This document shows, piece by piece, positions 1-64,000 of a stretch of 64,000 nt of DNA. Within the stretch, counting starts at the first letter, position 1; each line of letters starts with the position of its first letter. The notes beneath the pieces were generated by a model. It saw only the letters and a list, made by a program, of their open reading frames with translations. It had not been told where the DNA came from and searched no databases. A program made the translations under genes and the position numbers. Source of the DNA: Clostridiales bacterium CCNA10 (GTDB taxonomy: Bacteria > Bacillota > Clostridia > Oscillospirales > Oscillospiraceae); contig AP018533.1 of assembly GCA_003573975.1 (NCBI GenBank), positions 248,001 through 312,000 of the forward strand, given 5' to 3'.

Positions 1-146
1 TGTCGATTTCAAATTTGTGATACCTGATGATACTATCAATTATTTTGAGGCCGCCGGGCTCAAGACACAGAAGATGTTCAAGACGCTTTTTCGTCCGGCA
101 TTTATAAAGAGCACATTGAGTTATGTCATATTTTCTAATCGGCGCT

Positions 147-452
147 TTATTCTTCATCTGGATCACCTGCTGCCGCAGACATACTTTGTATCAAGTGTGC
201 CATCATGTTTCTGACAAAGGCAGTTCCTTTGCCAGACTTCTCTGCTTCATCCATGTTTTCAGAAAGTAATATCAAAGAAGATAATCGGATACCGTAAATA
301 TCAGCATATTTTTGGAGTAAGTCCAAAGATGGTTGCTTTTTGTTGTTTTCAATTTCCGAAAGGTAACTCGCAGAGATGCCAAGTTCTGAACTCATTTCAC
401 TGGCCTTATATCCATAAATGATACGCGTACGCTTCAACACATCTCCAATCAT
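147..452 (-). CDS. XRE-family HTH regulator
   Basis: This 101-residue protein carries a Cro/C1 helix-turn-helix (roughly residues 8-62, with LGISASYLSEIENNKKQPS as the recognition region). The Met at 452 is chosen because GGGAGGTGG lies just upstream; the reading frame is open further but has no better start. It is probably the local transcriptional regulator of the ICE left region. The target is unknown. Confidence 0.8.
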   Translation of the reverse strand: MIGDVLKRTRIIYGYKASEMSSELGISASYLSEIENNKKQPSLDLLQKYADIYGIRLSSLILLSENMDEAEKSGKGTAFVRNMMAHLIQSMSAAAGDPDEE

Positions 453-554
453 GCTCGCCACCTCCCAGCTATTTAGATTCAATCTATAATACAAAGCCGC
501 TTGGGCTAATAAACAAAAATTAGATGGGCTTCCCGTTTGCTGCACCACCTCGTC

Positions 555-746
555 TTACTTCTTGAACATCTCACAAAAGCACTGGATGATTTGTAAAACC
601 ACCAGCAGCACTTCAAGCGCCTTAAACGCTAACCGGAATACGGTCTTGCGCCATTTACGCTTGAACTTGAAACGGTGAGAAGTCCGGGGGACCGACGAGT
701 TGCCGGGACTGTCCTGCATGAACAGCGATTTCTTATGCTTTTGCAT
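555..746 (-). CDS. Small basic membrane protein
   Basis: This is a 63-residue ORF preceded by GAAAGAGG. The N-terminal half is basic and the C-terminal half holds one hydrophobic segment (LAFKALEVLLVVLQIIQCF). I do not recognise a family. It lies just upstream of the XRE gene on the same strand. It could be a chance ORF, but the ribosome-binding site and the membrane segment favour a real gene. Confidence 0.45.
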   Translation of the reverse strand: MQKHKKSLFMQDSPGNSSVPRTSHRFKFKRKWRKTVFRLAFKALEVLLVVLQIIQCFCEMFKK

Positions 747-840
747 AACATACCTCTTTCGAGAACCACGAAGTATAGTTGGTGTGGCTCCCTCCCGGGA
801 AAGAGTTGGTGCATACAGGACAACCCATCTAATTCCTTTG

Positions 841-873
841 GGCATGGCCCAAGCTCCCGGCTTGGGCCATGCC
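841..873. repeat. Perfect 14-bp inverted repeat
   Basis: GGCATGGCCCAAGC pairs exactly with GCTTGGGCCATGCC across a 5-nt loop (TCCCG). There is no T-run on either side, so an intrinsic terminator is unlikely. It sits in the roughly 500-bp gene-poor stretch 747-1251. A transfer-origin hairpin or a protein-binding site is possible. The rest of that stretch holds only the terminator hairpin at 1089-1128. Confidence 0.6.
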
Positions 874-1088
874 GGGCGACGGCGCATCGGGGGTCAAGCC
901 GTGTGCCGCCCCCGTGGGGTAGAACACCGTTAAGATGTTCCGCGAGTGCTGACGCACTCCAATTTGGGGGAGACGACCAGTAGAACATCCGCTCTACTCT
1001 TCGCTGCAATACTATGGTAACAAATTTTTATCCATAAGTCAAGATATAATTTCGCTATTAGCGAATAAATTTTGAGGCAAAAAATAAT

Positions 1089-1128
1089 AGGAGCAACCCC
1101 TTTAGCTCAAGCCAGAGGGGTTGCTCCT
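1089..1128. terminator. Bidirectional terminator-like hairpin
   Basis: AGGAGCAACCCCT and AGGGGTTGCTCCT form a perfect 13-bp stem. It lies downstream of the ArdA-type operon, which ends at 1252 on the minus strand. The A/T-rich flanks fit transcription termination. Confidence 0.6.
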
Positions 1129-1251
1129 ACTTTAAGTGTTGAAATCGTCCTTACTTCGCACCCCACATCAGTGAGGTGGCCCTACATGGGAAATCATACT
1201 GCCCTTACACGGAAAAGCCGCCACAGGCGGTTTCTTCGCCTATTTTGAACC

Positions 1252-1428
1252 CTAATTCCTGCGTTTTTTGGAACGGCGGGAAAGATAGTACGGGCAGGAC
1301 ACTACTACTGTCCGGAAACTCTGCTTGCAGGGATGGGCGCAGCCTTTGCAGAGCTTGTTATACTGACGCCTGCCGTTCTCGCCCAGGAAGAACGCCCATT
1401 CCAGACGCCATTTCTTGCTCCGGCTCAT
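1252..1428 (-). CDS. Small Cys-rich basic ICE protein
   Basis: This 58-residue basic protein has the pattern FFL...GR..YN.LC..C.H.CKQSFR.VV..CP.YLS, so a zinc-binding fold is plausible. Its ATG overlaps the stop of the upstream ArdA-type gene (ATGA), which implies translational coupling. A clear paralogue is encoded by the nested element at 24411-24596. Its function is unknown. Confidence 0.75.
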   Translation of the reverse strand: MSRSKKWRLEWAFFLGENGRRQYNKLCKGCAHPCKQSFRTVVVSCPYYLSRRSKKRRN

Positions 1429-3284
1429 AAGTCGCCCAGCTCCGGAGGCTTCTTCTGCTGGGTGGGCTTGTCCGGGCCTTTTCGCGACCCACACTCCCGC
1501 TTTGCGTCCTCCAGCCGCTCCCGGATAGAGGGCTTTTTCTCCGGCGTGGTTCTGCGCGCCTCGGCCTGGGCTTTCTCCAATTCCTCACCACGGCGGCCAT
1601 TGTTGATGATCCCGTCAATCATGCCATAGTCATCCTCCAGGGTCATTTCCGCCGTGCGCAGCGGGTTTTCCGGCTCCACGGGGACAGACACAATCTGCCC
1701 GTTGATGCTGGCAAACAGCTCCGGCCGCTTGAAATGCTCGGTGTACTTCTGGATCATGTCCGGGGGCAGGGACGCGAAGCTCTCCGGCCTCAGGCCCACC
1801 ACCAGGAAGGTGCCTGCCACAATGTCGTAAATCTCCCCATGCTCGTCCCGGAGGGAACGGTTCAGGTCCAGACCGATGAGCTTGCCTTCGTCGTTCAGCA
1901 CCAGCCCCACCGGATCGTCAAAGGGATAGGAGGCAGCAATATCGCCGCCCACCTCCGCTTGCAGCGCATGGAGGCCGGGGGCAATTTCCTTCACATAGGG
2001 CTCCTTCATGGGCTCCACCACCAGGACGGTCATCTTCTCCGGCGCGGTATGTTCGGGGGCGTCTCCGCTGGGGATGGCAAAGGCGCGGCTGCCGTTGGCC
2101 ATGATAAGATACTTCCCATCCTCGGACTCGTGGTGGAAACCGTATCCGGCTGCCTCCATCTGTTCCCGGCTCATATCCGTCACATGGAAGGTGCCCCTGG
2201 GGGTCCGCACTGTTTCGCCGGTCTCCCGGTCATCCGGGGTGGTCGCCGCTTGCTGGCCGTACAACTCCGCCTCATATTCCCGGTTTGCTTGTTTCGCAAA
2301 GGACAGCATCTCGTCAACATGGGACTGATCCGGGTTTTCGATGGCCTCCCGGATCACTTGCGGGTCCACATCCAAATATGCCTCGTAGCCCACAGCCTCC
2401 TTGAACTTCTCCAGCTCGGAGGGAAGGTAGTCCTCCGGGGTCTGGCCCAACGCCTTCAGCTTTTCTTCCAGAGAGGCGATGCGGCAATCGGAAAGGTTCT
2501 CGTAGATTTCTTCCTTTGCCGCGTGTTCCTCCGGGTGCTCGGCGGCATACTGCGGATCGTGCTGCCGGAAAAACTCGTCCATATCGTAGGCAAGGTCCAT
2601 GGCCCATTCTGAAATTTCTTCTGCGGGAATGTCGTCCTGGAAGGTCATCACTCGGTATTCCTCCGGGATACTGCCGCGCTCACCATCGTAATACTCATGG
2701 AAGCTGTCCCCGGTATCCCGCACATAGCCCAGGTCGGTAAACCGGCCGCTTTCCTCCAGGGCGATGTCCCGCCCGTAGGCCTCATAGTCGATGTAGTTGC
2801 GCAGATGCTCCGGCACCTGCATGGCGTCCAGTTCCTCGATGTAATACCGGCCCAGATCGTCGTGGTCGTGGATGTCAGGGTAGATGTCGTAACAGTCCAG
2901 GTTCTCCGTCAGATTGATAAGCTCCTGGATGCTGCCCGTGTGGTCGCCGATCTCCATGGCCGCCTGGAACCGCTCGTATTCATCCTGGCTCATATCATCC
3001 AGTTTGGAAGCCAGGTAGTTCAGCTCGTCCAGGTTTGCATACTCACCCAGCAGATCATAGAGGCCGTCCACATAGCAGTCGTAGTCCGTAATGAACCATT
3101 CCTCATAGGTCTGCCCGAAGTCGTCCTTTGCGCCGATCCCGATGCGCTCAAAGACCTGTTTCAGTTCCTCCGCCGTGGTGGGAAACTTCACCCACTCGCC
3201 CACAAGGGCGCCCTCGTTGTACTTGCCCAGGTTGGTGATGAAGGCGGCAAAGGGATAGTCTTTGTCATAGTCATAATGGGGCAT
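1425..3284 (-). CDS. ArdA-like antirestriction multidomain protein
   Basis: This is a 619-residue, strongly acidic protein. Residues 1 to about 165 resemble ArdA, a DNA mimic that blocks type I restriction enzymes during DNA entry. A middle part follows, then a DUF3846-like segment (roughly 405-500) and a DUF4316-like C-terminus ending in a basic KKPSIRERLE helix. The same basic tail is reused in neighbouring ICE proteins (3297-3833, 29582-30070). It lies downstream of the topB operon, and its start follows AAGGAGGTGCC. The expected role is protection of ICE DNA in a new host. Confidence 0.8.
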   Translation of the reverse strand: MPHYDYDKDYPFAAFITNLGKYNEGALVGEWVKFPTTAEELKQVFERIGIGAKDDFGQTYEEWFITDYDCYVDGLYDLLGEYANLDELNYLASKLDDMSQDEYERFQAAMEIGDHTGSIQELINLTENLDCYDIYPDIHDHDDLGRYYIEELDAMQVPEHLRNYIDYEAYGRDIALEESGRFTDLGYVRDTGDSFHEYYDGERGSIPEEYRVMTFQDDIPAEEISEWAMDLAYDMDEFFRQHDPQYAAEHPEEHAAKEEIYENLSDCRIASLEEKLKALGQTPEDYLPSELEKFKEAVGYEAYLDVDPQVIREAIENPDQSHVDEMLSFAKQANREYEAELYGQQAATTPDDRETGETVRTPRGTFHVTDMSREQMEAAGYGFHHESEDGKYLIMANGSRAFAIPSGDAPEHTAPEKMTVLVVEPMKEPYVKEIAPGLHALQAEVGGDIAASYPFDDPVGLVLNDEGKLIGLDLNRSLRDEHGEIYDIVAGTFLVVGLRPESFASLPPDMIQKYTEHFKRPELFASINGQIVSVPVEPENPLRTAEMTLEDDYGMIDGIINNGRRGEELEKAQAEARRTTPEKKPSIRERLEDAKRECGSRKGPDKPTQQKKPPELGDL

Positions 3285-3296
3285 AGTGGCACCTCC

Positions 3297-3833
3297 TTAT
3301 CGCTCCGGCGCAGGCTTTTCCCGATGGGGCTGCGCCTTGCTCTGATTGGCACGTTCCTTCCGGCTCTGTTCCAGCCGCTCCTTGATGGAGGGCTTTTTTT
3401 CCGTCTGCCTCTCCCTGGGGCGCTCATGTTCCCACTCGTCGCCGGAGAGAGTGAGATAGCCTCGGCTCGTAAAGCAGCCCTGTTCCTCCTGCATGGCATG
3501 ATTACCGAAGGAAACGGGATCAATGGCGTCCAGCAGCTCCGGGGGCAGAAGGACGTCCAAATGCTGCGCCAGATAGCGCCAGCCCACATCCTCCATTTTG
3601 CGGATGTTGGGCTCCAGGACAAAATACTCGGTGTTGGCGGGGAATTCCCGGAACTGCTCCAGGGTGGTCAGGCGATAGGGCGACTCCTGGACAGCGGCCA
3701 GGAGGTCGCGGTCCTCCGGAGAAAGTCCGGCAAGCACCTGGGCCGCTGCCTCCAGCTCGCTTGCGTCACCGCCTGCGGGGAGCAGCGGTTTCAAATGCTC
3801 CATGAAGTTGACCTCGGCTTTACTTTTTGCCAT
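3297..3833 (-). CDS. ICE accessory protein with KPSIKERLE tail
   Basis: This is a 178-residue acidic protein with a basic, Lys/Arg-rich C-terminus containing KKPSIKERLEQ, as in its neighbours. The start at 3833 is preferred because AAAGGA lies 8 nt upstream. It overlaps the end of the topoisomerase gene by 14 bp, so the two are probably translated together. It is conserved in Tn1549-like elements as far as I can recall, and its function is unknown. Confidence 0.75.
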   Translation of the reverse strand: MAKSKAEVNFMEHLKPLLPAGGDASELEAAAQVLAGLSPEDRDLLAAVQESPYRLTTLEQFREFPANTEYFVLEPNIRKMEDVGWRYLAQHLDVLLPPELLDAIDPVSFGNHAMQEEQGCFTSRGYLTLSGDEWEHERPRERQTEKKPSIKERLEQSRKERANQSKAQPHREKPAPER

Positions 3834-5919
3834 GCACACCATCCTTTCGTTTGGGAAACTCCAGCTTGAAATTGACATACTTGCCGCCGGTATAGTCCAG
3901 GATCACCACGGCGTCATAGGTGGAACCTTTCTTCTCCGACCACATCCCCTTGACGGAAGTGCGGCCTTTTTTCAGAAGGTCGGCCGCCATCTTCTGGGTC
4001 ATTTCCTTGCGGCGGCTGGTCCAGAAACGGTCATTCTTCCACATGACAAACTGACAGGCCCGATCCGAACAGGCGAAGTTCTTCTTGCCCTCATAAACCG
4101 GCTTGCCGCAGCGGGGGCAGAGGCCCACCGTCTCTTTCTCCGGCTGGAACAGCTTTTGCCCATCCTCGGAAATGTGGGAGTATTTCCGCACCAGCTCCAC
4201 CGCCATTGCCTCGATCCCGTCCATGAAGTCCTCCGGCGACGCCTGGCCCTTCGCTACCTCGTTCAACCGCTGCTCCCAATCCGCTGTGAGCTTGGGAGCG
4301 GTCAGCACCTCCGGCAGCACCGTGACCAGGTTGACGCCCGCCTTTGTGGGGATCAGGTTCTTGCCCTTGCGCTCCACGAATCCGCCGGACACCAGCTTTT
4401 CAATGATGGCCGCCCTGGTCGCCGGGGTGCCCAGACCTCTGCGCTCTACCTCGTCCGGCATATCTTCCTTGCCCGCATTCTCCATTGCTGCCAGGAGAGA
4501 ATCTTCCGTATAGGGGCGCGGAGGCGAAGTGAAATGTTCGGTGACGGAGGCGGAGACCGGCTCAAAGACCTGTCCCTCCGTCAAGGCCGGAAGGACGCCC
4601 TCGGCATTTTCATCCTCCGGCTTCTCCTTCAGGGAGGAACGGAACACCTCTTGGATGGTCCGCCAGCCCTGGGAAAGCAACAGCTTTCCCTTTGCCGTAA
4701 AGGTATGTCCGCCGCAATCAAAGGTGGCCGTGACCGCCTCATACACGAAAGGCTCCGCCGCCGCACACAGCAGCTTGCAGCAGACCAGCAGAAGAATATT
4801 GCGCTCGCCCACAGGTAACGCAGGAACATCCGCCTTTTTCAGCTCCAGGGTGGGAATCAGGGCGTGGTGGTCAGATACCTCCTTGTCATTCACCAGCGCC
4901 AGAACATCGGGAAAAAACTCCGGGCAGGCGTCGAAGGGCGGCACCCGCGCCGCCAGATGCAGGACCACGGAGGCGGTTTCCGTCATGTCAACCGTCAGAT
5001 ACCGGCTGTCCGTGCGGGGATAGGTCAGCAGCTTCTTTTCATAGAGTGATTGGGCGTAGTCCAGAGTTTGCTTGGCCGTGTAGCCGAACACCCGGTTCGC
5101 CTCCCGCTGCAAGGTGGTCAGGTCGTACAGCTTGGGGGGCTTCTCCGTCTTTTTCTCCCGCACCACGGATACACAGGTTGCTTTTTTACCATCACAGGCG
5201 TCCCGCATGGTCTGGGCGTCCTCCATAGCCGGGATTTTTTCAGAAACCGCCTCGGTTCCCTCCAGCGCCAGCCGCACATGATGGTATTTCTCCTTGCGGA
5301 ACAGAACGATCTTGCTGTCCCGGTCGGCCAGCAGGGCCAGGGTGGGCGTCTGCACCCGCCCTACATTCAGGGTTCGATGGTAGAGGACGGAGAACAGGCG
5401 GCTCGCGTTGATGCCGATGAGCCAGTCCGCCTTTTGGCGGCAAAGAGCCGATTGATACAGGGGATCATAGTCCGCACCGGGGTGCAAGTCAGCAAAGCCC
5501 TCCCGGATTGCCGCGTCCTCCATCGAAGAAATCCAGAGGCGGGAGAAAGGCTTGGAACATCCGGCGGTCTCATAGGCCAGCCGGAAGATCAATTCACCTT
5601 CGCGCCCCGCGTCGCAGGCGTTGACCAGTTCCGTCACATCGGAGCGATTCATCAAGGAACGGAGAATGTGGAACTGGGCGGCCTTTTCCTCGGACACCAC
5701 ATAGCAGAAGGGGGCGGGCAGGATGGGAAGGTCCTCATACCGCCACTTCTTGTAGCGGTCATCGTAGGCGGCTGCATCCGCCAGCCCCACCAGATGCCCG
5801 ATGCACCAGGAAATGAGCCAGCCGCCGCCCTCAAAATAGCCATCGGCCCTGGATGTGACACCCAGGGCCGATGCGATACTCTTTGCTACACTCGGTTTTT
5901 CAGTTATGATAAGTCTCAC
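3820..5919 (-). CDS. topB: DNA topoisomerase III
   Basis: This is a 699-residue type IA topoisomerase. The TOPRIM start is MRLIITEKPSVAKSIA, the acidic NACDAGREGELI motif is present, and the active-site Tyr lies in LLTYPRTDSRYL. GRVQTPTLALL is typical of TopB. A C-terminal zinc-ribbon-like segment (CPRCGKPVYEG...CSDRACQ) is also present. Conjugative elements of this group commonly carry TopB, probably to resolve single-stranded intermediates. Confidence 0.95.
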   Translation of the reverse strand: MRLIITEKPSVAKSIASALGVTSRADGYFEGGGWLISWCIGHLVGLADAAAYDDRYKKWRYEDLPILPAPFCYVVSEEKAAQFHILRSLMNRSDVTELVNACDAGREGELIFRLAYETAGCSKPFSRLWISSMEDAAIREGFADLHPGADYDPLYQSALCRQKADWLIGINASRLFSVLYHRTLNVGRVQTPTLALLADRDSKIVLFRKEKYHHVRLALEGTEAVSEKIPAMEDAQTMRDACDGKKATCVSVVREKKTEKPPKLYDLTTLQREANRVFGYTAKQTLDYAQSLYEKKLLTYPRTDSRYLTVDMTETASVVLHLAARVPPFDACPEFFPDVLALVNDKEVSDHHALIPTLELKKADVPALPVGERNILLLVCCKLLCAAAEPFVYEAVTATFDCGGHTFTAKGKLLLSQGWRTIQEVFRSSLKEKPEDENAEGVLPALTEGQVFEPVSASVTEHFTSPPRPYTEDSLLAAMENAGKEDMPDEVERRGLGTPATRAAIIEKLVSGGFVERKGKNLIPTKAGVNLVTVLPEVLTAPKLTADWEQRLNEVAKGQASPEDFMDGIEAMAVELVRKYSHISEDGQKLFQPEKETVGLCPRCGKPVYEGKKNFACSDRACQFVMWKNDRFWTSRRKEMTQKMAADLLKKGRTSVKGMWSEKKGSTYDAVVILDYTGGKYVNFKLEFPKRKDGVHGKK

Positions 5920-5989
5920 GGAATATTACTCCTTAATTGTTTTGTATTCCCATATGGTGTATAATTCAATAAAAAGGGGGAAAGCAATC

Positions 5990-6373
5990 ATGCAGCGTGA
6001 TATGGAATTAATTCGGAAAATATTGATTACTATTGAAGATAAATATGTGGATGTGGCTTTAAACTCCAGCGAAATTTGCATAGATGGCTACGACATGAAA
6101 ACTATCGGCTATCACTGCTCAATTTTGCATGATGCAGGTTTACTTGATTACTTCAAAGGTCAGTATGGCGGTAATGAGTTGCTATTCTTCTTTGTAGGAC
6201 GCTTAACTTGGGATGGCCATGAGTTTCTCGATAAAATTAAAAATGATACTGTTTGGAATAGAACAACGACTACCATCAAAGAAAAGGGTGTGCCCTTTGT
6301 GTTAGATGCAGTAAAGGAAATTGCCACTGCAATTACAACCTCAATGATACAAGCAGCCATTAAAGGGATGTAA
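5990..6373 (+). CDS. DUF2513-like protein
   Basis: This 127-residue protein is read opposite to the ICE backbone from an AT-rich insert. It has the pattern MQRDMELIRKILI...YHCSILHDAGLL...LTWDGHEFLDKI seen in the DUF2513 family, and this part resembles a winged helix. The ATG at 5990 follows AAAAGGGGGAAAG. It forms a two-gene cassette with the zinc-ribbon gene that follows. Its role is unknown; phage and mobile elements often carry this family. Confidence 0.8.
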   Translation: MQRDMELIRKILITIEDKYVDVALNSSEICIDGYDMKTIGYHCSILHDAGLLDYFKGQYGGNELLFFFVGRLTWDGHEFLDKIKNDTVWNRTTTTIKEKGVPFVLDAVKEIATAITTSMIQAAIKGM

Positions 6374-6387
6374 AAGGAGAGATTGCA

Positions 6388-6588
6388 TTGACTCAAAGTT
6401 GCAAATTTTGTGGCTCGGATATGCTTGGAGAATTTGAAACGCTCAGCAATTCTAAGCACTATCGATTTCTCTATGCTTGCCCTAAGTGTAAGGCGGCCTA
6501 CGAAGGTGAGCGAAAAGTGCAACAAGGGAAAGTATTAATAGATAAATCGCGGTGGTTTAATCCGAACACAGGAAAATTTGAAGAATAA
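6388..6588 (+). CDS. Small zinc-ribbon protein
   Basis: This is a 66-residue protein with two CxxC knuckles (CKFCG and CPKCK) about 25 residues apart. It starts at TTG 6388 after AAGGAGAGA, 14 bp after the DUF2513 gene, so the two are probably cotranscribed. A strong terminator follows at once. Its function is unknown. Confidence 0.7.
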   Translation: MTQSCKFCGSDMLGEFETLSNSKHYRFLYACPKCKAAYEGERKVQQGKVLIDKSRWFNPNTGKFEE

Positions 6589-6621
6589 AAAGGTGCGTCT
6601 ACAAAAGTAGGCGCACCTTTT
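6589..6621 (+). terminator. Rho-independent terminator
   Basis: AAAGGTGCG and CGCACCTTT form a 9-bp stem followed by TTT. It closes the plus-strand DUF2513/zinc-ribbon cassette. Confidence 0.75.
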
Positions 6622-6669
6622 GCATTATCCTGAACATGAAAAATTAGGTTTGCCATTTAGGTTTATTGT

Positions 6670-7377
6670 TTATTCAGGAACATCCTCGTTTTCGTATTCC
6701 TCGTCCTCGAACTCATAGTCGTCCGGGTCGGCGCTGACCTTTGCGCCCTGTTTGGGCTTGATGAACTTGATGTAGGCGAAGGCTCCGCCGCCGCCCAGGG
6801 CTGCCAGCAGCAGGATCAGCACCAAGGCGCCGCCGCTGCCGGACTCTTTCTCCGGCTCTGGTTCGGGCTCTGGCTCCACCTCCGGCGCTTTTCCGGCGCA
6901 CTCGCTCATATTCACCGCGCAGACCGGACAGGCGGTATTCACCGCACCGGCCTGACATTTCTCGGCGCAGGTACAAGCAGCTGGCTTTTCCTCCGTCTGC
7001 CCATCTTCCATCAGCGCCATCAGGTCGGCTTCGTCCACCTGGTTCAAGAAGTGAACGGCGGTCTCCTTGTCCTCGTTGGCCCGGTCGATCAGGATGTAAA
7101 AATAGTTGCCCGCTTTCGTAATCACGGTAATAAGCTGCTTGTCACCGTAATAATCGTCCACCAGCGTGGCGTTGCCCTCCGGGGTAAGGGACTGGCCCTT
7201 CGGCTCCATGCCCCCGGTGGCAGGTTCCTCCGTAGGGTCCGGGGGCGTCTCGGCGGGTTCCCCGGTGTAATAGTCGCCATCCCCGCCGCCCGCAAATGCG
7301 GTGACGGAAAAAGCGGTTATGCACAGTACAACCGCCAGAATCGCCGTAAACAGCCGGATCACTTTCTTATTCTTCAT
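6670..7377 (-). CDS. DUF4366 membrane-anchored ICE protein
   Basis: This 235-residue protein has an N-terminal signal peptide (to about AFAGG, residue 30), an extracellular segment with Cys-rich CTCAEKC...CPVCAVNMSEC, a Glu/Pro-rich spacer, a transmembrane helix (GGALVLILLLAALGGGGAFA) and an acidic cytoplasmic tail. It belongs to the DUF4366 proteins of Tn1549-type conjugation operons. Its start overlaps the DUF4315 gene upstream. A truncated homologue sits in the ICE remnant at 35620-36040. Confidence 0.85.
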   Translation of the reverse strand: MKNKKVIRLFTAILAVVLCITAFSVTAFAGGGDGDYYTGEPAETPPDPTEEPATGGMEPKGQSLTPEGNATLVDDYYGDKQLITVITKAGNYFYILIDRANEDKETAVHFLNQVDEADLMALMEDGQTEEKPAACTCAEKCQAGAVNTACPVCAVNMSECAGKAPEVEPEPEPEPEKESGSGGALVLILLLAALGGGGAFAYIKFIKPKQGAKVSADPDDYEFEDEEYENEDVPE

Positions 7378-7648
7378 GGTCGCTGTCCTCCATATCTTCG
7401 TCGTCGGGGTCCGGTGCCGCCTCCGCCTCCATCATCCCGTCGGGCAGGGTGATAAGGCCGCTGGCGTAGGCCTTCAGGAAGGCGGTCAGCTCCTTGTTGT
7501 CCATGCGCACCGCCTTGACCATGCGGACGGTCTCCAGGTTTTCTTCCTCGGTGAGCTGCGCCTCCAGCTCCCGAAGTCGCTTCTGCTGGGCGGAGATCTT
7601 CTCCTTCGTCTTTTCGATGTCTTTGCGAATCTTCTCAACCGTTGCCAT
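7367..7648 (-). CDS. DUF4315 coiled-coil protein
   Basis: This is a 93-residue protein. The N-terminal half is a coiled coil (VEKIRKDIEKTKEKISAQQK), and the tail is acidic (PDPDDEDMED). The ATG at 7648 is chosen with AAAGGAG upstream; a TTG 21 nt earlier is possible. It is a standard member of the Tn1549-family transfer operon, with unknown function. Confidence 0.85.
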   Translation of the reverse strand: MATVEKIRKDIEKTKEKISAQQKRLRELEAQLTEEENLETVRMVKAVRMDNKELTAFLKAYASGLITLPDGMMEAEAAPDPDDEDMEDSDHEE

Positions 7649-8369
7649 GTGTGCAAAACTCCTTTTCAAATCGTTCTCTCCAGGAATAGTTCCGCCCCAG
7701 GCCCTTGACCGTTTTCAGGTTTTTCCGGGCGTTGTCCTCCAGCGCCAGGGCGCGGCGAAACAAATCGGGATGCTGCTCCCGCAGGGCGGTGATCTCGTCG
7801 GGTTTCATACTGGGACAGAAAAAACAGGACGATTTTCCCGGCTGGAGCAGCCCTGCCGCCTCGATCTGCCGGATGCAATCGTCCCGCGTCCATCCCCATT
7901 CCATCAGGGGATACCACTTGCTGTATTTTCGGTCGGCCAGGTCTCCCAGCAGCACCTTGTCGCTGCGGTAGCCCTCGCCCGCGTCGTAACCGATGAACTT
8001 GACCACCCGTTTGCCCGCCGCCCACGCCTTTTGACACGGCGGATAATGGTTGCAGAACTTTTCCTGCGGCCCGATCTTGTGTTTCAGGGAACACCGCTTG
8101 AAGCCGTAGGCAATGGACGGTAGGCTGCAACTTTGCAGACATTCATCCTCCAGCGTCAGCCGTTTCCCGTCACGGGTGGTCTTATACACTCTGGTAATGG
8201 GTGGCATCCCGTGATCCTTCAGCCAGTCATCCATCACCTCCAGATAGGCGTAGGTGTAGGGATGCTCCGCCCCCGTATCCGCAAAGAGGATCAGGTCCAC
8301 CGGGATGCGGTGCTGGTGCAGCCCAATCAAAAGGGCGGTGCTGTTGGCGCCGCCCCCGTAAGAAACCAT
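7635..8369 (-). CDS. PAPS reductase-like PP-loop protein
   Basis: This 244-residue protein has an N-terminal PP-loop variant (SYGGGANSTALL in place of SGGKDS), FADTGAEHPYTY, and Cys pairs (CFFCPSMKP) that suggest a metal or Fe-S site. It belongs to the phosphoadenosine phosphosulfate reductase superfamily. Its setting among conjugation genes argues against sulfate assimilation; nucleic-acid or tRNA modification is more likely (inference). An in-frame stop lies just before AGC ATC AAT ATG, which limits the start. Confidence 0.75.
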   Translation of the reverse strand: MVSYGGGANSTALLIGLHQHRIPVDLILFADTGAEHPYTYAYLEVMDDWLKDHGMPPITRVYKTTRDGKRLTLEDECLQSCSLPSIAYGFKRCSLKHKIGPQEKFCNHYPPCQKAWAAGKRVVKFIGYDAGEGYRSDKVLLGDLADRKYSKWYPLMEWGWTRDDCIRQIEAAGLLQPGKSSCFFCPSMKPDEITALREQHPDLFRRALALEDNARKNLKTVKGLGRNYSWRERFEKEFCTHGNG

Positions 8370-8390
8370 ATTGATGCTTCATCACCTCCA

Positions 8391-10241
8391 TCAGTTGTAG
8401 GTTGGCCTGCCGTATGCGTAGAAATGGGACTGCCAGTAGCTCGTGTTCAGGTTGGAATACTGGATGGGATCGCCGCAGTGCAGCATCATCCCGTCGCCAA
8501 CATAGATACCCACATGGGACACACCGCTGGTGTCATAGGTGCCCACGAAGAACACCAGATCGCCCGGCTGCGGATCGGATACCCGTGCAGAAATGTTGTA
8601 AAGGCCCTGGGCTCCCAGCCGCCCGGTATTGCATAGGCCGCTGTTGGTCAACACATAGCTGACGAAGCCGCTGCAATCGAAAGAAGTGCTGGGGCTGCTG
8701 CCGCCCCACACATAGGGATAGCCCAAATACTTTTCCGCCTCGGTGATAAGGGTATTGAACCGCTCGTCCGTGAGATATTCAGCGGGAATCTCCCAGGCGG
8801 TGGGAGGGTTTTCGATGTACTTGTTCACATACCCGGAGGACGGAAACAGGTCGGGACGGTTGCCCAGGGTGGACATATAGGTGGCATACAAGGAAAGCTG
8901 TTCCTCGCCCATCATGTAGACCGGCACATGGGAGAGGTCGAAGTTTTCCAGTGTGACGGTGCAAATGGTCCAGGTATAGGGCACCCGAACCGTATAGGTG
9001 TTGCCCTCGCTGTCTGTCCTTGTTTCCGTCCGATAGCGGGTCTCCGTGGTCACGGTTTCGGTGAGAATGTATTGCTTGTCAAAGAGGGTTTGAAGGTCCC
9101 CCTGTACCTGGTCGATGGTGAACACCCCTTCATGGAGCGCCGACAGAATGGAGACCAGCACATAGGGGTCATGTTCGATCTCGTCCAGGTCGAAGTGATA
9201 CTCGTCATAGTCGTGGGTGGCCTCGTAGGTATCCAGGTATTCCCGCAATTCGTTCTCTTTGGCGCAGTAGGCTTCTTCCGCCACCAGCATATCGGAGTCC
9301 TCGGACAGATAGGAGGACGCCATGATGTTGGACACCCCGCCGCCGAACATGGAGGAACAGGATTGCAGGGAGCCCAGCAGCATCACCAGCAGAAGACCGA
9401 TGCCGCCCACGATTAACGCACCCTTCCAATGCCGTTTCAGGAAAAGGGCGGTTCGCTTGGACTCCTGGGCGGTTTTCTTGGCCGCCTTTGCCGTGGCCTC
9501 CGCTGTTTTTCCAGCCTGGGCGGTCTTGCCCGCCGCCCGGTATGCCGCCGCATATTGCTTTTGCAGCTTCCGTTTCTGCCACAGGCGGGAGATGGGATTG
9601 GATGCAAGCTGGGGGGTCTCCGCCACGGCTTTCCGATAGTAGAAATCCGCATTGGCCTTGACCGCCGCCTGCTCCGCCTTTGCCGCGTCCCGCCAGGGTT
9701 TCAGCTTGCGTTCCGCCCGCCAGTTCTGGACGCGGCGGTTTCCGTAGCCCACAGCCTTCTCAAAGCTGCGTTCCCCCAGGTGGCCCGACTGGACGCCGGA
9801 ATTTTCCTGCTCCACCTCCCGGACTTTGCCGTGGATGGCGGCGCCCGCCTCCTGGATGGGGCGGGACAGCGGATTGGTATGCTGGGGGGATGGCGGTTTG
9901 GACAGAACAGCAGCCTTTGCCGCGTCCAGCCGGTCTGCTGCCTTGTCCGACTTGCGAATGGCCCCTTGCAGCTCCGGCATCGCCCGGTCAGCTTCGGAAA
10001 ACTGCAATCGGGAGGATGGGCGGCCCACTGCCGCCTCGCCCTCCCGGTAGGTTCTGCGCTGTTTCCGGTGCTTCTTTTTGGCTGCTGCCTGTTCCCGGTG
10101 CAGCTCCGCTCGGTCCACCGCTTTTCCAGCGGCACCCGCCGTATCGCCGGATACGGAATGGTCCTGCTCCGGCTCCCGGTGGTCGGAATAGGTGGTTTCG
10201 CCCGTGACCAGATTGACGGATACCGCCCCGTCACGGGTCAT
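8391..10241 (-). CDS. NlpC/P60 conjugation peptidoglycan hydrolase
   Basis: This is a 616-residue transfer protein. The N-terminus is long, basic and Ala/Lys-rich (about 1-260). A transmembrane helix follows (GALIVGGIGLLLVMLLGSL), then an extracellular VirB8/lysozyme-like region, then a C-terminal NlpC/P60 domain with the catalytic Cys in STSFDCSGFVSYVL and His in SGVSHVGIYVGDG. The start at 10241 follows AAGGAGGTG. It should open the cell wall for the mating channel and anchor the type IV secretion complex. Confidence 0.88.
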   Translation of the reverse strand: MTRDGAVSVNLVTGETTYSDHREPEQDHSVSGDTAGAAGKAVDRAELHREQAAAKKKHRKQRRTYREGEAAVGRPSSRLQFSEADRAMPELQGAIRKSDKAADRLDAAKAAVLSKPPSPQHTNPLSRPIQEAGAAIHGKVREVEQENSGVQSGHLGERSFEKAVGYGNRRVQNWRAERKLKPWRDAAKAEQAAVKANADFYYRKAVAETPQLASNPISRLWQKRKLQKQYAAAYRAAGKTAQAGKTAEATAKAAKKTAQESKRTALFLKRHWKGALIVGGIGLLLVMLLGSLQSCSSMFGGGVSNIMASSYLSEDSDMLVAEEAYCAKENELREYLDTYEATHDYDEYHFDLDEIEHDPYVLVSILSALHEGVFTIDQVQGDLQTLFDKQYILTETVTTETRYRTETRTDSEGNTYTVRVPYTWTICTVTLENFDLSHVPVYMMGEEQLSLYATYMSTLGNRPDLFPSSGYVNKYIENPPTAWEIPAEYLTDERFNTLITEAEKYLGYPYVWGGSSPSTSFDCSGFVSYVLTNSGLCNTGRLGAQGLYNISARVSDPQPGDLVFFVGTYDTSGVSHVGIYVGDGMMLHCGDPIQYSNLNTSYWQSHFYAYGRPTYN

Positions 10242-10276
10242 CTTCTGCACCTCCTTTTCGGGGGCTTTCCATTCTT

Positions 10277-11302
10277 TCAAGGTGCGTCACCTCCTGTTCC
10301 ATAGGGGCAGATGTTGACACAGGCCCCGGTTTCGATCATGGCGATGTACTGGAAAATGGGATAGGCCTGGGGTGGGCAGACCGCATTCCCCAGGGTTTTC
10401 AGCCGCAGCGCCCGGTTGTCGGTGTCCTCGGTCATGCGGGGGACTCCTTCCGGCTCGGCGGCCCAGAGGATACGTCCGTCCATTTCCGGGGGAAGCCCAT
10501 GAGCCATTCCACCCAATCCGGGTTCAGCGCCGCCGTCTCGGATAGCGGACACTCCTGCCGGATCACCTGAGCCGACAGGTTGGAGGACGGGGATTTGTCC
10601 CGGAAGGCCGCCGGTTTCAGAGTAGAACGGTAACCCTCCGACGCCGCCGGGGTCAGATAGAACACCGCCGCCGACAGGGACAGGCTCCAGATAGACCCGT
10701 CCTTGTTCCGCTTGCGGAATATCCCGTTGTCCGACAGGAATACATCCAGGTTGGCAGCGTCCCGTCCCGTGGATTTGTCGGAGGCAAGGGGTGTGGGAAA
10801 CATCAGCCGCGACGATAAAAGTTCGCTGGCGCTCATGCCATGCGCCGACGCCGCAAGCCGGAAATACGAATGGGAGAACAGCGTATCCCGCTTTTGCCAG
10901 GTCAAAAATCGTTTTGTCGAGCCCCATATTGATGAAGCCAGCAACATTTTCCCCAAGCACCCAACGGGGCCGCAGCTCGGCAATAATGCGGCACATCTCC
11001 GGCCACAGGTAGCGTTCATCCGCAAAGCCCCGCCGCTTTCCGGCGGTGGAGAAGGGCTGGCACGGGAAGCCGCCGGAGAGGATGGTGATAGTTTCAAGTC
11101 CTGTTTTCTCAAAAAACGCCTCCTTCGTGAATGTGGTGATGTCCCGGAACTTCGGCACATCCGGCCAATGCTTTTGCAGGATGGAATAGGGGTAATCCGC
11201 CCACTCGCATTGACAGACCGTTTCAAAGCCTGCCGCCTCCGCCGCCAGGTCCAACCCGCCAATGCCGGAAAAGAGGCTAACATGGGTGAATTTTATATTA
11301 AT
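10277..11302 (-). CDS. C5 cytosine DNA methyltransferase, possibly frameshifted
   Basis: The protein contains motif I (VSLFSGIGGLDLAAEA), the catalytic GGFPCQPFSTAG, GENVAG and the C-terminal LKTLGNAVCPPQ. Two oddities stand out. There is no ATG, GTG or TTG in phase ahead of motif I; ATT at 11302, 10 nt after GGAGG, is the likeliest start, and the first TTG (11254) would delete motif I. In the target-recognition part (about 10460-10810) this frame is Gly/Pro-rich, while the overlapping minus frame reads FPTPLASDKSTGRD and NPDWVEWLMGFPRKWTD, which look like methylase sequence. Two compensating frameshifts are suspected. Activity is therefore uncertain. Confidence 0.7.
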   Translation of the reverse strand: MNIKFTHVSLFSGIGGLDLAAEAAGFETVCQCEWADYPYSILQKHWPDVPKFRDITTFTKEAFFEKTGLETITILSGGFPCQPFSTAGKRRGFADERYLWPEMCRIIAELRPRWVLGENVAGFINMGLDKTIFDLAKAGYAVLPFVFPACGVGAWHERQRTFIVAADVSHTPCLRQIHGTGRCQPGCIPVGQRDIPQAEQGRVYLEPVPVGGGVLSDPGGVGGLPFYSETGGLPGQIPVLQPVGSGDPAGVSAIRDGGAEPGLGGMAHGLPPEMDGRILWAAEPEGVPRMTEDTDNRALRLKTLGNAVCPPQAYPIFQYIAMIETGACVNICPYGTGGDAP

Positions 11303-11331
11303 TGTATTGCTGCCTCCTTCAGTGTTAAATA

Positions 11332-11361
11332 AAAAAACCGCTTCAATTGAAGCGGTTTTTT
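11332..11361. terminator. Bidirectional hairpin terminator
   Basis: AAAAAACCGCTTCAA and TTGAAGCGGTTTTTT form a perfect 15-bp inverted repeat with U-tracts on both strands. It ends the minus-strand HEPN-like gene and separates this AT-rich insert from the methylase. Confidence 0.85.
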
Positions 11362-11362
11362 G

Positions 11363-12697
11363 CTACTTTAAATATTTTTTCTTTAGTTTGTCGTACTTAA
11401 TACGTTGTGGTTCATTAAAACTGTCCTCGTCAATTAATTCCAACGCTTGGAAATACCGATTACAACAATTCGGATAGCTTTTAATGCGATTTGCAACGAT
11501 TGTGTTAGAACGAGGAATTTCAAGCAATAGTTCTATTTCCTTCGGAGAAAAATTTTCAATCATTTTTTTGTAATAAGGAACAGCAGCGTGTGACACTCCA
11601 TATGGATTTCCGACATAACAGGTTGCAACCGTCTGCACATATTCTTCTTTAGTGCTAGCAGGTATGCGAGTTTTTGCAGTCAATTCATACAAATTTTTTG
11701 CAAAAGGTGGTTCGTTATAGAAATTGTCAAATCCTTGGTGCACTTTAAATAGGGAGGAACATGCGGCACGAATTATTGAATGCTTTTCCGAACCAGTCAA
11801 TAAATCCAGAAGTTCTAGTTTTTGAAAATATGCTCGTGAAGCCTTTGTGCGATCTTCGCTTCCTTTTGCAATATAACTATTATGCTGATCTATTAATGCA
11901 GATTCAATTTTGGTGTCAAACAAGTCGCGAACGCCTACACAAATAGAGAGGGCGTTTATTCTTGCATGTTCTTTTGAGTCTGGATCGCAATATATGCCAT
12001 GTAGCATAGGAATAAGTAAACTTCTTTGCGCGGGAAAAGTATTTTCGAGTTTTTCACACCAAGCGTCAATAGCATCTTGGTTTAGCTTTCCTGACTTAAT
12101 TGTGGTAACAAAGTCTGCAATTTGTATTCCTTGCAAAGCATAATCGGAGCTTATTCCATATTTGCAACAACGACTAATAAAGTTAATCAGTTCTCTATCA
12201 TCAATTTGAGCGATGCTTGGGTGAGCAGAGGAGAAATTATTTCGAATGTCCCTACATTGATTTAAGAAGAAATACCCTTCCTCTGATAGTAATTCTAATT
12301 TATGGCAGAGATCGAGAAGCTCGGCATCCATTAAATCATTAAGATCATCCTCTTCAAACTTTTTATTTAAGACTTGCGCTATGTACCCCAAACCGAAATT
12401 TTTTGCTCTTGTTCTCAAATTCAGAATTACTGCATTCCAAATATAGTTTATTGCACCGTCAAACAATCCAACAGATGTGGCTACACACATTCGCGCAATT
12501 AAGCCATCTCGTAATTCGGGAGGAATTCGAGAAATTTCTCTAGGAAGTTCTCTCCAAGCACACGCAATTTCTTCATTGGAAGCGATAATCTCTCGAGGCA
12601 AGCCAAAGGAACTTAATATATTACCAATGCTAGGTAGCGTGTTGTCCATGACATCAGGTAAGGCATGGCTGCTTTGTCTAGCAAGACTGTTGCTCAT
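11363..12697 (-). CDS. HEPN-like putative defence protein (ICE cargo)
   Basis: This is a 444-residue, mostly helical protein. CRDIRNNFSSAHPS contains an R-x6-H signature like the catalytic motif of HEPN RNases. It has clearly lower GC than the conjugation genes around it and its own terminator, as expected of cargo. The start at 12697 is taken after GGAGGGTCGCAG; a GTG 18 nt upstream is possible. I recognise no exact family. An abortive-infection or other defence role is an inference from the motif and setting. Confidence 0.7.
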   Translation of the reverse strand: MSNSLARQSSHALPDVMDNTLPSIGNILSSFGLPREIIASNEEIACAWRELPREISRIPPELRDGLIARMCVATSVGLFDGAINYIWNAVILNLRTRAKNFGLGYIAQVLNKKFEEDDLNDLMDAELLDLCHKLELLSEEGYFFLNQCRDIRNNFSSAHPSIAQIDDRELINFISRCCKYGISSDYALQGIQIADFVTTIKSGKLNQDAIDAWCEKLENTFPAQRSLLIPMLHGIYCDPDSKEHARINALSICVGVRDLFDTKIESALIDQHNSYIAKGSEDRTKASRAYFQKLELLDLLTGSEKHSIIRAACSSLFKVHQGFDNFYNEPPFAKNLYELTAKTRIPASTKEEYVQTVATCYVGNPYGVSHAAVPYYKKMIENFSPKEIELLLEIPRSNTIVANRIKSYPNCCNRYFQALELIDEDSFNEPQRIKYDKLKKKYLK

Positions 12698-12769
12698 CTG
12701 CGACCCTCCACTCACAATTTTTCTTTATTCTACCATAATCTTGCAGACAAATACAGCCCCTTTCTTCTG

Positions 12770-13063
12770 TTATTCTATATAGAAGGCGTCCAGCTCGCAC
12801 AGTTCCATGGCCTTCAGCCGGGCAAGGTCGGCCTTGTCGCCGAACACCAGGTAGCGGCCGGGGATGCTCCAGCGGTCAAACATCTGGTCGGCGATCTCGC
12901 CATACCGCCGGGCGGTGTCGATCAGATTCTCCATGTCCCGGCGGTCCTTGATCTTCCCGGCAAGGAAGGCAAGCTGGTGGAGCAGCCCGTAGAGATGGAC
13001 TTCCTCGTCGATGTGGGCCTCGTAGGTCTTTTCCTCAATGACATACAGCTTTTCCTGTTCCAT
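12770..13063 (-). CDS. Conserved small T4SS-operon protein
   Basis: This 97-residue acidic, helical protein starts 4 bp after the VirB4 stop, so the two are surely cotranscribed. I recognise no domain. The AT-rich HEPN-like insert begins right after it. Confidence 0.75.
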   Translation of the reverse strand: MEQEKLYVIEEKTYEAHIDEEVHLYGLLHQLAFLAGKIKDRRDMENLIDTARRYGEIADQMFDRWSIPGRYLVFGDKADLARLKAMELCELDAFYIE

Positions 13064-13067
13064 ATCC

Positions 13068-15470
13068 TTATCCCATCCTTTCCTCGTGTTCCACCTCGCT
13101 GGGCTTGGTGGTGAGCAGTTTATAGAGCTCGGTATCCTTCGGGAAGTCATCCGCAAAAGGCAGGATGACATTGTTGAAGAACAGTAACCCGTGGCCCGGC
13201 TCGGAGTTGGTCACATAGGCAAGTTGTTCAGAAGAAATGTTCAGCCGCTCCGCCAGTATCTTCCGGTCGCCCGCAGCCTGGTTGAGCATATAGATGAAGT
13301 CGCTGTTCTCCAGGATGTTTTCGATCTCCGGGGAGGAAAGCAGGTCTTTGGGGTTCTGGGTCGCCCCGGTGGGAATGCCGCCCCATTTGCGGAACCGTTT
13401 CCAAATCTCGGCGCTGTATGCCGCGGTCTGTTCCTCCTTCAGCAGAAGGTGGAACTCGTCCACGAAATACCAGGTAGACCGTCCAATCGCCCGGTTGATG
13501 GTGACGGTGTTCCACACTGCGTCCTGAACAATGAGCATACCCGGCTTTTTCAGGTTCTTGCCTAGGCCCTTGATGTCAAAGCAGACAAGGCGGTTGGAGA
13601 TGTCCACGGTGGTGTGGTGGTTGAAGAAGTTCAGCGAACCGTTTACATACAGGTCTAACGCCTGGGCTACCCGGTCGGCCTCCGGAATGTGTTGGGACAG
13701 CAGGGCGTTCATCAGGTCGCCCAGGATCGGCATATTCTCCGGCCGGGGGTCGGAAAAGTAGGGCTGATAGATCATCTGCACCGCCCGGTCAATGACCGTT
13801 TTTTCGATGGCCTCCAGGCCGGTCTTGCTGCCCATGATGAGCTCACAGAAGGACAGCACGAAATCACTTTTTAGCGCCAGCGGGTTTTCTTCCTCGGAGT
13901 AGTTGAGGTTGATGTCCAGAGGGTTCACATAGTCGGTGCTGGACGGGGACAGCCGGATCACCTGGCCGCCCAACCGCTTCACCAGAGGCGAATACTCGTC
14001 CTCCGGGTCGCAGATGATGACGTTATCCTGGGTCATCAGCATGATAAAGGTAATCTCCCGCTTGCAGCTCATGGATTTGCCGCTGCCGGGGGTGCCGAAT
14101 ACAAGGCCGTTGGGACAGCGGGATTGCTTGCGGTCCAGCAGGATCATGTTGTTGGAGAGAGCGTTGAGGCCGTAGTACATGGCGTCGCCGCCCATGAACA
14201 CCTCCTGGGTGACGAAGGGGACGAACACCGCCAGGGCCGATGTGGTCAGGCTCCGTTCGATCTTGATGCGATTGAGGCCCAGGGGCAAAGAGGACATCAG
14301 CCCATCCTCCTGCTGGAAGTCCAGCCGGGTCAACAGGCAGTTGTAGGTCTGGGCGACGCTGGCCGCCTGGGATACGGCAATCTCCAGCTTTTGCCGGGTC
14401 TCCGCCGTGTGCAGCACCAGGAAGGTCATGTTGAACATTCTCTCGTTGCGGGATTGCAGGTCGGTGAGAAGGTCCTTTGCCGCGCCGCCGTAGGTGGAGA
14501 GGTCGGAAGGAAGAATGTCCATATCGTAGCCGCTGCGCACCGCCCGTTTCTGCTCCTGTATCTTCATGGCATCCAGGTCGGTGATCTTCCGCTTGACCAT
14601 TTTGATGGCCTCGTTCTGGTTGATCCCCCGGATGTGCATGGTCACCATGATATTCCCATCCGCCTCCATGAAGTCGGTGAGGATGCGGTCGTGCATCTCC
14701 GGCGCCAGGATTTGCAGGAAGGACACGGCCCCGTACCGCCTGCCGATGCGGAAGGTACGGGTCTCCCCAAAATGGAAGGAGGACGGAGAAATGAAGTCCT
14801 TTACCGAAAGGCCGCTGGCCGGGAGCCAGTCCCATTCAAAGGCGAACTGCCCGCCCTCCGGGTGGAGGATGTTGTAAATCAGTTCCAGCCGTTCCTTTCC
14901 ATCCAGCACATGAGCTGCCGCCCCCATGACCTTGAAGCGGTTGAGAGTGTCGGCCTCAATGCGGGCAAACCGCGCCCGTGCTGCGGGAAGGTTCTCCGCC
15001 TCGATGGTCAGGGTCACATACTTGGTTTTCACATAGCCATTGTTGCCGCGCTTGTACTGCATCCGCAGGATGTCCACCGCCTCGTCCCGGATAGGGTCCA
15101 AGTCGTTGCCCTGTTTGGTGATGCCGAACATTTCATCGACGGCATTGCCTCCGCTGCGGCTGTCCAAAGTGACCTGGACGCCAATAGTGGGATCGTAGCC
15201 GTTATAAAAGTCGCAAAGGCTTTCAAAGATGCACCGCTGATCCTCCGGCCCCGCCAGGCGGTAATTCACATCTTCAAAGGCGATGGTCTTGGAGAAGGTG
15301 CCGCCCTCCAGCCTGCACAGGCCGTCGGGGAACACATTCTGAAACGGGATGCTGTCCTGCACCGTATGGTTTTTACCGTCGCCCTTCGCCTGCCGGATCA
15401 CCGCCTCGATCTGCCTGCGCTCGGCACGGGTGAGCTTACGCTTTGCCGGTTTTTCTGCCTTTTCTCGCAA
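13068..15470 (-). CDS. virB4: VirB4/TraE-type conjugation ATPase
   Basis: This 800-residue ATPase powers the type IV secretion channel. Walker A is FGTPGSGKSMS and Walker B lies in NVIICDPEDEY. FVDEFHLLLKEEQ and a late GATQNPKDLL segment are typical of the VirB4 C-terminal domain. Its start overlaps the PrgI-like gene by 35 bp. Confidence 0.93.
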   Translation of the reverse strand: MREKAEKPAKRKLTRAERRQIEAVIRQAKGDGKNHTVQDSIPFQNVFPDGLCRLEGGTFSKTIAFEDVNYRLAGPEDQRCIFESLCDFYNGYDPTIGVQVTLDSRSGGNAVDEMFGITKQGNDLDPIRDEAVDILRMQYKRGNNGYVKTKYVTLTIEAENLPAARARFARIEADTLNRFKVMGAAAHVLDGKERLELIYNILHPEGGQFAFEWDWLPASGLSVKDFISPSSFHFGETRTFRIGRRYGAVSFLQILAPEMHDRILTDFMEADGNIMVTMHIRGINQNEAIKMVKRKITDLDAMKIQEQKRAVRSGYDMDILPSDLSTYGGAAKDLLTDLQSRNERMFNMTFLVLHTAETRQKLEIAVSQAASVAQTYNCLLTRLDFQQEDGLMSSLPLGLNRIKIERSLTTSALAVFVPFVTQEVFMGGDAMYYGLNALSNNMILLDRKQSRCPNGLVFGTPGSGKSMSCKREITFIMLMTQDNVIICDPEDEYSPLVKRLGGQVIRLSPSSTDYVNPLDINLNYSEEENPLALKSDFVLSFCELIMGSKTGLEAIEKTVIDRAVQMIYQPYFSDPRPENMPILGDLMNALLSQHIPEADRVAQALDLYVNGSLNFFNHHTTVDISNRLVCFDIKGLGKNLKKPGMLIVQDAVWNTVTINRAIGRSTWYFVDEFHLLLKEEQTAAYSAEIWKRFRKWGGIPTGATQNPKDLLSSPEIENILENSDFIYMLNQAAGDRKILAERLNISSEQLAYVTNSEPGHGLLFFNNVILPFADDFPKDTELYKLLTTKPSEVEHEERMG

Positions 15471-15822
15471 TCCGCTTCACCTCCTGTTCCAGTTGGGATT
15501 GCCGCACCAAGGCGGAATAGAGATTGTTGGTCTGGTAGATGCGTACCTTCGGCCGAATGAATTTGTTCTGGATCAGATGGCCCAGGAACACTTCAAGCGG
15601 CTGCCCGTTCTTCTCATACATGGCGAACAGGAAAAAGGGCAGCATCACCAGGATCATGCAAAGCGCCGCCGTGGTGGTCCCCAGGCTCGCCTTTGCCAAA
15701 AAGAAAAGCGGCACGCCTACCAGCGCCGCCGCTCCGAAACAGATCACTTGTCGTTTGGTCAGCCCGAACAGGACCTTGCTCTGTATCCGGCTCAGGTCCT
15801 TCGGGATCGTTACATAAGCCAT
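15436..15822 (-). CDS. PrgI-family T4SS membrane protein
   Basis: This 128-residue protein starts MAYVTIPKDLSRIQSKVLFG, as PrgI-family proteins do. It has two adjacent transmembrane helices (about residues 28-70) and a basic C-terminal tail. It is encoded directly upstream of VirB4, its usual partner in Gram-positive conjugation systems. Confidence 0.9.
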   Translation of the reverse strand: MAYVTIPKDLSRIQSKVLFGLTKRQVICFGAAALVGVPLFFLAKASLGTTTAALCMILVMLPFFLFAMYEKNGQPLEVFLGHLIQNKFIRPKVRIYQTNNLYSALVRQSQLEQEVKRIARKGRKTGKA

Positions 15823-15971
15823 AACCTCACCTCCTTGATTTTACAAATAGCGAATAGTTTTCCGCAAAGGAAAAACTATTTTGGGGTTACTTGTCAACTT
15901 ATGTGCAATAAGAATTTTTTAGTTGCATATAATAAAAATGGACAAGCATTTACATAGGAGGGAGAGCGCAC

Positions 15972-16157
15972 ATGATTGCAGTAGTTCTCTTTTTTATTCT
16001 TTTGGTGGGAATCATTTCTATTTCTGCATTCTCCCTACTAAGAAAAGATGTTACAGAGTTTTCATTAAAGGCCTCTTTTCCATTTAAGTTAGAAATTAAT
16101 TTCAAGAAAGGTGGAGATGAAAATGGGGCCTCCAAGAAGAAGTTACATAGCCCTTAG
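15972..16157 (+). CDS. Small single-helix membrane protein
   Basis: This 61-residue ORF lies on the opposite strand to the transfer operon, in an AT-rich gap between PrgI and TrbL. A strong site (GGAGGG, 8 nt before ATG) and a TATAAT box near 15927 support expression. The N-terminus is a transmembrane helix (VVLFFILLVGIISISAFSLL), and the tail is basic (NFKKGG...SKKKLH). It ends inside the last codons of the TrbL gene. Its function is unknown. Confidence 0.6.
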   Translation: MIAVVLFFILLVGIISISAFSLLRKDVTEFSLKASFPFKLEINFKKGGDENGASKKKLHSP

Positions 16158-17020
16158 TGGGCGCCGAACAGGGATTTTGCAAGGCTGCCGGTCTTGAACA
16201 AGGTGTAGCACAGCAGGACCGTATAGCCCATGCAGCCCCAGATGGCCGCGGATATGTTGTCGCCGGATGTGGAGATGCCCTCCACCAGCACCGCATAGAT
16301 GCCCACGCAGATCATAATGAGGAATGCTTGGAAGCCCAGGGTCAGCAGGGAGCGAAGGTAGTTCTGCCCCGTGGAGCCCCACTCCCGGTTGACCATCGTG
16401 GCAAAGGGGATGGGGCCTATGGAGGTCACCAGATACACCTCAATCATTCTGCCGTAGATCACAAGGAAGATGCAGATGGAAAGTATCTGCGTACACAGCC
16501 CCACGAACACGCTCTGGAACCACAGCTCCAGCAGGGCGCCCACGCTCCAGTCGGCAAGCTGGGTCTCCAAATCGCCCACCACGCCGGAGATGTCGATGCC
16601 CGCATCCGAGATGATGACCCCCGCCGACTGGCTGACCACATTCTGCGCCACCTGGAACACCGCCATGACGATGTTCCAGGTGTTGGTGACAATCAGCACA
16701 GCGCAGAAGGTTTTGAAAATCCACTTGAAGAAAATCCAGGGGTCAAAGTCGTGGAGGTTGTTCTTCTCGATGATGAGCTGGATCAGCTCGTAGCACATGA
16801 CAAAGGTGAGGATGATGCCAGCGATGGGGACGATCACCGTTTCCGAGAGATTGCGGATCATGTTGAAGATGCTGCTGTTCCAGGCGGCGGGCGTCATGCC
16901 GACCTCCCCGGCGATCTCGCCCACCTTTGTATTCAGGGTATCAAACATCCCGGTCAGGTTTGAAATGATACCGTCAATGAGCAGTTCCTTGAACCACTCC
17001 TGAATCATATCCAATATCAA
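16154..17020 (-). CDS. TrbL/VirB6-like T4SS channel protein
   Basis: This is a 288-residue polytopic membrane protein with about six hydrophobic helices, such as VIVPIAGIILTFVMCYELIQ and SICIFLVIYGRMIEVYLV. It is the conserved inner-membrane channel component of Tn1549-type transfer systems. The start is TTG at 17020, 9 nt after GGAGG. A double-truncated homologue is present at 35079-35634. Confidence 0.88.
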   Translation of the reverse strand: MILDMIQEWFKELLIDGIISNLTGMFDTLNTKVGEIAGEVGMTPAAWNSSIFNMIRNLSETVIVPIAGIILTFVMCYELIQLIIEKNNLHDFDPWIFFKWIFKTFCAVLIVTNTWNIVMAVFQVAQNVVSQSAGVIISDAGIDISGVVGDLETQLADWSVGALLELWFQSVFVGLCTQILSICIFLVIYGRMIEVYLVTSIGPIPFATMVNREWGSTGQNYLRSLLTLGFQAFLIMICVGIYAVLVEGISTSGDNISAAIWGCMGYTVLLCYTLFKTGSLAKSLFGAH

Positions 17021-17037
17021 GGGAGATCACCTCCTTT

Positions 17038-17071
17038 GCGGGGGCTCCCGCTGTGAAGCGAAAGCCCCCGC
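17038..17071 (-). promoter_or_regulatory. Hairpin ahead of the TrbL gene
   Basis: GCGGGGGCT and AGCCCCCGC form a 9-bp stem between the maff2 3' end and the TrbL ribosome-binding site. No U-tract follows, so it may act as an attenuator or an mRNA-stability element rather than a terminator. Confidence 0.4.
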
Positions 17072-17087
17072 CGGGTTTGGAGCAACA

Positions 17088-17174
17088 TCAGGTGGTGGAC
17101 AGCAGACCGGACAGCAGGGGGATCAGGGTGATGCCGATGAGGGCAACACCGCCGCCCGCCATGAGCTGTTTCAT
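17088..17174 (-). pseudogene. maff2 gene, 3' fragment cut by nested element
   Basis: The frame reads KQLMAGGGVALIGITLIPLL to a stop and is the C-terminal helix of a Maff2-type membrane protein. The N-terminal part is at 27562-27720. The two halves join at QLMA, where the integration repeat lies. No ribosome-binding site precedes this fragment. Confidence 0.85.
17158..17168. repeat. Left attachment repeat of the IME
   Basis: GCCATGAGCTG lies inside maff2 codons and is identical to 27569-27579. Confidence 0.8.
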
Positions 17175-17210
17175 ACCAAAATAGGTGTAAAACTCTGCTC
17201 GATGGCGGGC

Positions 17211-17230
17211 GGCGGCGTGTCAAGAAATTT
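17211..17230. repeat. Subterminal inverted repeat, left
   Basis: On the minus strand this reads AAATTTCTTGACACGCCGCC. It matches the plus-strand sequence at 27495-27516 with a small gap. Both lie about 45-55 bp inside the att repeats, so they may be recombinase-binding arms. Confidence 0.5.
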
Positions 17231-17266
17231 ATGGAATTTTTTTAGAACCGCCCCGGCGGGAACAGG

Positions 17267-18931
17267 TCAGGCCGTGACCTGTTCCACCTCCGGGATGGGT
17301 TTGAGATTAAAATGAATTTCAATAGAAATGTGTCGTGTCTTATCGCTGTCGATGTGTTCATGGACAACGATTTCTTTAATCAGACGGTTGAGGGTGGCAG
17401 CGTCCAGCTCCGTGATGTCGGCGTATTCCTGAATGGCGTCCACCCATTGCTTGGCGTCCACGGCAAGGCGGATTTCATCAGCCAGCTTCCTGCGCCCCTG
17501 TTCAACCCGTTCCTTTAGTTCAGCCTGTTCCTTCTGCGTCTTATCCAGCATGAGATTGAAGTTTGCTTCGCTGATACGTCCGGCAACCATGTCCTCATAG
17601 AGCCGCAGCACCATTTTTTCCAGTACCTCAATCCGTTCCTCGTGCTTCGTCAGGGAACGCTCCAACGCTTCCCGCTGGCCTTTCTGCTCGGCTTCACAGG
17701 TGTTGGTAAGCCGTCCGGCAACAGCTTCCCCGTCCATCAGGGCGGCCTTCGCACATTCCCGGATTTTGTTCAGCACAAGGCGGTAAAGGGTTTCGTACTC
17801 CACACGGTGCTGGGTACAGTGCTGTTTCCCATAGGCATTATAGGTCTTACAGGAATAAATCTGCTTCGGGTGCTTGTCGTTGGTGTAGCGGATAGTCAGT
17901 GATTTCCCACACTCGCCACATTTGAGAAGCCCCGCAAACAGGCTGATTTCCCCGGTCTGGCGGGAACGCTGCCGGGATTTCAGCTTGTCCTGCACGATGT
18001 CAAAGCTCTTGCGGTCAACAATCGGCTCATGCCGTTCCTCCACCACAATCCAGTCCTGCGGCTTTTTTTCCCCGATGGTGCCGATTTTGAAGCGGTAGTC
18101 CTTCTTCTGGGAAGCGATAGCCCCGGTATAGACGGGATTCATCAGGATGTCCTTGATTACCGAAAAATCCCACATATACCGCCCGTTTACCGGGTCTTTC
18201 TTTTCCCATTTAGTGCGGACATTGCGGAAGCCCCGTTCCCGGTTCCACCATGTAGGGCAAGGCACCTTCTGTTCTTCCAGCCTGCGCCGGATAAAGTTCG
18301 GGCCGTGTCCTTCCAGCGCCCAGCGGAAGATTTGCCGGACAATGGGGGCGGTTTCCTCGTCCACCAGCAGATGGTTTTTGTCCTCCGGGTCTTTCTGATA
18401 CCCGAAAGGGGCGATACAGCCGGTAAACTGGCCTTGCTGGGCTTTCAGAAGGTAAGAGGAATGTACCTTCTTGGAAATATCCTTGCTGTACATCTCGTTG
18501 AGGATGTTCTTGAACGGCGCAATGTCGTTATTCTCCCGCATGGTGTCGATACCGTCATTCATGGCGATATAGCGGACGCCGTGGCGGGGAAAGAAGTCCT
18601 CAATGAGTGTGCCGGTCTGCAAATAATTTCTGCCCAACCTCGATAAATCTTTCGTTATGACAAGGTTTATCTGCCTGCGCTCGATGGCTTTGAGCATCCG
18701 TTTCAGGTCGGGGCGCTCCATGTTCAGCCCCGTGTAGCCATCGTCCTGATAGACTGCCACAACCTCCCATCCCTGCTTTTCGCAGTATTTTTCCAGCATA
18801 TCCCGCTGGTTGGCAATACTGGCGCTCTCCCCGTCAAGGTCATCGTCTTTGGAAAGCCTGCAATAGATGGCTGCCCGGAAGCTGCCTGCCAGTATTGCGT
18901 CCATGTCTGTATATTCATATCCGTTCATCAT
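17267..18931 (-). CDS. Large serine recombinase (TnpX-type)
   Basis: This is a 554-residue recombinase. The resolvase domain contains AAIYCRLSKDD with the catalytic Ser, and LVITKDLSRLGRNYLQTG. A recombinase domain and zinc ribbon follow (CGECGKSLTIRY and a later Cys pair), then a coiled-coil C-terminus. It catalyses integration and excision at the maff2 repeat and is encoded next to the left end, as usual for TnpX-like elements. Confidence 0.93.
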   Translation of the reverse strand: MMNGYEYTDMDAILAGSFRAAIYCRLSKDDDLDGESASIANQRDMLEKYCEKQGWEVVAVYQDDGYTGLNMERPDLKRMLKAIERRQINLVITKDLSRLGRNYLQTGTLIEDFFPRHGVRYIAMNDGIDTMRENNDIAPFKNILNEMYSKDISKKVHSSYLLKAQQGQFTGCIAPFGYQKDPEDKNHLLVDEETAPIVRQIFRWALEGHGPNFIRRRLEEQKVPCPTWWNRERGFRNVRTKWEKKDPVNGRYMWDFSVIKDILMNPVYTGAIASQKKDYRFKIGTIGEKKPQDWIVVEERHEPIVDRKSFDIVQDKLKSRQRSRQTGEISLFAGLLKCGECGKSLTIRYTNDKHPKQIYSCKTYNAYGKQHCTQHRVEYETLYRLVLNKIRECAKAALMDGEAVAGRLTNTCEAEQKGQREALERSLTKHEERIEVLEKMVLRLYEDMVAGRISEANFNLMLDKTQKEQAELKERVEQGRRKLADEIRLAVDAKQWVDAIQEYADITELDAATLNRLIKEIVVHEHIDSDKTRHISIEIHFNLKPIPEVEQVTA

Positions 18932-18937
18932 AACCGT

Positions 18938-19135
18938 TTACCCGCACAATCCAGACGGAACACGGTTCTTCTGAACCTCATCCTTATTATACTCTAAATC
19001 TTGTGTTTTCGCAAGATTTTCTTTGCTGGTATTCTGCCCATATTTTTGGGCAATCAGGCTCACAAAGACGTCTGTGGCGTCCAGTTCGCCGTCAAAAACT
19101 GTGGTAACATGAATCTCTGTTTTCGTTTTTGCCAT
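18938..19135 (-). CDS. TnpW-like small protein
   Basis: This 65-residue protein (MAKTKTEIHVTTVFDGE...) is encoded 6 bp upstream of the recombinase gene, with GGAGGATAAC before the ATG. Small proteins in this position are called TnpW in Tn4451-type elements. The assignment rests on position and general resemblance. It probably belongs to the recombination module. Confidence 0.7.
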   Translation of the reverse strand: MAKTKTEIHVTTVFDGELDATDVFVSLIAQKYGQNTSKENLAKTQDLEYNKDEVQKNRVPSGLCG

Positions 19136-19180
19136 AGGCAGTTATCCTCCATAATAGAATAAGCCAGACAAGGAGAAGGT

Positions 19181-19365
19181 CGGCAACGAAGTCCGGCAAC
19201 GGGCTTCAAAAAACCTGAAAACTATCTCTGTCTGGCAGTTTGGCTCTTATTTTTATTTTCTTTTATTTTTCTGTTGTTTTGGTTGCTGATAAGGGGAAAA
19301 GCCCGCAGTTACGGGGGGTTTCCCGGCAACCGGCTCGGCAACGGGAGTGCAACAGGGTCGGCAAC
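19181..19365. repeat. Iteron-like CGGCAAC repeats
   Basis: Five copies of CGGCAAC lie at 19181, 19194, 19324, 19336 and 19359, in the 240-bp gene-free gap upstream of the recombinase genes and next to the replication genes. They may be an origin where the element's Rep proteins bind (inference). I see nothing else in this gap. Confidence 0.5.
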
Positions 19366-19377
19366 CGGCTGCATTTT

Positions 19378-20772
19378 TCAGAAGGGAAGCTCCATCTGTT
19401 CCGTGACTTCCTCAAATCCTTCCGGGATTTTTTCAGCTCCGTTGCTGATGTCCGTTGCTTTCGTTTCACGCTCCCAGCCCTTTTGCCTGCCGTATTCCGG
19501 GAACACACGGGGGTTGGAAAAGTAATTCCAGCCCGTCACGCAATGGTTCATGATGTCGTTGACTTCCCGGATTTCCCATTGCTTCGGCTCGTCAAAGGGG
19601 TGGTTCAGGGCTTCCTTGAAAAGCTGCTTGGAACACACCATGCCGCCGGTATAGCGGTCAAGGTATGCCTGTATCATCCCGGCCTTGGTGTCCTCCGGCA
19701 TGAAATCCCGCTGGTGTTCTTTGAGATAGCGCACCATTTCCGGGCTGAAAGACAGCTTAAAATCCCCGCTGCGGTAAACCGTCATGGCTTCTGCCCAGAC
19801 CTGTGCAAGATAGGCTCTGGAAGCGGCTTCGTCCTCCAAAATGTGAACCTCGGCCTGTTCCGGGTACACCATGACCGGCAGGAAGCGCCGGTTGCCGGAA
19901 CGGTCAAGGGGCAGGAAGTCAAGGGCATTGGAAGTGCCGCCGAACACACATTGCCGCAGCCTGTCCTCCGGGTGGGTTTCGTATGGGATTTTATAGACCT
20001 CCTTCTGTCGGCTTAAAAATGACTTGATTTCCTCAATGCTCTTGGCATTGGCGGTGGCAATCATCTCCGACATCTCGATAATCCAGTGGCCTTGCAGCTT
20101 GCGGTACACGTTATCATCATCCAGCTTCCGCAAATCATCGGAAAACCACTCGTCTTTTACTGCCAGCAGCCGGAAAAAGGTGGATTTCCCGGCTCCCTGA
20201 CCGCCCACCAGACAGAGCATGACTTCAAATTTACAGCCGGGGCAAAATGCCCGGTGGATGGCTCCCAGCAGGAACAGCCGCAGGGCTTCATAGGTGTACT
20301 GGTCGGTGTCGGCTCCCAGAAAGTGGCGCAGGCAATAGCGGATACGCTCCTGCCCATCCCATGAAAGGCCGTTCAGGTAGTCCCGGACGGGGTGGTAGCC
20401 GTTTTCATTGGCAACAATCCCGATGGCGGCGGTAATCTTTTTCTCACTGGTAAGCCCATAGGTTTCTTCCAGATACAGGAGCAGATAGTTCATATCCGTG
20501 TCCGTGATGGCGGTGCCGATGCGGTGGTAGCCGATGGGCTTTACAATGTCCACTCGCTCGGTCAGCAGATTTTTTGCGATTGCCCCGGAAAGCAGCGGGT
20601 CATTCTGAAAGACGGTCAGGCAGTTGCGGATACTGTTGCGGACGCTGCCTTTCTCGGTGCTTTCCAGCATGGCCTTTACTTCCTCAATGCTCCGGGGCGG
20701 GGCTGCTTCTTGTATGGTCTGTTCTGCGGCCTGCCGTATCTTGGGCGGCAAGCTCTGCCATTCGTCTTTCAA
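19378..20772 (-). CDS. VapE-family (SF3-like) ATPase
   Basis: This is a 464-residue virulence-associated-E-type protein. Walker A is VGGQGAGKSTFFRLL and a Walker B-like region is IEMSEM. GGTSNALDFLPLDRSGNRRF is characteristic of the family. It probably acts as the replicative helicase of the element, together with the primase encoded just upstream, which it overlaps by 89 bp. Confidence 0.88.
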   Translation of the reverse strand: MKDEWQSLPPKIRQAAEQTIQEAAPPRSIEEVKAMLESTEKGSVRNSIRNCLTVFQNDPLLSGAIAKNLLTERVDIVKPIGYHRIGTAITDTDMNYLLLYLEETYGLTSEKKITAAIGIVANENGYHPVRDYLNGLSWDGQERIRYCLRHFLGADTDQYTYEALRLFLLGAIHRAFCPGCKFEVMLCLVGGQGAGKSTFFRLLAVKDEWFSDDLRKLDDDNVYRKLQGHWIIEMSEMIATANAKSIEEIKSFLSRQKEVYKIPYETHPEDRLRQCVFGGTSNALDFLPLDRSGNRRFLPVMVYPEQAEVHILEDEAASRAYLAQVWAEAMTVYRSGDFKLSFSPEMVRYLKEHQRDFMPEDTKAGMIQAYLDRYTGGMVCSKQLFKEALNHPFDEPKQWEIREVNDIMNHCVTGWNYFSNPRVFPEYGRQKGWERETKATDISNGAEKIPEGFEEVTEQMELPF

Positions 20773-21325
20773 GATTGCTCACTTCCTTTCCATAGTCAAC
20801 GATAAGGACTGCCCGTTCCTCCATATCCGGGGAGAGCAGCACATCCAGCAGATATTCCACATGGGATTGCTTCTGCAAGGCTTCCACAAAAAGCGGGTGC
20901 CATGCTTCTTCCGGCATCTTAGGGGCATAGTCCCGTTTCCAGCGGCGCAGAAGATGGTAATAATCGGACAGCACCCGGAAGCAGTAACGCTCCATGCGGC
21001 AAAACCGCTGTTCCGGGGTTTCCTGCCGGGGTTTGGGTTTTCTCCTGCCGGGTGGTTCCCTGTCCTCATAGGGGATGGAGAACTCCTGCGCCAGCATGAG
21101 GGCGGCTTCCTTCGGACTGACAGCTTCCAGACGGGAAACAAAGTCAATCACATCCCCGTCTGCCTGACAGCCGAAACAGTGAAAGCGCCGGTCAACCTTC
21201 ATGCTGGGGTTTTTATCAGCATGGAAGGGGCAGACACACATCCCGTTTCGTCCCACCCGGATTCCAAAATGCTCCGCAGCCTGCCGGGTGGTAACAGACT
21301 GCTTGACAGCTTTAAATACATTCAA
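20684..21325 (-). CDS. CHC2 zinc-finger primase
   Basis: This is a 213-residue protein with an N-terminal CHC2 finger (CVCPFHADKNPSMKVDRRFH, then CFGC), the DnaG-type zinc-binding domain. No TOPRIM domain is visible. The start is TTG 21325, 6 nt after AGGAGG; the longer reading frame upstream is not protein-like. It is probably a primase partner of the VapE-like helicase, and their genes overlap. Confidence 0.85.
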   Translation of the reverse strand: MNVFKAVKQSVTTRQAAEHFGIRVGRNGMCVCPFHADKNPSMKVDRRFHCFGCQADGDVIDFVSRLEAVSPKEAALMLAQEFSIPYEDREPPGRRKPKPRQETPEQRFCRMERYCFRVLSDYYHLLRRWKRDYAPKMPEEAWHPLFVEALQKQSHVEYLLDVLLSPDMEERAVLIVDYGKEVSNLERRMAELAAQDTAGRRTDHTRSSPAPEH

Positions 21326-21386
21326 ATAAATCCTCCTGAAAATAAGAAAAGCGCCTGTCATTCTCGAAAAAGAAAATAGCAAGCGC

Positions 21387-22979
21387 CTATAAAAGTTCCA
21401 TATCCTGTTTTTTCTCTGTGCGGGGCTGCTTCCGTTTCTCGGCCTGTTCTTCCCGGATACGCTGCGTCCGGCCTTTGACTGCCTGCTGGATGGACGGTTT
21501 CTTTCCCGGCTCGGCGGTCTGGCGGTACTGTTCAGACGGAAGAACCTGATTGAGCCAGTGACGCACATCCCGGAGAATCTTCACATCCTCCTGTAATGCG
21601 GACAACCGTTCCTTATATCCGGCAACTTCTCCGGCAAGCTGTGTCTGTTCCTCATTCAGCTTTTTAATGCTGTACTTCTTCTCCTTCAAATGCACCTTGA
21701 AATAACGGATAGCGGCATTATAGGCGTCCAGCTCGTCCCGATGGGCGGCGGCAAACTGTTCCCGTGGCTTCTTAAACCGGATGGCAGCATACTCCACATG
21801 AACCGGCTTATGGGCTTCAAAGTTGGCGATATGGGAAAGCAGGGTGTTGATTTCTTTCATACGCTGTTCTTTCGGCTTCATCTCTGCCCGGATGGAAACG
21901 GCCTGCCCGCTGACGGTATCCAGATAAGCGTCCAAACTCTGCACAGTGGACAGCTCCTTTTCCCGCAGATAGCGGATAGCTTCCATAACCTTGTTGAAAT
22001 CGGCAACGCTGCCTGTAAGCTGGCCTTTGCTTGTCCAGCCTGTACGTTCCTCCCGGCGCAAATCCAGATATTTCCCCAGCAGCTCCGGCAGGGTGGGTTC
22101 CTTCGATTCCTGCAAGGCTTCCAGCAGGGCGGCTTTTTTCTCCTTCAGGTCTGCAATCCAGCCTTTCAGGTGGCGTACCATCTGCCGGATAGATTGCATA
22201 AGGGAATTGGCGGCTTTGATGTCCCGGTTCAAGTTGCCGATGTTGGTCTGTATCCCTCGTTTCTCCATCTGGCTGACTGCTGGCCCCATATGGACGGTGG
22301 GGATTTTATCAAGCCCCTGCCGTTCATAGGAACGAAGGTCAAGGCGCTCCGGGCGTCCGTTGGCTTCCAGATAGCGGTTAGCGGTAGCCGCCCAGCCCTG
22401 CCGCCAGATCTCTCCGTACTTCTGGTCGTTCCAGTCCACGGTATCCTCCTTGTGGCTTTTCCAGCTCCCGGACGGGAGCCGGATACGCTCGCCGTTCTCG
22501 TCAAGGTCATAAACCTTCCGGCTCTTGGGAAGCCATTTCCCGTTTTCGTCCATTGCCCGCATGGTCAGCAGGATGTGGGCGTGGGGATTCCCATTCCCTT
22601 TGTCGTGGATGGCAAAATCGGCAATCATGCCTTTAGAAACAAAAAACTCCCGGCAGTAGTCCCGGATAAGGTCGGCGTGCTGTTCCGGGGGGATTTCCCT
22701 CGGTATGGCAAGCACGATTCTCCGGGCAAGCTGGGAGTTCCATTGCTTCTCGATAGCTTCGGCGGCGTTCCACAAAGTATTGCGGTCTGCATACGCTGGT
22801 GGGGCGTGGGGCGGCAGCATGATTTCTGTATGGACAATCTCGCTTTTATGGGAATAGTATTTCTGCTTCTGGTCGTACTCGGAAAACAGCCGTTCCCCAC
22901 TCTGGTAGGCGGCAGACGCAACGGCTGACTGGTGGTTGCTGCGCTGGATTATTTTTATATCATGGTGTGGACAGGGCAT
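21387..22979 (-). CDS. MobA/MobL relaxase
   Basis: This is a 530-residue relaxase. The N-terminal MobA/MobL domain holds the HUH-type motif NPHAHILLTMR and a conserved start (HHDIKIIQRSNHQSAVASAAY). Long coiled coils follow, and the tail contains KKPSIQQAVK. It should nick oriT and lead the strand into a mating channel supplied by another element. Confidence 0.92.
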   Translation of the reverse strand: MPCPHHDIKIIQRSNHQSAVASAAYQSGERLFSEYDQKQKYYSHKSEIVHTEIMLPPHAPPAYADRNTLWNAAEAIEKQWNSQLARRIVLAIPREIPPEQHADLIRDYCREFFVSKGMIADFAIHDKGNGNPHAHILLTMRAMDENGKWLPKSRKVYDLDENGERIRLPSGSWKSHKEDTVDWNDQKYGEIWRQGWAATANRYLEANGRPERLDLRSYERQGLDKIPTVHMGPAVSQMEKRGIQTNIGNLNRDIKAANSLMQSIRQMVRHLKGWIADLKEKKAALLEALQESKEPTLPELLGKYLDLRREERTGWTSKGQLTGSVADFNKVMEAIRYLREKELSTVQSLDAYLDTVSGQAVSIRAEMKPKEQRMKEINTLLSHIANFEAHKPVHVEYAAIRFKKPREQFAAAHRDELDAYNAAIRYFKVHLKEKKYSIKKLNEEQTQLAGEVAGYKERLSALQEDVKILRDVRHWLNQVLPSEQYRQTAEPGKKPSIQQAVKGRTQRIREEQAEKRKQPRTEKKQDMELL

Positions 22980-23018
22980 AGCGTTCCTCCTTCCTGTGGT
23001 TGATTTTGGGCAAAAGAA

Positions 23019-23048
23019 AAGCAGGAAACCGTTTCTGATTTCCTGCTT
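23019..23048 (-). terminator. Terminator before the relaxase gene
   Basis: AAGCAGGAAA and TTTCCTGCTT form a 10-bp stem followed on the minus strand by TTCTTTTG. It ends transcripts from the SdpI-like gene and insulates the relaxase gene. Confidence 0.65.
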
Positions 23049-23131
23049 AGTGGTGTCGCTGGTAGGCGATTAGTATTCAGTTTTGAAGGTTCGGGTCAGG
23101 TTGGCTCGATGATGGAAAGCTGTCTAATAGC

Positions 23132-23491
23132 TTAAAAGTTTTTGTTCGCAAATTTACTTGTAATTCCAGTTTCTGTTTTATAAAATCCAAAAATCAGAAA
23201 AATAATTCCAACAACTACTCCTGCAAATACGGTAGTCTGTGTAGAAATATTAAGAAGAAGTAAGGATATACACAAAACGATTTCTACCAAACCTAATGTT
23301 TTGCCAATACCAATAAAAATATTAGGTGCTATGCTTTGTGCATAATCCCAATGCTCTTGTGACTTCCGAGATGTAGGCGTATTGTATCCGTTACCGGATG
23401 TCATATCTTTTACCGGGTGCTTCTTTAAGATATATCCTACAAAAACCATAACAAAGGGTATGATGAAATTCAAAGCAATCAATCCATACAT
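23132..23491 (-). CDS. SdpI-like membrane protein
   Basis: This 119-residue protein has three hydrophobic helices. The GYNTPTSRKSQEHWDYAQ stretch between helices one and two resembles the GYRT...W motif of the SdpI immunity family. It is AT-rich compared with its neighbours, so it may be cargo. A protective role against a membrane-active toxin is possible but unproven. Confidence 0.7.
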   Translation of the reverse strand: MYGLIALNFIIPFVMVFVGYILKKHPVKDMTSGNGYNTPTSRKSQEHWDYAQSIAPNIFIGIGKTLGLVEIVLCISLLLLNISTQTTVFAGVVVGIIFLIFGFYKTETGITSKFANKNF

Positions 23492-23737
23492 AAAACCATC
23501 TCCTTAGATAGTGTTCGTCATTAGCTTTATTATACTACGGGCAGTCCTGTTTTGGAATAGATAAATTGTAAACTTGCTGGACGGGAACAGCTTGCAGCGC
23601 AAGGTGTTCCCGGGCGGCAAGTCCACAAAGGGGTAGCTGGCGCAGCCAGCGCAGGGGAAGTGTAGCGTCCCCTGTGATGATTGGAAGCAGCCGCAACGGT
23701 GCTGAAAATCATCCGCTTTCCGCAGGAAGCCCCCGGC

Positions 23738-23779
23738 AGGGCGCAACGCACCGGCTTGACCGGTGTATAGTTGCGCCCT
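23738..23779. promoter_or_regulatory. Candidate oriT hairpin
   Basis: This is a nested inverted repeat. The outer stem is AGGGCGCAAC with GTTGCGCCCT and the inner stem is CACCGG with CCGGTG around CTTGA. There is no U-tract. It lies in the GC-rich non-coding stretch 23520-23778, about 760 bp upstream of the relaxase gene, a common place for oriT. The nick site is not identified. Confidence 0.45.
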
Positions 23780-24081
23780 TACTCCGTAAGGGATTCCCCG
23801 GCTACCCGCCCTTTCACGCTTTCTGCAACTATTTCCTTCATGCCACTTTGAGAAAATGCCTGTTTCAGAATGTCCATCACATCCTCGTCTGTCAGCACTT
23901 CCGGCCTTAAAAGGAAACTTTCCAGCATAGCTCCTCTGGTACAGAGCCGGTGCGTCCGTTCCTTCCGGGTAAGCTGCTTCACCTGGTGTTCCAGTATTTT
24001 TTCTTCATGCTGCGCCCGCCGCAGTCTGGCTTCGCCTTTGGCAATCTCCTGATTCAGCTTTTCCAGCTTCTCATTTATCAT
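23779..24081 (-). CDS. DUF3847-like coiled-coil protein
   Basis: This is a 100-residue charged, helical protein (NEKLEKLNQEIAKGEARLRR) typical of DUF3847 proteins in mobilizable elements. Its ATG overlaps the stop of the winged-helix gene upstream. It may be a relaxosome accessory factor (inference). Confidence 0.8.
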   Translation of the reverse strand: MINEKLEKLNQEIAKGEARLRRAQHEEKILEHQVKQLTRKERTHRLCTRGAMLESFLLRPEVLTDEDVMDILKQAFSQSGMKEIVAESVKGRVAGESLTE

Positions 24082-24410
24082 GGCAGCCCTCCTTTGGGAA
24101 GCAGCGTGTAAATGCGGTTTGGTTCTCCCACACCCCGGCGCACCCGCAGGATAAGCCCGATGTCCTCCAATTCTTTCAGGGAACGCTTCACAGTGACGGG
24201 GCTGCGGGAGAGGGCTGCCGCTAATTCCATGATAGGAAAACGGACAAACAAAATGCCGTTGCTATCCTCTATCCCTGCCGTAAGGGTGGTGTTCAGCAGA
24301 CGGGCATACATGACTTTTGCTGTGCTGCTGATCGGCAGCCGAAGCATTGCGGCGGGTAGCGGCATACAAGGCGGCAGAACCGTGTCTGCGCTCATAAATT
24401 CAAATTCCAT
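24078..24410 (-). CDS. RepA-like winged-helix protein
   Basis: This is a 110-residue protein resembling the N-terminal winged-helix of replication initiators (LPLPAAMLRLPISSTAKVMYARLL, then AAALSRSPVTVKRSLKELED). It is much shorter than full initiators, so it may be a regulator or a minimal initiator. It is cotranscribed with the DUF3847 gene. Confidence 0.75.
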   Translation of the reverse strand: MEFEFMSADTVLPPCMPLPAAMLRLPISSTAKVMYARLLNTTLTAGIEDSNGILFVRFPIMELAAALSRSPVTVKRSLKELEDIGLILRVRRGVGEPNRIYTLLPKGGLP

Positions 24411-24596
24411 TTAACTGATTTTCTCCTTTCGCTTGGCTCGTTTTGACAGGTAATGGGGGCAGTCTATCACGACAGCCCGGAAACTCTGCTTGCACTTATG
24501 CTGGCACTTCCGGCACAGGTCGTTGTAGGCCACACGCCCCCGGTCATTGAGGAAGAAGGAAAGCTCCAACTTCCGTTTCTTGCTCATTCTCGGCAT
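24411..24596 (-). CDS. Small Cys-rich basic protein (IME copy)
   Basis: This is a 61-residue protein with the same pattern as the ICE protein at 1252-1428 (FFLNDRGRVAYNDLC..C, then CKQSFRAVVIDCPHYLSKR). It starts after AGGAGGC and is adjacent to the winged-helix gene. The four Cys and His residues suggest zinc binding. Its function is unknown. Confidence 0.8.
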   Translation of the reverse strand: MPRMSKKRKLELSFFLNDRGRVAYNDLCRKCQHKCKQSFRAVVIDCPHYLSKRAKRKEKIS

Positions 24597-25131
24597 AGTG
24601 CCTCCTATCATAGAAAATCCGCCCATTTCAGCCGTAACAACGGGAACAGGCGGATAAAGGTTTTTGGTGTCATGTTTCGGGGCGATTTTCAAGGAAAATA
24701 CGGCCATAGAGCCGCTTTGAAATGCCCCATAGTATTACGGACGGGGCAGACTACACCCCGCCGATTTGTCGTGTTTGGGTAGCGTTTTGGTATCAGTTCT
24801 GCCGGGTTGTCCTGCTGTCGTTCCTGCCCCTGAATCTCACAGCGGCGTTTCGTTCCCGTTGGTACGCTCGCTGCGGTCAAGGTTCCTCCATTTCCTTGCC
24901 GCAGGTCGTTGCGCTACATCGCCGGGGAGCATATCCCATCAGGCCGGTCATTCGATTGGAAATAATCCATCGATGAACTGACTTAATCATAGCTCATTTT
25001 TGAACCCTTTCCCGTATGTCCATAAAATAGGAAAACCGCCCCAAAATCGAAAAATTCCACGATTTCGGAACGGTATATGGTATAATAAGGAATAACAGCG
25101 GCAGCCAGCCGCAGGAAGGAGCGATGTGTTT
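24597..25131. other. Non-coding region between divergent IME operons
   Basis: This 535-bp stretch separates the minus-strand mobilization genes from the plus-strand XRE gene. ORFs in it lack protein-like composition. An extended -10 (TGGTATAAT at about 25077-25085) probably drives the XRE gene. I see no other clear signal. Confidence 0.5.
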
Positions 25132-25953
25132 ATGAAAACCCGCATTTCCGTACAGGAACGCCTGAAAGATTTACGGGTGGAACGGGGCTTGAATCTGGAA
25201 GAACTGGCACAGGAAACCGGCATTTCAAAATCAGCCCTCGGCAGTTATGAAAACGACAACGACGAATACAAGGAAATTAACCACGGCAGCCTGTTGAAGC
25301 TGGCAGACTTCTATCAGGTGTCGGTTGACTATCTGCTCGGCCTTACCAATAATCGGAGATATGAAAACACCCCGATAGAAGAATTACATTTGAGTGATGA
25401 AGTCGTGGAACTGCTGAAAAGTGAACGCTTCAATAACCGGCTGCTGTGTGAGATTATCTCCCATGAAAAATTTAAGGAATTGCTGGCAGACGCAGAAATC
25501 TATGTGGACGGGATAGCAACCATGCACTTCCATGACACAAACAGCTCACTGGCTGCTTTACGGGCTATGGTACTGGAAGAACACCCCGAAGCTGCGGCAG
25601 ACCGGGCAATCAAAGTGTTGGAAGCCTGTCAGATAGAGGAAGAAGATTTTTTCTGCCATGTGACGCACAAAACATGGGACGTCATTCTCCATGATATACG
25701 CAAGGCGCACGAAAATGACAGCGAAAGTGCGCCGGATACCACGCCTGCCGATGAACTTATACGGGAAGTACAAAAGGCCATGCAATCTCCGGGGGACAGG
25801 GTTCAGCAATTCACGGAGATATTCTGCAAGGCGTTCCGGCTCAAATACAAGCGGCTCTCACAAGAGGAACGAAGCCTTTTGAAAAAGCTGTTCAAGAAAT
25901 CCCCGCTGATAAAACAGTCTGGTATGAACTTCCGGCGCAGGCCGTGGAAATAA
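25132..25953 (+). CDS. XRE-family regulator with long C-terminal domain
   Basis: This is a 273-residue protein. The N-terminal HTH (about residues 5-65) includes LNLEELAQETGISKSALGSY. The helical C-terminal domain (about 80-273) may bind a signal or oligomerise. It is the only plus-strand gene of the IME and is divergent from the mobilization operon. It follows GGAAGGAG. It is probably the element's master regulator. Confidence 0.85.
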   Translation: MKTRISVQERLKDLRVERGLNLEELAQETGISKSALGSYENDNDEYKEINHGSLLKLADFYQVSVDYLLGLTNNRRYENTPIEELHLSDEVVELLKSERFNNRLLCEIISHEKFKELLADAEIYVDGIATMHFHDTNSSLAALRAMVLEEHPEAAADRAIKVLEACQIEEEDFFCHVTHKTWDVILHDIRKAHENDSESAPDTTPADELIREVQKAMQSPGDRVQQFTEIFCKAFRLKYKRLSQEERSLLKKLFKKSPLIKQSGMNFRRRPWK

Positions 25954-25996
25954 AAACAGCCGTTGTAGGATTTTGTTCCTACAGCGGCTGTTTTTA
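25952..25996 (+). terminator. Terminator after the XRE gene
   Basis: AACAGCCGTTGTAGGA pairs with TCCTACAGCGGCTGTT around TTTTGT, followed by TTTTT. It also serves the convergent lipoprotein gene. Confidence 0.8.
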
Positions 25997-25997
25997 T

Positions 25998-26423
25998 TTA
26001 TGAATCTTCTCCAACAAAAGACAGGATATTTTCATCAGTTTGTAATGTAATTGTTGCGCTTTCTGAATCATCAGAATAAACTCTTGTTCCATATACGCCT
26101 GTAACAGGCTCCTCTAAATTTTCAAAAGTTAATCCGAGTTTCGAAGAAGAATTGTCAATCTTTTCAAGCGAATATGTACCTGTCCATTCTTGTTTATGAG
26201 TGTTATCTGTTAAGATAAAACTTTTTTCTTCAAAACTCAATGTCAAATCCAATACTGGTATGTCATCATGCACTGAACCTGAGAATAACATATTACCATC
26301 TAAATCAGTAATAAATTCTAAAGACCAGTTATATGATGATACCGACCGAGTTTGGGAAGAATCACACGAACATAAGCCTACACACATAAAAAAACATACG
26401 CATATTGCCAATAACCGTTTCAT
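25998..26423 (-). CDS. Putative lipoprotein
   Basis: This is a 141-residue protein. The N-terminus MKRLLAICVCFFMCVGLCSCDS is a lipoprotein signal with a Cys lipobox. The rest is beta-rich and may form a lipocalin-like barrel (SLEFITDLDGNML). A longer frame exists, but the start at 26423 gives a proper signal peptide. It is AT-rich cargo with unknown function. Confidence 0.65.
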   Translation of the reverse strand: MKRLLAICVCFFMCVGLCSCDSSQTRSVSSYNWSLEFITDLDGNMLFSGSVHDDIPVLDLTLSFEEKSFILTDNTHKQEWTGTYSLEKIDNSSSKLGLTFENLEEPVTGVYGTRVYSDDSESATITLQTDENILSFVGEDS

Positions 26424-26466
26424 TTTACCTATTACCAACCTTAATTCACAACTGTTTTGCATTTAA

Positions 26467-26994
26467 TTAGGGAAGTGTCACAGGGTAAGAAATAGCGAAA
26501 GCTCCACCGCCTGCCAAGGCATTATTAGCGGTAGCAACACCAGAAACAGAAACCGTTCCCTTATCTCCGCTATTACCTGTTCTTCCAGTATCCACATCAG
26601 TTTCGATTGTTTCTTCACCGTCGGCTAATTCTGCAAATGCCGTATTGGTGGATTTTTTGTTCATAAGCACATTAACTGTACCAGTCATACCAGTGAACTC
26701 CGGTTTTGGAGATTCATACCACGGTACATACAACTTCACATGAACTTGAATCCCATCATCCTCATCATAAGTTGCATAAGAGTTAATACGAACATTAGCG
26801 ACTGCTCTTTTGGTGACACCATCGGAAATCATAACATCGGTTAAGTATCCGTCATATTCTCCAATGACTACCGGCTGTTGAGTATCCGTTATTTCCGTTG
26901 TTGTTTCCGCTGCAAAAGCAGGAACCGCACTCACAGAAAAAAGCATACAAAACGCTACCAACGAGGTAAACAATCTTTTACTAAATTTTTTCAT
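26467..26994 (-). CDS. Secreted protein of unknown function
   Basis: This is a 175-residue protein with a clear signal peptide (KRLFTSLVAFCMLFSVSAV, cleavage after AFA). The mature part is beta-rich and acidic, with no Cys. AAAGGAG lies upstream. It is AT-rich and adjacent to the lipoprotein gene, so the two may work together at the cell surface. Confidence 0.7.
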   Translation of the reverse strand: MKKFSKRLFTSLVAFCMLFSVSAVPAFAAETTTEITDTQQPVVIGEYDGYLTDVMISDGVTKRAVANVRINSYATYDEDDGIQVHVKLYVPWYESPKPEFTGMTGTVNVLMNKKSTNTAFAELADGEETIETDVDTGRTGNSGDKGTVSVSGVATANNALAGGGAFAISYPVTLP

Positions 26995-27215
26995 AAACAA
27001 TGCTCCTTTCTAAAATGACCAGAACCTATATTTTTTGTATTCAGTTATTGGCAATATGCTACTAACCTGCAAGCACACTCTCAAATCATAAAATGTTTCA
27101 AATGTACTTGTTTTATTTTATGATAGCACTTATTTACATTGGGTACAATAGAAAATATACACCATTAAAATTTAATTTTTTGTGCAAATCGAATCAAATA
27201 TAAAATTATATCGCT

Positions 27216-27425
27216 TTAGATATTGTCCTGTTCTAATTTAATCACATTCATAATACCACAATTCAAGGCTTCACAAATGCGAACCAGCGTTTCCATGCTG
27301 ATATTCTTTCCCTTGCCCATGTTGGCAATCATATTTGTGGTAAGACCGGCGGCAAGCCGCAAATCCTCTTTCCTCATGCCACGCTCTTTCAGTGTGTTCC
27401 ATAGTGGCTGATAACTAATGTGCAT
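27216..27425 (-). CDS. Small XRE-type HTH protein
   Basis: This 69-residue protein is almost all helix-turn-helix (LKERGMRKEDLRLAAGLTTN, then MANMGKGKNISMETLVRICEAL). It lies near the right end of the IME and may control excision genes. The 220-bp AT-rich gap to its left holds no further gene. Confidence 0.8.
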   Translation of the reverse strand: MHISYQPLWNTLKERGMRKEDLRLAAGLTTNMIANMGKGKNISMETLVRICEALNCGIMNVIKLEQDNI

Positions 27426-27494
27426 AGGCTTCCCGCCTTTCTTTCCATCGTCAAGTGTTTTATACCCATTATAGCAGAAATCTTGCGTTTCCAC

Positions 27495-27516
27495 AATATT
27501 TCTTGACTACACCGCC
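27495..27516. repeat. Subterminal inverted repeat, right
   Basis: AATATTTCTTGAC followed by TACACCGCC is an inverted copy of 17211-17230. It is a possible recombinase-binding arm. Confidence 0.5.
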
Positions 27517-27561
27517 GGTTCCGTCTGGATTGTGCTTTTCCTTTCTCCGCTTTTATTACAT

Positions 27562-27720
27562 CTAATTAGCCATGAGCTGCTTGATGCCCTGGCTCTTGGA
27601 AGCAGGGTTGTCCTGGCCGTAACCTTCCAGAAGGTTGATGCCGCCCCACACGCACAAGCCGCCGCCCAGGGCGATGACCAGAGTCTGCAAAACGTCGATA
27701 GCGTTAGTAAAAAAGCTCAT
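27562..27720 (-). pseudogene. maff2 gene, 5' part with truncated end
   Basis: This reads a 52-residue Maff2-type protein (SFFTNAIDVLQTLVIALGGG...KQLMAN) that stops just inside the IME. The missing helix is at 17088-17174. The intact protein would be a small two-helix membrane component of the transfer apparatus. Transfer may be impaired until the IME excises. Confidence 0.85.
27569..27579. repeat. Right attachment repeat of the IME
   Basis: GCCATGAGCTG, identical to 17158-17168. Confidence 0.8.
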
Positions 27721-27722
27721 AT

Positions 27723-29585
27723 TCACAGTTCCTTTCGTTCGTTTGAATTGTCGGGTTGAAGGTCGGTCGCTTTCAATTCGTACAGATCGAAAGGCTCGTC
27801 CGGCTTCACGATGGCCGGTCTGCGTTTCATGTACCGTTCAATGTCAAAGGTGTTTTTCTTGTCGGCGTCGGCAAGGTACTTGTAGCGTGGGTGCTTCGTT
27901 ATATCAAACTTGTCGCTGAAAAACGGCCGTACCCCTCGAAGCTGCAAAATACACTTGCCTCCGTCCATCACCGCAATCTCGTCCTGCGTCATCAGCTCCT
28001 TTCCTAATTTCTGATAGTTGAGGCCGTGAGAAACCTGACTGCCCCGGTTCTCGGATTGATTGAAGCTGTCGATGGTCTCCTTGCCCAGCAGCTCCGAGAT
28101 TTCTTTCAGGGTGGATTTCTCCTTGCCTCCCAAAAACAAGGTAGTGTCGCAGTTGCCCACAATGGTATCCGCGGCGTCCTTGTAGATGGCCTTTAACTGG
28201 CTTTGGGACTGCAAAATAATAGAAGCCGAGATTTCCCGGCTCCGGATGGTGGCGATCAGCTTGTCGAAGTTGGGTATCTGCCCGATGTTGGCAAACTCGT
28301 CCAGGAGGCACCGCACATGGACGGGCAGCCTGCCGCCGTACACGTCGTCCGCCTTGTCGCACAGGAGATTGAATAGCTGGCTTTGCAGCATGGCAATGAC
28401 GAAGTTGAAGGTGGTGTCCGTGTCGCTCATAATGAGAAACAGCGCCGTTTTCCGGTCGCCCAGGGTATCCAGCTCCAGTTCATCGTCTGACATGATCTCC
28501 CGCAGCTCTGCAATATCGAAGGGGGCAAGGCGGGCGCCGCAGCTAATCAGGATGGATTTCAGGGTCTTGCCGGCGGCCAGCTTGAATTTGCGGTACTGCT
28601 TCACAGCGAAGTGATTCGGGTGCTCCTTCTCCAGCTTGGAGAACAGAATATCCACGGGCGACTGAAATTCCTCGTCGTCCTCTCTGGCCTCCGATGCGTT
28701 GATGAACTCCAGCAGCGTGAGGAAGTTCTTTTCTTCCGGCTCCGCCTCGTACCAGATGTACCCGATCAGGGCGCAGTACAAAAGCCGTTCGGCCTTGACC
28801 CAAAAATCTTCCGATGATTTTTCCCCGTCGCCTTTGGTGTTGGCGATGATGACATTGACTAATTTGAGAATGTCCTTCTCTGACCGGATGTAGGCGAAGG
28901 GGTTGTATTTCATGCTCTTTTTGAAGTTGATGGTGTTGAGGACCTTGATACGGTACGGTTCATAGATGACCTTCCCGTGGGCATCCCGCATGGGCTTTCC
29001 GTTCTCGTCCAGCTTGGGAGCACCCCGGCGCAGCATGGTTCCCACCTCGGACAAAAGCTGTCCTTTGGGATCGGTGACTACATAGCTGCTGTGCATCTGC
29101 ATGAGGGAGGGCTTGACGAAGAAACGGGTTTTGCCGCTGCCGCTGCCGCCGATGACCAGGATGTTCTTGTTCCGGGCGTACTTGGGATTTTTCGGGCGGC
29201 TGGACATGGTGAGCTTTTCCGTCTGGGTCAGAGGGATATTCCAGTCGGGGACCGGATCAACATAGGGGGCAATATCGGCCGCCGTGCCCCACCGGGCGCT
29301 GCCGTACTCAATGCCCTTGCGGTATTTGCGGGCGTTCTTACCTTTGGCGTGCACCGCCAGCCGGACGATGACCGCCCCGGCGATGCCCACCAGAAGGTCC
29401 AGGGGATGCAGACTGGGAGCCGCATAAGAAAACGCCTCCGTAAAGCCCTGACTCAAATGCAGGAACTTTTCAGAGGTGTCAAGACCGGGCGCAAGGCGCA
29501 CCGCCTGGCAGAGCTTATCAAAGAGATACACGAACAGCAGATACGGGAGGTTGAGGATGAGAGCCTTCTTCAAGCCAACCGTCAT
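27723..29585 (-). CDS. virD4: VirD4/TraG coupling protein
   Basis: This 620-residue protein has two N-terminal membrane segments, Walker A VIGGSGSGKTRFFVKP, Walker B-like VRCLLDEFANIGQIPN and an ILQSQSQLKAIY segment. It docks relaxosomes onto the T4SS. It overlaps the PcfB gene by 4 bp and is followed by maff2. Confidence 0.94.
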   Translation of the reverse strand: MTVGLKKALILNLPYLLFVYLFDKLCQAVRLAPGLDTSEKFLHLSQGFTEAFSYAAPSLHPLDLLVGIAGAVIVRLAVHAKGKNARKYRKGIEYGSARWGTAADIAPYVDPVPDWNIPLTQTEKLTMSSRPKNPKYARNKNILVIGGSGSGKTRFFVKPSLMQMHSSYVVTDPKGQLLSEVGTMLRRGAPKLDENGKPMRDAHGKVIYEPYRIKVLNTINFKKSMKYNPFAYIRSEKDILKLVNVIIANTKGDGEKSSEDFWVKAERLLYCALIGYIWYEAEPEEKNFLTLLEFINASEAREDDEEFQSPVDILFSKLEKEHPNHFAVKQYRKFKLAAGKTLKSILISCGARLAPFDIAELREIMSDDELELDTLGDRKTALFLIMSDTDTTFNFVIAMLQSQLFNLLCDKADDVYGGRLPVHVRCLLDEFANIGQIPNFDKLIATIRSREISASIILQSQSQLKAIYKDAADTIVGNCDTTLFLGGKEKSTLKEISELLGKETIDSFNQSENRGSQVSHGLNYQKLGKELMTQDEIAVMDGGKCILQLRGVRPFFSDKFDITKHPRYKYLADADKKNTFDIERYMKRRPAIVKPDEPFDLYELKATDLQPDNSNERKEL

Positions 29586-30070
29586 AATTCCACACCCCGG
29601 TCTTTGGTCTTGACCTTCTCCCGCTGGCGGTGCTGGGCTTTGGCCTGCTGCTTTGCCTGATCCAGCTCCTTGCGGATGGAAGGCTTTTTCTCTTTCTTCA
29701 GGTTCTTTGCGGAGAACTCCCGGAAGGCCGCCGTAATGACGTCGGCATCCCGGCCCTTGAAGAACACCAGATAGCGGGGTATCTCGCCGCTGGTGTCCTT
29801 TTTCAGAGCGAAGTCAATGCCGTACTTCTTGGCGGTGGCAGAAAAGGCCCGGATATTCTGATCGGTGATCTCGATGTTGGAAACGCCGGTATTGTGCTTC
29901 ATCAACTGCCGAAGGGTCTGCTTTCCGTGGTGCAGCTTGGTCTTGTGGCCGGTCACGCCCTTCTGCATCTCGTCCAGCACTTTTTTCATGGCCTGTTGCA
30001 GCATCCCGGCGGAGAGCTTGGTGGCCTCCACGCAGAGGGCAACGGTGCGCTGGGTGACTTCTTCCTGCAT
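29582..30070 (-). CDS. PcfB-family protein
   Basis: This is a 162-residue protein. It has a DUF3801/PcfB-type core (MLQQAMKKVLDEMQ...GKQTLRQLMKHN) and a basic tail with KKPSIRKELDQAKQQ. PcfB proteins work with the coupling protein at the relaxosome, which fits the overlap with virD4. Confidence 0.85.
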   Translation of the reverse strand: MQEEVTQRTVALCVEATKLSAGMLQQAMKKVLDEMQKGVTGHKTKLHHGKQTLRQLMKHNTGVSNIEITDQNIRAFSATAKKYGIDFALKKDTSGEIPRYLVFFKGRDADVITAAFREFSAKNLKKEKKPSIRKELDQAKQQAKAQHRQREKVKTKDRGVEL

Positions 30071-30076
30071 AAGACA

Positions 30077-30970
30077 TCATCTCCTTTCTCCGCTGCCGTA
30101 CAGGTCGTGGTTCACCAGGGACGCATAGTAGCTGTCGATAGTGGCCGGGGCGTTATACAGGGCAGCCAGCAGATATTTCTTGATGTTGCGGACATAGGTG
30201 GTGTTCTCCCGCATACGGTCCAGCACATACTCGATGTGGGAACTGTTCAGCTTCAGGAACTGGGATTTGACCACCTCCGCCGGATAGTCATCCCCGGCAA
30301 TGCGGATCGTCTCCCTGCGGGAACAGACGGTATCCACCATGAGCTCTACCAGCTCGTCCAGACGGTCACGATCCATGCGCTCGTTCTGTACGAGGATGTC
30401 ATACTCGATGTTCTCCAAAATCAATTCCCGATAGCCTTCTCGCTCCCGCATCCAGTCCCATCCGGTCCGGTTGGCCCCTGCGGAGGATTGGGGGCTTGAT
30501 TGGATAGGATTTGATCCTTCCGTACTTAGTGAATCAGTATTTTGTTCTTCAGGATTTCTTTTCTCTTTATTTAATTGCGGCCGGTTTTCCAGACATGGGT
30601 TATCCATATCCGGGTTTTCCGTATCTGGACAAGCCGTATCCGGCTCGTCCTCACACGGCTGGCCCGTGTCCGGGGGATGGGGTGTTTCATAGATGACATA
30701 CTCTACATCCACGATCTTGCCCTTGTTGTCCCGCAGACGGTTGCGGACTATGTACCCGGCTCGCTCCAGCTCCTTCAGGGCGGAGCCTATGCTGTCCGTA
30801 CCCTCCTTGCAGATTTTAGCCAGGCCCCGGGTGGTGTAGTTCCAGTCCTCCGGCAAGGACAGCATCATGGAGAGCAGCCCTTTGGATTTTAGGGACAACC
30901 CCGAGTTGCGCAGGTGGTGGTTGGACATCACCGTATAGTCGCGGGTTTTCTCAATGCGAAATACCGCCAT
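30077..30970 (-). CDS. ICE replication initiator (RepA-N / DUF6017)
   Basis: This is a 297-residue protein. The N-terminal winged-helix region contains YTVMSNHHLRNSGLSLKSKG. A variable polar linker follows, then a C-terminal DUF6017-like domain (RIAGDDYPAEVVKSQFLKLN...YLLAALYNAP). The start at 30970 follows AAAGGAGGTG. It supports autonomous replication of the excised ICE. A truncated homologue lies at 34278-35078. Confidence 0.85.
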   Translation of the reverse strand: MAVFRIEKTRDYTVMSNHHLRNSGLSLKSKGLLSMMLSLPEDWNYTTRGLAKICKEGTDSIGSALKELERAGYIVRNRLRDNKGKIVDVEYVIYETPHPPDTGQPCEDEPDTACPDTENPDMDNPCLENRPQLNKEKRNPEEQNTDSLSTEGSNPIQSSPQSSAGANRTGWDWMREREGYRELILENIEYDILVQNERMDRDRLDELVELMVDTVCSRRETIRIAGDDYPAEVVKSQFLKLNSSHIEYVLDRMRENTTYVRNIKKYLLAALYNAPATIDSYYASLVNHDLYGSGERR

Positions 30971-31215
30971 GGTATCACCTCCTTTCGGCGGTTGGGAAAA
31001 GTGTTCGTTTTCGGGGAAAAAGCGGCCTCTATGCCGCCCGGACACCCTGGAGGGGAAAACCTATGGGCGGAGGCCTTTCGGCTGATTGTGGAAGAAAAAA
31101 CAGAGCATCTTCGACTCCTTTCGGGACAGTTACAGTTTTGGAGTAGTAGTTGAAACTATCCGTATAGATTGTCAAAATAGGAAACCGCAAGGAAGATGCG
31201 TCTGGGCATGAAAAA

Positions 31216-31240
31216 ACGCCATAGGATTAACCTATGGCGT
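31216..31240 (-). terminator. Hairpin terminator (minus strand)
   Basis: ACGCCATAGG and CCTATGGCGT form a 10-bp stem with TTTTTT after it on the minus strand. It lies in the roughly 450-bp gap between the ICE operon and the DUF3800 cassette. I see nothing else clear in that gap. Confidence 0.65.
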
Positions 31241-31427
31241 CGCACACTTGATAATTAATACAAAATCTATTCGCCTATATATTGTATAATAAGGGATTAT
31301 ATGCTACAATAATTAGGACGCTATGCGCAAAAGCATTAAATATAAAATGTGTATTTTCAATTTGGCATTTTGCTGCTTGTGAAAGCAATATCGACTCGTT
31401 CGTCTAATGAGAGGAAATGCATGATTT

Positions 31428-32135
31428 ATGATTAATATATACTGTGATGAAAGTTGTCATCTTGAACATGATAAAGCAAAAGCCATGTTGCTAGGTGCAA
31501 TTAGCTGTTCAGAAAGTGAAAAATCTCGAATTTATTCAGAGATTAGAGCAATTAAAGAAAGACATAGCCTATCTACATGGAATGAAATAAAATGGACGAG
31601 CGTATCCCCATCAAAGCTATCTTTTTATATTGAGATTATTGATTATTTTATTAATGAACCCGCTCTATCTTTTAGAGCAGTTGTTGCAAAAGATAAGTCT
31701 AATTTAAACCACGAAAAATATAACCAAGGCAGCCATGATCTATGGTATTATAAAGCCTATTTTTATCTTTTGGATGCAATGATTGGGTATTCTGAAGAGT
31801 ATAGAATCTTTATTGACATTAAGGATACCTGCGGGGGTACCAAAGTAAAAAAATTGCAAGAAGTCCTATGCAATAACAAATATGATTTTAAACACGAAGT
31901 AATTAGGGATATTCAGCAAATCAAATCTAACGAATCAGAAATTCTTCAACTTACAGACTTGATCATGGGAGCAATTGGATTTTATCATAACGATCATTAT
32001 AGCAATCCACATTCTAGCCAGGCGAAAAAAGCCATTGTAAATAAACTCTTTGAGAAATATAAGACCTCAATTATTCGAGGGACATATCGTGGTACCAGTA
32101 AGATGGATATTTTTCTGTGGAAGTTGGTGAAATAA
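31428..32135 (+). CDS. DUF3800 protein (cargo)
   Basis: This 235-residue protein has the DUF3800 start (INIYCDESCHLE), conserved acidic residues (FIDIKDTCGG) and LTDLIMGAIGF near the end. The fold is RNase H-like. AT-rich codon use sets it apart from the ICE backbone. It forms a pair with the next gene. A nuclease role in defence is plausible but not shown by sequence alone. Confidence 0.8.
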   Translation: MINIYCDESCHLEHDKAKAMLLGAISCSESEKSRIYSEIRAIKERHSLSTWNEIKWTSVSPSKLSFYIEIIDYFINEPALSFRAVVAKDKSNLNHEKYNQGSHDLWYYKAYFYLLDAMIGYSEEYRIFIDIKDTCGGTKVKKLQEVLCNNKYDFKHEVIRDIQQIKSNESEILQLTDLIMGAIGFYHNDHYSNPHSSQAKKAIVNKLFEKYKTSIIRGTYRGTSKMDIFLWKLVK

Positions 32136-32140
32136 TACTA

Positions 32141-32743
32141 ATGTATGGAGTATTGTCATCACCTCTTGAACTTACTGGTGATTTTGAAAAAGATATTGAT
32201 ATTGCTTATGAATATTTTAGTACGGCAATAAATGACCGGAAAAAGCGCCCCACTTTATTTGATAAAGAAGTTTTTATCGAGGCACATGAAATAATCGAGG
32301 GACGACCTGAGGGCTTTTGGCATGTCATTAGTCTAGAAGAAAACCATCATTTTAAAGTTTTACCCTGCGTTAATGATGGAAATATAGAATTATGTAATCA
32401 AAATTGCAACGCATCTCACCATACTATAGTTGTCAAATATGGGGCAGAAACACGGAATGTTTGCTTGTTACGGGCCAGCAGATTACCTTGGATTATTGAT
32501 ATTATTAAGTTGGCTTGCAAAAATGATCCGTCAGTTAATGTTTGGCTTAAGCTAGGAACAGGAAGACAGAACGGAAAATTGTATTTAAGGTACAATCATC
32601 ATGGAGCCGATTTTGTCCTTATATTTTCGGTTGAAAAGCGTTTTTATCGTTTGATTTCTGCTTTCCCGGTATTCTACACAAACGAAAAAGAAAATTTTGA
32701 TAAAGATTACCGAAAATATGCTTGGTCATATTTTGATACATAA
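32141..32743 (+). CDS. Unknown partner of the DUF3800 gene
   Basis: This 200-residue AT-rich protein starts 6 bp after the DUF3800 stop. The C-terminal part (KLYLRYNHHGADFVLIFSVE) resembles compact RNase/RelE-type folds, but no catalytic set is clear. It forms a two-gene cassette with a terminator hairpin right after. The GTG 24 nt upstream is an alternative start. Confidence 0.65.
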   Translation: MYGVLSSPLELTGDFEKDIDIAYEYFSTAINDRKKRPTLFDKEVFIEAHEIIEGRPEGFWHVISLEENHHFKVLPCVNDGNIELCNQNCNASHHTIVVKYGAETRNVCLLRASRLPWIIDIIKLACKNDPSVNVWLKLGTGRQNGKLYLRYNHHGADFVLIFSVEKRFYRLISAFPVFYTNEKENFDKDYRKYAWSYFDT

Positions 32744-32749
32744 CGAAAA

Positions 32750-32774
32750 AAGGTTGCCGCAATGCGACAACCTT
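32750..32774. terminator. Hairpin after the DUF3800 cassette
   Basis: AAGGTTG and CAACCTT flank a short imperfect inner stem. The U-tract is on the minus strand (TTTTTT), so it also stops transcripts coming from the excisionase-like gene. Confidence 0.6.
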
Positions 32775-33008
32775 GGTCTCCTTCTACAACATGGTAGATG
32801 AGATGTGCGACAGCATAACACAAACCGTGTTATTTGTCAAGACTATTGTATCACTTTTCTGCAGAAAGTCAATACACTTTAGGGCCCCTCATATATTATG
32901 CGCCCCATCAAGAAAAGTTGCATGGTTTTGTGCAACTATAAGGGAACTTTATCTGCAAAATTTTTGTGGGATAGGACTATAAGTATAAGGCGTTTCGTAT
33001 CAACTCTA

Positions 33009-33239
33009 TTACCTACTTCTTTTTTCCTCTATGTCTCCAAAGCCCTCCGCCTTCAGCCAATCCTCAAAGGACTTCCTGGAGATGCGGATCATGTTGCCGA
33101 TGCGGATCGTCTTGAACAATCCGGAGTTGGCGAGCTTATAGGCCGAAGCGCGGCCGATACCGAGAATGGCTGCGATGTCATTCACGGTGTATGTCCTGCT
33201 TTGGGGCGTCCCTTTTTCGTTGGTCGTGTCGGTGCTCAT
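33009..33239 (-). CDS. xis: Excisionase-like HTH protein
   Basis: This is a 76-residue protein with a MerR-like/HTH_17 winged helix (YTVNDIAAILGIGRASAYKL, then RIGNMIRISRKSFEDWL), as in excisionases of Tn916-type elements. It lies beside the att region. No integrase gene adjoins it, so it appears orphaned. Confidence 0.8.
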   Translation of the reverse strand: MSTDTTNEKGTPQSRTYTVNDIAAILGIGRASAYKLANSGLFKTIRIGNMIRISRKSFEDWLKAEGFGDIEEKRSR

Positions 33240-33254
33240 AGATTAACCTCCCTG

Positions 33255-33760
33255 TGCTAATAGCATTTTGAAATGGCCCCTAAAAGCCCTCTGTGACAAG
33301 GGGTTCCTGCTAATACCTTGCTAATACGACATTTGAAAAGCCGTTGTAAGGCAGCATATTTCAGGGGAATTTGTGCAAATTGACCTGCCTCCAGGCAGCA
33401 CAATTTGCGAAGAAACAACACGGGAAGATATGATATGAACAATTTACGAAATGGTACGCCATACTCCTAAGCGTGGGGTCGGAGGTTCAAATCCTCTTAT
33501 GGACGCCAGTGAACAACGCCGAAAGCCTTTGTTTTCAAGGGTTTTCGGCTTTTCTTATATAAAAAGCTGCGAAAAAGCTCTTTCACTGTATGAGATAAAA
33601 TTCTACTCCAAAATTTGATTTTTGACAACCCCTCCAGAATCGAACGGTTGTTATAAGACAAAATCGCCAGCTAATTTTTAGCAGAAAACAGGCTGTTCTT
33701 GCTAATGAAAATGCCCTTCCTGCTAATCAGACCAAAAATCGTGCCAAAAATCCAGCTAAT
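33255..33760. repeat. TGCTAAT arm-type repeats around att core
   Basis: TGCTAAT occurs at 33255, 33308, 33319, 33700 and 33721, and AGCTAAT at 33669 and 33754. Two share TTCCTGCTAAT. Copies lie on both sides of the tRNA fragment, as in an attP. They are probable integrase arm-binding sites. Confidence 0.65.
33464..33508 (+). pseudogene. 3' part of tRNA-Arg(CCT), ICE attachment core
   Basis: CTCCTAAG (anticodon loop, CCT), the T-arm GGAGGTTCAAATCCTC and TATGGACGCCA match the 3' half of a tRNA-Arg gene. No 5' acceptor strand (GTCCATA) is found upstream, so this is a partial copy left by site-specific integration. Confidence 0.8.
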
Positions 33761-33920
33761 CAAAAAAGGCGGATGTTTTGAGTAACATGCAGTTATGGCA
33801 TATAAAATTAAATATCGTTATGTACATAGAGCGTCTATTTGCCCCGCATCGGGGATGGATAAGCGCTCTTTTTTTATGCCCAAAACCATGGGCAAATACA
33901 AGAGATTGGAGGTGTTTTAT

Positions 33921-34145
33921 TTGAGCAAGCCTGTTTATGCCGCAGACAAGCCGAGCGATTGCCATTACTGCTACTACTGGACGAATGGCAGAAAGGGTTG
34001 CCGTCTGGGTAGAAATAATTGCTACTACCTAATCTCTTTGCCACCGAAACCCAAGTCGGAATGTGATGGCTGTCCCTATGGGCGAGATCACCCGTGCATT
34101 GGTTGGTGTACGAAGAAGGTTATGCGTGAAGTGGGGCTTCGTTGA
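33921..34145 (+). CDS. Small Cys-rich ICE protein
   Basis: This is a 74-residue protein rich in Cys (CHYCYYW, CRLGRNNC, CDGCPYG), probably zinc- or Fe-S-binding. It starts at TTG, 8 nt after GGAGG. It belongs to the ICE remnant and precedes the initiator gene. Its function is unknown. Confidence 0.7.
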   Translation: MSKPVYAADKPSDCHYCYYWTNGRKGCRLGRNNCYYLISLPPKPKSECDGCPYGRDHPCIGWCTKKVMREVGLR

Positions 34146-34146
34146 T

Positions 34147-34281
34147 ATGGATGCGTATGAACAGGAATACCGCTTCTGCTATTTTGCCCGATGTCCTGAC
34201 GAAAAGACGGATACGACTTTCCGCAGCATTCCGCTGACAACAGAAAGTTTTCCGCAGAAAGAAGGTGGTGAAGCCGTGTGA
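34147..34281 (+). CDS. Short ORF ahead of the initiator remnant
   Basis: This 44-residue ORF (MDAYEQEYRFCYFARCPDE...) starts 1 nt after the previous stop and ends within the GTG start of the next gene (GTGTGA). The tight packing suggests it is translated. It has no known family. Confidence 0.5.
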   Translation: MDAYEQEYRFCYFARCPDEKTDTTFRSIPLTTESFPQKEGGEAV

Positions 34282-35078
34282 GTTTTGATTATTTTTACGG
34301 TCAGCAATCCGATCTGTTCACATTCTATCGAGTTCCGAAGGTGTTGTTCACGAACGAGAGGTTCTGGAATATTTCTGCCGATGCCAAGATGCTGTATGGC
34401 ATTTTGCTTGACCGCATGAGCCTGTCTGCCAAGAATGGTTGGATAGATAAAAACGGTCGAGTGTATATCATTTTTACAATCGACGAAGCGAAGATGGCTC
34501 TGAACTGTGCTGAACAAAAGGCTATCAAGCTGCTCAGTGAACTTGAGAAGAAAGCAGGATTGATTGAACGCAAGCGCCAAGGTCTGGGAAAGCCCAACCT
34601 GATCTATGTGAAGAACTTTATCTCTGCTGTGGATTCACAACTCTTGAATTGTGAAAATCACAATTCTGGAACAATGGAAATCACAGCTCAAGAACTTCCG
34701 AAATCACAATGTAATAATACTGATAAAAATAATACTGAATTTAGTGATACTGATTCTATCTTTCCTTCCGGAAATGGTGGAATGATGGACGAGAATGACC
34801 GGTATCAAGAATACTTTGATTATTTCTCGGATCAGCTCAGTATGGATTTGTTGAAGAAGGATTACCCTTACGATTCCGAAATGCTGGATAACATTCTGGA
34901 GTTGATCGTTGAAACGGTTTGCACAAAGCGACCGTTGATTCGCATTGGTGCAGAGGAGCGTCCGGCAGAAATTGTCCGTAGTCGGTTTATGAAACTGAAT
35001 GTCGAACACATTCGATATGTTATGGACTGCTTCAAAGAGAACACCACAAAGATTAGAAATATCCGTCAGTATAGCAAC
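34278..35078 (+). pseudogene. Truncated ICE replication initiator
   Basis: It starts at GTG. The winged-helix N-terminus and DUF6017-like part are recognisable (RIGAEERPAEIVRSRFMKLN, KIRNIRQY). The sequence then breaks off where the intact protein continues YLLAALYNAP. Downstream DNA switches to a TrbL gene in another frame, so the frame runs on in nonsense to about 35198. Confidence 0.8.
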
Positions 35079-35634
35079 CTCCGTTGGCATGACCCCGGCG
35101 AATTTTTCGCCGGGTGTCTTTGCCATGGTACGAAACATCTCCGAGTCAGTGATTATCCCAATAGCAGGCTTGATTCTGACCTTCATTGCCTGTTATGAGC
35201 TAATTCAGATGATTATTGACCACAACAATCTGGCAAATTTTGAAACCTGGATCTTCTTCAAATGGGTGTTCAAGACTTTTGTTGCGGTCATGTTAATCAC
35301 AAACACATTCAATATCACGATGGCTGTGTTCGATGTGGCACAGCACGTTATAAACGCAAGCGCCGGTATCATATCCGGAAATACTGCCATAGATGCTTCG
35401 GCATTGGAAACAATGGAAGAAACGCTGATGGCAATGGATTTGGGGCCTTTGCTCGGCTTGTTCCTACAATCCTTTATCGTGCAGGTCACGATGTCCGCTT
35501 TGGCAATCATCATCTTTGTGATCGTCTACGGTCGAATGATTGAAATTTACCTGATGGTCAGCCTTGCCCCGATTCCGCTTTCCACTTTTGGGAACAGAGA
35601 GCAAAGCAATATTGGACAGAATTATCATCATTGA
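35079..35634 (+). pseudogene. TrbL fragment truncated at both ends
   Basis: It reads SVGMTPANFSPGVFAMVRNI through [13 protein letters not shown] and matches the middle of the TrbL protein at 16154-17020. The N-terminal region and all residues after GQNY are missing. Confidence 0.85.
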
Positions 35635-36040
35635 CCGTGATGATAAGGGCGAGGAAACCGTGCATTTTCTGAACCAGGTGGATGAAGCCGACTTGCTCAA
35701 GCTGATGGACGAGGAGGAAGTTGCAGAGTTCACTAAGCCGGTTGAGGAAGCAAAGCCAGAAGTGGCTGAAACGGTTCCTGAAACTACAGAACCTACTCCA
35801 GAGGAAAAGCCGAAATCCACGAATATGCTCCCGGCGATTCTTACTCTGCTTGTGCTTGCCTGTGGTGGTGGATTCTTCGTATTCAAGAAAGTCCAGGAAA
35901 AGAAGAAGGCACAGGAAGCGGCAAAGCCTGATCCGGATGCAGATTATGTGGACGATGACGAGGACTATGGGTACGATCCGGAGTTTGAGGACGATGATGT
36001 AGATAGCTCCGTTGATGAAGATGATAATGAACCTGTGTAA
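35620..36040 (+). pseudogene. DUF4366 fragment lacking the N-terminus
   Basis: From [19 protein letters not shown] onward it matches the second half of the DUF4366 family, including the TM helix and acidic tail. The signal peptide is gone and the frame joins the TrbL fragment at TATCATCATTGA. Confidence 0.85.
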
Positions 36041-36172
36041 ACAGGATAGGCTTGATGCCTGGGGCAGCCTTCGGGTTGCCTTTACATATAGAAGTAGTTT
36101 TTCAAAAACCGATGTGATATAATTTGTAGCATAGACAAAGTGACAAATCGGAATTTATAAAGGAGAATATTG

Positions 36173-36775
36173 ATGAAACTATTTTTATGTTCGCACTTTT
36201 CAAGTGTGGGAAGTCTGATAAAGGAAGAAATTGAAAATAAGAAAGTCGCATTTATTCCAACAGCTTCACTGCGTGAAGGCTACACCGGTTATGTCGGCTC
36301 GGCTCGAAAATTATTCAAAAAGTTGGGAGCAATCGTAACTGAAATTGATATTTCAACGGAGGCTTATTCAACGATACAGTCTGTTTTTGAAGAAGCAGAT
36401 GTGATATATTTTACCGGCGGAAATTCTTTCTTTCTTATGGACCAGCTCCGTAAAACGGGAACTGATGGGCTACTGAAAAAGGAATTGGCAAATGGAAAAT
36501 TGATGATCGGCGAGTCGGCAGGCGCAATTATATGCGCTCCAAGCATCCAATATATCGAGCAAATGGATGAAAAGCCAGAGGACTACTCACAAGAAGATGA
36601 TGCAGGGCTTGATTTGATTGATTTCTATGTTCTTCCGCATTATCTTACAGCACCATTTAAGAAAGTTACCGAGAAAATAATGACTGAGTTTTCGGATTTG
36701 AATCTATGCCCAATTAACAACCGTCAGGGAATTGTAATTGATGGTGAAGGTTCAAAGGTTATTTGCAAAGACTAA
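36173..36775 (+). CDS. Peptidase E-like (type 1 glutamine amidotransferase-like)
   Basis: This 200-residue protein contains the nucleophile elbow GESAGAIIC with the catalytic Ser and an upstream YFTGGNSFFLMDQLR segment, as in S51 dipeptidases. It is preceded by AAAGGAG. It is AT-rich and unlike the ICE genes, so it is likely host chromosome. Confidence 0.85.
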   Translation: MKLFLCSHFSSVGSLIKEEIENKKVAFIPTASLREGYTGYVGSARKLFKKLGAIVTEIDISTEAYSTIQSVFEEADVIYFTGGNSFFLMDQLRKTGTDGLLKKELANGKLMIGESAGAIICAPSIQYIEQMDEKPEDYSQEDDAGLDLIDFYVLPHYLTAPFKKVTEKIMTEFSDLNLCPINNRQGIVIDGEGSKVICKD

Positions 36776-36835
36776 TTTGAAAATTCAAGTTTGGAGAATT
36801 GAGAAAATCGGAAGTTTACAGCGAGGTGAAAGAGG

Positions 36836-37594
36836 TTGAATTATGTAGAATATGGAAAAGAAAACAAATATGATGATAATATATTTTTTCAAAAATACAG
36901 TCAAATGAGTCGCTCACAGCAGGGACTAGCCGGTGCAGGAGAATGGGAAACATTGAGAAAGCTGCTGCCGGATTTTAAAGATAAGCGTGTGCTTGATTTA
37001 GGATGCGGCTATGGATGGCACTGTATTTATGCGATGGAACACGGAGCGTCTTCTGTTGTAGGTGTTGATATTTCTCATAAAATGCTCGAGGTAGCCAAAG
37101 AAAAAACACATTTTCCACAGGTTGAATATAAATGCTGTGCTATAGAAGATGTGGAATTCCCAGAGGAGAGTTTTGATGTAATATTAAGTTCACTTGCGTT
37201 TCACTATGTAGCAGATTATGAGATTTTAGTAAAAAAGATATATAGAATACTGAAGTCTGGTGGTAAGCTAGTTTTTACGGTTGAACATCCTGTTTTTACT
37301 GCCTATGGAACACAAGACTGGCATTATAACGAAAAAGGAGAAATACTGCATTTTCCGGTGGATAATTATTATTATGAGGGCAAACGGACAGCTGTGTTTT
37401 TAGGAGAAAAGGTTACAAAATATCATAGAACACTGACCACATATCTAAATACACTGCTTTCAAATGGTTTTATAATAAATCATATTGTGGAGCCGCAGCC
37501 GCCGGAAAACATGATGGATATTCCGGGGATGCAGGATGAAATGCGCCGTCCCATGATGCTGATTGTATCGGCGAACAAAAAAGTGGATAGATAG
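36836..37594 (+). CDS. Class I SAM-dependent methyltransferase
   Basis: This is a 252-residue protein. Motif I is VLDLGCGYGWHCIYA, the acidic residue follows in VVGVDIS, and post-motif AIEDVEFPEESFDVILSSLAFHYV is present. It resembles small-molecule methyltransferases of the ubiE type. The start is TTG. The substrate is unknown; it is probably a host gene in an operon with the peptidase. Confidence 0.85.
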   Translation: MNYVEYGKENKYDDNIFFQKYSQMSRSQQGLAGAGEWETLRKLLPDFKDKRVLDLGCGYGWHCIYAMEHGASSVVGVDISHKMLEVAKEKTHFPQVEYKCCAIEDVEFPEESFDVILSSLAFHYVADYEILVKKIYRILKSGGKLVFTVEHPVFTAYGTQDWHYNEKGEILHFPVDNYYYEGKRTAVFLGEKVTKYHRTLTTYLNTLLSNGFIINHIVEPQPPENMMDIPGMQDEMRRPMMLIVSANKKVDR

Positions 37595-37631
37595 AACTAA
37601 AACTCCTATAAGGTATAAATGGAGGTAATTT

Positions 37632-37685
37632 ATGTTTAAAGAAAAAATTATTATAGAAACTAACTACACTTTTACCTGCTTCTAA
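37632..37685 (+). pseudogene. Truncated 17-codon ORF at prophage junction
   Basis: A good ribosome site (GGAGGTAATTT) precedes MFKEKIIIETNYTFTCF and a stop. It looks like the 5' end of a host gene interrupted near 37660 by the phage-like element. Confidence 0.45.
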
Positions 37686-37748
37686 GTGCTGTTAACTGCT
37701 GTAATACCAATGGTTTTCAGAACAGATAAGAGTAGTTAAAAGCGGGTA

Positions 37749-37849
37749 AGTGTAGGTAATTCGTATATTATTTCTGTACCATTCATACAACCATATTCCT
37801 ACACTTCTTGATGTGGTTGATTTTATTTCTACACCTATACTCCTACACT
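37749..37849. repeat. CCTACACT arm-type repeats
   Basis: CCTACACT occurs at 37798 and 37842, inverted (AGTGTAGG) at 37749, and in the longer form CATATTCCTACAC at 37793 and about 39653. They flank the integrase gene and are probable integrase arm-binding sites at attL. Confidence 0.55.
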
Positions 37850-37869
37850 GAAAGCGAGCTTGGCAAGGT

Positions 37870-39102
37870 CTATTTTATTTTCTCAATCTCCTCTCGAAGC
37901 CAAGTAAATTCGCGGCGCGTGTAGACCTTTTCTGTGATGTCGGAGATCTTGTGACCTACCATATATTTGATGGCATACTCATCCACCCCATAGCGTTTTG
38001 CCATGGTCACAAAGTGGGTGCGACCATCGTGAGGACGGTGCTCGGGGTTTAGTTTCAATTCATCACGGATACGCTCGAAGGCTTTCTGATACCGAGCATA
38101 GGTCAACTCAAAGTTCTTCTTGTTTCGGTTGTTGGGGTCTGCCCAGTTAAGCAGATACGGGCTTCCGATTGCTTCTGCTTCTCGATATTTTTTGAGTACC
38201 AGGTCCTGAATACGGGAATGAATGGGGACAACACGATTCTCACCGGCATCCGTCTTCATGCCGCCTTGAAATGTCCAGCTCTCTAAATCCACATCCTTTA
38301 GTTCCAGTAGTCCCAGTTCCTGAGGGCGCCAGCCGGAGTAGCACTGGATAAGCAGGATGTCGATACCATGTTTCTCATCGATATTATTCCAGAGCAATTC
38401 CATTTCATCATCTGTAAAAGCGATATGCCCCTTCTTTACTTTCTGGATCTCTTTGACGGTTTCTTCCGTGAGGTTGAAGGTTCTGGAATAGTTTCGATCC
38501 ACTAACTCATATTCCAACGCATAGTCCAGCATCATGTTAAACATGGATTTGATTTGGTTCTTCATGGTGGCTGTTGGATGCTGCTCTCTGCCTCGAACAG
38601 TGGCCACGCCCTCTTCCATGCAGCCTTTTACATGACGGGCTCGAATGTCCATAACTCGCATCTTGTAAACTGCCGAACAGTAAGGCCAGGCACTGGTCAC
38701 CGCCTTTGTACTCTTGACGGTCTTTTCGTATTCTGGAAGCCACTTGTCATAGAGCTCCTGCATGGTGATGGCTGTTCCAAGGTCATATGGATTCTTGTTA
38801 TATTCCACCAGAGCGGCATAGGCATCGTTATAGGTGGCGAAGTATGATTCTGGCTTGAGCGGTTTGCAAATGGGTCTGCCATCAGAAGTTTTCCCCACAG
38901 TTACCATGGCTCGGAATGGATTTCTCAAATTACGATTTTTGATCTCACTGATCTGACCAAAGCCATTCGGCAATCGCCGTCGCTTGTTGGTTTTGCGAGG
39001 TCTTTTTATTTTTTCAGAAGGTTTCAGAGGATATCCGCAATGAGGACAGGCATTTGCCTTATCGCTCACTGGCAATTCGCACTCTGGGCATTGGGTCAGC
39101 AT
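37870..39102 (-). CDS. int: Tyrosine recombinase / phage integrase
   Basis: This is a 410-residue integrase. It has an N-terminal zinc ribbon (CPECELPVSDKANACPHCGYP), an AP2-like arm-binding region, a SAM-like core and a catalytic domain with Arg in CYSGWRPQELG, HDGRTHF, GHKISDITEKVY and the final Tyr. It reads out toward attL. It is coupled by a 7-bp overlap to the small membrane-protein gene upstream. Confidence 0.92.
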   Translation of the reverse strand: MLTQCPECELPVSDKANACPHCGYPLKPSEKIKRPRKTNKRRRLPNGFGQISEIKNRNLRNPFRAMVTVGKTSDGRPICKPLKPESYFATYNDAYAALVEYNKNPYDLGTAITMQELYDKWLPEYEKTVKSTKAVTSAWPYCSAVYKMRVMDIRARHVKGCMEEGVATVRGREQHPTATMKNQIKSMFNMMLDYALEYELVDRNYSRTFNLTEETVKEIQKVKKGHIAFTDDEMELLWNNIDEKHGIDILLIQCYSGWRPQELGLLELKDVDLESWTFQGGMKTDAGENRVVPIHSRIQDLVLKKYREAEAIGSPYLLNWADPNNRNKKNFELTYARYQKAFERIRDELKLNPEHRPHDGRTHFVTMAKRYGVDEYAIKYMVGHKISDITEKVYTRREFTWLREEIEKIK

Positions 39103-39305
39103 AGGTCATCCCTCTTTTTCAAGGCTTTAATTTCTCGGCGTTCGATTTTGTCAACGATACGGCCGCCTACCGCATGGAGTAGAAAAACGCTGCCCGCAAA
39201 TAGTAGCGCACCCCAGGCTCGCTGATTTTTGTTGTACTCTTTTACGCCGCCCTGCATAGTATAGACTTCATGCAAATGCTTGGCTGGGTTCACGTGTTTC
39301 TTCAT
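39096..39305 (-). CDS. Small membrane protein upstream of int
   Basis: This 69-residue protein has one hydrophobic segment (RAWGALLFAGSVFLLHAVGG) and a basic tail. A site AAAGGAG precedes ATG 39305. Its stop overlaps the integrase start. Its role is unknown. Confidence 0.65.
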   Translation of the reverse strand: MKKHVNPAKHLHEVYTMQGGVKEYNKNQRAWGALLFAGSVFLLHAVGGRIVDKIERREIKALKKRDDLC

Positions 39306-39356
39306 TGGGTGTCTCCTTTCGCAAGATTTACAGTGGGTTTTATGGAGGTGTTCTAT

Positions 39357-39557
39357 ATGAAATACATGACGAATGCACAAATCGACGAGCTTAATTTGCT
39401 TTTGGATAAGCATGGGGCGGCTTTGACAGCATTTTATAACGAAGGAATGAGACAAGGCGCCAAAAATGTGATCCATGGTATGATGATTGGCGCGGCGATT
39501 ATTGCTGGCGTTCAGATCACAAGGGCAATCATCAGAGCACACAAGCAAAAGAACTAA
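39357..39557 (+). CDS. Small helical protein (first cassette)
   Basis: This is a 66-residue protein (NAQIDELNLLLDKHG..., then a Gly/Ala-rich hydrophobic helix). TTTATGGAGGTG, the short form of the cassette motif, lies upstream and a terminator hairpin follows at 39566-39596. Its function is unknown. Confidence 0.65.
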   Translation: MKYMTNAQIDELNLLLDKHGAALTAFYNEGMRQGAKNVIHGMMIGAAIIAGVQITRAIIRAHKQKN

Positions 39558-39565
39558 ATAGGAAT

Positions 39566-39596
39566 TGGGGTCGCTTAATCAGCGGCTCCTTTTCTT
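39566..39596 (+). terminator. Cassette terminator
   Basis: GGGGTCGCT, TAATC and AGCGGCTCC form a hairpin with GU pairs, followed by TTTTCTTTTT. Confidence 0.6.
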
Positions 39597-39696
39597 TTTG
39601 CCCCTTGCGCCGCCCGCTCTAATCATATATGATAAGTGTACGAATTGTCAAGCATATTCCTACACAATATTTTTGATTAAGATTTGAGGGCTGGAT

Positions 39697-40023
39697 ATGG
39701 TGATGAACGAGTGCTCCGCCTGTCCCCGGTGCGGCGGACGGTTGAAATACTACGACAGCGTGCCCAGACTGGTACGGACGAAAGGGCGGCAAACCTCCAG
39801 AGTTCCCATGCGCCGCCTGCGGTGCTCCGGCTGCGGGGCAATCCACCGGGAACTGGGCGGTCTGTTCTTCCCCTACAAGCAGTACGAGGCCGAAGTGATA
39901 TTCGGCGTACTGGAGGGGCTTATCACCTGCGAGACACTGGGGTTCGAGGATTACCCCTGCGAGATGACCATGCTCCGGTGGCTTTCGCAGAAAGCACAGC
40001 TCCTATTATGGAGAAATCCATAA
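39697..40023 (+). CDS. DUF6431-like zinc-ribbon protein
   Basis: This 108-residue protein has CxxC pairs (CSACPRCGGRL, CSGCGAIHREL) and LEGLITCETLGFEDYPCEMT. It resembles a transposase-type zinc-ribbon/HTH head without a catalytic part. A copy of the cassette motif (39986-40014) lies inside its last codons. Confidence 0.75.
   Translation: MVMNECSACPRCGGRLKYYDSVPRLVRTKGRQTSRVPMRRLRCSGCGAIHRELGGLFFPYKQYEAEVIFGVLEGLITCETLGFEDYPCEMTMLRWLSQKAQLLLWRNP
39986..40014 (+). promoter_or_regulatory. Cassette motif copy 1
   Basis: CGCAGAAAGCACAG then CTCCTATTATGGAGA. It lies inside the DUF6431 gene end and ahead of the next cassette gene. Confidence 0.6.
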
Positions 40024-40042
40024 GCGAAAGGAGTAAATGAGC

Positions 40043-40279
40043 ATGAAACTGACACCTGTGGACCAGATACCGAAGATGAACGGCTATCACAAGCTGCAAG
40101 AGCTGATCGAGGAGTTTACGAACGGCGACGCTAAGATCGTAAAGGTGGAATTTAGCGAGACCGATTATAAATCCCCGGCGGTCTGCCGGTCTTGTCTGGC
40201 CGCGGCCATCAAGCGGTCGAAGCGTCCGGTCAAGGTATGGCGTCGTGGAAATGAGATATTCCTGAGCAGGGATGTTTGA
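40043..40279 (+). CDS. Small phage protein
   Basis: This 78-residue protein has a Cys pair (CRSCLAAAIKRSKR) and a basic C-terminal half, so it may bind nucleic acid. ATG 40043 is preferred, 9 nt after AAAGGAG. A terminator follows at 40289. Confidence 0.65.
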   Translation: MKLTPVDQIPKMNGYHKLQELIEEFTNGDAKIVKVEFSETDYKSPAVCRSCLAAAIKRSKRPVKVWRRGNEIFLSRDV

Positions 40280-40288
40280 CAAAGGATC

Positions 40289-40320
40289 GAGCCGCCGTAA
40301 CAGGCGGCTCTTTTCTTTTT
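40289..40320 (+). terminator. Cassette terminator
   Basis: GAGCCGCC, GTAACA and GGCGGCTC form an 8-bp stem, then TTTTCTTTTT. Confidence 0.8.
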
Positions 40321-40323
40321 CGG

Positions 40324-40353
40324 ACGCAGGAATTGCACAGCCCTTTATGGAGG
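40324..40353 (+). promoter_or_regulatory. Cassette motif copy 2
   Basis: ACGCAGGAATTGCACAG then CCCTTTATGGAGG, just before the ribosome-binding site of the next gene. Confidence 0.55.
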
Positions 40354-40361
40354 TGATTTCA

Positions 40362-40580
40362 ATGGACAAAATCAAAGCACTCAACACCAAAGTCATGGCA
40401 AAAGACTTCGGACGGGTAGGCTTGGGCACACTGGCCATTGCAGCCGGAGCATTTCTGTGGGGCAAGTTTTTGTACGGCAGAGGTGTGCGCGGCTGCCAAC
40501 GCTGGATGTGCGAGACGTTTCCGGACGAATACGAAAGCATGACGGAAAAGGTCGCTGATATGCTGGAACAGGACCATTGA
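40362..40580 (+). CDS. Small membrane protein
   Basis: This 72-residue protein has one hydrophobic segment (VGLGTLAIAAGAFLWGKFLYG) and a charged tail. GGAGGTGATTTCA precedes ATG. It forms its own motif-gene-terminator unit. No family recognised. Confidence 0.65.
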   Translation: MDKIKALNTKVMAKDFGRVGLGTLAIAAGAFLWGKFLYGRGVRGCQRWMCETFPDEYESMTEKVADMLEQDH

Positions 40581-40597
40581 GCAGGCCAAAACAGATT

Positions 40598-40626
40598 GAG
40601 ACGCTCTCGCGGCGGCTCTTTCTTTT
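40598..40626 (+). terminator. Cassette terminator
   Basis: GAGACGCTCTCGCGGCGGCTC can fold into a hairpin, followed by TTTCTTTT. Confidence 0.55.
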
Positions 40627-40690
40627 GTCTCCGGCGGTTATATTTCTAATTTAGATTAGCCCGGTTTAACCTAAGTTAGAAAACGGGCCC

Positions 40691-40720
40691 CGCAGATTTC
40701 GCAATTCCTATTATGGAAAG
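40691..40720 (+). promoter_or_regulatory. Cassette motif copy 3 (before structured RNA)
   Basis: CGCAGATTTCGCAAT then TCCTATTATGGAAAG. It abuts the closing stem of the RNA at 40717. Confidence 0.65.
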
Positions 40721-40850
40721 GAAACGGATAGATGCTGGTGGAAATCCAGCGGTGAGACACGAAGGCGTGCCGCCAAGTAATAACTTAATAAAAGATGGCA
40801 CCCACCGGGCAACGGTTTTCGTTGGGCCGACCCTGAAGTCGTTTCCTTTT
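40717..40850 (+). ncRNA. Structured RNA of unknown class
   Basis: AAAGGAAACG (40717-40726) pairs with CGTTTCCTTT (40840-40849) to close a domain of about 130 nt. Inside are GCTGG/CCAGC, GCGG/CCGC enclosing CAC/GTG, and CAACG/CGTTG hairpins. A U-rich run follows. It lies between two cassettes and directly behind a motif copy. It does not fit any riboswitch or RNA class I know. Confidence 0.55.
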
Positions 40851-40898
40851 CTTTTTTTTCGCGCCGATTCAACAGGGGCCTTTATGGAGGTGAAGGTT

Positions 40899-41087
40899 AT
40901 GGACACCAGGAAAATTCTTAGTGCGATCGGAACATTCGCGGTTGTGGGCGCGGTATCCACGGCAGGCGCGGCACTATGGACGAAGGTTCTGAACAGGAAG
41001 TTTCAAATGGTACAGCTCAAACTGACACACCCGAAGTCAGACAAAATTATATTCGTCGACTTCAAGAAGGCAAAGAGGGGCCGCTGA
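40899..41087 (+). CDS. Small membrane protein
   Basis: This 62-residue protein has an N-terminal hydrophobic helix (SAIGTFAVVGAVSTAGAALW) and a basic tail. TTTATGGAGGTGAAGGTT precedes ATG. ATTATATTC lies near its 3' end. Confidence 0.65.
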   Translation: MDTRKILSAIGTFAVVGAVSTAGAALWTKVLNRKFQMVQLKLTHPKSDKIIFVDFKKAKRGR

Positions 41088-41108
41088 CACAGCGGCTCTT
41101 CCCTTTTT
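41078..41108 (+). terminator. Cassette terminator
   Basis: GGGCCGCT, GACAC and AGCGGCTC form a hairpin followed by TTCCCTTTTTAT. Confidence 0.75.
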
Positions 41109-41166
41109 ATCCGCACAAAAGGCCGTCTCCTTTATGGGGACAAAACTTTTTAGGAGGTAATCAAGA

Positions 41167-41364
41167 ATGAACAAGCAGAAATGGACAGAGAAGCCGGTCA
41201 CCTGGGGCGGATATCTCAAACTCAGCGGCATTGTGACAGTCATCGGCGCGATTTTCAGCGCGGTGTATATCATTGCCATGTTTGAGCCGGCCTGGTGGAT
41301 CGGGATTCGGAAGACGGTTGGAAAGACGTTCAACCATTGGGCCCGGAAAAGGAATCGTTTCTAA
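41167..41364 (+). CDS. Small membrane protein
   Basis: This 65-residue protein has one transmembrane helix (GIVTVIGAIFSAVYIIAMF) and a strongly basic C-terminus. AGGAGGTAATCAAGA precedes ATG, and a terminator follows. Unknown function. Confidence 0.7.
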   Translation: MNKQKWTEKPVTWGGYLKLSGIVTVIGAIFSAVYIIAMFEPAWWIGIRKTVGKTFNHWARKRNRF

Positions 41365-41370
41365 AGGGCG

Positions 41371-41405
41371 GGAGCCGCTGTAACAGGCGGCTCCTTCTCT
41401 TTTTC
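41371..41405 (+). terminator. Cassette terminator
   Basis: GGAGCCGCTGTAACAGGCGGCTCC is a near-perfect hairpin, followed by TTCTCTTTTTC. Confidence 0.8.
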
Positions 41406-41477
41406 TTTCCACCGAGGTTGTTTTTACGAAAACGGGGCTGCGCCCTTAGAATAGCCGTTGAAAGGAGGCAGACGCCG

Positions 41478-41729
41478 ATGAATGAACAAGAGTTCCATCC
41501 GGGCTCCGTCCCTGTGGCGGTGGTGGCCCGTGTTTATGGAAAAGACGCGTCCTGGGTGAGGGCCGGAATTATCTCCGGCTGGCTGCCCATCGGCAAGGCG
41601 ACCCGGAACGGCAATCTGGTGGCCAGCATTGAGGAGATGGATTCCCGGTACGGCCGGATCAATTTCTACATCTCGCCAAAGCGATTGTACGAGGAAACCG
41701 GATATTTCTGGAGAGGAGAACGACGATGA
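41478..41729 (+). CDS. Putative DNA-binding protein
   Basis: This 83-residue protein has an HTH-like segment (VPVAVVARVYGKDASWVRAG, then IISGWLPIGKA), like excisionase-type or MerR-type domains. It follows AAAGGAGG. It overlaps the next gene by ATGA. It may regulate the small-gene cluster. Confidence 0.65.
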   Translation: MNEQEFHPGSVPVAVVARVYGKDASWVRAGIISGWLPIGKATRNGNLVASIEEMDSRYGRINFYISPKRLYEETGYFWRGERR

Positions 41730-42148
41730 GAAATGACATGCGTCCAGAGCTTTCGCAGAAGAACCCCTACTGGATCGGCAAGCACCGCTACTACGAGCTG
41801 AAGCATTTCTGCCTACAATACCCCATTTGGAAAAAGGCCCGACTGGCCCTGGATGGGCTGAGTAGGCGGCCGGCCGACCTCCAGGTCTTTGTGAGCTGCG
41901 GGCAGGTGAAGGGCGACCCAACAGAGCGGTGCGCCCAGTCCCGGATATTCTTCGGGGAGCGCATGGAGATGGTGGAGCAGGCGGCCATCGAGGCGGAGCC
42001 CGACCTCTACTCCTATCTGCTGCGGGGCGTGACCGAGGGGCTGTCCTACGATGCGCTGAAGATGAAGTATGATATTCCCTGCTGCCGGGACGTCTATTAC
42101 GCCGCGTACAGACGGTTCTTCTGGCTGCTGAGCAAGAGGAGGGATTGA
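41726..42148 (+). CDS. RinA/ArpU-like phage regulator
   Basis: This 140-residue protein ends in VTEGLSYDALKMKYDIPCCR, then YYAAYRRFFWLL, typical of RinA-like late transcription activators of Gram-positive phages. It is coupled to both neighbours by overlapping stop and start codons. Confidence 0.7.
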   Translation: MRNDMRPELSQKNPYWIGKHRYYELKHFCLQYPIWKKARLALDGLSRRPADLQVFVSCGQVKGDPTERCAQSRIFFGERMEMVEQAAIEAEPDLYSYLLRGVTEGLSYDALKMKYDIPCCRDVYYAAYRRFFWLLSKRRD

Positions 42149-42357
42149 AGTTGCGGGTTGTGGACGTGGCTGTCCGGCAATGCTACCGGTTCAACTGCCC
42201 GAACTGCGGGAGCAGGCTGGAGGCCGACTGCGGCGATCTGGTGGACATCGGCGGAAAGACAAGCCGGTTCTGGTGCCCGGTCTGCCGGAAGGAGCGGTAT
42301 GTTCCATGGAGTGCCCTAAGGAAACGGGTTGTGTACGAGGACAAGTCTGCGGAATAG
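42145..42357 (+). CDS. Zinc-ribbon protein
   Basis: This 70-residue protein has CPNCGSRLEADC and CPVCRKERY, a classical zinc ribbon. It starts at TTG overlapping the upstream stop. It is probably part of the same operon as the RinA-like gene. Confidence 0.7.
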   Translation: MKLRVVDVAVRQCYRFNCPNCGSRLEADCGDLVDIGGKTSRFWCPVCRKERYVPWSALRKRVVYEDKSAE

Positions 42358-42385
42358 GCAGGCTCCTTTATGGAGGCGAAATGCC

Positions 42386-42598
42386 ATGAAGAAAACGATT
42401 TTGGAAAAGGTGGCGGACAACAAGTTCAATGCTGTGAAACAGTTAGTCCGATTCATTCGGGAAAATGACAAGAACCCGGGTGGATTTGAAGACTTATGGG
42501 AAAACAGTTTTGCGCTTGAGGACGAATTAGATGAAATCATACTTCGGATAGCGCACATCATCGAATTGGAAAAAGCATTAGAAGAATACGAAGAGTAA
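42386..42598 (+). CDS. Small acidic helical protein
   Basis: This is a 70-residue acidic protein (ILEKVADNKFNAVKQLVRFI). CTTTATGGAGGCGAAATGCC lies upstream. A terminator follows. No family recognised. Confidence 0.65.
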   Translation: MKKTILEKVADNKFNAVKQLVRFIRENDKNPGGFEDLWENSFALEDELDEIILRIAHIIELEKALEEYEE

Positions 42599-42603
42599 GG
42601 ATT

Positions 42604-42636
42604 GGGCCTGCGGAAACGCGGGCTCTTTCCTTTTTG
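42604..42636 (+). terminator. Cassette terminator
   Basis: GGGCCTGCG, GAAA and CGCGGGCTC form a hairpin, then TTTCCTTTTT. Confidence 0.75.
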
Positions 42637-42641
42637 TATTT

Positions 42642-42670
42642 CGCAGAAACGGCAGCGGCTATTATGGAGG
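42642..42670 (+). promoter_or_regulatory. Cassette motif copy 4
   Basis: CGCAGAAACGGCAG then CGGCTATTATGGAGG, between a terminator and the next small gene. Confidence 0.6.
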
Positions 42671-42680
42671 TGATACCATT

Positions 42681-42854
42681 ATGACTTACAAGCAAATCGA
42701 GGCAAGCCGGGAGCTGAGGCTTTGGATCGGGCAGGTGATCGTGCCCGCCGTTACGATGGCGGTCGCATTGGCGTCCATTCCGGAGGTTAGGAACGCGGCT
42801 TCCACAAAGCTGGAACAGCTGAAATGGAAACTCAAATCCAGGAGCAAGGGCTGA
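42681..42854 (+). CDS. Small membrane protein (57 aa)
   Basis: This is a 57-residue protein (MTYKQIEASRELRLWIGQVI...) with one hydrophobic helix (IVPAVTMAVALASIP) and a basic tail. GGAGGTGATACCATT precedes ATG. It is a complete motif-gene-terminator unit. Confidence 0.6.
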   Translation: MTYKQIEASRELRLWIGQVIVPAVTMAVALASIPEVRNAASTKLEQLKWKLKSRSKG

Positions 42855-42867
42855 GCAGGCCCTTTGC
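42845..42867 (+). terminator. Cassette terminator
   Basis: CAAGGG and CCCTTTG flank CTGAGCAGG, followed by a U-rich stretch. Confidence 0.55.
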
Positions 42868-42972
42868 TTTCTATTTTCCATACGCAGCCGGCCGGAAAGC
42901 GTGTTAGAGTGATATCCTGAAAAATTCCCGGGTGAAAAATTTAAGAAAACAGCGTCAAAGGAGGAATTGAAT

Positions 42973-43194
42973 TTGGAGATTATTGCGGCGATTGCGGCGC
43001 TTTGCATCGGAATTTTGATCGGTATGTGTCTGTTCCAGGATCGTCCGGTCGGCGACCTGCGGGTGGACCATTCCGATTTCGCGGACGAAGGCCCTCATTT
43101 ATATCTTGAGCTGGATACGGATATACGGGCCGTTATGCGGAAGAAACGGGTGGTCTTCCGGGTCAAGGTGGAGGACTTCCTGCCGCACGAATAA
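42973..43194 (+). CDS. Membrane-anchored small protein
   Basis: This 73-residue protein has an N-terminal anchor (MEIIAAIAALCIGILIGMCL) and a soluble tail of about 45 residues with charged and beta-like character. TTG 42973 is 8 nt after AAAGGAGG; a TTG two codons upstream is possible. Confidence 0.65.
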   Translation: MEIIAAIAALCIGILIGMCLFQDRPVGDLRVDHSDFADEGPHLYLELDTDIRAVMRKKRVVFRVKVEDFLPHE

Positions 43195-43243
43195 CATCGG
43201 CTATTATGAAGCCAATTCTGATTTTTGAAAGGAGAAAAAGCAT

Positions 43244-43684
43244 ATGGCAGAGATCAAAACGTTGTTGGATGATGTGATCGAGACGGAGCTCGCGAATCTG
43301 CGGACCCTTCCATCCGGAAACGAGGAGAGAGCGAAAGCGATCCGGGATCTGGCGGCGCTGCACAAGCTGCGTATCGAGGAGATCAGGGCCCAGGCCGACG
43401 TGGATGAGAAGTCCGAGCGGCGGGAGATGGACGGCAGACAGCGCAGGGAGGAGCTTGCCTGCAAGGATGCCGACCGCGCCCGTGAGGAGGAGCTTCAGAA
43501 CCGTCAGCTTCGGGAGCAGAAGATCGACCGGTATGTGCGCATTGCGGTGGCCGGCGCGGAACTGGTGTTGCCGCTGATGTTCTACGGCATCTGGATGAGA
43601 CGGGGATTCAAGTTTGAGGAGTCCGGGGTTTACTCGTCCACCACGTTCAGGAATCTGTTCAGCCGTTTTCGGCCGACAAAGTAA
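43244..43684 (+). CDS. Coiled-coil membrane phage protein
   Basis: This is a 146-residue protein. A long charged coiled coil (residues about 1-95) precedes a transmembrane helix (IAVAGAELVLPLMFYGIWM). GAAAGGAG lies upstream. Similar proteins occur in gut Firmicute phages to my recollection. Its function is unknown. Confidence 0.7.
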   Translation: MAEIKTLLDDVIETELANLRTLPSGNEERAKAIRDLAALHKLRIEEIRAQADVDEKSERREMDGRQRREELACKDADRAREEELQNRQLREQKIDRYVRIAVAGAELVLPLMFYGIWMRRGFKFEESGVYSSTTFRNLFSRFRPTK

Positions 43685-43805
43685 CGAACAGGCTCGAAAA
43701 GAAAATGAAGAGGCCGTGCAGACAGCACAGTCTCTTCGTTTTATCCGCGAGTTATTCGGGGCGTTTTATGGAGAACACCCGATATTTTCAAGGAGGTATC
43801 TGTTT

Positions 43806-43997
43806 ATGAAATGGACGGAAGAAGAAAAGCGCCAATTCATTCTGAGGGTCGACATTGGCCGAGCACGCCGCTTATACGACGAAGGGAAAAACGCAGAGGA
43901 GATTGCGGCGGTTGTGAGGCGGCCTGTCGCGCTGATGGAAAAGTGGATTAGGAACTTCAAAATCATTGACCAAAAGAGACAGGCAAGAAACGGGTGA
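43806..43997 (+). CDS. Small HTH-like protein
   Basis: This 63-residue basic protein contains YDEGKNAEEIAAVVRRPVAL, like the first two helices of a sigma-4 or homeodomain-type HTH. CAAGGAGGTATCTGTTT precedes ATG. It may be a regulator. Confidence 0.65.
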   Translation: MKWTEEEKRQFILRVDIGRARRLYDEGKNAEEIAAVVRRPVALMEKWIRNFKIIDQKRQARNG

Positions 43998-44002
43998 ACC
44001 CC

Positions 44003-44038
44003 AAAAAGCAGGGCCCCAGACAAGGGCTCTTGCTTTTT
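44003..44038. terminator. Bidirectional terminator between convergent genes
   Basis: AAAAAGCAGGGCCC and GGGCTCTTGCTTTTT form a long stem. It serves the HTH gene on the left and the minus-strand gene on the right. Confidence 0.75.
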
Positions 44039-44243
44039 AATCCGGGTCCCAACCGGAGCCCATGTCTTTGATTTGGTCTTCTCCTGTCCCCCAACTGGCG
44101 CTGATGTCGGGAAGAGCGCAATCATAGCAAACATTGGCGTCTGGGTATTGATCGTCGTAAACACCCTTATAATATTCTCGACTGAGCTTTCGTCTCACGG
44201 CGGCAACATCAAACTCTTTGCCGCATTCTATACAAACAGCCAT
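44037..44243 (-). CDS. Cys-rich small protein, reversed orientation
   Basis: This 68-residue protein has CIECGKEF and CYDCALP, a probable zinc site. GGAGGGGCGAAT precedes ATG 44243. It is the only leftward gene right of the integrase module, so it may be a separate acquisition. Confidence 0.7.
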   Translation of the reverse strand: MAVCIECGKEFDVAAVRRKLSREYYKGVYDDQYPDANVCYDCALPDISASWGTGEDQIKDMGSGWDPD

Positions 44244-44385
44244 ATTCGCCCCTCCATACATAAAGGATGTCTCCATTTTACCATAGTCCTCGCCAAATTT
44301 ACAAGGCGTTTTATGAGGAGAGAGCGCTCTTTACCTCAATATCAGCCGGAGCCGCAAGGCCCGGACGACTTAGGAGGTAATGCAA

Positions 44386-44469
44386 ATGCGTAAGAAGGGT
44401 AAAAAAGGTCATTCGGCCGGCAGGAGACGAACTGATGGACTACCTGAACCGGGGGTTCGCGATCTGTAA
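44386..44469 (+). CDS. 27-aa basic peptide ORF
   Basis: ATG follows AGGAGGTAATGCAA. It encodes MRKKGKKGHSAGRRRTDG... and overlaps the next gene out of frame by 35 bp. It may be a real peptide or a leader controlling the downstream gene. Confidence 0.45.
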   Translation: MRKKGKKGHSAGRRRTDGLPEPGVRDL

Positions 44470-44722
44470 CCGGTGCGGGGCGGTGATGGACCAGAGAGAA
44501 GACCCAAGAGGAGGTTGTGATATTTACGCCTGCCCGTCCTGCGGATGGGAGATTGACGAGATGGAGTACGAGTATGAGAGCGGAGATCCGATGGAGCTCG
44601 TACAGGATGAAAGAGGCGACGACTACCTGGTCTTCCGGAACGACATGCCGCCCGCCGGGTGCAGAGCGTGCGGAGGCCCATACCCCTACTGCAAGCCGTC
44701 GTGCAGAATGTTCGACGACTAA
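44435..44722 (+). CDS. Zinc-ribbon protein
   Basis: This 95-residue acidic protein has three Cys clusters (CNRCGAVMD, CPSCGWEID, CRACGGPYPYC). AGGAG lies 8 nt before ATG. It overlaps the basic peptide ORF. Unknown function. Confidence 0.7.
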   Translation: MDYLNRGFAICNRCGAVMDQREDPRGGCDIYACPSCGWEIDEMEYEYESGDPMELVQDERGDDYLVFRNDMPPAGCRACGGPYPYCKPSCRMFDD

Positions 44723-44741
44723 GCATGACCAACGTAGAGGA

Positions 44742-44772
44742 GGAGCCCTGTAACAGGGGCTTTTCCTCTTTT
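44742..44772 (+). terminator. Cassette terminator
   Basis: GAGCCCTGTAACAGGGGCTTTTCC hairpin followed by TCTTTTAT. Confidence 0.75.
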
Positions 44773-44786
44773 ATATTTTTGATAGG

Positions 44787-44815
44787 CGCAGAAATGGCAG
44801 AGTGTATTATGAGAA
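44787..44815 (+). promoter_or_regulatory. Cassette motif copy 5
   Basis: CGCAGAAATGGCAGAG then TGTATTATGAGAA, downstream of a terminator and a TTATATTT. Confidence 0.55.
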
Positions 44816-44838
44816 ACTATTTTGAGGAGGAACCAGTC

Positions 44839-45048
44839 ATGGATATTACGAAAAAAGTAGCGGCGTTGAGGTTCAAATACCACGCAAACATGCTTGACGT
44901 CTGTAATGTGCTGAACCAAATCGGCATTTTGAAGGACGAAAAAGCAGAATCGGTGATGAAAAATCATACGATGCAGTGCTTTGATTGTTTGGAACGATTA
45001 GGTTATCCCATCGAAAAATTTCTGAAAGAGCAAGAGAAGGAGTCCTGA
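44839..45048 (+). CDS. Small helical protein
   Basis: This 69-residue protein (MDITKKVAALRFKYHANMLD) follows GAGGAGGAACCAGTC. It has its own upstream motif copy and a following terminator. No family recognised. Confidence 0.65.
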   Translation: MDITKKVAALRFKYHANMLDVCNVLNQIGILKDEKAESVMKNHTMQCFDCLERLGYPIEKFLKEQEKES

Positions 45049-45066
45049 TCGGGGCTCTTTCTTTTA
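45038..45066 (+). terminator. Cassette terminator
   Basis: GGAGTCCTGATCGGGGCTC hairpin followed by TTTCTTTTAT. Confidence 0.6.
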
Positions 45067-45081
45067 TATTTGGAGGCAGAC

Positions 45082-45441
45082 ATGCGCTATCACTACGAGA
45101 AGCCGCCCATTTATCTTTCCATGTACGGACAGCGCTACTGCTGCGACCATCCGGTCTATAACCACTGCACCCTGTTCCTTGTCGGCGAACGGGGCCTGGC
45201 GGTGATTCAGCAGCGGTACGACCCGGAGACGAAGCACACCTTCTGGGCCGAGGTAGACGAGTGGCTGACGGACCCATTATATCTGCACCCCCGGTTTCGG
45301 GCGTTCTTTGACCGCCGGGCCGGGACGGGTACGGACGGCCTCTACCCCACCGTGACCATCCGGCAGATCATGTGGGCGCTGAAGATGAAGCCCCTGCCCA
45401 AGCAGCCCTGGGAGACGGTCTTCGACCATACGCCGATTTGA
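45082..45441 (+). CDS. Conserved phage protein
   Basis: This 119-residue soluble protein has many aromatic residues (YHYEKPPIYLSMYGQRYCCD, HTFWAEVDEWLTD). GGAGG lies 5 nt before ATG. The type is familiar from Firmicute phages, but I know no function. Confidence 0.7.
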   Translation: MRYHYEKPPIYLSMYGQRYCCDHPVYNHCTLFLVGERGLAVIQQRYDPETKHTFWAEVDEWLTDPLYLHPRFRAFFDRRAGTGTDGLYPTVTIRQIMWALKMKPLPKQPWETVFDHTPI

Positions 45442-45489
45442 CAACCTCCTTTATGAGAAACCAACTGATTTTGAAAGGGGTTGCGGTTT

Positions 45490-45639
45490 ATGAAAACATT
45501 CAAGAACAAGCTGTACGCTGTGGGGCTGATGCTCTGCGGAAGTGTTCCGACATTCCTGGAGCAGGACGCCACGGCGCTGGTATTTATCGGGATGATTGCA
45601 GTTCCGCTGTTCTTTGCAAAAGAAAACTGGATTTATTAA
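45490..45639 (+). CDS. Small membrane protein (49 aa)
   Basis: MKTFKNKLYAVGLMLCGSVP leads into a second hydrophobic stretch (ATALVFIGMIAVPLFFA), so two helices are possible. GAAAGGGG precedes. CTCCTTTATGAGAA, a short motif form, lies at 45446, and a terminator follows. Confidence 0.6.
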   Translation: MKTFKNKLYAVGLMLCGSVPTFLEQDATALVFIGMIAVPLFFAKENWIY

Positions 45640-45646
45640 AGGGAAC

Positions 45647-45671
45647 GGCCCGGACAAGGGCTTTTCCTTTT
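45647..45671 (+). terminator. Cassette terminator
   Basis: GGCCCGGACAAGGGCTTTTCC hairpin with a U-rich tail. Confidence 0.6.
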
Positions 45672-45687
45672 ATATTTGCGCTTATTT

Positions 45688-45708
45688 CGCAGCTCCTATT
45701 ACGGAGAA
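45688..45708 (+). promoter_or_regulatory. Cassette motif copy 6 (short form)
   Basis: CGCAGCTCCTATTACGGAGA, lacking the middle part of the upstream arm. Confidence 0.5.
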
Positions 45709-45736
45709 CGATGCTCGTAAAAGGAGGTAAAGGAGC

Positions 45737-45952
45737 ATGGACGAAATGAGACTGGAATCGAAATTTACAACAGGACTTGTATCAAAAATCGCAAGGACCG
45801 TTGTGCGTAAGAAGCTGGGCTACGATATGGATATTCGGCTCAACCGGCTGCGGACAACGGTGGTTGATGAAAAGACACACGTACATCTGGACGTCGATCT
45901 GGAGCTCACGAAGGAAGAGCTTGACAAATTATTGAAGAGCATCGGGCTCTGA
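45737..45952 (+). CDS. Small conserved phage protein
   Basis: This is a 71-residue protein (FTTGLVSKIARTVVRKKLGY..., DLELTKEELDKLLKSIG). AAGGAGGTAAAGGAGC precedes ATG. The pattern of a basic amphipathic helix plus beta region is known from phage genomes, with unknown function. Confidence 0.65.
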   Translation: MDEMRLESKFTTGLVSKIARTVVRKKLGYDMDIRLNRLRTTVVDEKTHVHLDVDLELTKEELDKLLKSIGL

Positions 45953-45953
45953 G

Positions 45954-45979
45954 GCAAAGGCCCCATAACAGGGGCTTTG
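45954..45979 (+). terminator. Cassette terminator
   Basis: CAAAGGCCCC, ATAACA and GGGGCTTTG form a 9- to 10-bp stem, then TCTTTC. Confidence 0.75.
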
Positions 45980-45988
45980 TCTTTCTTC

Positions 45989-46019
45989 CGCAGATTCCGC
46001 AGGTTCTATTGTGGAGAGG
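45989..46019 (+). promoter_or_regulatory. Cassette motif copy 7 (before structured RNA)
   Basis: CGCAGATTCCGCAGG then TTCTATTGTGGAGAGG. Confidence 0.6.
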
Positions 46020-46084
46020 CATACAGCGAGCTACGAAGCGAGGGTGGTAGTAGGCAACGCAAGACGGAAACCCACCTGCCTCTC
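46014..46084 (+). ncRNA. Small structured RNA, unknown class
   Basis: GAGAGGCA (46014-46021) pairs with TGCCTCTC (46077-46084), with an internal GGTGG/CCACC helix. The length (71 nt) and closed ends recall a tRNA, but no T-arm or anticodon arm fits. It sits between a motif copy and the tRNA locus. Confidence 0.45.
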
Positions 46085-46093
46085 TTAGGTTTT

Positions 46094-46123
46094 CGCAGAT
46101 TTTGCAATTCCTATTATGGAGAG
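46094..46123 (+). promoter_or_regulatory. Cassette motif copy 8 (before tRNA)
   Basis: CGCAGATTTTGCAAT then TCCTATTATGGAGAG. TATTAT (46112-46117) ends 4 nt before the tRNA 5' end. Confidence 0.65.
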
Positions 46124-46192
46124 GAAGTTAGCTCAGTGGTAGAGCGCAGGCTGAAATGCCTGAGGCCGCCGGTTCGAGTCCGGCACTTTCTC
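46122..46192 (+). tRNA. tRNA-like gene, anticodon GAA (Phe) with 6-nt loop
   Basis: The acceptor AGGAAGT pairs with ACTTTCT (one GU). The D-arm GCTC AGTGGTA GAGC and T-arm GCCGG TTCGAGT CCGGC are standard, with a 5-nt variable loop. The anticodon arm is one base short: CAGGC TGAAAT GCCTG. Either a 6-nt loop or a 4-bp stem with an 8-nt loop results; both place GAA after U33. CCA is not encoded. Confidence 0.75.
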
Positions 46193-46240
46193 TTTCGCTT
46201 TTGCATGGAGAAAAAAAACAAGTTTGGAAAGGAGTTTACC

Positions 46241-46804
46241 ATGGAGAAACGGCCGCTGGACACGGAGCTTGAAGTTCTTTGGAGCGAGCACCTCGAAGAC
46301 GATGTGTTCTCAGTACGCGCTTACAATGTTCTGGCGCATCGTCTCGGTCTTCGCACGTTAGGGGATATTTTGAATTTGACCCGCGACGACATTGCAAAGG
46401 CGAGGGGCGCTGGGGAAAAGACCCTGGACGACATTGCGAAGCTGGTTCGGTCGTGCGGATACGAACTGAACGGATTTACGGACGCCGGTCCGGACTGCAA
46501 AAAGTGCAAACAGAGGGATTTCCTGCGGCCGGCGCATCAGCACTTTTTCAAATTGGCAAGGGAGTTCAACCGCTTGTATCATCATCCCAAGGACCGCGCC
46601 TTTGTGTTTCCAAACCGGATTTCCGGAGAGACGGGCTGGGATATTGTAAAGCGGGCCATATTCGCCACCTATAACGTGTCGAGCATTGCCTCTCTGCCAG
46701 ACGGGGAGCAGGCGAAAATCAATGAATTTGCGATGGGTCTCACGGATATTCTGTTCCAACAGCTGCGGGACCGGGCAAAAGAATACAAACGGAGCAATAT
46801 TTGA
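46241..46804 (+). CDS. RNA polymerase alpha-CTD-like protein
   Basis: This is a 187-residue protein. Residues about 20-80 (FSVRAYNVLAHRLGLRTLGD..., AKARGAGEKTLDDIAKLVRS) match the helix-hairpin-helix C-terminal domain of RpoA. A Cys pair (CKKCKQRD) and a helical domain follow. No alpha N-terminal domain is present. GGAAAGGAG precedes ATG. It may bind promoter DNA or sigma/activator surfaces to redirect host RNA polymerase (inference). Confidence 0.8.
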   Translation: MEKRPLDTELEVLWSEHLEDDVFSVRAYNVLAHRLGLRTLGDILNLTRDDIAKARGAGEKTLDDIAKLVRSCGYELNGFTDAGPDCKKCKQRDFLRPAHQHFFKLAREFNRLYHHPKDRAFVFPNRISGETGWDIVKRAIFATYNVSSIASLPDGEQAKINEFAMGLTDILFQQLRDRAKEYKRSNI

Positions 46805-46819
46805 AAGGAGAAAATGAGC

Positions 46820-47278
46820 ATGGAAGTTAAAATTGTGGGCGAGATCAAGTTCAAGACCTGTACCCTCCCGGTGTATCGGGATTTGGACGAGCCCCTGTTC
46901 AAGGCGGGGGACGTCGCTGAGCTGATGGACTATGGGCCGAACAATATTTGGAACCTGACCAACCTTTGCGAAGAGGACGAGAGGCTGGTGCTGTCATCGG
47001 AAGTGGCGGGTCAACACCGGCGGGTGACGTTCCTCACCGAGAGCGGACTCTACAACGTCCTCGCCCAGAGTCGGAAGCCGGTTGCCAGGGCGTGGCGGCG
47101 GGTCATTGCCGAGGAGCTGATTGCCCTGCGGCGGTCCCGTGGCAAAAATATCTCGGAGCAGTTCGAGGACTGGGACCACATGGCGGACACCATCTACTTT
47201 GACGAGGTGACCGGGCGGCTGATGCGGTCGGTGACCGTTCCCGGCGGGGACGTGGAGCAGGTCCCCTACGAGCCCTGA
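46820..47278 (+). CDS. BRO-N family antirepressor-like protein
   Basis: This is a 152-residue protein with a BRO-N domain (FKAGDVAELMDYGPNNIWNL, VTFLTESGLYNVLAQSRKP). Such proteins often act as phage antirepressors. AAAGGAG lies 9 nt before ATG 46820. Confidence 0.85.
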   Translation: MEVKIVGEIKFKTCTLPVYRDLDEPLFKAGDVAELMDYGPNNIWNLTNLCEEDERLVLSSEVAGQHRRVTFLTESGLYNVLAQSRKPVARAWRRVIAEELIALRRSRGKNISEQFEDWDHMADTIYFDEVTGRLMRSVTVPGGDVEQVPYEP

Positions 47279-47282
47279 CGCC

Positions 47283-47594
47283 ATGAAAGCGGAAATTGGA
47301 TACCCCGATGTGGTCATGGGGGATTTTATACAGGACCTTATCGGCGACATCGAGCATAACATGCGGCTTGCTCCGCCCAACGACCAGTATTTCGAGGAGC
47401 TCAGCATTCAGAAATTTACCCTGCAACAGCTGCTCCGGGAGATTGGCAGGCATGAAGGAGACTCTCCCACCGCCGTAGTAGCGAGATTTGTGGAGAGGAT
47501 GTCTGCCACAGCAAAAGAGGACGACCCACGGTTCGTCTTTTCTATCTCCAGGGACGCGGCCCAGTCCATCCTGGACGGATTATATTTTGACTAA
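47283..47594 (+). CDS. Conserved phage protein
   Basis: This 103-residue acidic, helical protein is encoded 4 bp after the BRO-N gene. The second half (DSPTAVVARFVERMS) is amphipathic. TTATATTTT lies at the 3' end. Function unknown. Confidence 0.65.
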   Translation: MKAEIGYPDVVMGDFIQDLIGDIEHNMRLAPPNDQYFEELSIQKFTLQQLLREIGRHEGDSPTAVVARFVERMSATAKEDDPRFVFSISRDAAQSILDGLYFD

Positions 47595-47611
47595 ACGGAA
47601 AAGGAGAAACA

Positions 47612-48076
47612 ATGACTGGAGAAGTTTACATTCATTATGGCGCGGACGCCTTCGACCCGAGCCATGGGTTTCCGGTGGTAAACACGAAATACTCCTGGGC
47701 AAAGCCCCACGGAGGTCTATGGGCATCGAGAAAACGTGCGTCCTACGGCTGGGCCAAATGGTGCGAGGAGAATTCCTTTCGGGATTGCGCCGCAGAACCC
47801 TCATTTCAGTTTATCATGCGAAATCCGGAAAAAGTAGCGGTCATTCATAATTTGAACGATCTGCGACAGCTTCCGATGGTGAGAGACGTTCCGCCCGGCA
47901 TGTGGGAGGAAATTGACTTTGTGGAATGTCTGCGGCGAGGAATTGACGCTGTTGAACTCTGCTGGTATGGGGAGGAATACCAAGACCAGCGGGCCGATGA
48001 TTTATATCTCGCTTTGTATGGGTGGGACTGTGACTCCATTGTGGTCCTCAATCCCGACGCAGTGATTCAGATTTAA
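47612..48076 (+). CDS. Conserved protein, possibly ART-like
   Basis: This 154-residue protein has HYGADAFDPSHGFPVV, KPHGGLWASRKRASYGWAKW and a conserved end (YGWDCDSIVVLNPDAV). The HYG...GGLW.S pattern faintly recalls ADP-ribosyltransferase folds, which would be a host-takeover enzyme. The family is not firmly recognised. AAAAGGAG precedes ATG. Confidence 0.6.
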   Translation: MTGEVYIHYGADAFDPSHGFPVVNTKYSWAKPHGGLWASRKRASYGWAKWCEENSFRDCAAEPSFQFIMRNPEKVAVIHNLNDLRQLPMVRDVPPGMWEEIDFVECLRRGIDAVELCWYGEEYQDQRADDLYLALYGWDCDSIVVLNPDAVIQI

Positions 48077-48097
48077 CACTCGAAAGGAGAAAACATC

Positions 48098-48670
48098 ATG
48101 GCTAAGACCTATCTTGATATTCTGAGCGAGCGCGGCGTCCGCCCCTTCCTGACCGACGAGGCTTTTGAGGAGCTCCAGAAGTTTGACTACAAGAGCCAGT
48201 ACGCCATTCCCGGCCAGGTAATGCCGGTCTTCAAGCACCCCAACCAGCACAAGATTGAGCTGGGCAAGACCACCAATCTGATCGGAGATATGTGCTGGTA
48301 CGGAGCCAGCGTGGAGGAGGTGGTACGGGCCATCCAGTACGGCATGGTGGCGCTCGATGCGGACAAGCGCCATTTGGACTGGAAGAAGGCCGCTGAGGAC
48401 TTCGGTATTCAGGAGCTTCTCAAGAAATACCGCCGGTTCCGCCGCAAGCCCAAGCTGACAGAGCGGGAAAAGCTGGTCATTACCGCTTATACCGGCTATG
48501 TTCTGGAGGGTACGGCCGGAAAGGTAGTGGATTTCGTGGAACAGGAGCTGGGTCATTCCATTCAGACGCCGGAGCCGCCCGCAGTCCCGGTTGTTGTGGA
48601 GGTGCGCCGGGCTTTGCAGGAGGAGTTCTGCGAGATCTGCCGGAAGCACCACATCTTTGATTATATTTAA
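48098..48670 (+). CDS. Conserved phage protein
   Basis: This is a 190-residue protein with no recognised domain. GAAAGGAGAAAACATC precedes ATG. It has an Arg/Lys-rich helix (KKYRRFRRKPK) and a CEICRKHH end that could bind metal. It lies just ahead of the first DUF6353 gene. Confidence 0.65.
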   Translation: MAKTYLDILSERGVRPFLTDEAFEELQKFDYKSQYAIPGQVMPVFKHPNQHKIELGKTTNLIGDMCWYGASVEEVVRAIQYGMVALDADKRHLDWKKAAEDFGIQELLKKYRRFRRKPKLTEREKLVITAYTGYVLEGTAGKVVDFVEQELGHSIQTPEPPAVPVVVEVRRALQEEFCEICRKHHIFDYI

Positions 48671-48683
48671 GGAGGATACGGAC

Positions 48684-49514
48684 GTGAACGCAAAAACGAC
48701 CCTGCTCCACGGAGCCGAGAAAGCGGTCAAAAAGGCGGCGCCGACGATATTGACCGTTGTCAGCGCGGCGGGGGTGGTGGCCACGGCGGCTCTGGCGGTC
48801 AGGGCCACACCCAAGGCCCTCAAGCGCATTGAGGCGGCAAAAGCGGTCAAAAAGGCGGAAAATGGCGGAAATTTGACCCGAATGGAGACGATAGGAGCCT
48901 GCTGGCAATGCTATGTACCGGCGGCGGCCACGGGAATCGCTGTAATCGGGTGTATTTTCGGAGCAAATGCCCTCAACCGGCGTCAGCAGGCGGCTCTGGT
49001 CAGCGCCTACGCCCTGGTCAGCCGGTCCTACAACGATTACCAGCGCAAGGTCAAGGAGCTCCACGGCATAGACGCCCACCGGGGGATCATGGAAGCCTTG
49101 GCCGCCGAAAAGAGCAAAAAGCAGCCCATCTACGCGGGCACCCTGATCGGGTCATCCTCTCTGGACTTTGAGGACGCCGGCGAGGAGGAGCGGCTGTTCT
49201 ACGACGCCATCTCGGAGCGGTATTTTCAGGCTACCATCAGCCAGGTGCTCCAGGCCGAATACCACCTCAACCGGAACTTTGCCCTGGGCGGAGGTTTCAT
49301 CACCCTGAACCAGTTTTACGAGTTCCTAGGTATCGAGCCGGTGCCCGGCGGGGACGAGGTGGGCTGGATGGTTTCGGACGGGCTCTACTGGGTGGACTTT
49401 GACCACCAAAAGACCGTGGTGGACGACGGGCTCAACGGCGAGGTGGAATGCTACATCATCGACGCGCCCTTCCCGCCGGTAAGCGAGCGTGAATACGAGG
49501 ACATGGAGCTCTGA
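48684..49514 (+). CDS. DUF6353 family protein, paralogue 1
   Basis: This is a 276-residue protein starting at GTG after AAGGAGG. It has a hydrophobic segment with ATPKALKRIEAAK, a second helix (YVPAAATGIAVIGCIFGANA), then a soluble C-terminal domain. It has two paralogues in this window. It is probably membrane-associated. Function unknown. Confidence 0.8.
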   Translation: MNAKTTLLHGAEKAVKKAAPTILTVVSAAGVVATAALAVRATPKALKRIEAAKAVKKAENGGNLTRMETIGACWQCYVPAAATGIAVIGCIFGANALNRRQQAALVSAYALVSRSYNDYQRKVKELHGIDAHRGIMEALAAEKSKKQPIYAGTLIGSSSLDFEDAGEEERLFYDAISERYFQATISQVLQAEYHLNRNFALGGGFITLNQFYEFLGIEPVPGGDEVGWMVSDGLYWVDFDHQKTVVDDGLNGEVECYIIDAPFPPVSEREYEDMEL

Positions 49515-49520
49515 GGGCTC

Positions 49521-49550
49521 CGCAGAAATTGCATCTCCTATTATGGAGAA
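49521..49550 (+). promoter_or_regulatory. Cassette motif copy 9
   Basis: CGCAGAAATTGCAT then CTCCTATTATGGAGAA. It is identical over its whole length to the copy at 50893-50922. Confidence 0.7.
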
Positions 49551-49577
49551 TCTATATTTAACAGGAGGTTTGACTTT

Positions 49578-49754
49578 ATGGACTCGAAAACGATATTTAA
49601 GGTGTTGTCCTTTGTAGGTATGGCCCTGGGCGGGATCGGCACACTGCTGTCCGCCTGGGCTGACGGAAGGGAGCAGGACGCGATTATCGAGGAGAAGGTA
49701 AATGAAGCACTGGCCGCCCGTGAACATGGAGAAAAGGAAAGCGAGGAGCCCTGA
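49578..49754 (+). CDS. Small membrane protein (58 aa)
   Basis: It starts after ACAGGAGGTTTGACTTT. One hydrophobic helix (VLSFVGMALGGIGTLLSAWA) and an acidic tail. It has an upstream motif copy and a terminator at its end. Confidence 0.65.
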   Translation: MDSKTIFKVLSFVGMALGGIGTLLSAWADGREQDAIIEEKVNEALAAREHGEKESEEP

Positions 49755-49772
49755 CCGGGGCTCTTTGCTTTT
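49745..49772 (+). terminator. Cassette terminator
   Basis: AGGAGCCCTGACCGGGGCTC hairpin then TTTGCTTTT. Confidence 0.7.
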
Positions 49773-49788
49773 GCAGGAGCCGCTGTCC

Positions 49789-50091
49789 ATGAACGAACAG
49801 GCGATCCTCTTTCTCATGGAGGTCCTGAACGGCTTTGAGGAGCCGCCAAGGTCCGACTGGCCCAGGCACGAGGCGGAGGAAGTCTGCTTTTCCCGCTGGG
49901 CGGTGGAGGAGCTGCTGCAACAGGTCTGGGACCACCCGTGGACACTGGCCTCTGAGACGGTAGAGCGTTTCGCCGCGAAGCTGGGGCTATACGCCGAGAC
50001 CTGCGTCACGGACCAGCAGCACCGGATCTTTCGGATCGCGGCCGAAACCGTGAGGGGATTCCTCGATGAGATCGAGAAGCTGGAGCGATGA
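49789..50091 (+). CDS. Conserved phage protein
   Basis: This 100-residue acidic helical protein (MNEQAILFLMEVLNGFEEPP) starts 9 nt after AGGAG. It ends overlapping an ATG of the next gene. Unknown function. Confidence 0.65.
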   Translation: MNEQAILFLMEVLNGFEEPPRSDWPRHEAEEVCFSRWAVEELLQQVWDHPWTLASETVERFAAKLGLYAETCVTDQQHRIFRIAAETVRGFLDEIEKLER

Positions 50092-50123
50092 AAACATTGA
50101 TATTTATGAGAGGAGATGGCGTC

Positions 50124-50888
50124 TTGAACAAACAAGCAATTTCAAACGCCCTGAAAGCGTTGCAGAAAACCGTGAAAAAGCACAGCCCGGAGATTTTGAC
50201 GGGCATCGGCATCGCCGGGATGACCGCCGCCGCTGTGATGGCGGTCAAGGCCACCCCCAAGGCCCTGCGGATGGTGGACGAAAAGGAAATCCGGGACGGA
50301 AAGCGCCTGACCACCGGCGAGATCGTCAAGACCACCTGGAAATGTTATATTCCCCCGGTCGTCACCGGCGTATGCTCCGCGGCCTGCATCATCGGGGCCA
50401 GTTCCATCAGCGCACGGCGCAACGCGGCCCTGGTCACAGCCTACACCATTTCGGAGACCGCGTTGAAGGAGTACCGGGACAAGGCGGTTGAGGTGGTCGG
50501 CGTGAAGAAGGAGCAGGCCATCCGGGACGCGGTGGCCAAGGACAAGCTGGAGAAGGCCAATGTCAAAGAGCGGGAATTCATTTCCACCGGACGGGGCGAG
50601 ACCCCCTGCTTCGACCCGCTGACCAACACCTGCTTCAAGTCGGACATCGAGAGCCTCCGCCGGGCGGAAAATACGCTGAACAAGCGGATGCGGGACGAGG
50701 TGAAGATCACCGTCAATGAGTTTCTGATGGAAATTGGCCTGGAGCCCTGCGACGACTCTATCGGAGAGACCATGGGGTGGGACATCGACAAGGGCTACAT
50801 CGAGCTGGACTTCAGCTCCCAGCTGGTGGACGGCGTCCCTTATCTGGTGCTGGGGCACCGGGTCCCGCCGGTCTATCTGGGCTGGTGA
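50124..50888 (+). CDS. DUF6353 family protein, paralogue 2
   Basis: This is a 254-residue protein with VKATPKALRMVDEKE and the second helix CYIPPVVTGVCSAACIIGAS, like its two paralogues. TTG 50124 is preferred, 8-9 nt after AGAGGAG; ATG 50088 is the alternative. The last third contains FSSQLVDGVPYLVLGHRVPP. Confidence 0.8.
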   Translation: MNKQAISNALKALQKTVKKHSPEILTGIGIAGMTAAAVMAVKATPKALRMVDEKEIRDGKRLTTGEIVKTTWKCYIPPVVTGVCSAACIIGASSISARRNAALVTAYTISETALKEYRDKAVEVVGVKKEQAIRDAVAKDKLEKANVKEREFISTGRGETPCFDPLTNTCFKSDIESLRRAENTLNKRMRDEVKITVNEFLMEIGLEPCDDSIGETMGWDIDKGYIELDFSSQLVDGVPYLVLGHRVPPVYLGW

Positions 50889-50892
50889 CATC

Positions 50893-50922
50893 CGCAGAAA
50901 TTGCATCTCCTATTATGGAGAA
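50893..50922 (+). promoter_or_regulatory. Cassette motif copy 10
   Basis: CGCAGAAATTGCAT then CTCCTATTATGGAGAA, the same as 49521-49550. Confidence 0.7.
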
Positions 50923-50960
50923 CCATCCAATGAACCTAACTTTACAAGGAGGAACTTGAC

Positions 50961-51248
50961 ATGGAAGAAATGAACGCAAGAGTGATGGAGAACGAGGTTA
51001 TGGACGAGACCGTGGAGGTCGATGAGGCCGTTGACAGCGGAAACGCTGGCGCGCTGGTCGCAGGAATCGTCGGAGGCTTCCTGGCTTACGCCGTGATTGG
51101 CGGGGCGAAGAAGCTCTGGGGGTTTGCGGGCGCCAAGCTGGCCGAGCGGAAGGCTGCCAGAAAGGCCGGGACCGACGCGGTAGACGTCGAGTACACCGAT
51201 GTCGAAGAGACTGCGGAGGATTCCGACGAGGGGAACTCTGAAAAGTAA
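50961..51248 (+). CDS. Acidic membrane protein
   Basis: This 95-residue protein has an acidic head, one transmembrane helix (AGALVAGIVGGFLAYAVIGG), a basic stretch and an acidic tail. ACAAGGAGGAACTTGAC precedes ATG. A terminator follows. Confidence 0.7.
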   Translation: MEEMNARVMENEVMDETVEVDEAVDSGNAGALVAGIVGGFLAYAVIGGAKKLWGFAGAKLAERKAARKAGTDAVDVEYTDVEETAEDSDEGNSEK

Positions 51249-51264
51249 GCAGAAGAGAGGTTCG

Positions 51265-51306
51265 CCGGGGGAGAGTACCTGTTTCAGGTGCTTTCCCTTT
51301 TTTGCT
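51265..51306 (+). terminator. Terminator
   Basis: GGGAGAGTACCT and AGGTGCTTTCCC form an imperfect long stem, followed by TTTTTTGCTTTT. Confidence 0.75.
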
Positions 51307-51328
51307 TTTGAAAGGAGAAAATTGCATC

Positions 51329-51694
51329 ATGAGAGGTATTTTGAAGAACACCCTGTTGTTATTGGGCGGTATGGCGCTGGGGAGCCTGGCGACACGGAGA
51401 GCGATCCGGTATGCCGTGGAAAACAGGTACGACCGTGTGAAGTACGAAGAGCCCATCTTTGGGACCGGGGAGGACGCCGAGCAGGTGCTGGACGGGCTCA
51501 AGACCCTCATCAGCACCTACGGCAACGCAACGGCGGCGGATTTGTATGAGCTGGCCGGCACCCACGATTTCAAATACGAGATGACAAGGATTGGCTGGAC
51601 CTCCGTGGACGGGGCGGAGATCGTCCAGACGGACGACGGCTATATCATCACACTCCCCCAGCCCAAGCCCATCACTTACAAGGAGGAACCGTAA
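51329..51694 (+). CDS. Membrane-anchored protein with duplicated C-domain (short)
   Basis: This 121-residue protein has an N-terminal anchor (ILKNTLLLLGGMALGSLA) followed by a domain (EDAEQVLDGLKTLISTYGNA, RIGWTSVDGAEIVQTDDGYI) shared with the next protein. GAAAGGAG precedes. The stop overlaps the next ATG. Confidence 0.7.
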   Translation: MRGILKNTLLLLGGMALGSLATRRAIRYAVENRYDRVKYEEPIFGTGEDAEQVLDGLKTLISTYGNATAADLYELAGTHDFKYEMTRIGWTSVDGAEIVQTDDGYIITLPQPKPITYKEEP

Positions 51695-52308
51695 TGGCAG
51701 AGTATCCCAACAACTCCCACAGTGCAAGGAAGAGAACGGATTCTACCGCACCGGGAAAAGCGGAAAAGAAGCTGGAAAAGGTGGTGACCGGAGCGGCCAA
51801 GACCCGGAAGAAGAGTGAGGCCCGGAAATTCGTCAACATCTTTGTCCCGGAGGACGGGGAGAACGTCAAGTCCTATATCATGATGGACGTGATTATCCCC
51901 GGCATCAAGAACGCCATCGCCGACGTGATCAGCATTGTGCTCTTCGGCGACTCCGGGCGCATCGGCGGAAGCAGGAGCAAGCGGGACGGACGCTCCCGGC
52001 TCACCTACTGGGACGACAGGCGGGATGACCGTAGAGAGTACGGACGGCCCAGAGCTGCCGCGGGCTTTGAATATGACGACATTATATTTGAGACCCGCGG
52101 GGACGCCGAGCTGGTGCTGGATCAGCTGGAATCGGCCATCGCCAACTACGGCATCGCGTCGGTGGCCGACCTCTACGACCTGGCGGGCATCACCTGCCGC
52201 AACTACACCGCCAACCGATACGGCTGGACGGACATTCAGTCGGCAAAGGTCATCCGAACTAGGGAGGGCTATACCTTGCAGCTTCCAAGGACGGTCCAGA
52301 TCAACTAA
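51694..52308 (+). CDS. Protein sharing C-domain with its neighbour (long)
   Basis: This is a 204-residue protein. The basic N-terminal half has KKLEKVVTGAAKTRKKSEAR. The C-terminal domain (GDAELVLDQLESAIANYGIA, RYGWTDIQSAKVIRTREGYT) is homologous to the preceding protein. The two are translationally coupled. The family is common in gut phages as far as I recall; function unknown. Confidence 0.7.
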   Translation: MAEYPNNSHSARKRTDSTAPGKAEKKLEKVVTGAAKTRKKSEARKFVNIFVPEDGENVKSYIMMDVIIPGIKNAIADVISIVLFGDSGRIGGSRSKRDGRSRLTYWDDRRDDRREYGRPRAAAGFEYDDIIFETRGDAELVLDQLESAIANYGIASVADLYDLAGITCRNYTANRYGWTDIQSAKVIRTREGYTLQLPRTVQIN

Positions 52309-52323
52309 AAGGAGGCGGACGCC

Positions 52324-52449
52324 ATGTGTGGATATTTGACCTCCAGCGGCTACAAGGGTCTGGTATGTGGCCGGTGGATGCTGTTCGCCACGGACACCGA
52401 GTATTACGAATACATGAGAGAGCATGAGGAGGAGCGCCATGCGGATTAA
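52324..52449 (+). CDS. 41-aa conserved peptide
   Basis: MCGYLTSSGYKGLVCGRWML... follows AAAAGGAGGCGGACGCC. It ends overlapping the next gene's start region (ATG at 52439). It is compact and aromatic-rich. Unknown function. Confidence 0.55.
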   Translation: MCGYLTSSGYKGLVCGRWMLFATDTEYYEYMREHEEERHAD

Positions 52450-52963
52450 CGCGGATTCATTTGTAGGCGTCGGCATCTGCATTTTGGGGCTTGTGGGCGT
52501 GGGCTACGCCATCGGCGTCCACTCCAAAATGAAGGTGATGTGTGACCGGCTGGATACCAGCATCGACAACCTGGCCAACAACACCGAGATTGATATTCCC
52601 GCAAAGGTCATTGACCAGGCGGTTCAGAAGGCCGTAGAGCGGGAGTCCTATTCCGCGGTCAAGCGGGCCACTGAGGAGGTCGTGGCCGACGCGAAGCGGG
52701 AGATCGAGAGCCGGGTGGGCACGGCGGTAAAGGCCCAGTATGACGCGATTTCGGACGGCGTGGCGGATCAAATCGCCAAGAATGTCGCCCGGATCGACGA
52801 GAGCAAGCTCAAGAAGGAGGTCGTGCAGAAGGCCAAGGAGCAGATCGCCGAGAAATTCGACGACAAGCTGGACGACCTGCTGGAGGAGTTCAACGGAAAT
52901 CTCCAGAACGTGGGGAAAATCTATAAATCTATTGCGAGATCATTTTCTAAGGAGGATATTTGA
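52439..52963 (+). CDS. Membrane coiled-coil protein
   Basis: This is a 174-residue protein with an N-terminal transmembrane segment (FVGVGICILGLVGVGYAIGV) and a long helical, charged domain. GAGGAGG precedes ATG 52439. It lies in a run of membrane proteins; no enzymatic motif. Confidence 0.7.
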   Translation: MRINADSFVGVGICILGLVGVGYAIGVHSKMKVMCDRLDTSIDNLANNTEIDIPAKVIDQAVQKAVERESYSAVKRATEEVVADAKREIESRVGTAVKAQYDAISDGVADQIAKNVARIDESKLKKEVVQKAKEQIAEKFDDKLDDLLEEFNGNLQNVGKIYKSIARSFSKEDI

Positions 52964-52965
52964 CG

Positions 52966-53931
52966 ATGAAAACCAATGAAATCATGAAATCTGTGAGCCT
53001 GACCTTCAACAAGGTGGGGTTCCGGCTTCAGAAGAAGAGCCCTGAAATCCTGGTGGCCGCCGGCGTGGTCGGCATAGTGGTGAGCGCCGTCATGGCCTGC
53101 CAAGCCACTCCCAAGGCCCTCAAGGTGGCAGAGAAGACCCAGGACGACGTCGAACGGATTCAGAGCGCCGAGGATTCCGGCGTTACCCAGGCCGGAGAGA
53201 CCTACACCAAGGAGGACGCCCGCGGCGACCGTATGCAGGTCTACGCCCACACCGGCTTCCAGTACATCAGGCTGTATGCCCCCGCCGTTCTGCTGGGCGC
53301 GGCGTCCATCACCTGCATCCTCACCAGCCACAAGCTCATGAGAAAGCGCAACATGGCGCTGGCGGCGGCCTATGCCACCCTGGACAAACACTTTAAGGAT
53401 TACCGCGGCCGTGTGCTGGAGCGGTTCGGCGAGCAGGTGGAGAAGGAGCTGCGCTACAACATCAAGGCCAAGGAGATCGAGACCACGGTGGTGGACGAGA
53501 ATGGTAAAGAGAAGAAGGTCAAGGAGACGGTGGACGTAGCCGCCGAGGGCTGGGACCCCTCCAAGTACAGCCCCTATGCCCGTATCTTTGACGAGGGCCA
53601 CCCCGCCTACATGAAGGATGCCGAGCGGAATAAATATTACCTGCTGGCCCTTCAGGCCCAGGCCAACGACCGGCTCAAGTCCCGCGGCCACCTGTTCCTC
53701 AACGAGGTCTATGAGATGCTGGGCTTCCGCCTGACCAAGGCCGGCGCCGTGGTGGGCTGGATCTATGACCCCAGAGAGCCCATGGGGGACAACTTTGTGG
53801 ACTTCGGCATGTTCGAGGTGTGCCGCGAGAAGGCGGTAGATTTCGTGAACGGCTACGAGCGGTCTTTTATCCTGGACTTCAACGTGGTAGGCGACATCAC
53901 CGACGCGCTGGCCACCCACCAGACGCTGTGA
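52966..53931 (+). CDS. DUF6353 family protein, paralogue 3
   Basis: This is a 321-residue protein, the longest of the three paralogues: CQATPKALKVAEKTQDD, a second helix (APAVLLGAASITCILTSHKL) and a long C-terminal part ending FILDFNVVGDITDALA. AAGGAGGATATTTGACG precedes ATG. Confidence 0.8.
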   Translation: MKTNEIMKSVSLTFNKVGFRLQKKSPEILVAAGVVGIVVSAVMACQATPKALKVAEKTQDDVERIQSAEDSGVTQAGETYTKEDARGDRMQVYAHTGFQYIRLYAPAVLLGAASITCILTSHKLMRKRNMALAAAYATLDKHFKDYRGRVLERFGEQVEKELRYNIKAKEIETTVVDENGKEKKVKETVDVAAEGWDPSKYSPYARIFDEGHPAYMKDAERNKYYLLALQAQANDRLKSRGHLFLNEVYEMLGFRLTKAGAVVGWIYDPREPMGDNFVDFGMFEVCREKAVDFVNGYERSFILDFNVVGDITDALATHQTL

Positions 53932-53941
53932 GGGCTGAGCC

Positions 53942-54520
53942 ATGAAGAAATTTTTGGCGACCCTGCTGCTTGCAGCCGTAATGCTCACCGGAGCGTCCTT
54001 CTGCGTGGAGTATGAGCCTGCCGCCGCTTTGGAGCCGGTTGTCACCCCGGTCCATGCGGTTGCGGAACAGGTCAACCTGACGGAGAAACGGGCTGATATT
54101 CCTCAGCCTGTGGTCTCCAAGCCCCCTGTCGTCCAGCCGGAGGAACCGATGGAAGAGCCCGACGCCGTCACGCTGACCCAGGAGGAGATCGACCTGATCG
54201 CCCTCTGCGTGATGGCAGAGGCGGAAGGCGAGCCGGAGGAGGGCCAGCGTCTGGTCATCGACACCATTTTGAACCGGGTGGACGACCCCCGGTTTCCCGA
54301 CAATGTCCACGACGTGATCTATCAGAAGAACCAGTTTGCCGGCATGTATGGAGAGCGTATCGAGCGCTGCTATGTGAAGGAAGAGCTGGTTCAGCTGGTC
54401 CGGGAGGAACTGGAGAACCGCACGAACAGCGAGGTGGTCTTCTTCAGGACCAGCCACTATCATTCCTACGGCGTCCCCCTGTTCCAGGTGGGGGCGCATT
54501 ATTTTTCCAGTTATGAGTAA
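53942..54520 (+). CDS. SleB-like cell-wall hydrolase
   Basis: This is a 192-residue protein with a signal peptide (KKFLATLLLAAVMLTGASF). A Pro/Val-rich spacer follows, then a Hydrolase_2 (SleB-type) domain with MAEAEGEPEEGQRLVIDTIL, NRVDDPRFPDNVHDVIYQ. It cleaves peptidoglycan in spore-cortex hydrolases; here it is exported and may help phage release or entry. Confidence 0.85.
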   Translation: MKKFLATLLLAAVMLTGASFCVEYEPAAALEPVVTPVHAVAEQVNLTEKRADIPQPVVSKPPVVQPEEPMEEPDAVTLTQEEIDLIALCVMAEAEGEPEEGQRLVIDTILNRVDDPRFPDNVHDVIYQKNQFAGMYGERIERCYVKEELVQLVREELENRTNSEVVFFRTSHYHSYGVPLFQVGAHYFSSYE

Positions 54521-54534
54521 AGGAGGCGCGCATT

Positions 54535-54630
54535 ATGAAAACCTGCATCAAAGCCCTGCTGTCCTACGCCCTGGCCACCGTATCGGGACTCTGCCTGGTC
54601 GGCGGCGTCACCATTTTGTCCAGGAGGTAA
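54535..54630 (+). CDS. 31-aa membrane peptide
   Basis: MKTCIKALLSYALATVSGLC... follows AAAGGAGGCGCGCATT. It is a single hydrophobic helix. It may be a holin-like or accessory micro-protein next to the hydrolase; the role is unproven. Confidence 0.5.
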   Translation: MKTCIKALLSYALATVSGLCLVGGVTILSRR

Positions 54631-54635
54631 GCGGT

Positions 54636-54800
54636 ATGGAGGGATTTGCAAATCTGGTGTCCATGCTGGACTACGCGGTCAACACCAGAAGAAAACGCCA
54701 CATCACCGGCGGGCTCCTGATCAGCGCGGCGCTGCTGTTCGGGGGCCTTGCCATTACCGTCATGAGCACTAAAGACGAAGAGGAGGACTACAATGAGTAA
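54636..54800 (+). CDS. Small membrane protein (54 aa)
   Basis: AGGAGGTAAGCGGT precedes ATG 54636. There is one hydrophobic helix (HITGGLLISAALLFGGLAIT) and an acidic tail. It overlaps the next gene by 8 bp. Confidence 0.6.
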   Translation: MEGFANLVSMLDYAVNTRRKRHITGGLLISAALLFGGLAITVMSTKDEEEDYNE

Positions 54801-55404
54801 ACTTGGCACAGCGCTGGCCTTTCTCGCAGGCGCCGCACTGGGGGGCGTTTCCGCATGGTATGTCGCCAAGACGCGGTACGACGAGCTTTCCGAGCAGGAG
54901 ATTGACTCCGCCAAGCAGGCCTTTTATGCCAGGGAGCAGCAGCTGAAGGAGGAGATCGCCGCTCTGAAGGAGCATCTGGCCAAAGAGGACGAGCCGGAGG
55001 AGGCGCCCAAAACCGTTTTGGCGGCCAACAAGAACCAGGAGAAGGGCGACATCAACGACTACGCCAAGATGGTCAGCCGGGTTGGATATTCCCGCACCTC
55101 GGTGCCCCCGAAGCCGGAGCATGAGGTGGAGGCCCCCTATGTCATCTCCCCGGGGGAATTTGGGGAGATGGATGGCTACACCCAGATCAGCCTGACCTAT
55201 TTTGACGACGGCATCCTTTCCGATGAGAACGGGGTCATCATCGACGAGCCGGAGGATATTGTTGGGGACGCTCTGAACCACTTCGGGGAGTACGAGGAGG
55301 ATTCCGTCTTTGTCCGGAGCGACCCCAAGCGGTGCGACTACGAGATCCTGCGGGACCTGCGCAGCTACGCGGAGTTCCGATCCACCCTTCCTCCGAAAAT
55401 TTGA
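54793..55404 (+). CDS. Membrane-anchored phage protein
   Basis: This 203-residue protein has an N-terminal anchor (TALAFLAGAALGGVSAWYVA), a coiled coil and a C-terminal domain (ISPGEFGEMDGYTQISLTYF, CDYEILRDLRSYAEF). Such proteins travel with DUF6353 genes in my experience. Function unknown. Confidence 0.7.
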   Translation: MSKLGTALAFLAGAALGGVSAWYVAKTRYDELSEQEIDSAKQAFYAREQQLKEEIAALKEHLAKEDEPEEAPKTVLAANKNQEKGDINDYAKMVSRVGYSRTSVPPKPEHEVEAPYVISPGEFGEMDGYTQISLTYFDDGILSDENGVIIDEPEDIVGDALNHFGEYEEDSVFVRSDPKRCDYEILRDLRSYAEFRSTLPPKI

Positions 55405-55420
55405 AAGGGAGGTCTGACGC

Positions 55421-55978
55421 TTGACCCGGGATGAACTGATTGACCAGTATTTTGACTGGATGTATCAGCTCGTGGTCGACGACCGATATTCTAACAAGTC
55501 CTATCGTAAGCTGTTTGCGCGGCTTTACGATACGGAATTCACCTATACGATTCCGATGGACGGCAACCGGGCCGAAGACGGCATCGACCTTAGATATCGG
55601 TTCGGTCGCGAGCAATTATATTCTGACGCCATGGTCGCGTCCTGCCTGGACGACCGCCCGTGCAGCATTCTGGAAATGATGATCGCCCTCGCCATCCGCT
55701 GCGAGGAGCACATCATGGACGACCCCGACGCCGGAGACCGGACGGGGCAGTGGTTCTGGAGTATGCTGGTGAGCCTGGGGCTCGGCTCCATGGACGACCG
55801 GAAGTTTGACCGATATTTTGTTGATCAGACGCTGGAGCGGTTCCTGGAACGCGGGTACGGACGCAACGGCGAAGGCGGGCTCTTTACCGTGGACAACGGC
55901 CGCGACATGCGGAACACGGAAATCTGGTATCAGATGAACTATTACCTGCGCGAAATCATCAGGGAGGGAGGCATTTAG
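55421..55978 (+). CDS. Conserved phage protein
   Basis: This is a 185-residue soluble protein with no recognised domain (TRDELIDQYFDWMYQLVVDD, MNYYLREIIREGGI). It starts at TTG after GGGAGGTCTGACGC. Its location before the replication module and compact fold are the only clues. Confidence 0.7.
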   Translation: MTRDELIDQYFDWMYQLVVDDRYSNKSYRKLFARLYDTEFTYTIPMDGNRAEDGIDLRYRFGREQLYSDAMVASCLDDRPCSILEMMIALAIRCEEHIMDDPDAGDRTGQWFWSMLVSLGLGSMDDRKFDRYFVDQTLERFLERGYGRNGEGGLFTVDNGRDMRNTEIWYQMNYYLREIIREGGI

Positions 55979-55979
55979 C

Positions 55980-56228
55980 ATGAGTAAAAAGGGAAAATTC
56001 GTGGATATCTGCACGCTGGAGGACTTGACGGCCCTGGTAAACCACAACTTCCAGGCCTTTGAGAAGCGGGTGGCCAAGCTGAGCCGTAAAAGCAGCATGT
56101 TGACCGTGCTCGCCGTTGCCGCAGTTGTGGGCGTTTACGCCCTGGCGGCGGAGAACCGGAAGCGGGAGGAACAGGTCTACCAGCTTTCGGTCCGTGTGAA
56201 AAAACTGGAGTATGATAAAGGAGAGTAA
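55980..56228 (+). CDS. Small membrane coiled-coil protein
   Basis: This 82-residue protein has a transmembrane helix (MLTVLAVAAVVGVYALAA) between charged helices. It is packed 1 bp after the previous stop, and 8 bp before the replicase gene. Confidence 0.7.
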   Translation: MSKKGKFVDICTLEDLTALVNHNFQAFEKRVAKLSRKSSMLTVLAVAAVVGVYALAAENRKREEQVYQLSVRVKKLEYDKGE

Positions 56229-56236
56229 GTGACCCG

Positions 56237-59200
56237 ATGCTGGACTTCTTGATGATTTCAACGCGCAGCGGGAAACGCGGCATCATCGAGATCTATCCCA
56301 AGTTTATCATCAAGAAAAGTAGCGACCTCATGATCAGAGGCGGCGACTTCTATGCAATCTGGATTGACGAACGGGGTATGTGGTCGACTGATGAACAGGA
56401 CGCGGTCGACTTGATCGACCGTGAGCTGGACCGATACGCAGAAGAAAACCGCACGCGCTTTGACGGCAACATTCGCGTCCTCCATATGTGGGACGCGGAA
56501 ACTGGCATGATCGACACCTGGCACAAGTATTGCCAGAAGCAGATGAAAGACCAGTTCCATATGCTCGATGAAAAGCTGATATTCTCCAACACGAAAGTGA
56601 CCAAGCGCGACTACGCCAGCAAGTCCCTCCCCTACCCCCTGGAGCCGGGGGAGACTCCGGCGTGGGAGCGTCTGGTCTCCACATTATATTCTCCCGAGGA
56701 GCGGCACAAGATCGAGTGGTGCATCGGGGCTATCGTTACCGGGGAGTCCAAGAAGCTGCAAAAGTTTCTGGTCTTCTATGGAGCGGTGGGCACCGGAAAG
56801 AGCACCATCATCAATGTGATCATGCAGCTCTTCGAGGGATACCACACCAGCTTCAGCGCCAAGGACCTGGGCTCCTCCAGCAACGCCTTTGCTCTGGAGG
56901 CCTTCCGCGCCAATCCGCTGGTGGCCATTCAGCATGACGGCGACCTCTCCCGCATCGAGGACAACACCCGCATCAATTCGCTGGTGTCCCACGAGATGAT
57001 GACTGTCAACGAAAAGTTCCGCTCCGCCTACTCCAACCGCTTTAAGACCTTCCTCATCATGGGAACCAACAAGCCGGTCAAGATTACGGACGCGAAATCC
57101 GGCGTCATCCGAAGGCTGATCGACGTGACGCCCACCGGGGACAAGGTTCCGCCGGACGAGTACCGGAGGCTGACCCGGCAAATCCCCTTCGAGCTGGGCG
57201 GCATTGCCTATCACTGTCAGGAGGTCTATCTGGAGGACCCGGACTACTACAACGATTATATTCCCATCGCCATGATGGGGGCCTCCAATGACTTTTATAA
57301 CTTCATCGTGGACTCCTATCATGTGTTCAAACGGGACGATGGCGTGTCCCTGAAGTCGGCCTGGGAGATGTATAAGGTCTACTGCGAGGACGCCAAGGTG
57401 CCCTACCCCGTCTCCCGCATGATATTTAAGGAGGAGCTGAAGAACTACTTCCGGTGTTACGAGGAGCGGTTCAGCATGGGGGACGGGTCCCGCGTTCGGA
57501 ACTATTACAGCGGGTTTCGGACGGAAAAATTTGAGGAACAGGCGCCGGAGGACAAGCCGGTGTCGCCCCCTCACCCCACCATCGACTTTGTGGAGGGGCA
57601 GGCTTCGGCGTTTGACAAGGACTGCGCCGACTGCCCCGCCCAGTATGCAGGCGGAGAAGGCACGCCCCGTAACAAATGGGAGCGTGTCCGGACAAAGCTG
57701 TCCGCCCTGGACACCAGCAAGCTGCACTACGTCAAGCTCCCGGAAAACCACATCGTCATCGACTTTGATATTCCGGACGAGCAGGGCCAGAAGTCCTTTG
57801 AGCGGAATCTGGCCGAGGCGAGCAAGTGGCCGGCCACTTATGCGGAGGTAAGCAAGAGTGGCTGCGGCATCCACCTGCATTATATTTATTCCGGAGACCC
57901 GACGCGGCTCAGCCGGATTTACGACGACCATATCGAGGTCAAGGTCTTTACCGGCAACAGCTCCCTGCGCCGCAAGCTCTCCAAATGCAACAACCTGCCT
58001 ATCGCTACGATAAGCTCTGGATTACCGTTGAAAGGAGAAAACAATGTGGTAAATTCCAAAGTCATTCAAAGCGAAAAAGGGCTTAGAGTTCAGATCAAGC
58101 GAAACCTCAATAAGGAAATCCATCCGGCTACTAAGCCCTCTATCGACTTTATCCACAAGATTCTGACGGACGCCTATGAGAGCGGTATGCCCTACGACGT
58201 CACCGATATGCGCAACGCGGTCCTGGCCTTCGCCGCCAACAGCACCAACCAGGCGGAATACTGCATCAAGCTGGTGAATAAGATGCCCTTCAAATCCGCC
58301 GAGGACGGGCAGGGGGTGAAAAACGACGAGGCCAAGCTGGTCTTTTATGATGTAGAGGTATTCCCCAATCTGTTCCTGGTGAACTGGAAGATCGAAGGCC
58401 CCGGTCAAACCGTGGTCCGGATGATCAACCCCAAGCCCACGGAGATCGAGGAGCTGATGAAGTTCCGTTTGGTGGGGTTCAACTGCCGCCGGTACGACAA
58501 TCATATTTTGTACGCCCGGCTGATGGGTTACACCAACGAGCAGCTCTACAACCTGTCCCAGAAGATCATCAACAGCGAGAAGAAGGCCCGAAGCACCAAC
58601 TGCTTCTTTGGGGAGGCCTACAACGTCTCTTATACGGACGTGTATGACTTCTGCTCGGTCAAGCAGAGCCTGAAGAAATGGGAGATCGAGCTGGGTCTTC
58701 ATCACCAGGAGCTGGGTCTTCCCTGGGACCAGCCGGTTCCGGAGGAGATGTGGCAGAAGGTCGCGGAATACTGCGACAACGATGTCATTGCTACCGAGGC
58801 CGTCTTTAATGCCCGGAAAGCCGACTTTGTGGCCCGGGAGATCCTGGCGGACGTGGCCGGGATGACGGTGAATGACACCACCAACTCCCTCACCACCAGA
58901 ATTATATTTGGCGGAAACAAGCGCCCCCAGGACCAGTTCAATTACCGGAATATGGGCGACACGACGCAGATCTATGACCCGAACCGGGACCTGCCCTTTA
59001 CCATGGGAGAACCTGAGTTCGACGAGTTCACCGCCTTTGACAAAAAGGGACGCCCCATCTTCCCCGGATACAAATTCGAGGGCGGGAAGTCCCTCTATCG
59101 CGGTGAGGAGGTTGGCGAGGGCGGCTACGTCTATGCCGAGCCGGGTATGTACGGCGACATCGCCCTGCTGGACATTGCCTCCATGCACCCCTCCAGCATC

Positions 59201-60385
59201 ATCGCGGAGGAGCTGTTCGGCCCCGAGTACACCAAGCGGTTCCAGGAGATCAAGGACGCCCGTGTGGAGATCAAACACAAGAACTTTGAGAAGGCCCGGA
59301 AGATGCTGAACGGCGCACTGGCCAAGTATCTGACGGATGAGGGTTCGGCAGACGCTCTGGCCCAGGCACTGAAAATCGCCATCAACTCGGTCTATGGCCT
59401 GACCTCGGCCAACTTCGAGAATCCCTTCCGGGACAACCGGAACAAAGACAATATCGTCGCCAAGCGCGGAGCCCTGTTTATGGTCAACCTCAAGCACGAG
59501 GTCCAGAAACGGGGCTTTACTGTTGCCCACATCAAGACGGACTCCATCAAAATCCCGGACGCAACGCCAGCCATCATCGACTTTGTGATGAAGTACGGTG
59601 AGAAGTACGGCTATACCTTTGAGCACGAGGCCACCTACGACCGGATGTGCCTGGTGAACAACGCCGTTTACATCGCCAAGTACGCCACGGCGGAGAAATG
59701 CCAGCTGGCTTACGGCTATGTGCCCGGTGATATTCGGAAACACCCCGGCGAATGGAACGCCACCGGCACCCAGTTCCAGATCCCCTACGTGTTCAAGAAG
59801 CTGTTCTCCAGGGAAGAGATCGTGTTCGAGGATATGTGCGAGACCAAATCGGTCACCACCGCGCTGTACCTGGATACGAACGAGACCCTGCCGGATGTAT
59901 CCGAGTATGAGAAAGAGCTTGAAACACTGCGGAAAAAATGGCCGGACAAAGAGGGACAGTACCCCATGGATTATGACGAGGTCGTTGCGGATCTGAAAGC
60001 CAAAATCGAACCGGGCCACAATTATATTTTCATCGGCAAGGTTGGCTCCTTTTGTCCTATGAAACCCGGCTGCAACGGCGGTCTACTGCTGCGGGAGGTC
60101 GTGGACAAAAAGACCGGCGAAAAGAGCTATGCCTCTGCTGGCGGGGCCAAGGGCTACCGTTGGCTGGAGTCTGAGATGGTCAAGCATCTGGGTAAGGAAG
60201 ACGGCATCGACCGGGGGTACTACGATGCCATGGTGGACGCCGCCGTTGCGGATATTTCCCAATACGGAGACTTCGAGTGGTTCGTATCCGACGACCCCTA
60301 TGTGAAAGCGGACGATGACACGCCACCCTGGTTCGGCCCCGGGGAGCCCTATGGCGATGACGCTACCGCCTTTGATGTGAGGTGA
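56237..60385 (+). CDS. SF3 helicase / AEP primase / family B DNA polymerase fusion
   Basis: This is a 1382-residue replicase. Region 1 (about 140-300) is a D5/SF3-type helicase: Walker A GAVGTGKST (182-190), the FLIMGTNKP sensor and Arg in GVIRRLIDV. Region 2 (about 495-690) is archaeo-eukaryotic primase-like: acidic DFDIPD (509-514) and SKSGCGIHLHY (539-549). Region 3 is family B polymerase: exonuclease DVE in YDVEVFP, NCRRYD and YCDND (845-849); motif A DIASMHPSS, motif B KIAINSVYG, motif C KTDS. In motif C the first Asp of DTD is Lys, while the essential second Asp is kept. All three activities appear intact. Confidence 0.9.
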   Translation: MLDFLMISTRSGKRGIIEIYPKFIIKKSSDLMIRGGDFYAIWIDERGMWSTDEQDAVDLIDRELDRYAEENRTRFDGNIRVLHMWDAETGMIDTWHKYCQKQMKDQFHMLDEKLIFSNTKVTKRDYASKSLPYPLEPGETPAWERLVSTLYSPEERHKIEWCIGAIVTGESKKLQKFLVFYGAVGTGKSTIINVIMQLFEGYHTSFSAKDLGSSSNAFALEAFRANPLVAIQHDGDLSRIEDNTRINSLVSHEMMTVNEKFRSAYSNRFKTFLIMGTNKPVKITDAKSGVIRRLIDVTPTGDKVPPDEYRRLTRQIPFELGGIAYHCQEVYLEDPDYYNDYIPIAMMGASNDFYNFIVDSYHVFKRDDGVSLKSAWEMYKVYCEDAKVPYPVSRMIFKEELKNYFRCYEERFSMGDGSRVRNYYSGFRTEKFEEQAPEDKPVSPPHPTIDFVEGQASAFDKDCADCPAQYAGGEGTPRNKWERVRTKLSALDTSKLHYVKLPENHIVIDFDIPDEQGQKSFERNLAEASKWPATYAEVSKSGCGIHLHYIYSGDPTRLSRIYDDHIEVKVFTGNSSLRRKLSKCNNLPIATISSGLPLKGENNVVNSKVIQSEKGLRVQIKRNLNKEIHPATKPSIDFIHKILTDAYESGMPYDVTDMRNAVLAFAANSTNQAEYCIKLVNKMPFKSAEDGQGVKNDEAKLVFYDVEVFPNLFLVNWKIEGPGQTVVRMINPKPTEIEELMKFRLVGFNCRRYDNHILYARLMGYTNEQLYNLSQKIINSEKKARSTNCFFGEAYNVSYTDVYDFCSVKQSLKKWEIELGLHHQELGLPWDQPVPEEMWQKVAEYCDNDVIATEAVFNARKADFVAREILADVAGMTVNDTTNSLTTRIIFGGNKRPQDQFNYRNMGDTTQIYDPNRDLPFTMGEPEFDEFTAFDKKGRPIFPGYKFEGGKSLYRGEEVGEGGYVYAEPGMYGDIALLDIASMHPSSIIAEELFGPEYTKRFQEIKDARVEIKHKNFEKARKMLNGALAKYLTDEGSADALAQALKIAINSVYGLTSANFENPFRDNRNKDNIVAKRGALFMVNLKHEVQKRGFTVAHIKTDSIKIPDATPAIIDFVMKYGEKYGYTFEHEATYDRMCLVNNAVYIAKYATAEKCQLAYGYVPGDIRKHPGEWNATGTQFQIPYVFKKLFSREEIVFEDMCETKSVTTALYLDTNETLPDVSEYEKELETLRKKWPDKEGQYPMDYDEVVADLKAKIEPGHNYIFIGKVGSFCPMKPGCNGGLLLREVVDKKTGEKSYASAGGAKGYRWLESEMVKHLGKEDGIDRGYYDAMVDAAVADISQYGDFEWFVSDDPYVKADDDTPPWFGPGEPYGDDATAFDVR

Positions 60386-60390
60386 AGACG

Positions 60391-60627
60391 ATGAGCATCG
60401 TGCTGATTATATTCTGGTTCGACGTTCTGGCTGCGTTCATTTGCGCCGCCACCGAGCGGTTCTTCCTATGCGGCGTCAATGTCGTGTTGGCGGTTTTGCT
60501 GGCTTTCATAGCCATGGTTTATGAGGGGCGTCTACTGAACCGCGTCAAGAAGCTGGAAGAGGAAGTCGCATTGCTCCGCAGGGGCACGATTATCTGCGAA
60601 CACCTTTCCCAAATCAACGATAAATAA
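60391..60627 (+). CDS. Small membrane protein
   Basis: This is a 78-residue protein with two hydrophobic segments and a short charged helix ([16 protein letters not shown]). GAGGTGAAGACG precedes ATG. It is inserted between the replicase and the ssDNA-binding gene. Unknown function. Confidence 0.65.
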
Positions 60628-60641
60628 AGGAGAGTTTTATT

Positions 60642-61133
60642 ATGGCTAATCCCAGAGTGAATGAGAACCTTGTGATCGAGAACGCCCGCCTGCTCTTCCG
60701 GAACTTCTCCGGCAGAGAGAGCAAGTACAACCGCGCCGGACAGCGGAACTTCTGCGTCTACATCGAAGATGCCGCAGACGCCCAGAAGCTGATCGATGAC
60801 GGCTGGAATGTCCGTGTTCGTCCGCCCCGTGAGGACGGCGAGGAGCCCCGCTATTATATTCAGGTGGCGGTCAGCTTTGAGAACATTCCGCCCACGGTCT
60901 ACATGATTACCAAGCGCAAGAAGGTAAAGCTGGACGAGGAGTCCATCGACACCCTCGACTTCGCGGAGATCCGCAATGTGGATCTGACCATCCGCCCCTA
61001 CAACTGGGTGATTCAGGAGGGCACCAAGAACGAGAAGAGCGGCGTTAAGGCCTACCTGCGTTCGCTGTACGTGGTCATCGAAGAGGATGAGTTCGCCGAG
61101 AAGTACGCCGGCGACGAGTATCCGGAGGAGTAA
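60642..61133 (+). CDS. Probable phage ssDNA-binding protein
   Basis: This is a 163-residue protein, beta-rich with an acidic tail ([16 protein letters not shown]). The acidic C-terminus and its place between replicase and helicase genes match phage SSB/OB-fold proteins. The fold is inferred, not proven. AAAGGAG precedes ATG. Confidence 0.7.
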
Positions 61134-61204
61134 GACCAATGCGGGGGCGTCGTTGAATAAGGAGATAGCCGGCGCCCTCTCCTATTTTTGAAAGGAGAAA
61201 AACC

Positions 61205-61255
61205 ATGGCAAATGAGGTAAATTGCCGCATGATTTTTAAGGAGGGCGTGGAATGA
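61205..61255 (+). CDS. 16-aa leader peptide ORF
   Basis: ATG follows AAAGGAGAAAAACC. It encodes MANEVNCRMIFKEGVE and its TGA overlaps the ATG of the methylase-like gene (ATGA). It may couple translation of that gene. Confidence 0.5.
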   Translation: MANEVNCRMIFKEGVE

Positions 61256-62217
61256 AGCCATTCTGGAAAAATTCCCGGAAGAAAAAAACGAAGAAACCTA
61301 CCACTCCTCTCCAGCAGAAACCGAGAACACGGGCAAAACCGAAGTCCATGGAGGAACCGTGGAAACCTCCCATGGCTGTTCCGCCCAAAGCGATGGGGCA
61401 AGAAAGAACACCCATCACACAGATGCTGGAATCGGCTCGTCCCGCCCGGAAAGAGTACATTCCAGCCAGGCCATCGACGCGAAAGAGCGAGTATTATCAC
61501 GAGTTTCGCTCCAATTTTCAGCAGCTGCTTTCTCCAAAATGTCGCCCGATTGATATTTGGAGGGATTTCATCGTCATGGTGGCCTGCGCAATGTCCAATA
61601 CCGTGGATAAAGCCCATTATGATGAGCGGGAGAAACGGTATCTGGAAATCATCAACAAATACGAAGAATCTCAGCAGCATATTTTCCCCAAACTCTATGC
61701 CGCTGTGGTCCTGGCTCTGGATGAAAACCCGGAACAGGACTTTCTCGGCGAGATGTTTATGGATCTGCACCTCGACTATGAGGAGCTGAAACAGATATTT
61801 ACGCCATACCACGTGTGCCAACTGATGGCGGACATCACGATGGACGACCTTGTTGAGCAGATTGACAAGCAGGGCTATGTTTCCATCAATGACTGCTGCT
61901 GTGGAGCAGGAGCAAATCTAATTGCCGCAATCAATTCCGCCCGACGCAAATTGGAAGATGCGGGCCTGAACTTTCAGAACCACATTCTGATCATCGGGCA
62001 GGACATCGAGGAACTGGTGGCACTGATGTGTTATATTCAGATCTCCCTGCTCGGGGTCGCTGGCTATATCAAGGTCGGAAACGCCCTTACGGAGCCAATG
62101 ACCCCTGGCGACAGCATGGAAAATTACTGGTTCACGCCTATGTATTTTTCTGACGTATGGCACACAAGAAGAACCATTCGGACGTTTATGGATTTATTTA
62201 AGGAGGATGCGACATGA
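61252..62217 (+). CDS. N6-methyltransferase-like protein lacking NPPY
   Basis: This is a 321-residue protein with an N6 DNA methylase layout: basic N-terminus, a helical region, then the SAM-binding motif (INDCCCGAGANLIAAI) and IIGQDIEEL. The catalytic (D/N)PPY motif is not seen before the end. It may be catalytically dead or a truncated form; the protein stops at FMDLFKEDAT. Confidence 0.75.
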   Translation: MKPFWKNSRKKKTKKPTTPLQQKPRTRAKPKSMEEPWKPPMAVPPKAMGQERTPITQMLESARPARKEYIPARPSTRKSEYYHEFRSNFQQLLSPKCRPIDIWRDFIVMVACAMSNTVDKAHYDEREKRYLEIINKYEESQQHIFPKLYAAVVLALDENPEQDFLGEMFMDLHLDYEELKQIFTPYHVCQLMADITMDDLVEQIDKQGYVSINDCCCGAGANLIAAINSARRKLEDAGLNFQNHILIIGQDIEELVALMCYIQISLLGVAGYIKVGNALTEPMTPGDSMENYWFTPMYFSDVWHTRRTIRTFMDLFKEDAT

Positions 62218-62633
62218 ATAAATGGCCAAGATGCGAGGACTGCGTGCGCGACAATTACCTTAGAGCGCCCGTCTGTCAAACCTGCGTTGCCGGAAGCAAT
62301 TTTTTGCCCCGGGGACGCAGCAAGATTTACTACGAGTCTGTCCAGGAGATGAATCAGCCGCCGGCAGCTTATCGCGCTATGGTTCAGGCCTTGCGGAGGT
62401 TTGACGATAGCGCTCTTGTTCCGGAGATTCTGGACGTGATGTTCAACGAGCCAGCCACTATCGTCTTCTGGGCCGATGGCACCAAGACTGTGGTCAAAGC
62501 CGTTTACGACGAGTTCGATCCGGAGAAGGGGCTTGCTGTGGCGATTGCGAAGAAAGCTCTCGGCAACAAGGGCAACTACTACAATGTCATTGCAAAGTGG
62601 ACGGACGAGTATCTTGAGAAAGAGGACAAGTGA
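62214..62633 (+). CDS. Conserved phage protein
   Basis: This is a 139-residue protein with Cys pairs (CEDCVRDN, CQTC) at the N-terminus and a conserved C-terminal domain (TIVFWADGTKTVVKAVYDEF, GLAVAIAKKALGNKGNYYN). ATG overlaps the previous stop. Such domains recur in Firmicute phages; function unknown. Confidence 0.7.
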   Translation: MNKWPRCEDCVRDNYLRAPVCQTCVAGSNFLPRGRSKIYYESVQEMNQPPAAYRAMVQALRRFDDSALVPEILDVMFNEPATIVFWADGTKTVVKAVYDEFDPEKGLAVAIAKKALGNKGNYYNVIAKWTDEYLEKEDK

Positions 62634-62639
62634 TGCCCC

Positions 62640-63914
62640 GTGGCCATCCAGTTATATGACTACCAGCTCGAAGCTCTGAATCGGATGAAAAACGGCTGTA
62701 TCCTCTGCGGCGGGGTTGGTTCGGGGAAGTCCCGGACCGGCCTCGCTTATTACTATGTGCAAGAGGGCGGCAAAGTGGGTACGGACGAGTATATTCCGAT
62801 GAAGAATCCCAGAGACCTCTACATCATCACCACTGCACGAAAACGGGACACCTGTGAATGGCAGGGCGATTTGGCTCCGTTCCTGCTCTCCCCCACTCCG
62901 GAGGCCAACTACTACAAAAACAAAGTGGTCATCGACTCCTGGAACAACATCGGTAAGTACGTTGACGTCAAGGACGCCTTCTTTATCTTTGATGAACAGC
63001 GGGTGGTGGGGTATGGCGCCTGGACCAAGGCGTTCCTCAAAATCGTAAAGTCGAATGACTGGCTTCTGCTCTCGGCCACGCCTGGCGATACCTGGCAGGA
63101 TTATATTCCGGTCTTCATCGCCAACGGGTTCTACCGCAACAAGACCGACTTTGTGGACCAGCATGTGATCTACGATTGGAGGGCCAAATACCCGAAGGTT
63201 GACGGCTACCGCAATACCGGAAGGCTAATCCGGCTTCGGGACAGGATTCTGGTCAACATGGATTTCAAGCGGCAGACAGTATCCCATCATGAGGACATCC
63301 GGGTTTCGTATGATATTTCCAGGTATAAGGACATCATGCGGACGCGATGGAATCCCTGGGAGGACAGGCCCATTGAAACCGCAGCCGAACTCTGCATGGC
63401 GCTTCGCCGGGTGACCAATTCGGATGAATCCCGGTCTGTTGCGATACTGGAAATCATGGAGGACCACCCCAGGGCCATCATCTTTTACAGCTACGACTAT
63501 GAGCTGGATATTTTGCGTTCACTCGGGTATCCGGAGGGTACGGAGGTTGCGGAGTGGAACGGTCACAAGCACCAGGAAATCCCTACCGGAAAAAAGTGGG
63601 TGTACCTCGTCCAGTACACCGCCGGCTGTGAGGGTTGGAACTGCATTACCACGGACACCATTATATTCTACTCGCAGCAGTATTCCTATAAGGTTGCCAC
63701 ACAGGCGGCCGGACGGATTGACCGGCTGAACACGCCCTACCGGGATCTCAACTACTACCACCTGAAGAGCTTTTCCGGGATTGACCTCGCCATCAGCAAG
63801 GCTCTGTCCAAGAAGAAGAACTTCAACGAGGGCAAGTTTGTCGGTTGGGCCACAAAGCCGTTGGAGGTGAACCCCAAGAGTCATGAACAGGAAAGACGTC
63901 GCAGAGCTGCTTAA
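62640..63914 (+). CDS. SNF2-family helicase
   Basis: This is a 424-residue protein starting at GTG. Walker A is CGGVGSGKSRTGLA; motif II is IFDEQRVVG; SNDWLLLSATPGDT is motif III; AGRIDRLNTPYRDL is motif VI. It is a compact phage SF2 helicase, likely acting with the replicase in DNA unwinding or recombination. Confidence 0.9.
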   Translation: MAIQLYDYQLEALNRMKNGCILCGGVGSGKSRTGLAYYYVQEGGKVGTDEYIPMKNPRDLYIITTARKRDTCEWQGDLAPFLLSPTPEANYYKNKVVIDSWNNIGKYVDVKDAFFIFDEQRVVGYGAWTKAFLKIVKSNDWLLLSATPGDTWQDYIPVFIANGFYRNKTDFVDQHVIYDWRAKYPKVDGYRNTGRLIRLRDRILVNMDFKRQTVSHHEDIRVSYDISRYKDIMRTRWNPWEDRPIETAAELCMALRRVTNSDESRSVAILEIMEDHPRAIIFYSYDYELDILRSLGYPEGTEVAEWNGHKHQEIPTGKKWVYLVQYTAGCEGWNCITTDTIIFYSQQYSYKVATQAAGRIDRLNTPYRDLNYYHLKSFSGIDLAISKALSKKKNFNEGKFVGWATKPLEVNPKSHEQERRRRAA

Positions 63915-64000
63915 CCGCAGGCGGAGACAAATTCTCGTTCACAGCATCATTTATTACAAAATGGACGATAACCTCATTTCGGATAGCACCTGGTCGGCAT
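63883..64000 (+). CDS. DNA ligase LigA-related protein (partial)
   Basis: This is the N-terminal 39 residues only (MNRKDVAELLNRRRRQILVH, then YYKMDDNLISDSTWSA), overlapping the helicase end by 32 bp. The RRRQILVHS..YY pattern recalls the short LigA-related phage proteins (adenylation-domain Ia helices). The gene continues past the window. Confidence 0.6.
   Translation, partial: MNRKDVAELLNRRRRQILVHSIIYYKMDDNLISDSTWSA

Follow-up and report, generated by a model that had tools for sequence, protein, structure and literature searches.

The motif that stands, in repeated copies, before small genes and RNA genes of a prophage in Clostridiales bacterium CCNA10 is very probably the promoter of a phage-encoded single-chain RNA polymerase, which would probably be carried in the virion and would serve the early genes. 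This reading draws on the motif and its array, on rules of strand and spacing, on the co-occurrence of motif and polymerase in distant phages, and on the concentration of the copies in particular regions. Because closely similar motifs recur in distantly related phages with the same polymerase, the switch is most likely the polymerase's own promoter.

In the window (the whole 64-kb stretch of DNA that was analyzed), a model-free motif search found 18 same-strand copies of a motif of about 28 bp between 39320 and 50920, preceding single small genes, two structured RNAs, and one tRNA-like RNA (see the table). The unsupervised search covered 39200-52500 and returned a single motif, with all 18 copies on the + strand and a leave-one-out score of 267.4, versus 3.0 for a first-order shuffle. 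The motif-gene array proposed in an earlier sequence-only reading is therefore real. With at most 3 mismatches allowed, the window contains the core CTCCTATTATGGAG 17 times, versus a mean of 4.45 and a largest count of 11 in 100 shuffles. The copies at 49521 and 50893, which had been described as identical over 30 bp, indeed have the same sequence across the 28-bp motif and the next two bases, and window-frame 68937, past the window's end, holds a further good copy. A genome-wide search for GCANNTCCTATTATGGAG that allowed no more than 1 mismatch gave 7 matches, each inside the prophage; at 2 to 3 mismatches there are also matches outside the prophage, and the genome total is 28, versus 10 for the backward-read pattern. 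Motif copies concentrate in the small-gene and replication regions, and an insert of about 24 kb separates the array from the polymerase gene. The start of copy 9 overlaps the end of an upstream reading frame (42967-43194). Terminator-like sites number 28 on both strands, 19 of these on the + strand (shuffles, 12.6 +/- 3.5), and terminator-like hairpins stand 5′ of several motif copies. The claim of a separate hairpin terminator for most units is about half borne out, the same scan giving nine + strand hairpins of at least 7 pairs.

Features of the array and its surroundings in window coordinates; promoter copies are predictions from the motif search
Feature	Position	Strand	Remark
Tyrosine integrase with zinc ribbon	37870..39102	-	Adjoins array, as in FP_oengus
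Promoter copy 1 (predicted)	39320..39347	+	5′ of 66-aa gene at 39357
Promoter copy 2 (predicted)	39986..40013	+	5′ of 80-aa gene at 40037
Promoter copy 3 (predicted)	40325..40352	+	5′ of 72-aa gene at 40362
Promoter copy 4 (predicted)	40691..40718	+	5′ of structured RNA 1
Structured RNA 1	40715..40855	+	Predicted 13-bp terminal helix: first bases pair with U-rich 3′ end
Promoter copy 5 (predicted)	40862..40889	+	5′ of 62-aa gene at 40899
Promoter copy 6 (predicted)	41112..41139	+	5′ of 65-aa gene at 41167
Promoter copy 7 (predicted)	42348..42375	+	5′ of 70-aa gene at 42386
Promoter copy 8 (predicted)	42642..42669	+	5′ of 57-aa gene at 42681
Promoter copy 9 (predicted)	43184..43211	+	5′ of 146-aa gene at 43244
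Promoter copy 10 (predicted)	43746..43773	+	5′ of 63-aa gene at 43806
Promoter copy 11 (predicted)	44291..44318	+	Weak case: just a 29-aa frame downstream, at 44380
Promoter copy 12 (predicted)	44787..44814	+	5′ of 69-aa gene at 44839
Promoter copy 13 (predicted)	45431..45458	+	5′ of 49-aa gene at 45490
Promoter copy 14 (predicted)	45679..45706	+	5′ of 71-aa gene at 45737
Promoter copy 15 (predicted)	45989..46016	+	5′ of structured RNA 2
Structured RNA 2	46013..46086	+	Predicted 9-bp terminal helix closes RNA
Promoter copy 16 (predicted)	46094..46121	+	5′ of tRNA-like RNA
tRNA-like RNA	46118..46199	+	tRNA body; abnormal anticodon loop; CCA not encoded
Promoter copy 17 (predicted)	49521..49548	+	5′ of 58-aa gene at 49578
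Promoter copy 18 (predicted)	50893..50920	+	5′ of 95-aa frame at 50961
Phage DNA polymerase, phrog_4210	56237..60385	+	Marks end of small-gene region in this phage group
RNA polymerase, 906 aa	C1:351561-354278 = window-frame 103561-106278		Outside window

All nine polymerase-bearing phages examined, from Bacillota and Actinomycetota, proved to have a motif array of one common architecture in the same unsupervised search (scores of 124.6 to 282.2, versus -4.0 to 19.9 for shuffles). The small-gene regions for these searches were picked from annotation; a matrix scan, by contrast, took eight whole phage genomes and gave 86 forward and 0 reverse matches (73 in the array, 11 in the replication region, 2 at the array's left edge, and 0 in the polymerase module), with matrices trained on most of the sites recovered. 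A deviating HotFries copy at 22708 belonged to the architecture alignment and was left out of the matrix, and the scan recovered it; the BitterVaud1 rows, offset by one base in that alignment, were corrected for the scan. Conservation of the motif in relatives, a check that the sequence-only reading had called for, is thereby borne out. In IMG/VR, the pan-phage pattern is present in 73 stretches, whereas the same pattern with its spacing altered by +2 or -2 is present in 0 and 0; Circum and related phages were in mind when the pattern was drafted, and the IMG/VR sample is not blind to that group. Stretches fetched from nine IMG/VR relatives hold 8 to 25 motif copies in seven cases. The polymerase is encoded on 45 of 67 motif contigs and, among those of at least 40 kb, on 33 of 35 (G034 and G071 have no polymerase match); on G041 the match is merely a 31-bit piece. 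By eye, and assuming that retrieved loci keep the contig orientation, motif and polymerase share a strand on 45 of 45 contigs. Of 17 polymerase-bearing records, 6 have no match to the window-type pattern at 3 mismatches, and four more show only a modest excess over the backward control; a narrower version found one IMG/VR stretch, on a contig without a polymerase match, and a nucleotide search of the array against the phage collection gave no match. The polymerase is not marked out by co-occurrence alone, because all nine phages share 17 of the 47 FP_oengus proteins that were tested.

In the common architecture, an upstream box with (A)CA at its end is followed, after five bases, by a TATAAT-like hexamer and then mostly by G. 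Conservation extends 18 to 19 nt upstream, and the internal spacing is rigid; in P092 the upstream box has TTTA in place of its CGC part, which in 1706 is degenerate. Since the hexamer resembles the sigma-A -10 element (near consensus in most phages) and is of the same type in hosts of different phyla, the motif might be used by the host RNA polymerase and its main sigma factor, with TATTAT or TATAAT as the -10 element and a conserved phage activator at the upstream box substituting for the -35 element. The motif of Gordonia phage Vardy has been read as a sigma-70 promoter in the available excerpt of PMC9671010. However, we consider such an arrangement unlikely here. As had been noted from the window, there is no conserved -35 element (no conserved column at 16 to 18 nt in the multi-phage alignment), no motif copy coincides with a sigma-70-type match, and the FP_oengus hexamer is CTTTAT. 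The usual distance from a sigma-70 -10 element to the start is established knowledge, and a start at that distance would remove the ribosome-binding site in 27 of 112 units, where that site begins 6 to 10 nt past the hexamer's first base. The TATTAT that had been taken for a -10 element is conserved, but the leader anatomy of part of the units suggests that transcription starts directly after the hexamer, which differs from a sigma-70 -10 element. Nor is any activator recognizable among the scanned part of the 17 common proteins, save for the polymerase's own HTH segments. A phage-encoded sigma factor that steers the host polymerase to the motif has been suspected in other phages whose intergenic regions hold a repeated motif, and Microbacterium phages of clusters EC and EI have both such motifs and a sigma factor gene (PMC7302621, as excerpted). 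For the present phages we regard it as very improbable: within C1:285870-398452 of the CCNA10 genome, the one in which this was searched, there is no match to PF04542 (sigma-70 region 2), although control genomes did match.

Beside a dedicated promoter used with a phage factor, which is now well supported (the factor probably being a whole RNA polymerase), the sequence-only reading had offered a recombination site for swapping one-gene cassettes and an RNA-processing site inside longer transcripts. Among relatives, units have indeed been gained, lost, and duplicated, and near-identical units are repeated within G002, which would suit cassette swapping. However, unit order, a second check called for earlier, is largely collinear in five genomes despite some displaced units, the spacing inside the motif is rigid, and the motif is fixed in orientation relative to the downstream gene (18 of 18 copies in the window and every match in the eight relatives) and in position relative to the RNA start, so that we give recombination next to no credence. 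Processing would accommodate RNA units that start within a few bases of the hexamer, but it is scarcely compatible with the hairpins 5′ of several copies or with a rigidly spaced motif conserved so far upstream, the upstream half of which would precede the start. The CTCC/GGAG dyad noted earlier in the motif is not a conserved, general feature either: by eye, CTCC lies immediately 5′ of the hexamer in only 4 of the 18 window copies. Processing is accordingly a most improbable origin of the motif.

The polymerase to which we assign the motif is a single-chain protein of 906 aa with a DFDGD catalytic motif, encoded by the CCNA10 prophage. It matches phrog_4291 over its full length (E 0; “RNA-dependent RNA polymerase” is the database's name), and DFDGD, a metal-binding motif of the DxDxD type, is conserved without exception in two alignments of relatives (20 of 20 and 25 of 25 sequences). 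The family is present in 251 phage records; most actinophage entries, among the matches listed, call the homologue only an HTH DNA-binding protein. Its profile also weakly matches frames of 987 to 1032 aa in four same-genus genomes, with GADYDGD present in two of the four (the two inspected). The structure model, with a pTM of 0.48, is modest, and Foldseek gave no fold match to it at an E value of 0.001 or better; 49 of the best 50 matches listed are RNA polymerase subunits or RDR2 (best E 4.1e-3, low TM-scores). A sequence search of solved structures returned helical and HTH proteins, with no polymerase ranked above these, and a PF00940 search for a T7-type polymerase gave no match in the CCNA10 genome or in control genomes. 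The N termini of the polymerases bear HYG-type peptides resembling those on head-module proteins (a literature search found no paper on the HYGVKGMKWG peptide), and in the ReqiPoco6 record the homologue is annotated as a structural protein that resembles the gp75 structural protein of Lactococcus phage 1706. The gene directly 3′ of the polymerase gene encodes gp56 (phrog_4303, unknown function), which also occurs in nine of nine phages and could be a partner of the polymerase. FP_oengus gp20 was considered as a relative of a polymerase-fragment gene and is not one.

We propose that this enzyme, putatively of the two-barrel kind and bearing the DFDGD metal-binding motif, would recognize the upstream box and the adjoining TATTAT, at their rigid spacing, as one promoter. 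It would melt the DNA at TATTAT and begin the RNA at the purine directly after, with no need of a sigma factor. Most likely, the polymerase is packaged in the virion and delivered together with the DNA, which would make the array readable at once. Each small early gene, structured RNA, and tRNA-like RNA would then be its own transcript, with a promoter and often a terminator to itself.

The RNA genes of the array begin immediately after TATTAT or TATTGT, much as the sequence-only reading had it; its tRNA, however, is not an ordinary one, the call being undetermined and the anticodon loop abnormal. The acceptor helix of this RNA continues into both ends of the transcript, the 5′ start and the U-rich 3′ terminus, and ARAGORN gives a normal anticodon in 2 of 10 tRNA-like RNAs. 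Structured RNAs 1 and 2 have no Rfam match at the gathering score. A literature search on phage tRNA mimics brought up, among the matches listed, a pseudo-tRNA from the Bacillus cereus chromosome (PMC3399842, as excerpted). The array has in its tRNA-like RNAs a second kind of product that calls for an explanation. A wider view, which we advance tentatively and hold to be slightly more doubtful than secure, is that one host-sigma-independent polymerase-promoter pair has persisted in phages of both Bacillota and Actinomycetota. It would comprise a virion-injected two-barrel enzyme, a promoter built of box, five bases, hexamer, and start, and an early one-gene array that includes tRNA-like RNAs (mostly with an abnormal anticodon loop and an acceptor helix extended into both ends), maybe as decoys for those host proteins that bind or cut tRNAs.

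Phage polymerases with their own promoters are already known (P23-45); the link between the CCNA10-type motif and this polymerase family is new within the literature searched, which covers few subscription journals and in which the Vardy motif and the P23-45 system came up and no report tying motif to polymerase did. In the available excerpt of an Arthrobacter phage survey (PMC5513430), the words motif, promoter, and RNA polymerase are absent. If our reading is true, it would assign a promoter to a polymerase family present in 251 records and would explain how such phages can start transcription without the host enzyme. The motif also makes testable the promoter question for single-chain enzymes that the excerpted report on YonO leaves open (PMC5467207). 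Such a compact pair of promoter and polymerase, coming from phages that infect Gram-positive hosts, could moreover serve as a tool.

T7-type promoters are compact, with a melting box followed directly by a purine start, and serve many short units. The CCNA10 promoters would resemble them in all these respects, including the start that we infer; T7 polymerase itself has a different fold (PF00940). Enzymes of the type found in crAss-like phage phi14:2 are carried by podoviruses of Bacteroidota, whereas the phages considered here bear a tape measure and come from Bacillota and Actinomycetota. The phi14:2 enzyme, gp66, is nonetheless alike in being a two-barrel polymerase of the virion (named in the excerpt of PMC10770324), a fold that is putative and a location that seems probable for ours. 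According to the same excerpt, Thermus phage P23-45 has two RNA polymerases, the virion enzyme gp96, which forms a fusion with the tape measure protein, and the nonvirion enzyme gp64, and P23-45 relatives without the virion enzyme also lack its motif (PMC10770324). Shared with that system are phage single-chain polymerases of the two-barrel kind (putative here), DxDxD, and phage-specific motifs before early genes that act as promoters there and probably do so here. However, the CCNA10 polymerase is a separate protein, known from its sequence, with no tape measure fusion; one polymerase rather than two was found in the prophage; and the motif, an upstream box plus a TATAAT-like hexamer, is distinct. 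YonO of the Bacillus subtilis prophage SPbeta is likewise a single-chain phage polymerase and kin of the multisubunit enzymes, but it serves late genes from one mapped start (PMC5467207, as excerpted), unlike the many predicted CCNA10 promoters before small early-region genes. Vardy, of cluster DJ, has a 50-bp motif with TATAAT, in five intergenic copies that lie in the middle region of the phage, and the excerpt of PMC9671010 does not link the motif to a phage polymerase. DJ records label that polymerase an HTH protein, and in our analysis Petito, also a cluster DJ phage, has both the polymerase and the array motif.

We found that a motif made up of an upstream box, five bases and a TATTAT/TATAAT-like hexamer, which we read as a candidate promoter, is present in nine phages that share a single-chain RNA polymerase, and we infer that the polymerase reads this motif. 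In the window phage, a prophage within a 3.56-Mb genome of which the window covers C1:248001-312000, the sequence runs rightwards from an integrase (37870-39102) through small genes, three DUF6353 proteins, a DNA polymerase and a helicase, and past the window end come the RNA polymerase and head-tail genes. The + strand of 39200-52500 carries 18 copies of the motif, and one further good copy lies at 68937 in the window numbering extended past its end. A reading frame with a Shine-Dalgarno sequence follows 15 of the 18 (that after copy 44291 being only 29 aa long) and RNA genes follow three; a predicted frame at 46136 was set aside because it sits inside a tRNA-like RNA. Some 24 kb with conjugation-type genes separates this array from the polymerase. 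In three relatives (loci L018, L019 and L035), sequence from both flanks of this insert is found inside one locus, and the array and the polymerase therefore belong to one phage group.

Other features of the region deserve mention. The insert appears to be a mobile element with conjugation-type genes (extended numbering, about 72000-97000; L001 and L002), and its flanks lie near each other in relatives. Judged from reading-frame starts only, the − strand of window 1-31000 holds another element before the prophage, whose genes are of recombinase, topoisomerase-like and mobilisation-like types. Next to the array, a 190-aa gene is similar to some 95 polymerase residues just past the DFDGD motif; the one other such piece seen, polymerases themselves aside, contains a stop. 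Shared units largely keep their order among five related genomes; some are displaced, and units have been inserted, lost and duplicated. The clustering behind this comparison may have merged paralogues.

The eight relatives were Faecalibacterium FP_oengus, Lactococcus P092 and 1706, Bifidobacterium BitterVaud1 and four actinophages (Arthrobacter Circum, Streptomyces HotFries, Gordonia Petito and Rhodococcus ReqiPoco6). Run on each region with no model supplied, a motif finder returned one motif per phage in all nine, with hexamer and upstream box at equal distance. When aligned on the hexamer, conservation starts 18 to 19 nt upstream, with little further up, and stops about 9 nt downstream. 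Seven of the nine phages have CGC at the start of the box; in P092 this part is TTTA, and in 1706 it is degenerate. At 7 and 6 nt upstream of the hexamer, every one of the nine consensus lines has CA as its most frequent pair after correction of a one-base shift in BitterVaud1. In the Streptomyces, Gordonia and Rhodococcus phages (L084, L095 and L097), conservation extends into the leader (GAGACCCCTAYGAAAGGA), possibly a shared leader element. Among IMG/VR stretches, seven of nine relatives carried the motif, in 25 (G002), 22 (G003), 24 (G001), 8 (G005), 12 (G006), 10 (G008) and 9 (G011) copies; those of G012 and G014 held coding repeats only, probably because they sit in structural genes. Allowing three mismatches, the window-type pattern matched 11 of 17 polymerase-bearing IMG/VR records, against a backward control that gave 3 versus 5 matches in G004, 3 versus 6 in both G005 and G009, and 1 versus 2 in G010.

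The search was also made from the motif back to the polymerase. The pan-phage pattern CGCGNAAANTACANNNNNTATAATG matched 73 stretches on 66 IMG/VR contigs, and none in IMG/VR when the five bases were replaced by seven or three. With one contig added from the narrower window-type pattern, 67 contigs were profile-searched for the polymerase and 45 matched (34/50 plus 11/17). Among contigs of at least 40 kb the figure was 33 of 35, including G041, where the match is a 31-bit piece only; the profile search found no polymerase on G034 and G071. Compared by eye, the strand of the motif agreed with that of the polymerase on all 45 matching contigs. Since 17 of the 47 proteins tested are found in every one of the nine phages, co-occurrence by itself does not pick out the polymerase; its predicted function does.

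For the polymerase, the phrog_4291 profile matches a 906-aa protein over its length; the sequence holds SGADFDGD, with HYGVKRRSGRYPWGSG close to the N-terminus and HTH-like segments close to both ends, and relatives occur in 251 phage records. The structure prediction is of modest quality (pTM 0.48). Among the 50 fold matches listed for it, 49 are to RNA polymerase subunits or RDR2, and no E value falls below 0.001. The profile also matches, around the active site, frames of 987 to 1032 aa in 4 of 60 further congeneric genomes (L184, L185, L187 and L188); the two that were read both contain GADYDGD and could be YonO-like polymerases of the chromosome. A gene of unknown function, gp56 (phrog_4303), which was matched in all nine phages, stands immediately behind the polymerase in FP_oengus and in the window phage and is a possible polymerase partner.

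When per-phage matrices were scanned over eight whole genomes (12-bit threshold), there were 86 forward and 0 reverse matches, 14 of them outside the training sets. The small-gene array held 73, the replication region 11 and the polymerase module none, the other two lying on the left boundary drawn for the array (Circum and ReqiPoco6). This placement fits early and middle genes, a timing that we infer, and structural genes must be served by other means. As for the transcript start, 112 units from six genomes were compared, many of them homologues of each other. In 27 of these the Shine-Dalgarno sequence starts 6 to 10 nt past the hexamer's first base and the start codon lies at 18 to 23 nt, so that initiation at the usual sigma-70 distance would drop the Shine-Dalgarno sequence from the transcript; the other 85 have a longer leader or an RNA gene, or lack a frame by our criteria, and are not decisive. 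In predicted folds of the structured RNAs, the bases past the hexamer form the 5′ strand of the terminal helix. RNA thus appears, from sequence, to be initiated directly after the hexamer.

A D-arm/T-loop pattern found ten tRNA-like copies in nine of 16 genomes or stretches (G001 and G003 being identical), each with the promoter directly upstream; the phages concerned belong to Bacillota and Actinomycetota. An alignment of nine copies shows a near-invariant D arm and T loop and an anticodon arm of variable length. The anticodon arms are mostly abnormal, and the acceptor helix is extended. ARAGORN left five of the ten undetermined, missed three and assigned a normal anticodon to two: Phe(aaa) for the G002 copy and Ala(agc) for that of ReqiPoco6. 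The two P092 copies score as tRNA in Rfam (39.2 and 43.8 bits). No encoded CCA was found by eye. The transcript start pairs with the U-rich end in most predicted folds; those of G001, G002, G003 and G011 keep this terminal helix and not the cloverleaf. Our guess is that these RNAs act as decoys. Other structured RNAs in the window and P092 are likewise closed by a helix joining both ends, and the two in the window had no Rfam match at the gathering score.

Coordinates of RNAs, proteins and genes discussed in the text (L numbers, fetched loci; C1, contig AP018533.1)
Feature	Location	Strand
tRNA-like RNA	window 46118-46199	
tRNA-like RNA	L082:2934-3010	
tRNA-like RNAs	L085:23605-23688 and 23993-24076	
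tRNA-like RNA	L097:3693-3783	
tRNA-like RNA	L098:11339-11424	
tRNA-like RNA	L099:10804-10892	
tRNA-like RNA	L101:11755-11836	
tRNA-like RNA	L106:3226-3312	-
Other structured RNAs directly after promoter	window 40715-40855, 46013-46086; P092 27858-27945	
Proteins with HYGVKGMKWG-type N-terminal peptide	L003:4570-5151; L003:5163-6047; head-region proteins of other phages	
RNA polymerase, 906 aa	C1:351561-354278	
gp56	L083:1391-1660; L003:2300-2563 (FP_oengus and window phage)	
190-aa polymerase-like gene	window 48098-48667	
Second polymerase-like piece	L158 (contig G066:12923-13216)	

HYGVKGMKWG and its variants recur in head-region proteins of several of the nine phages, and the polymerase carries a HYG-type peptide, in altered form, at its own N-terminus. 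One possibility is that this peptide is a virion-loading tag. In the ReqiPoco6 record the polymerase homologue is annotated as a structural protein because of its similarity to 1706 gp75. By these indirect signs, the polymerase probably comes with the virion.

Our literature search found no publication tying this motif to this polymerase. The paper on phage Vardy describes a motif with TATAAT, in five copies, labelled sigma-70 (PMC9671010). The YonO report leaves the promoter of that enzyme open (PMC5467207), and the work on P23-45 shows phage RNA polymerases with promoters of their own (PMC10770324).
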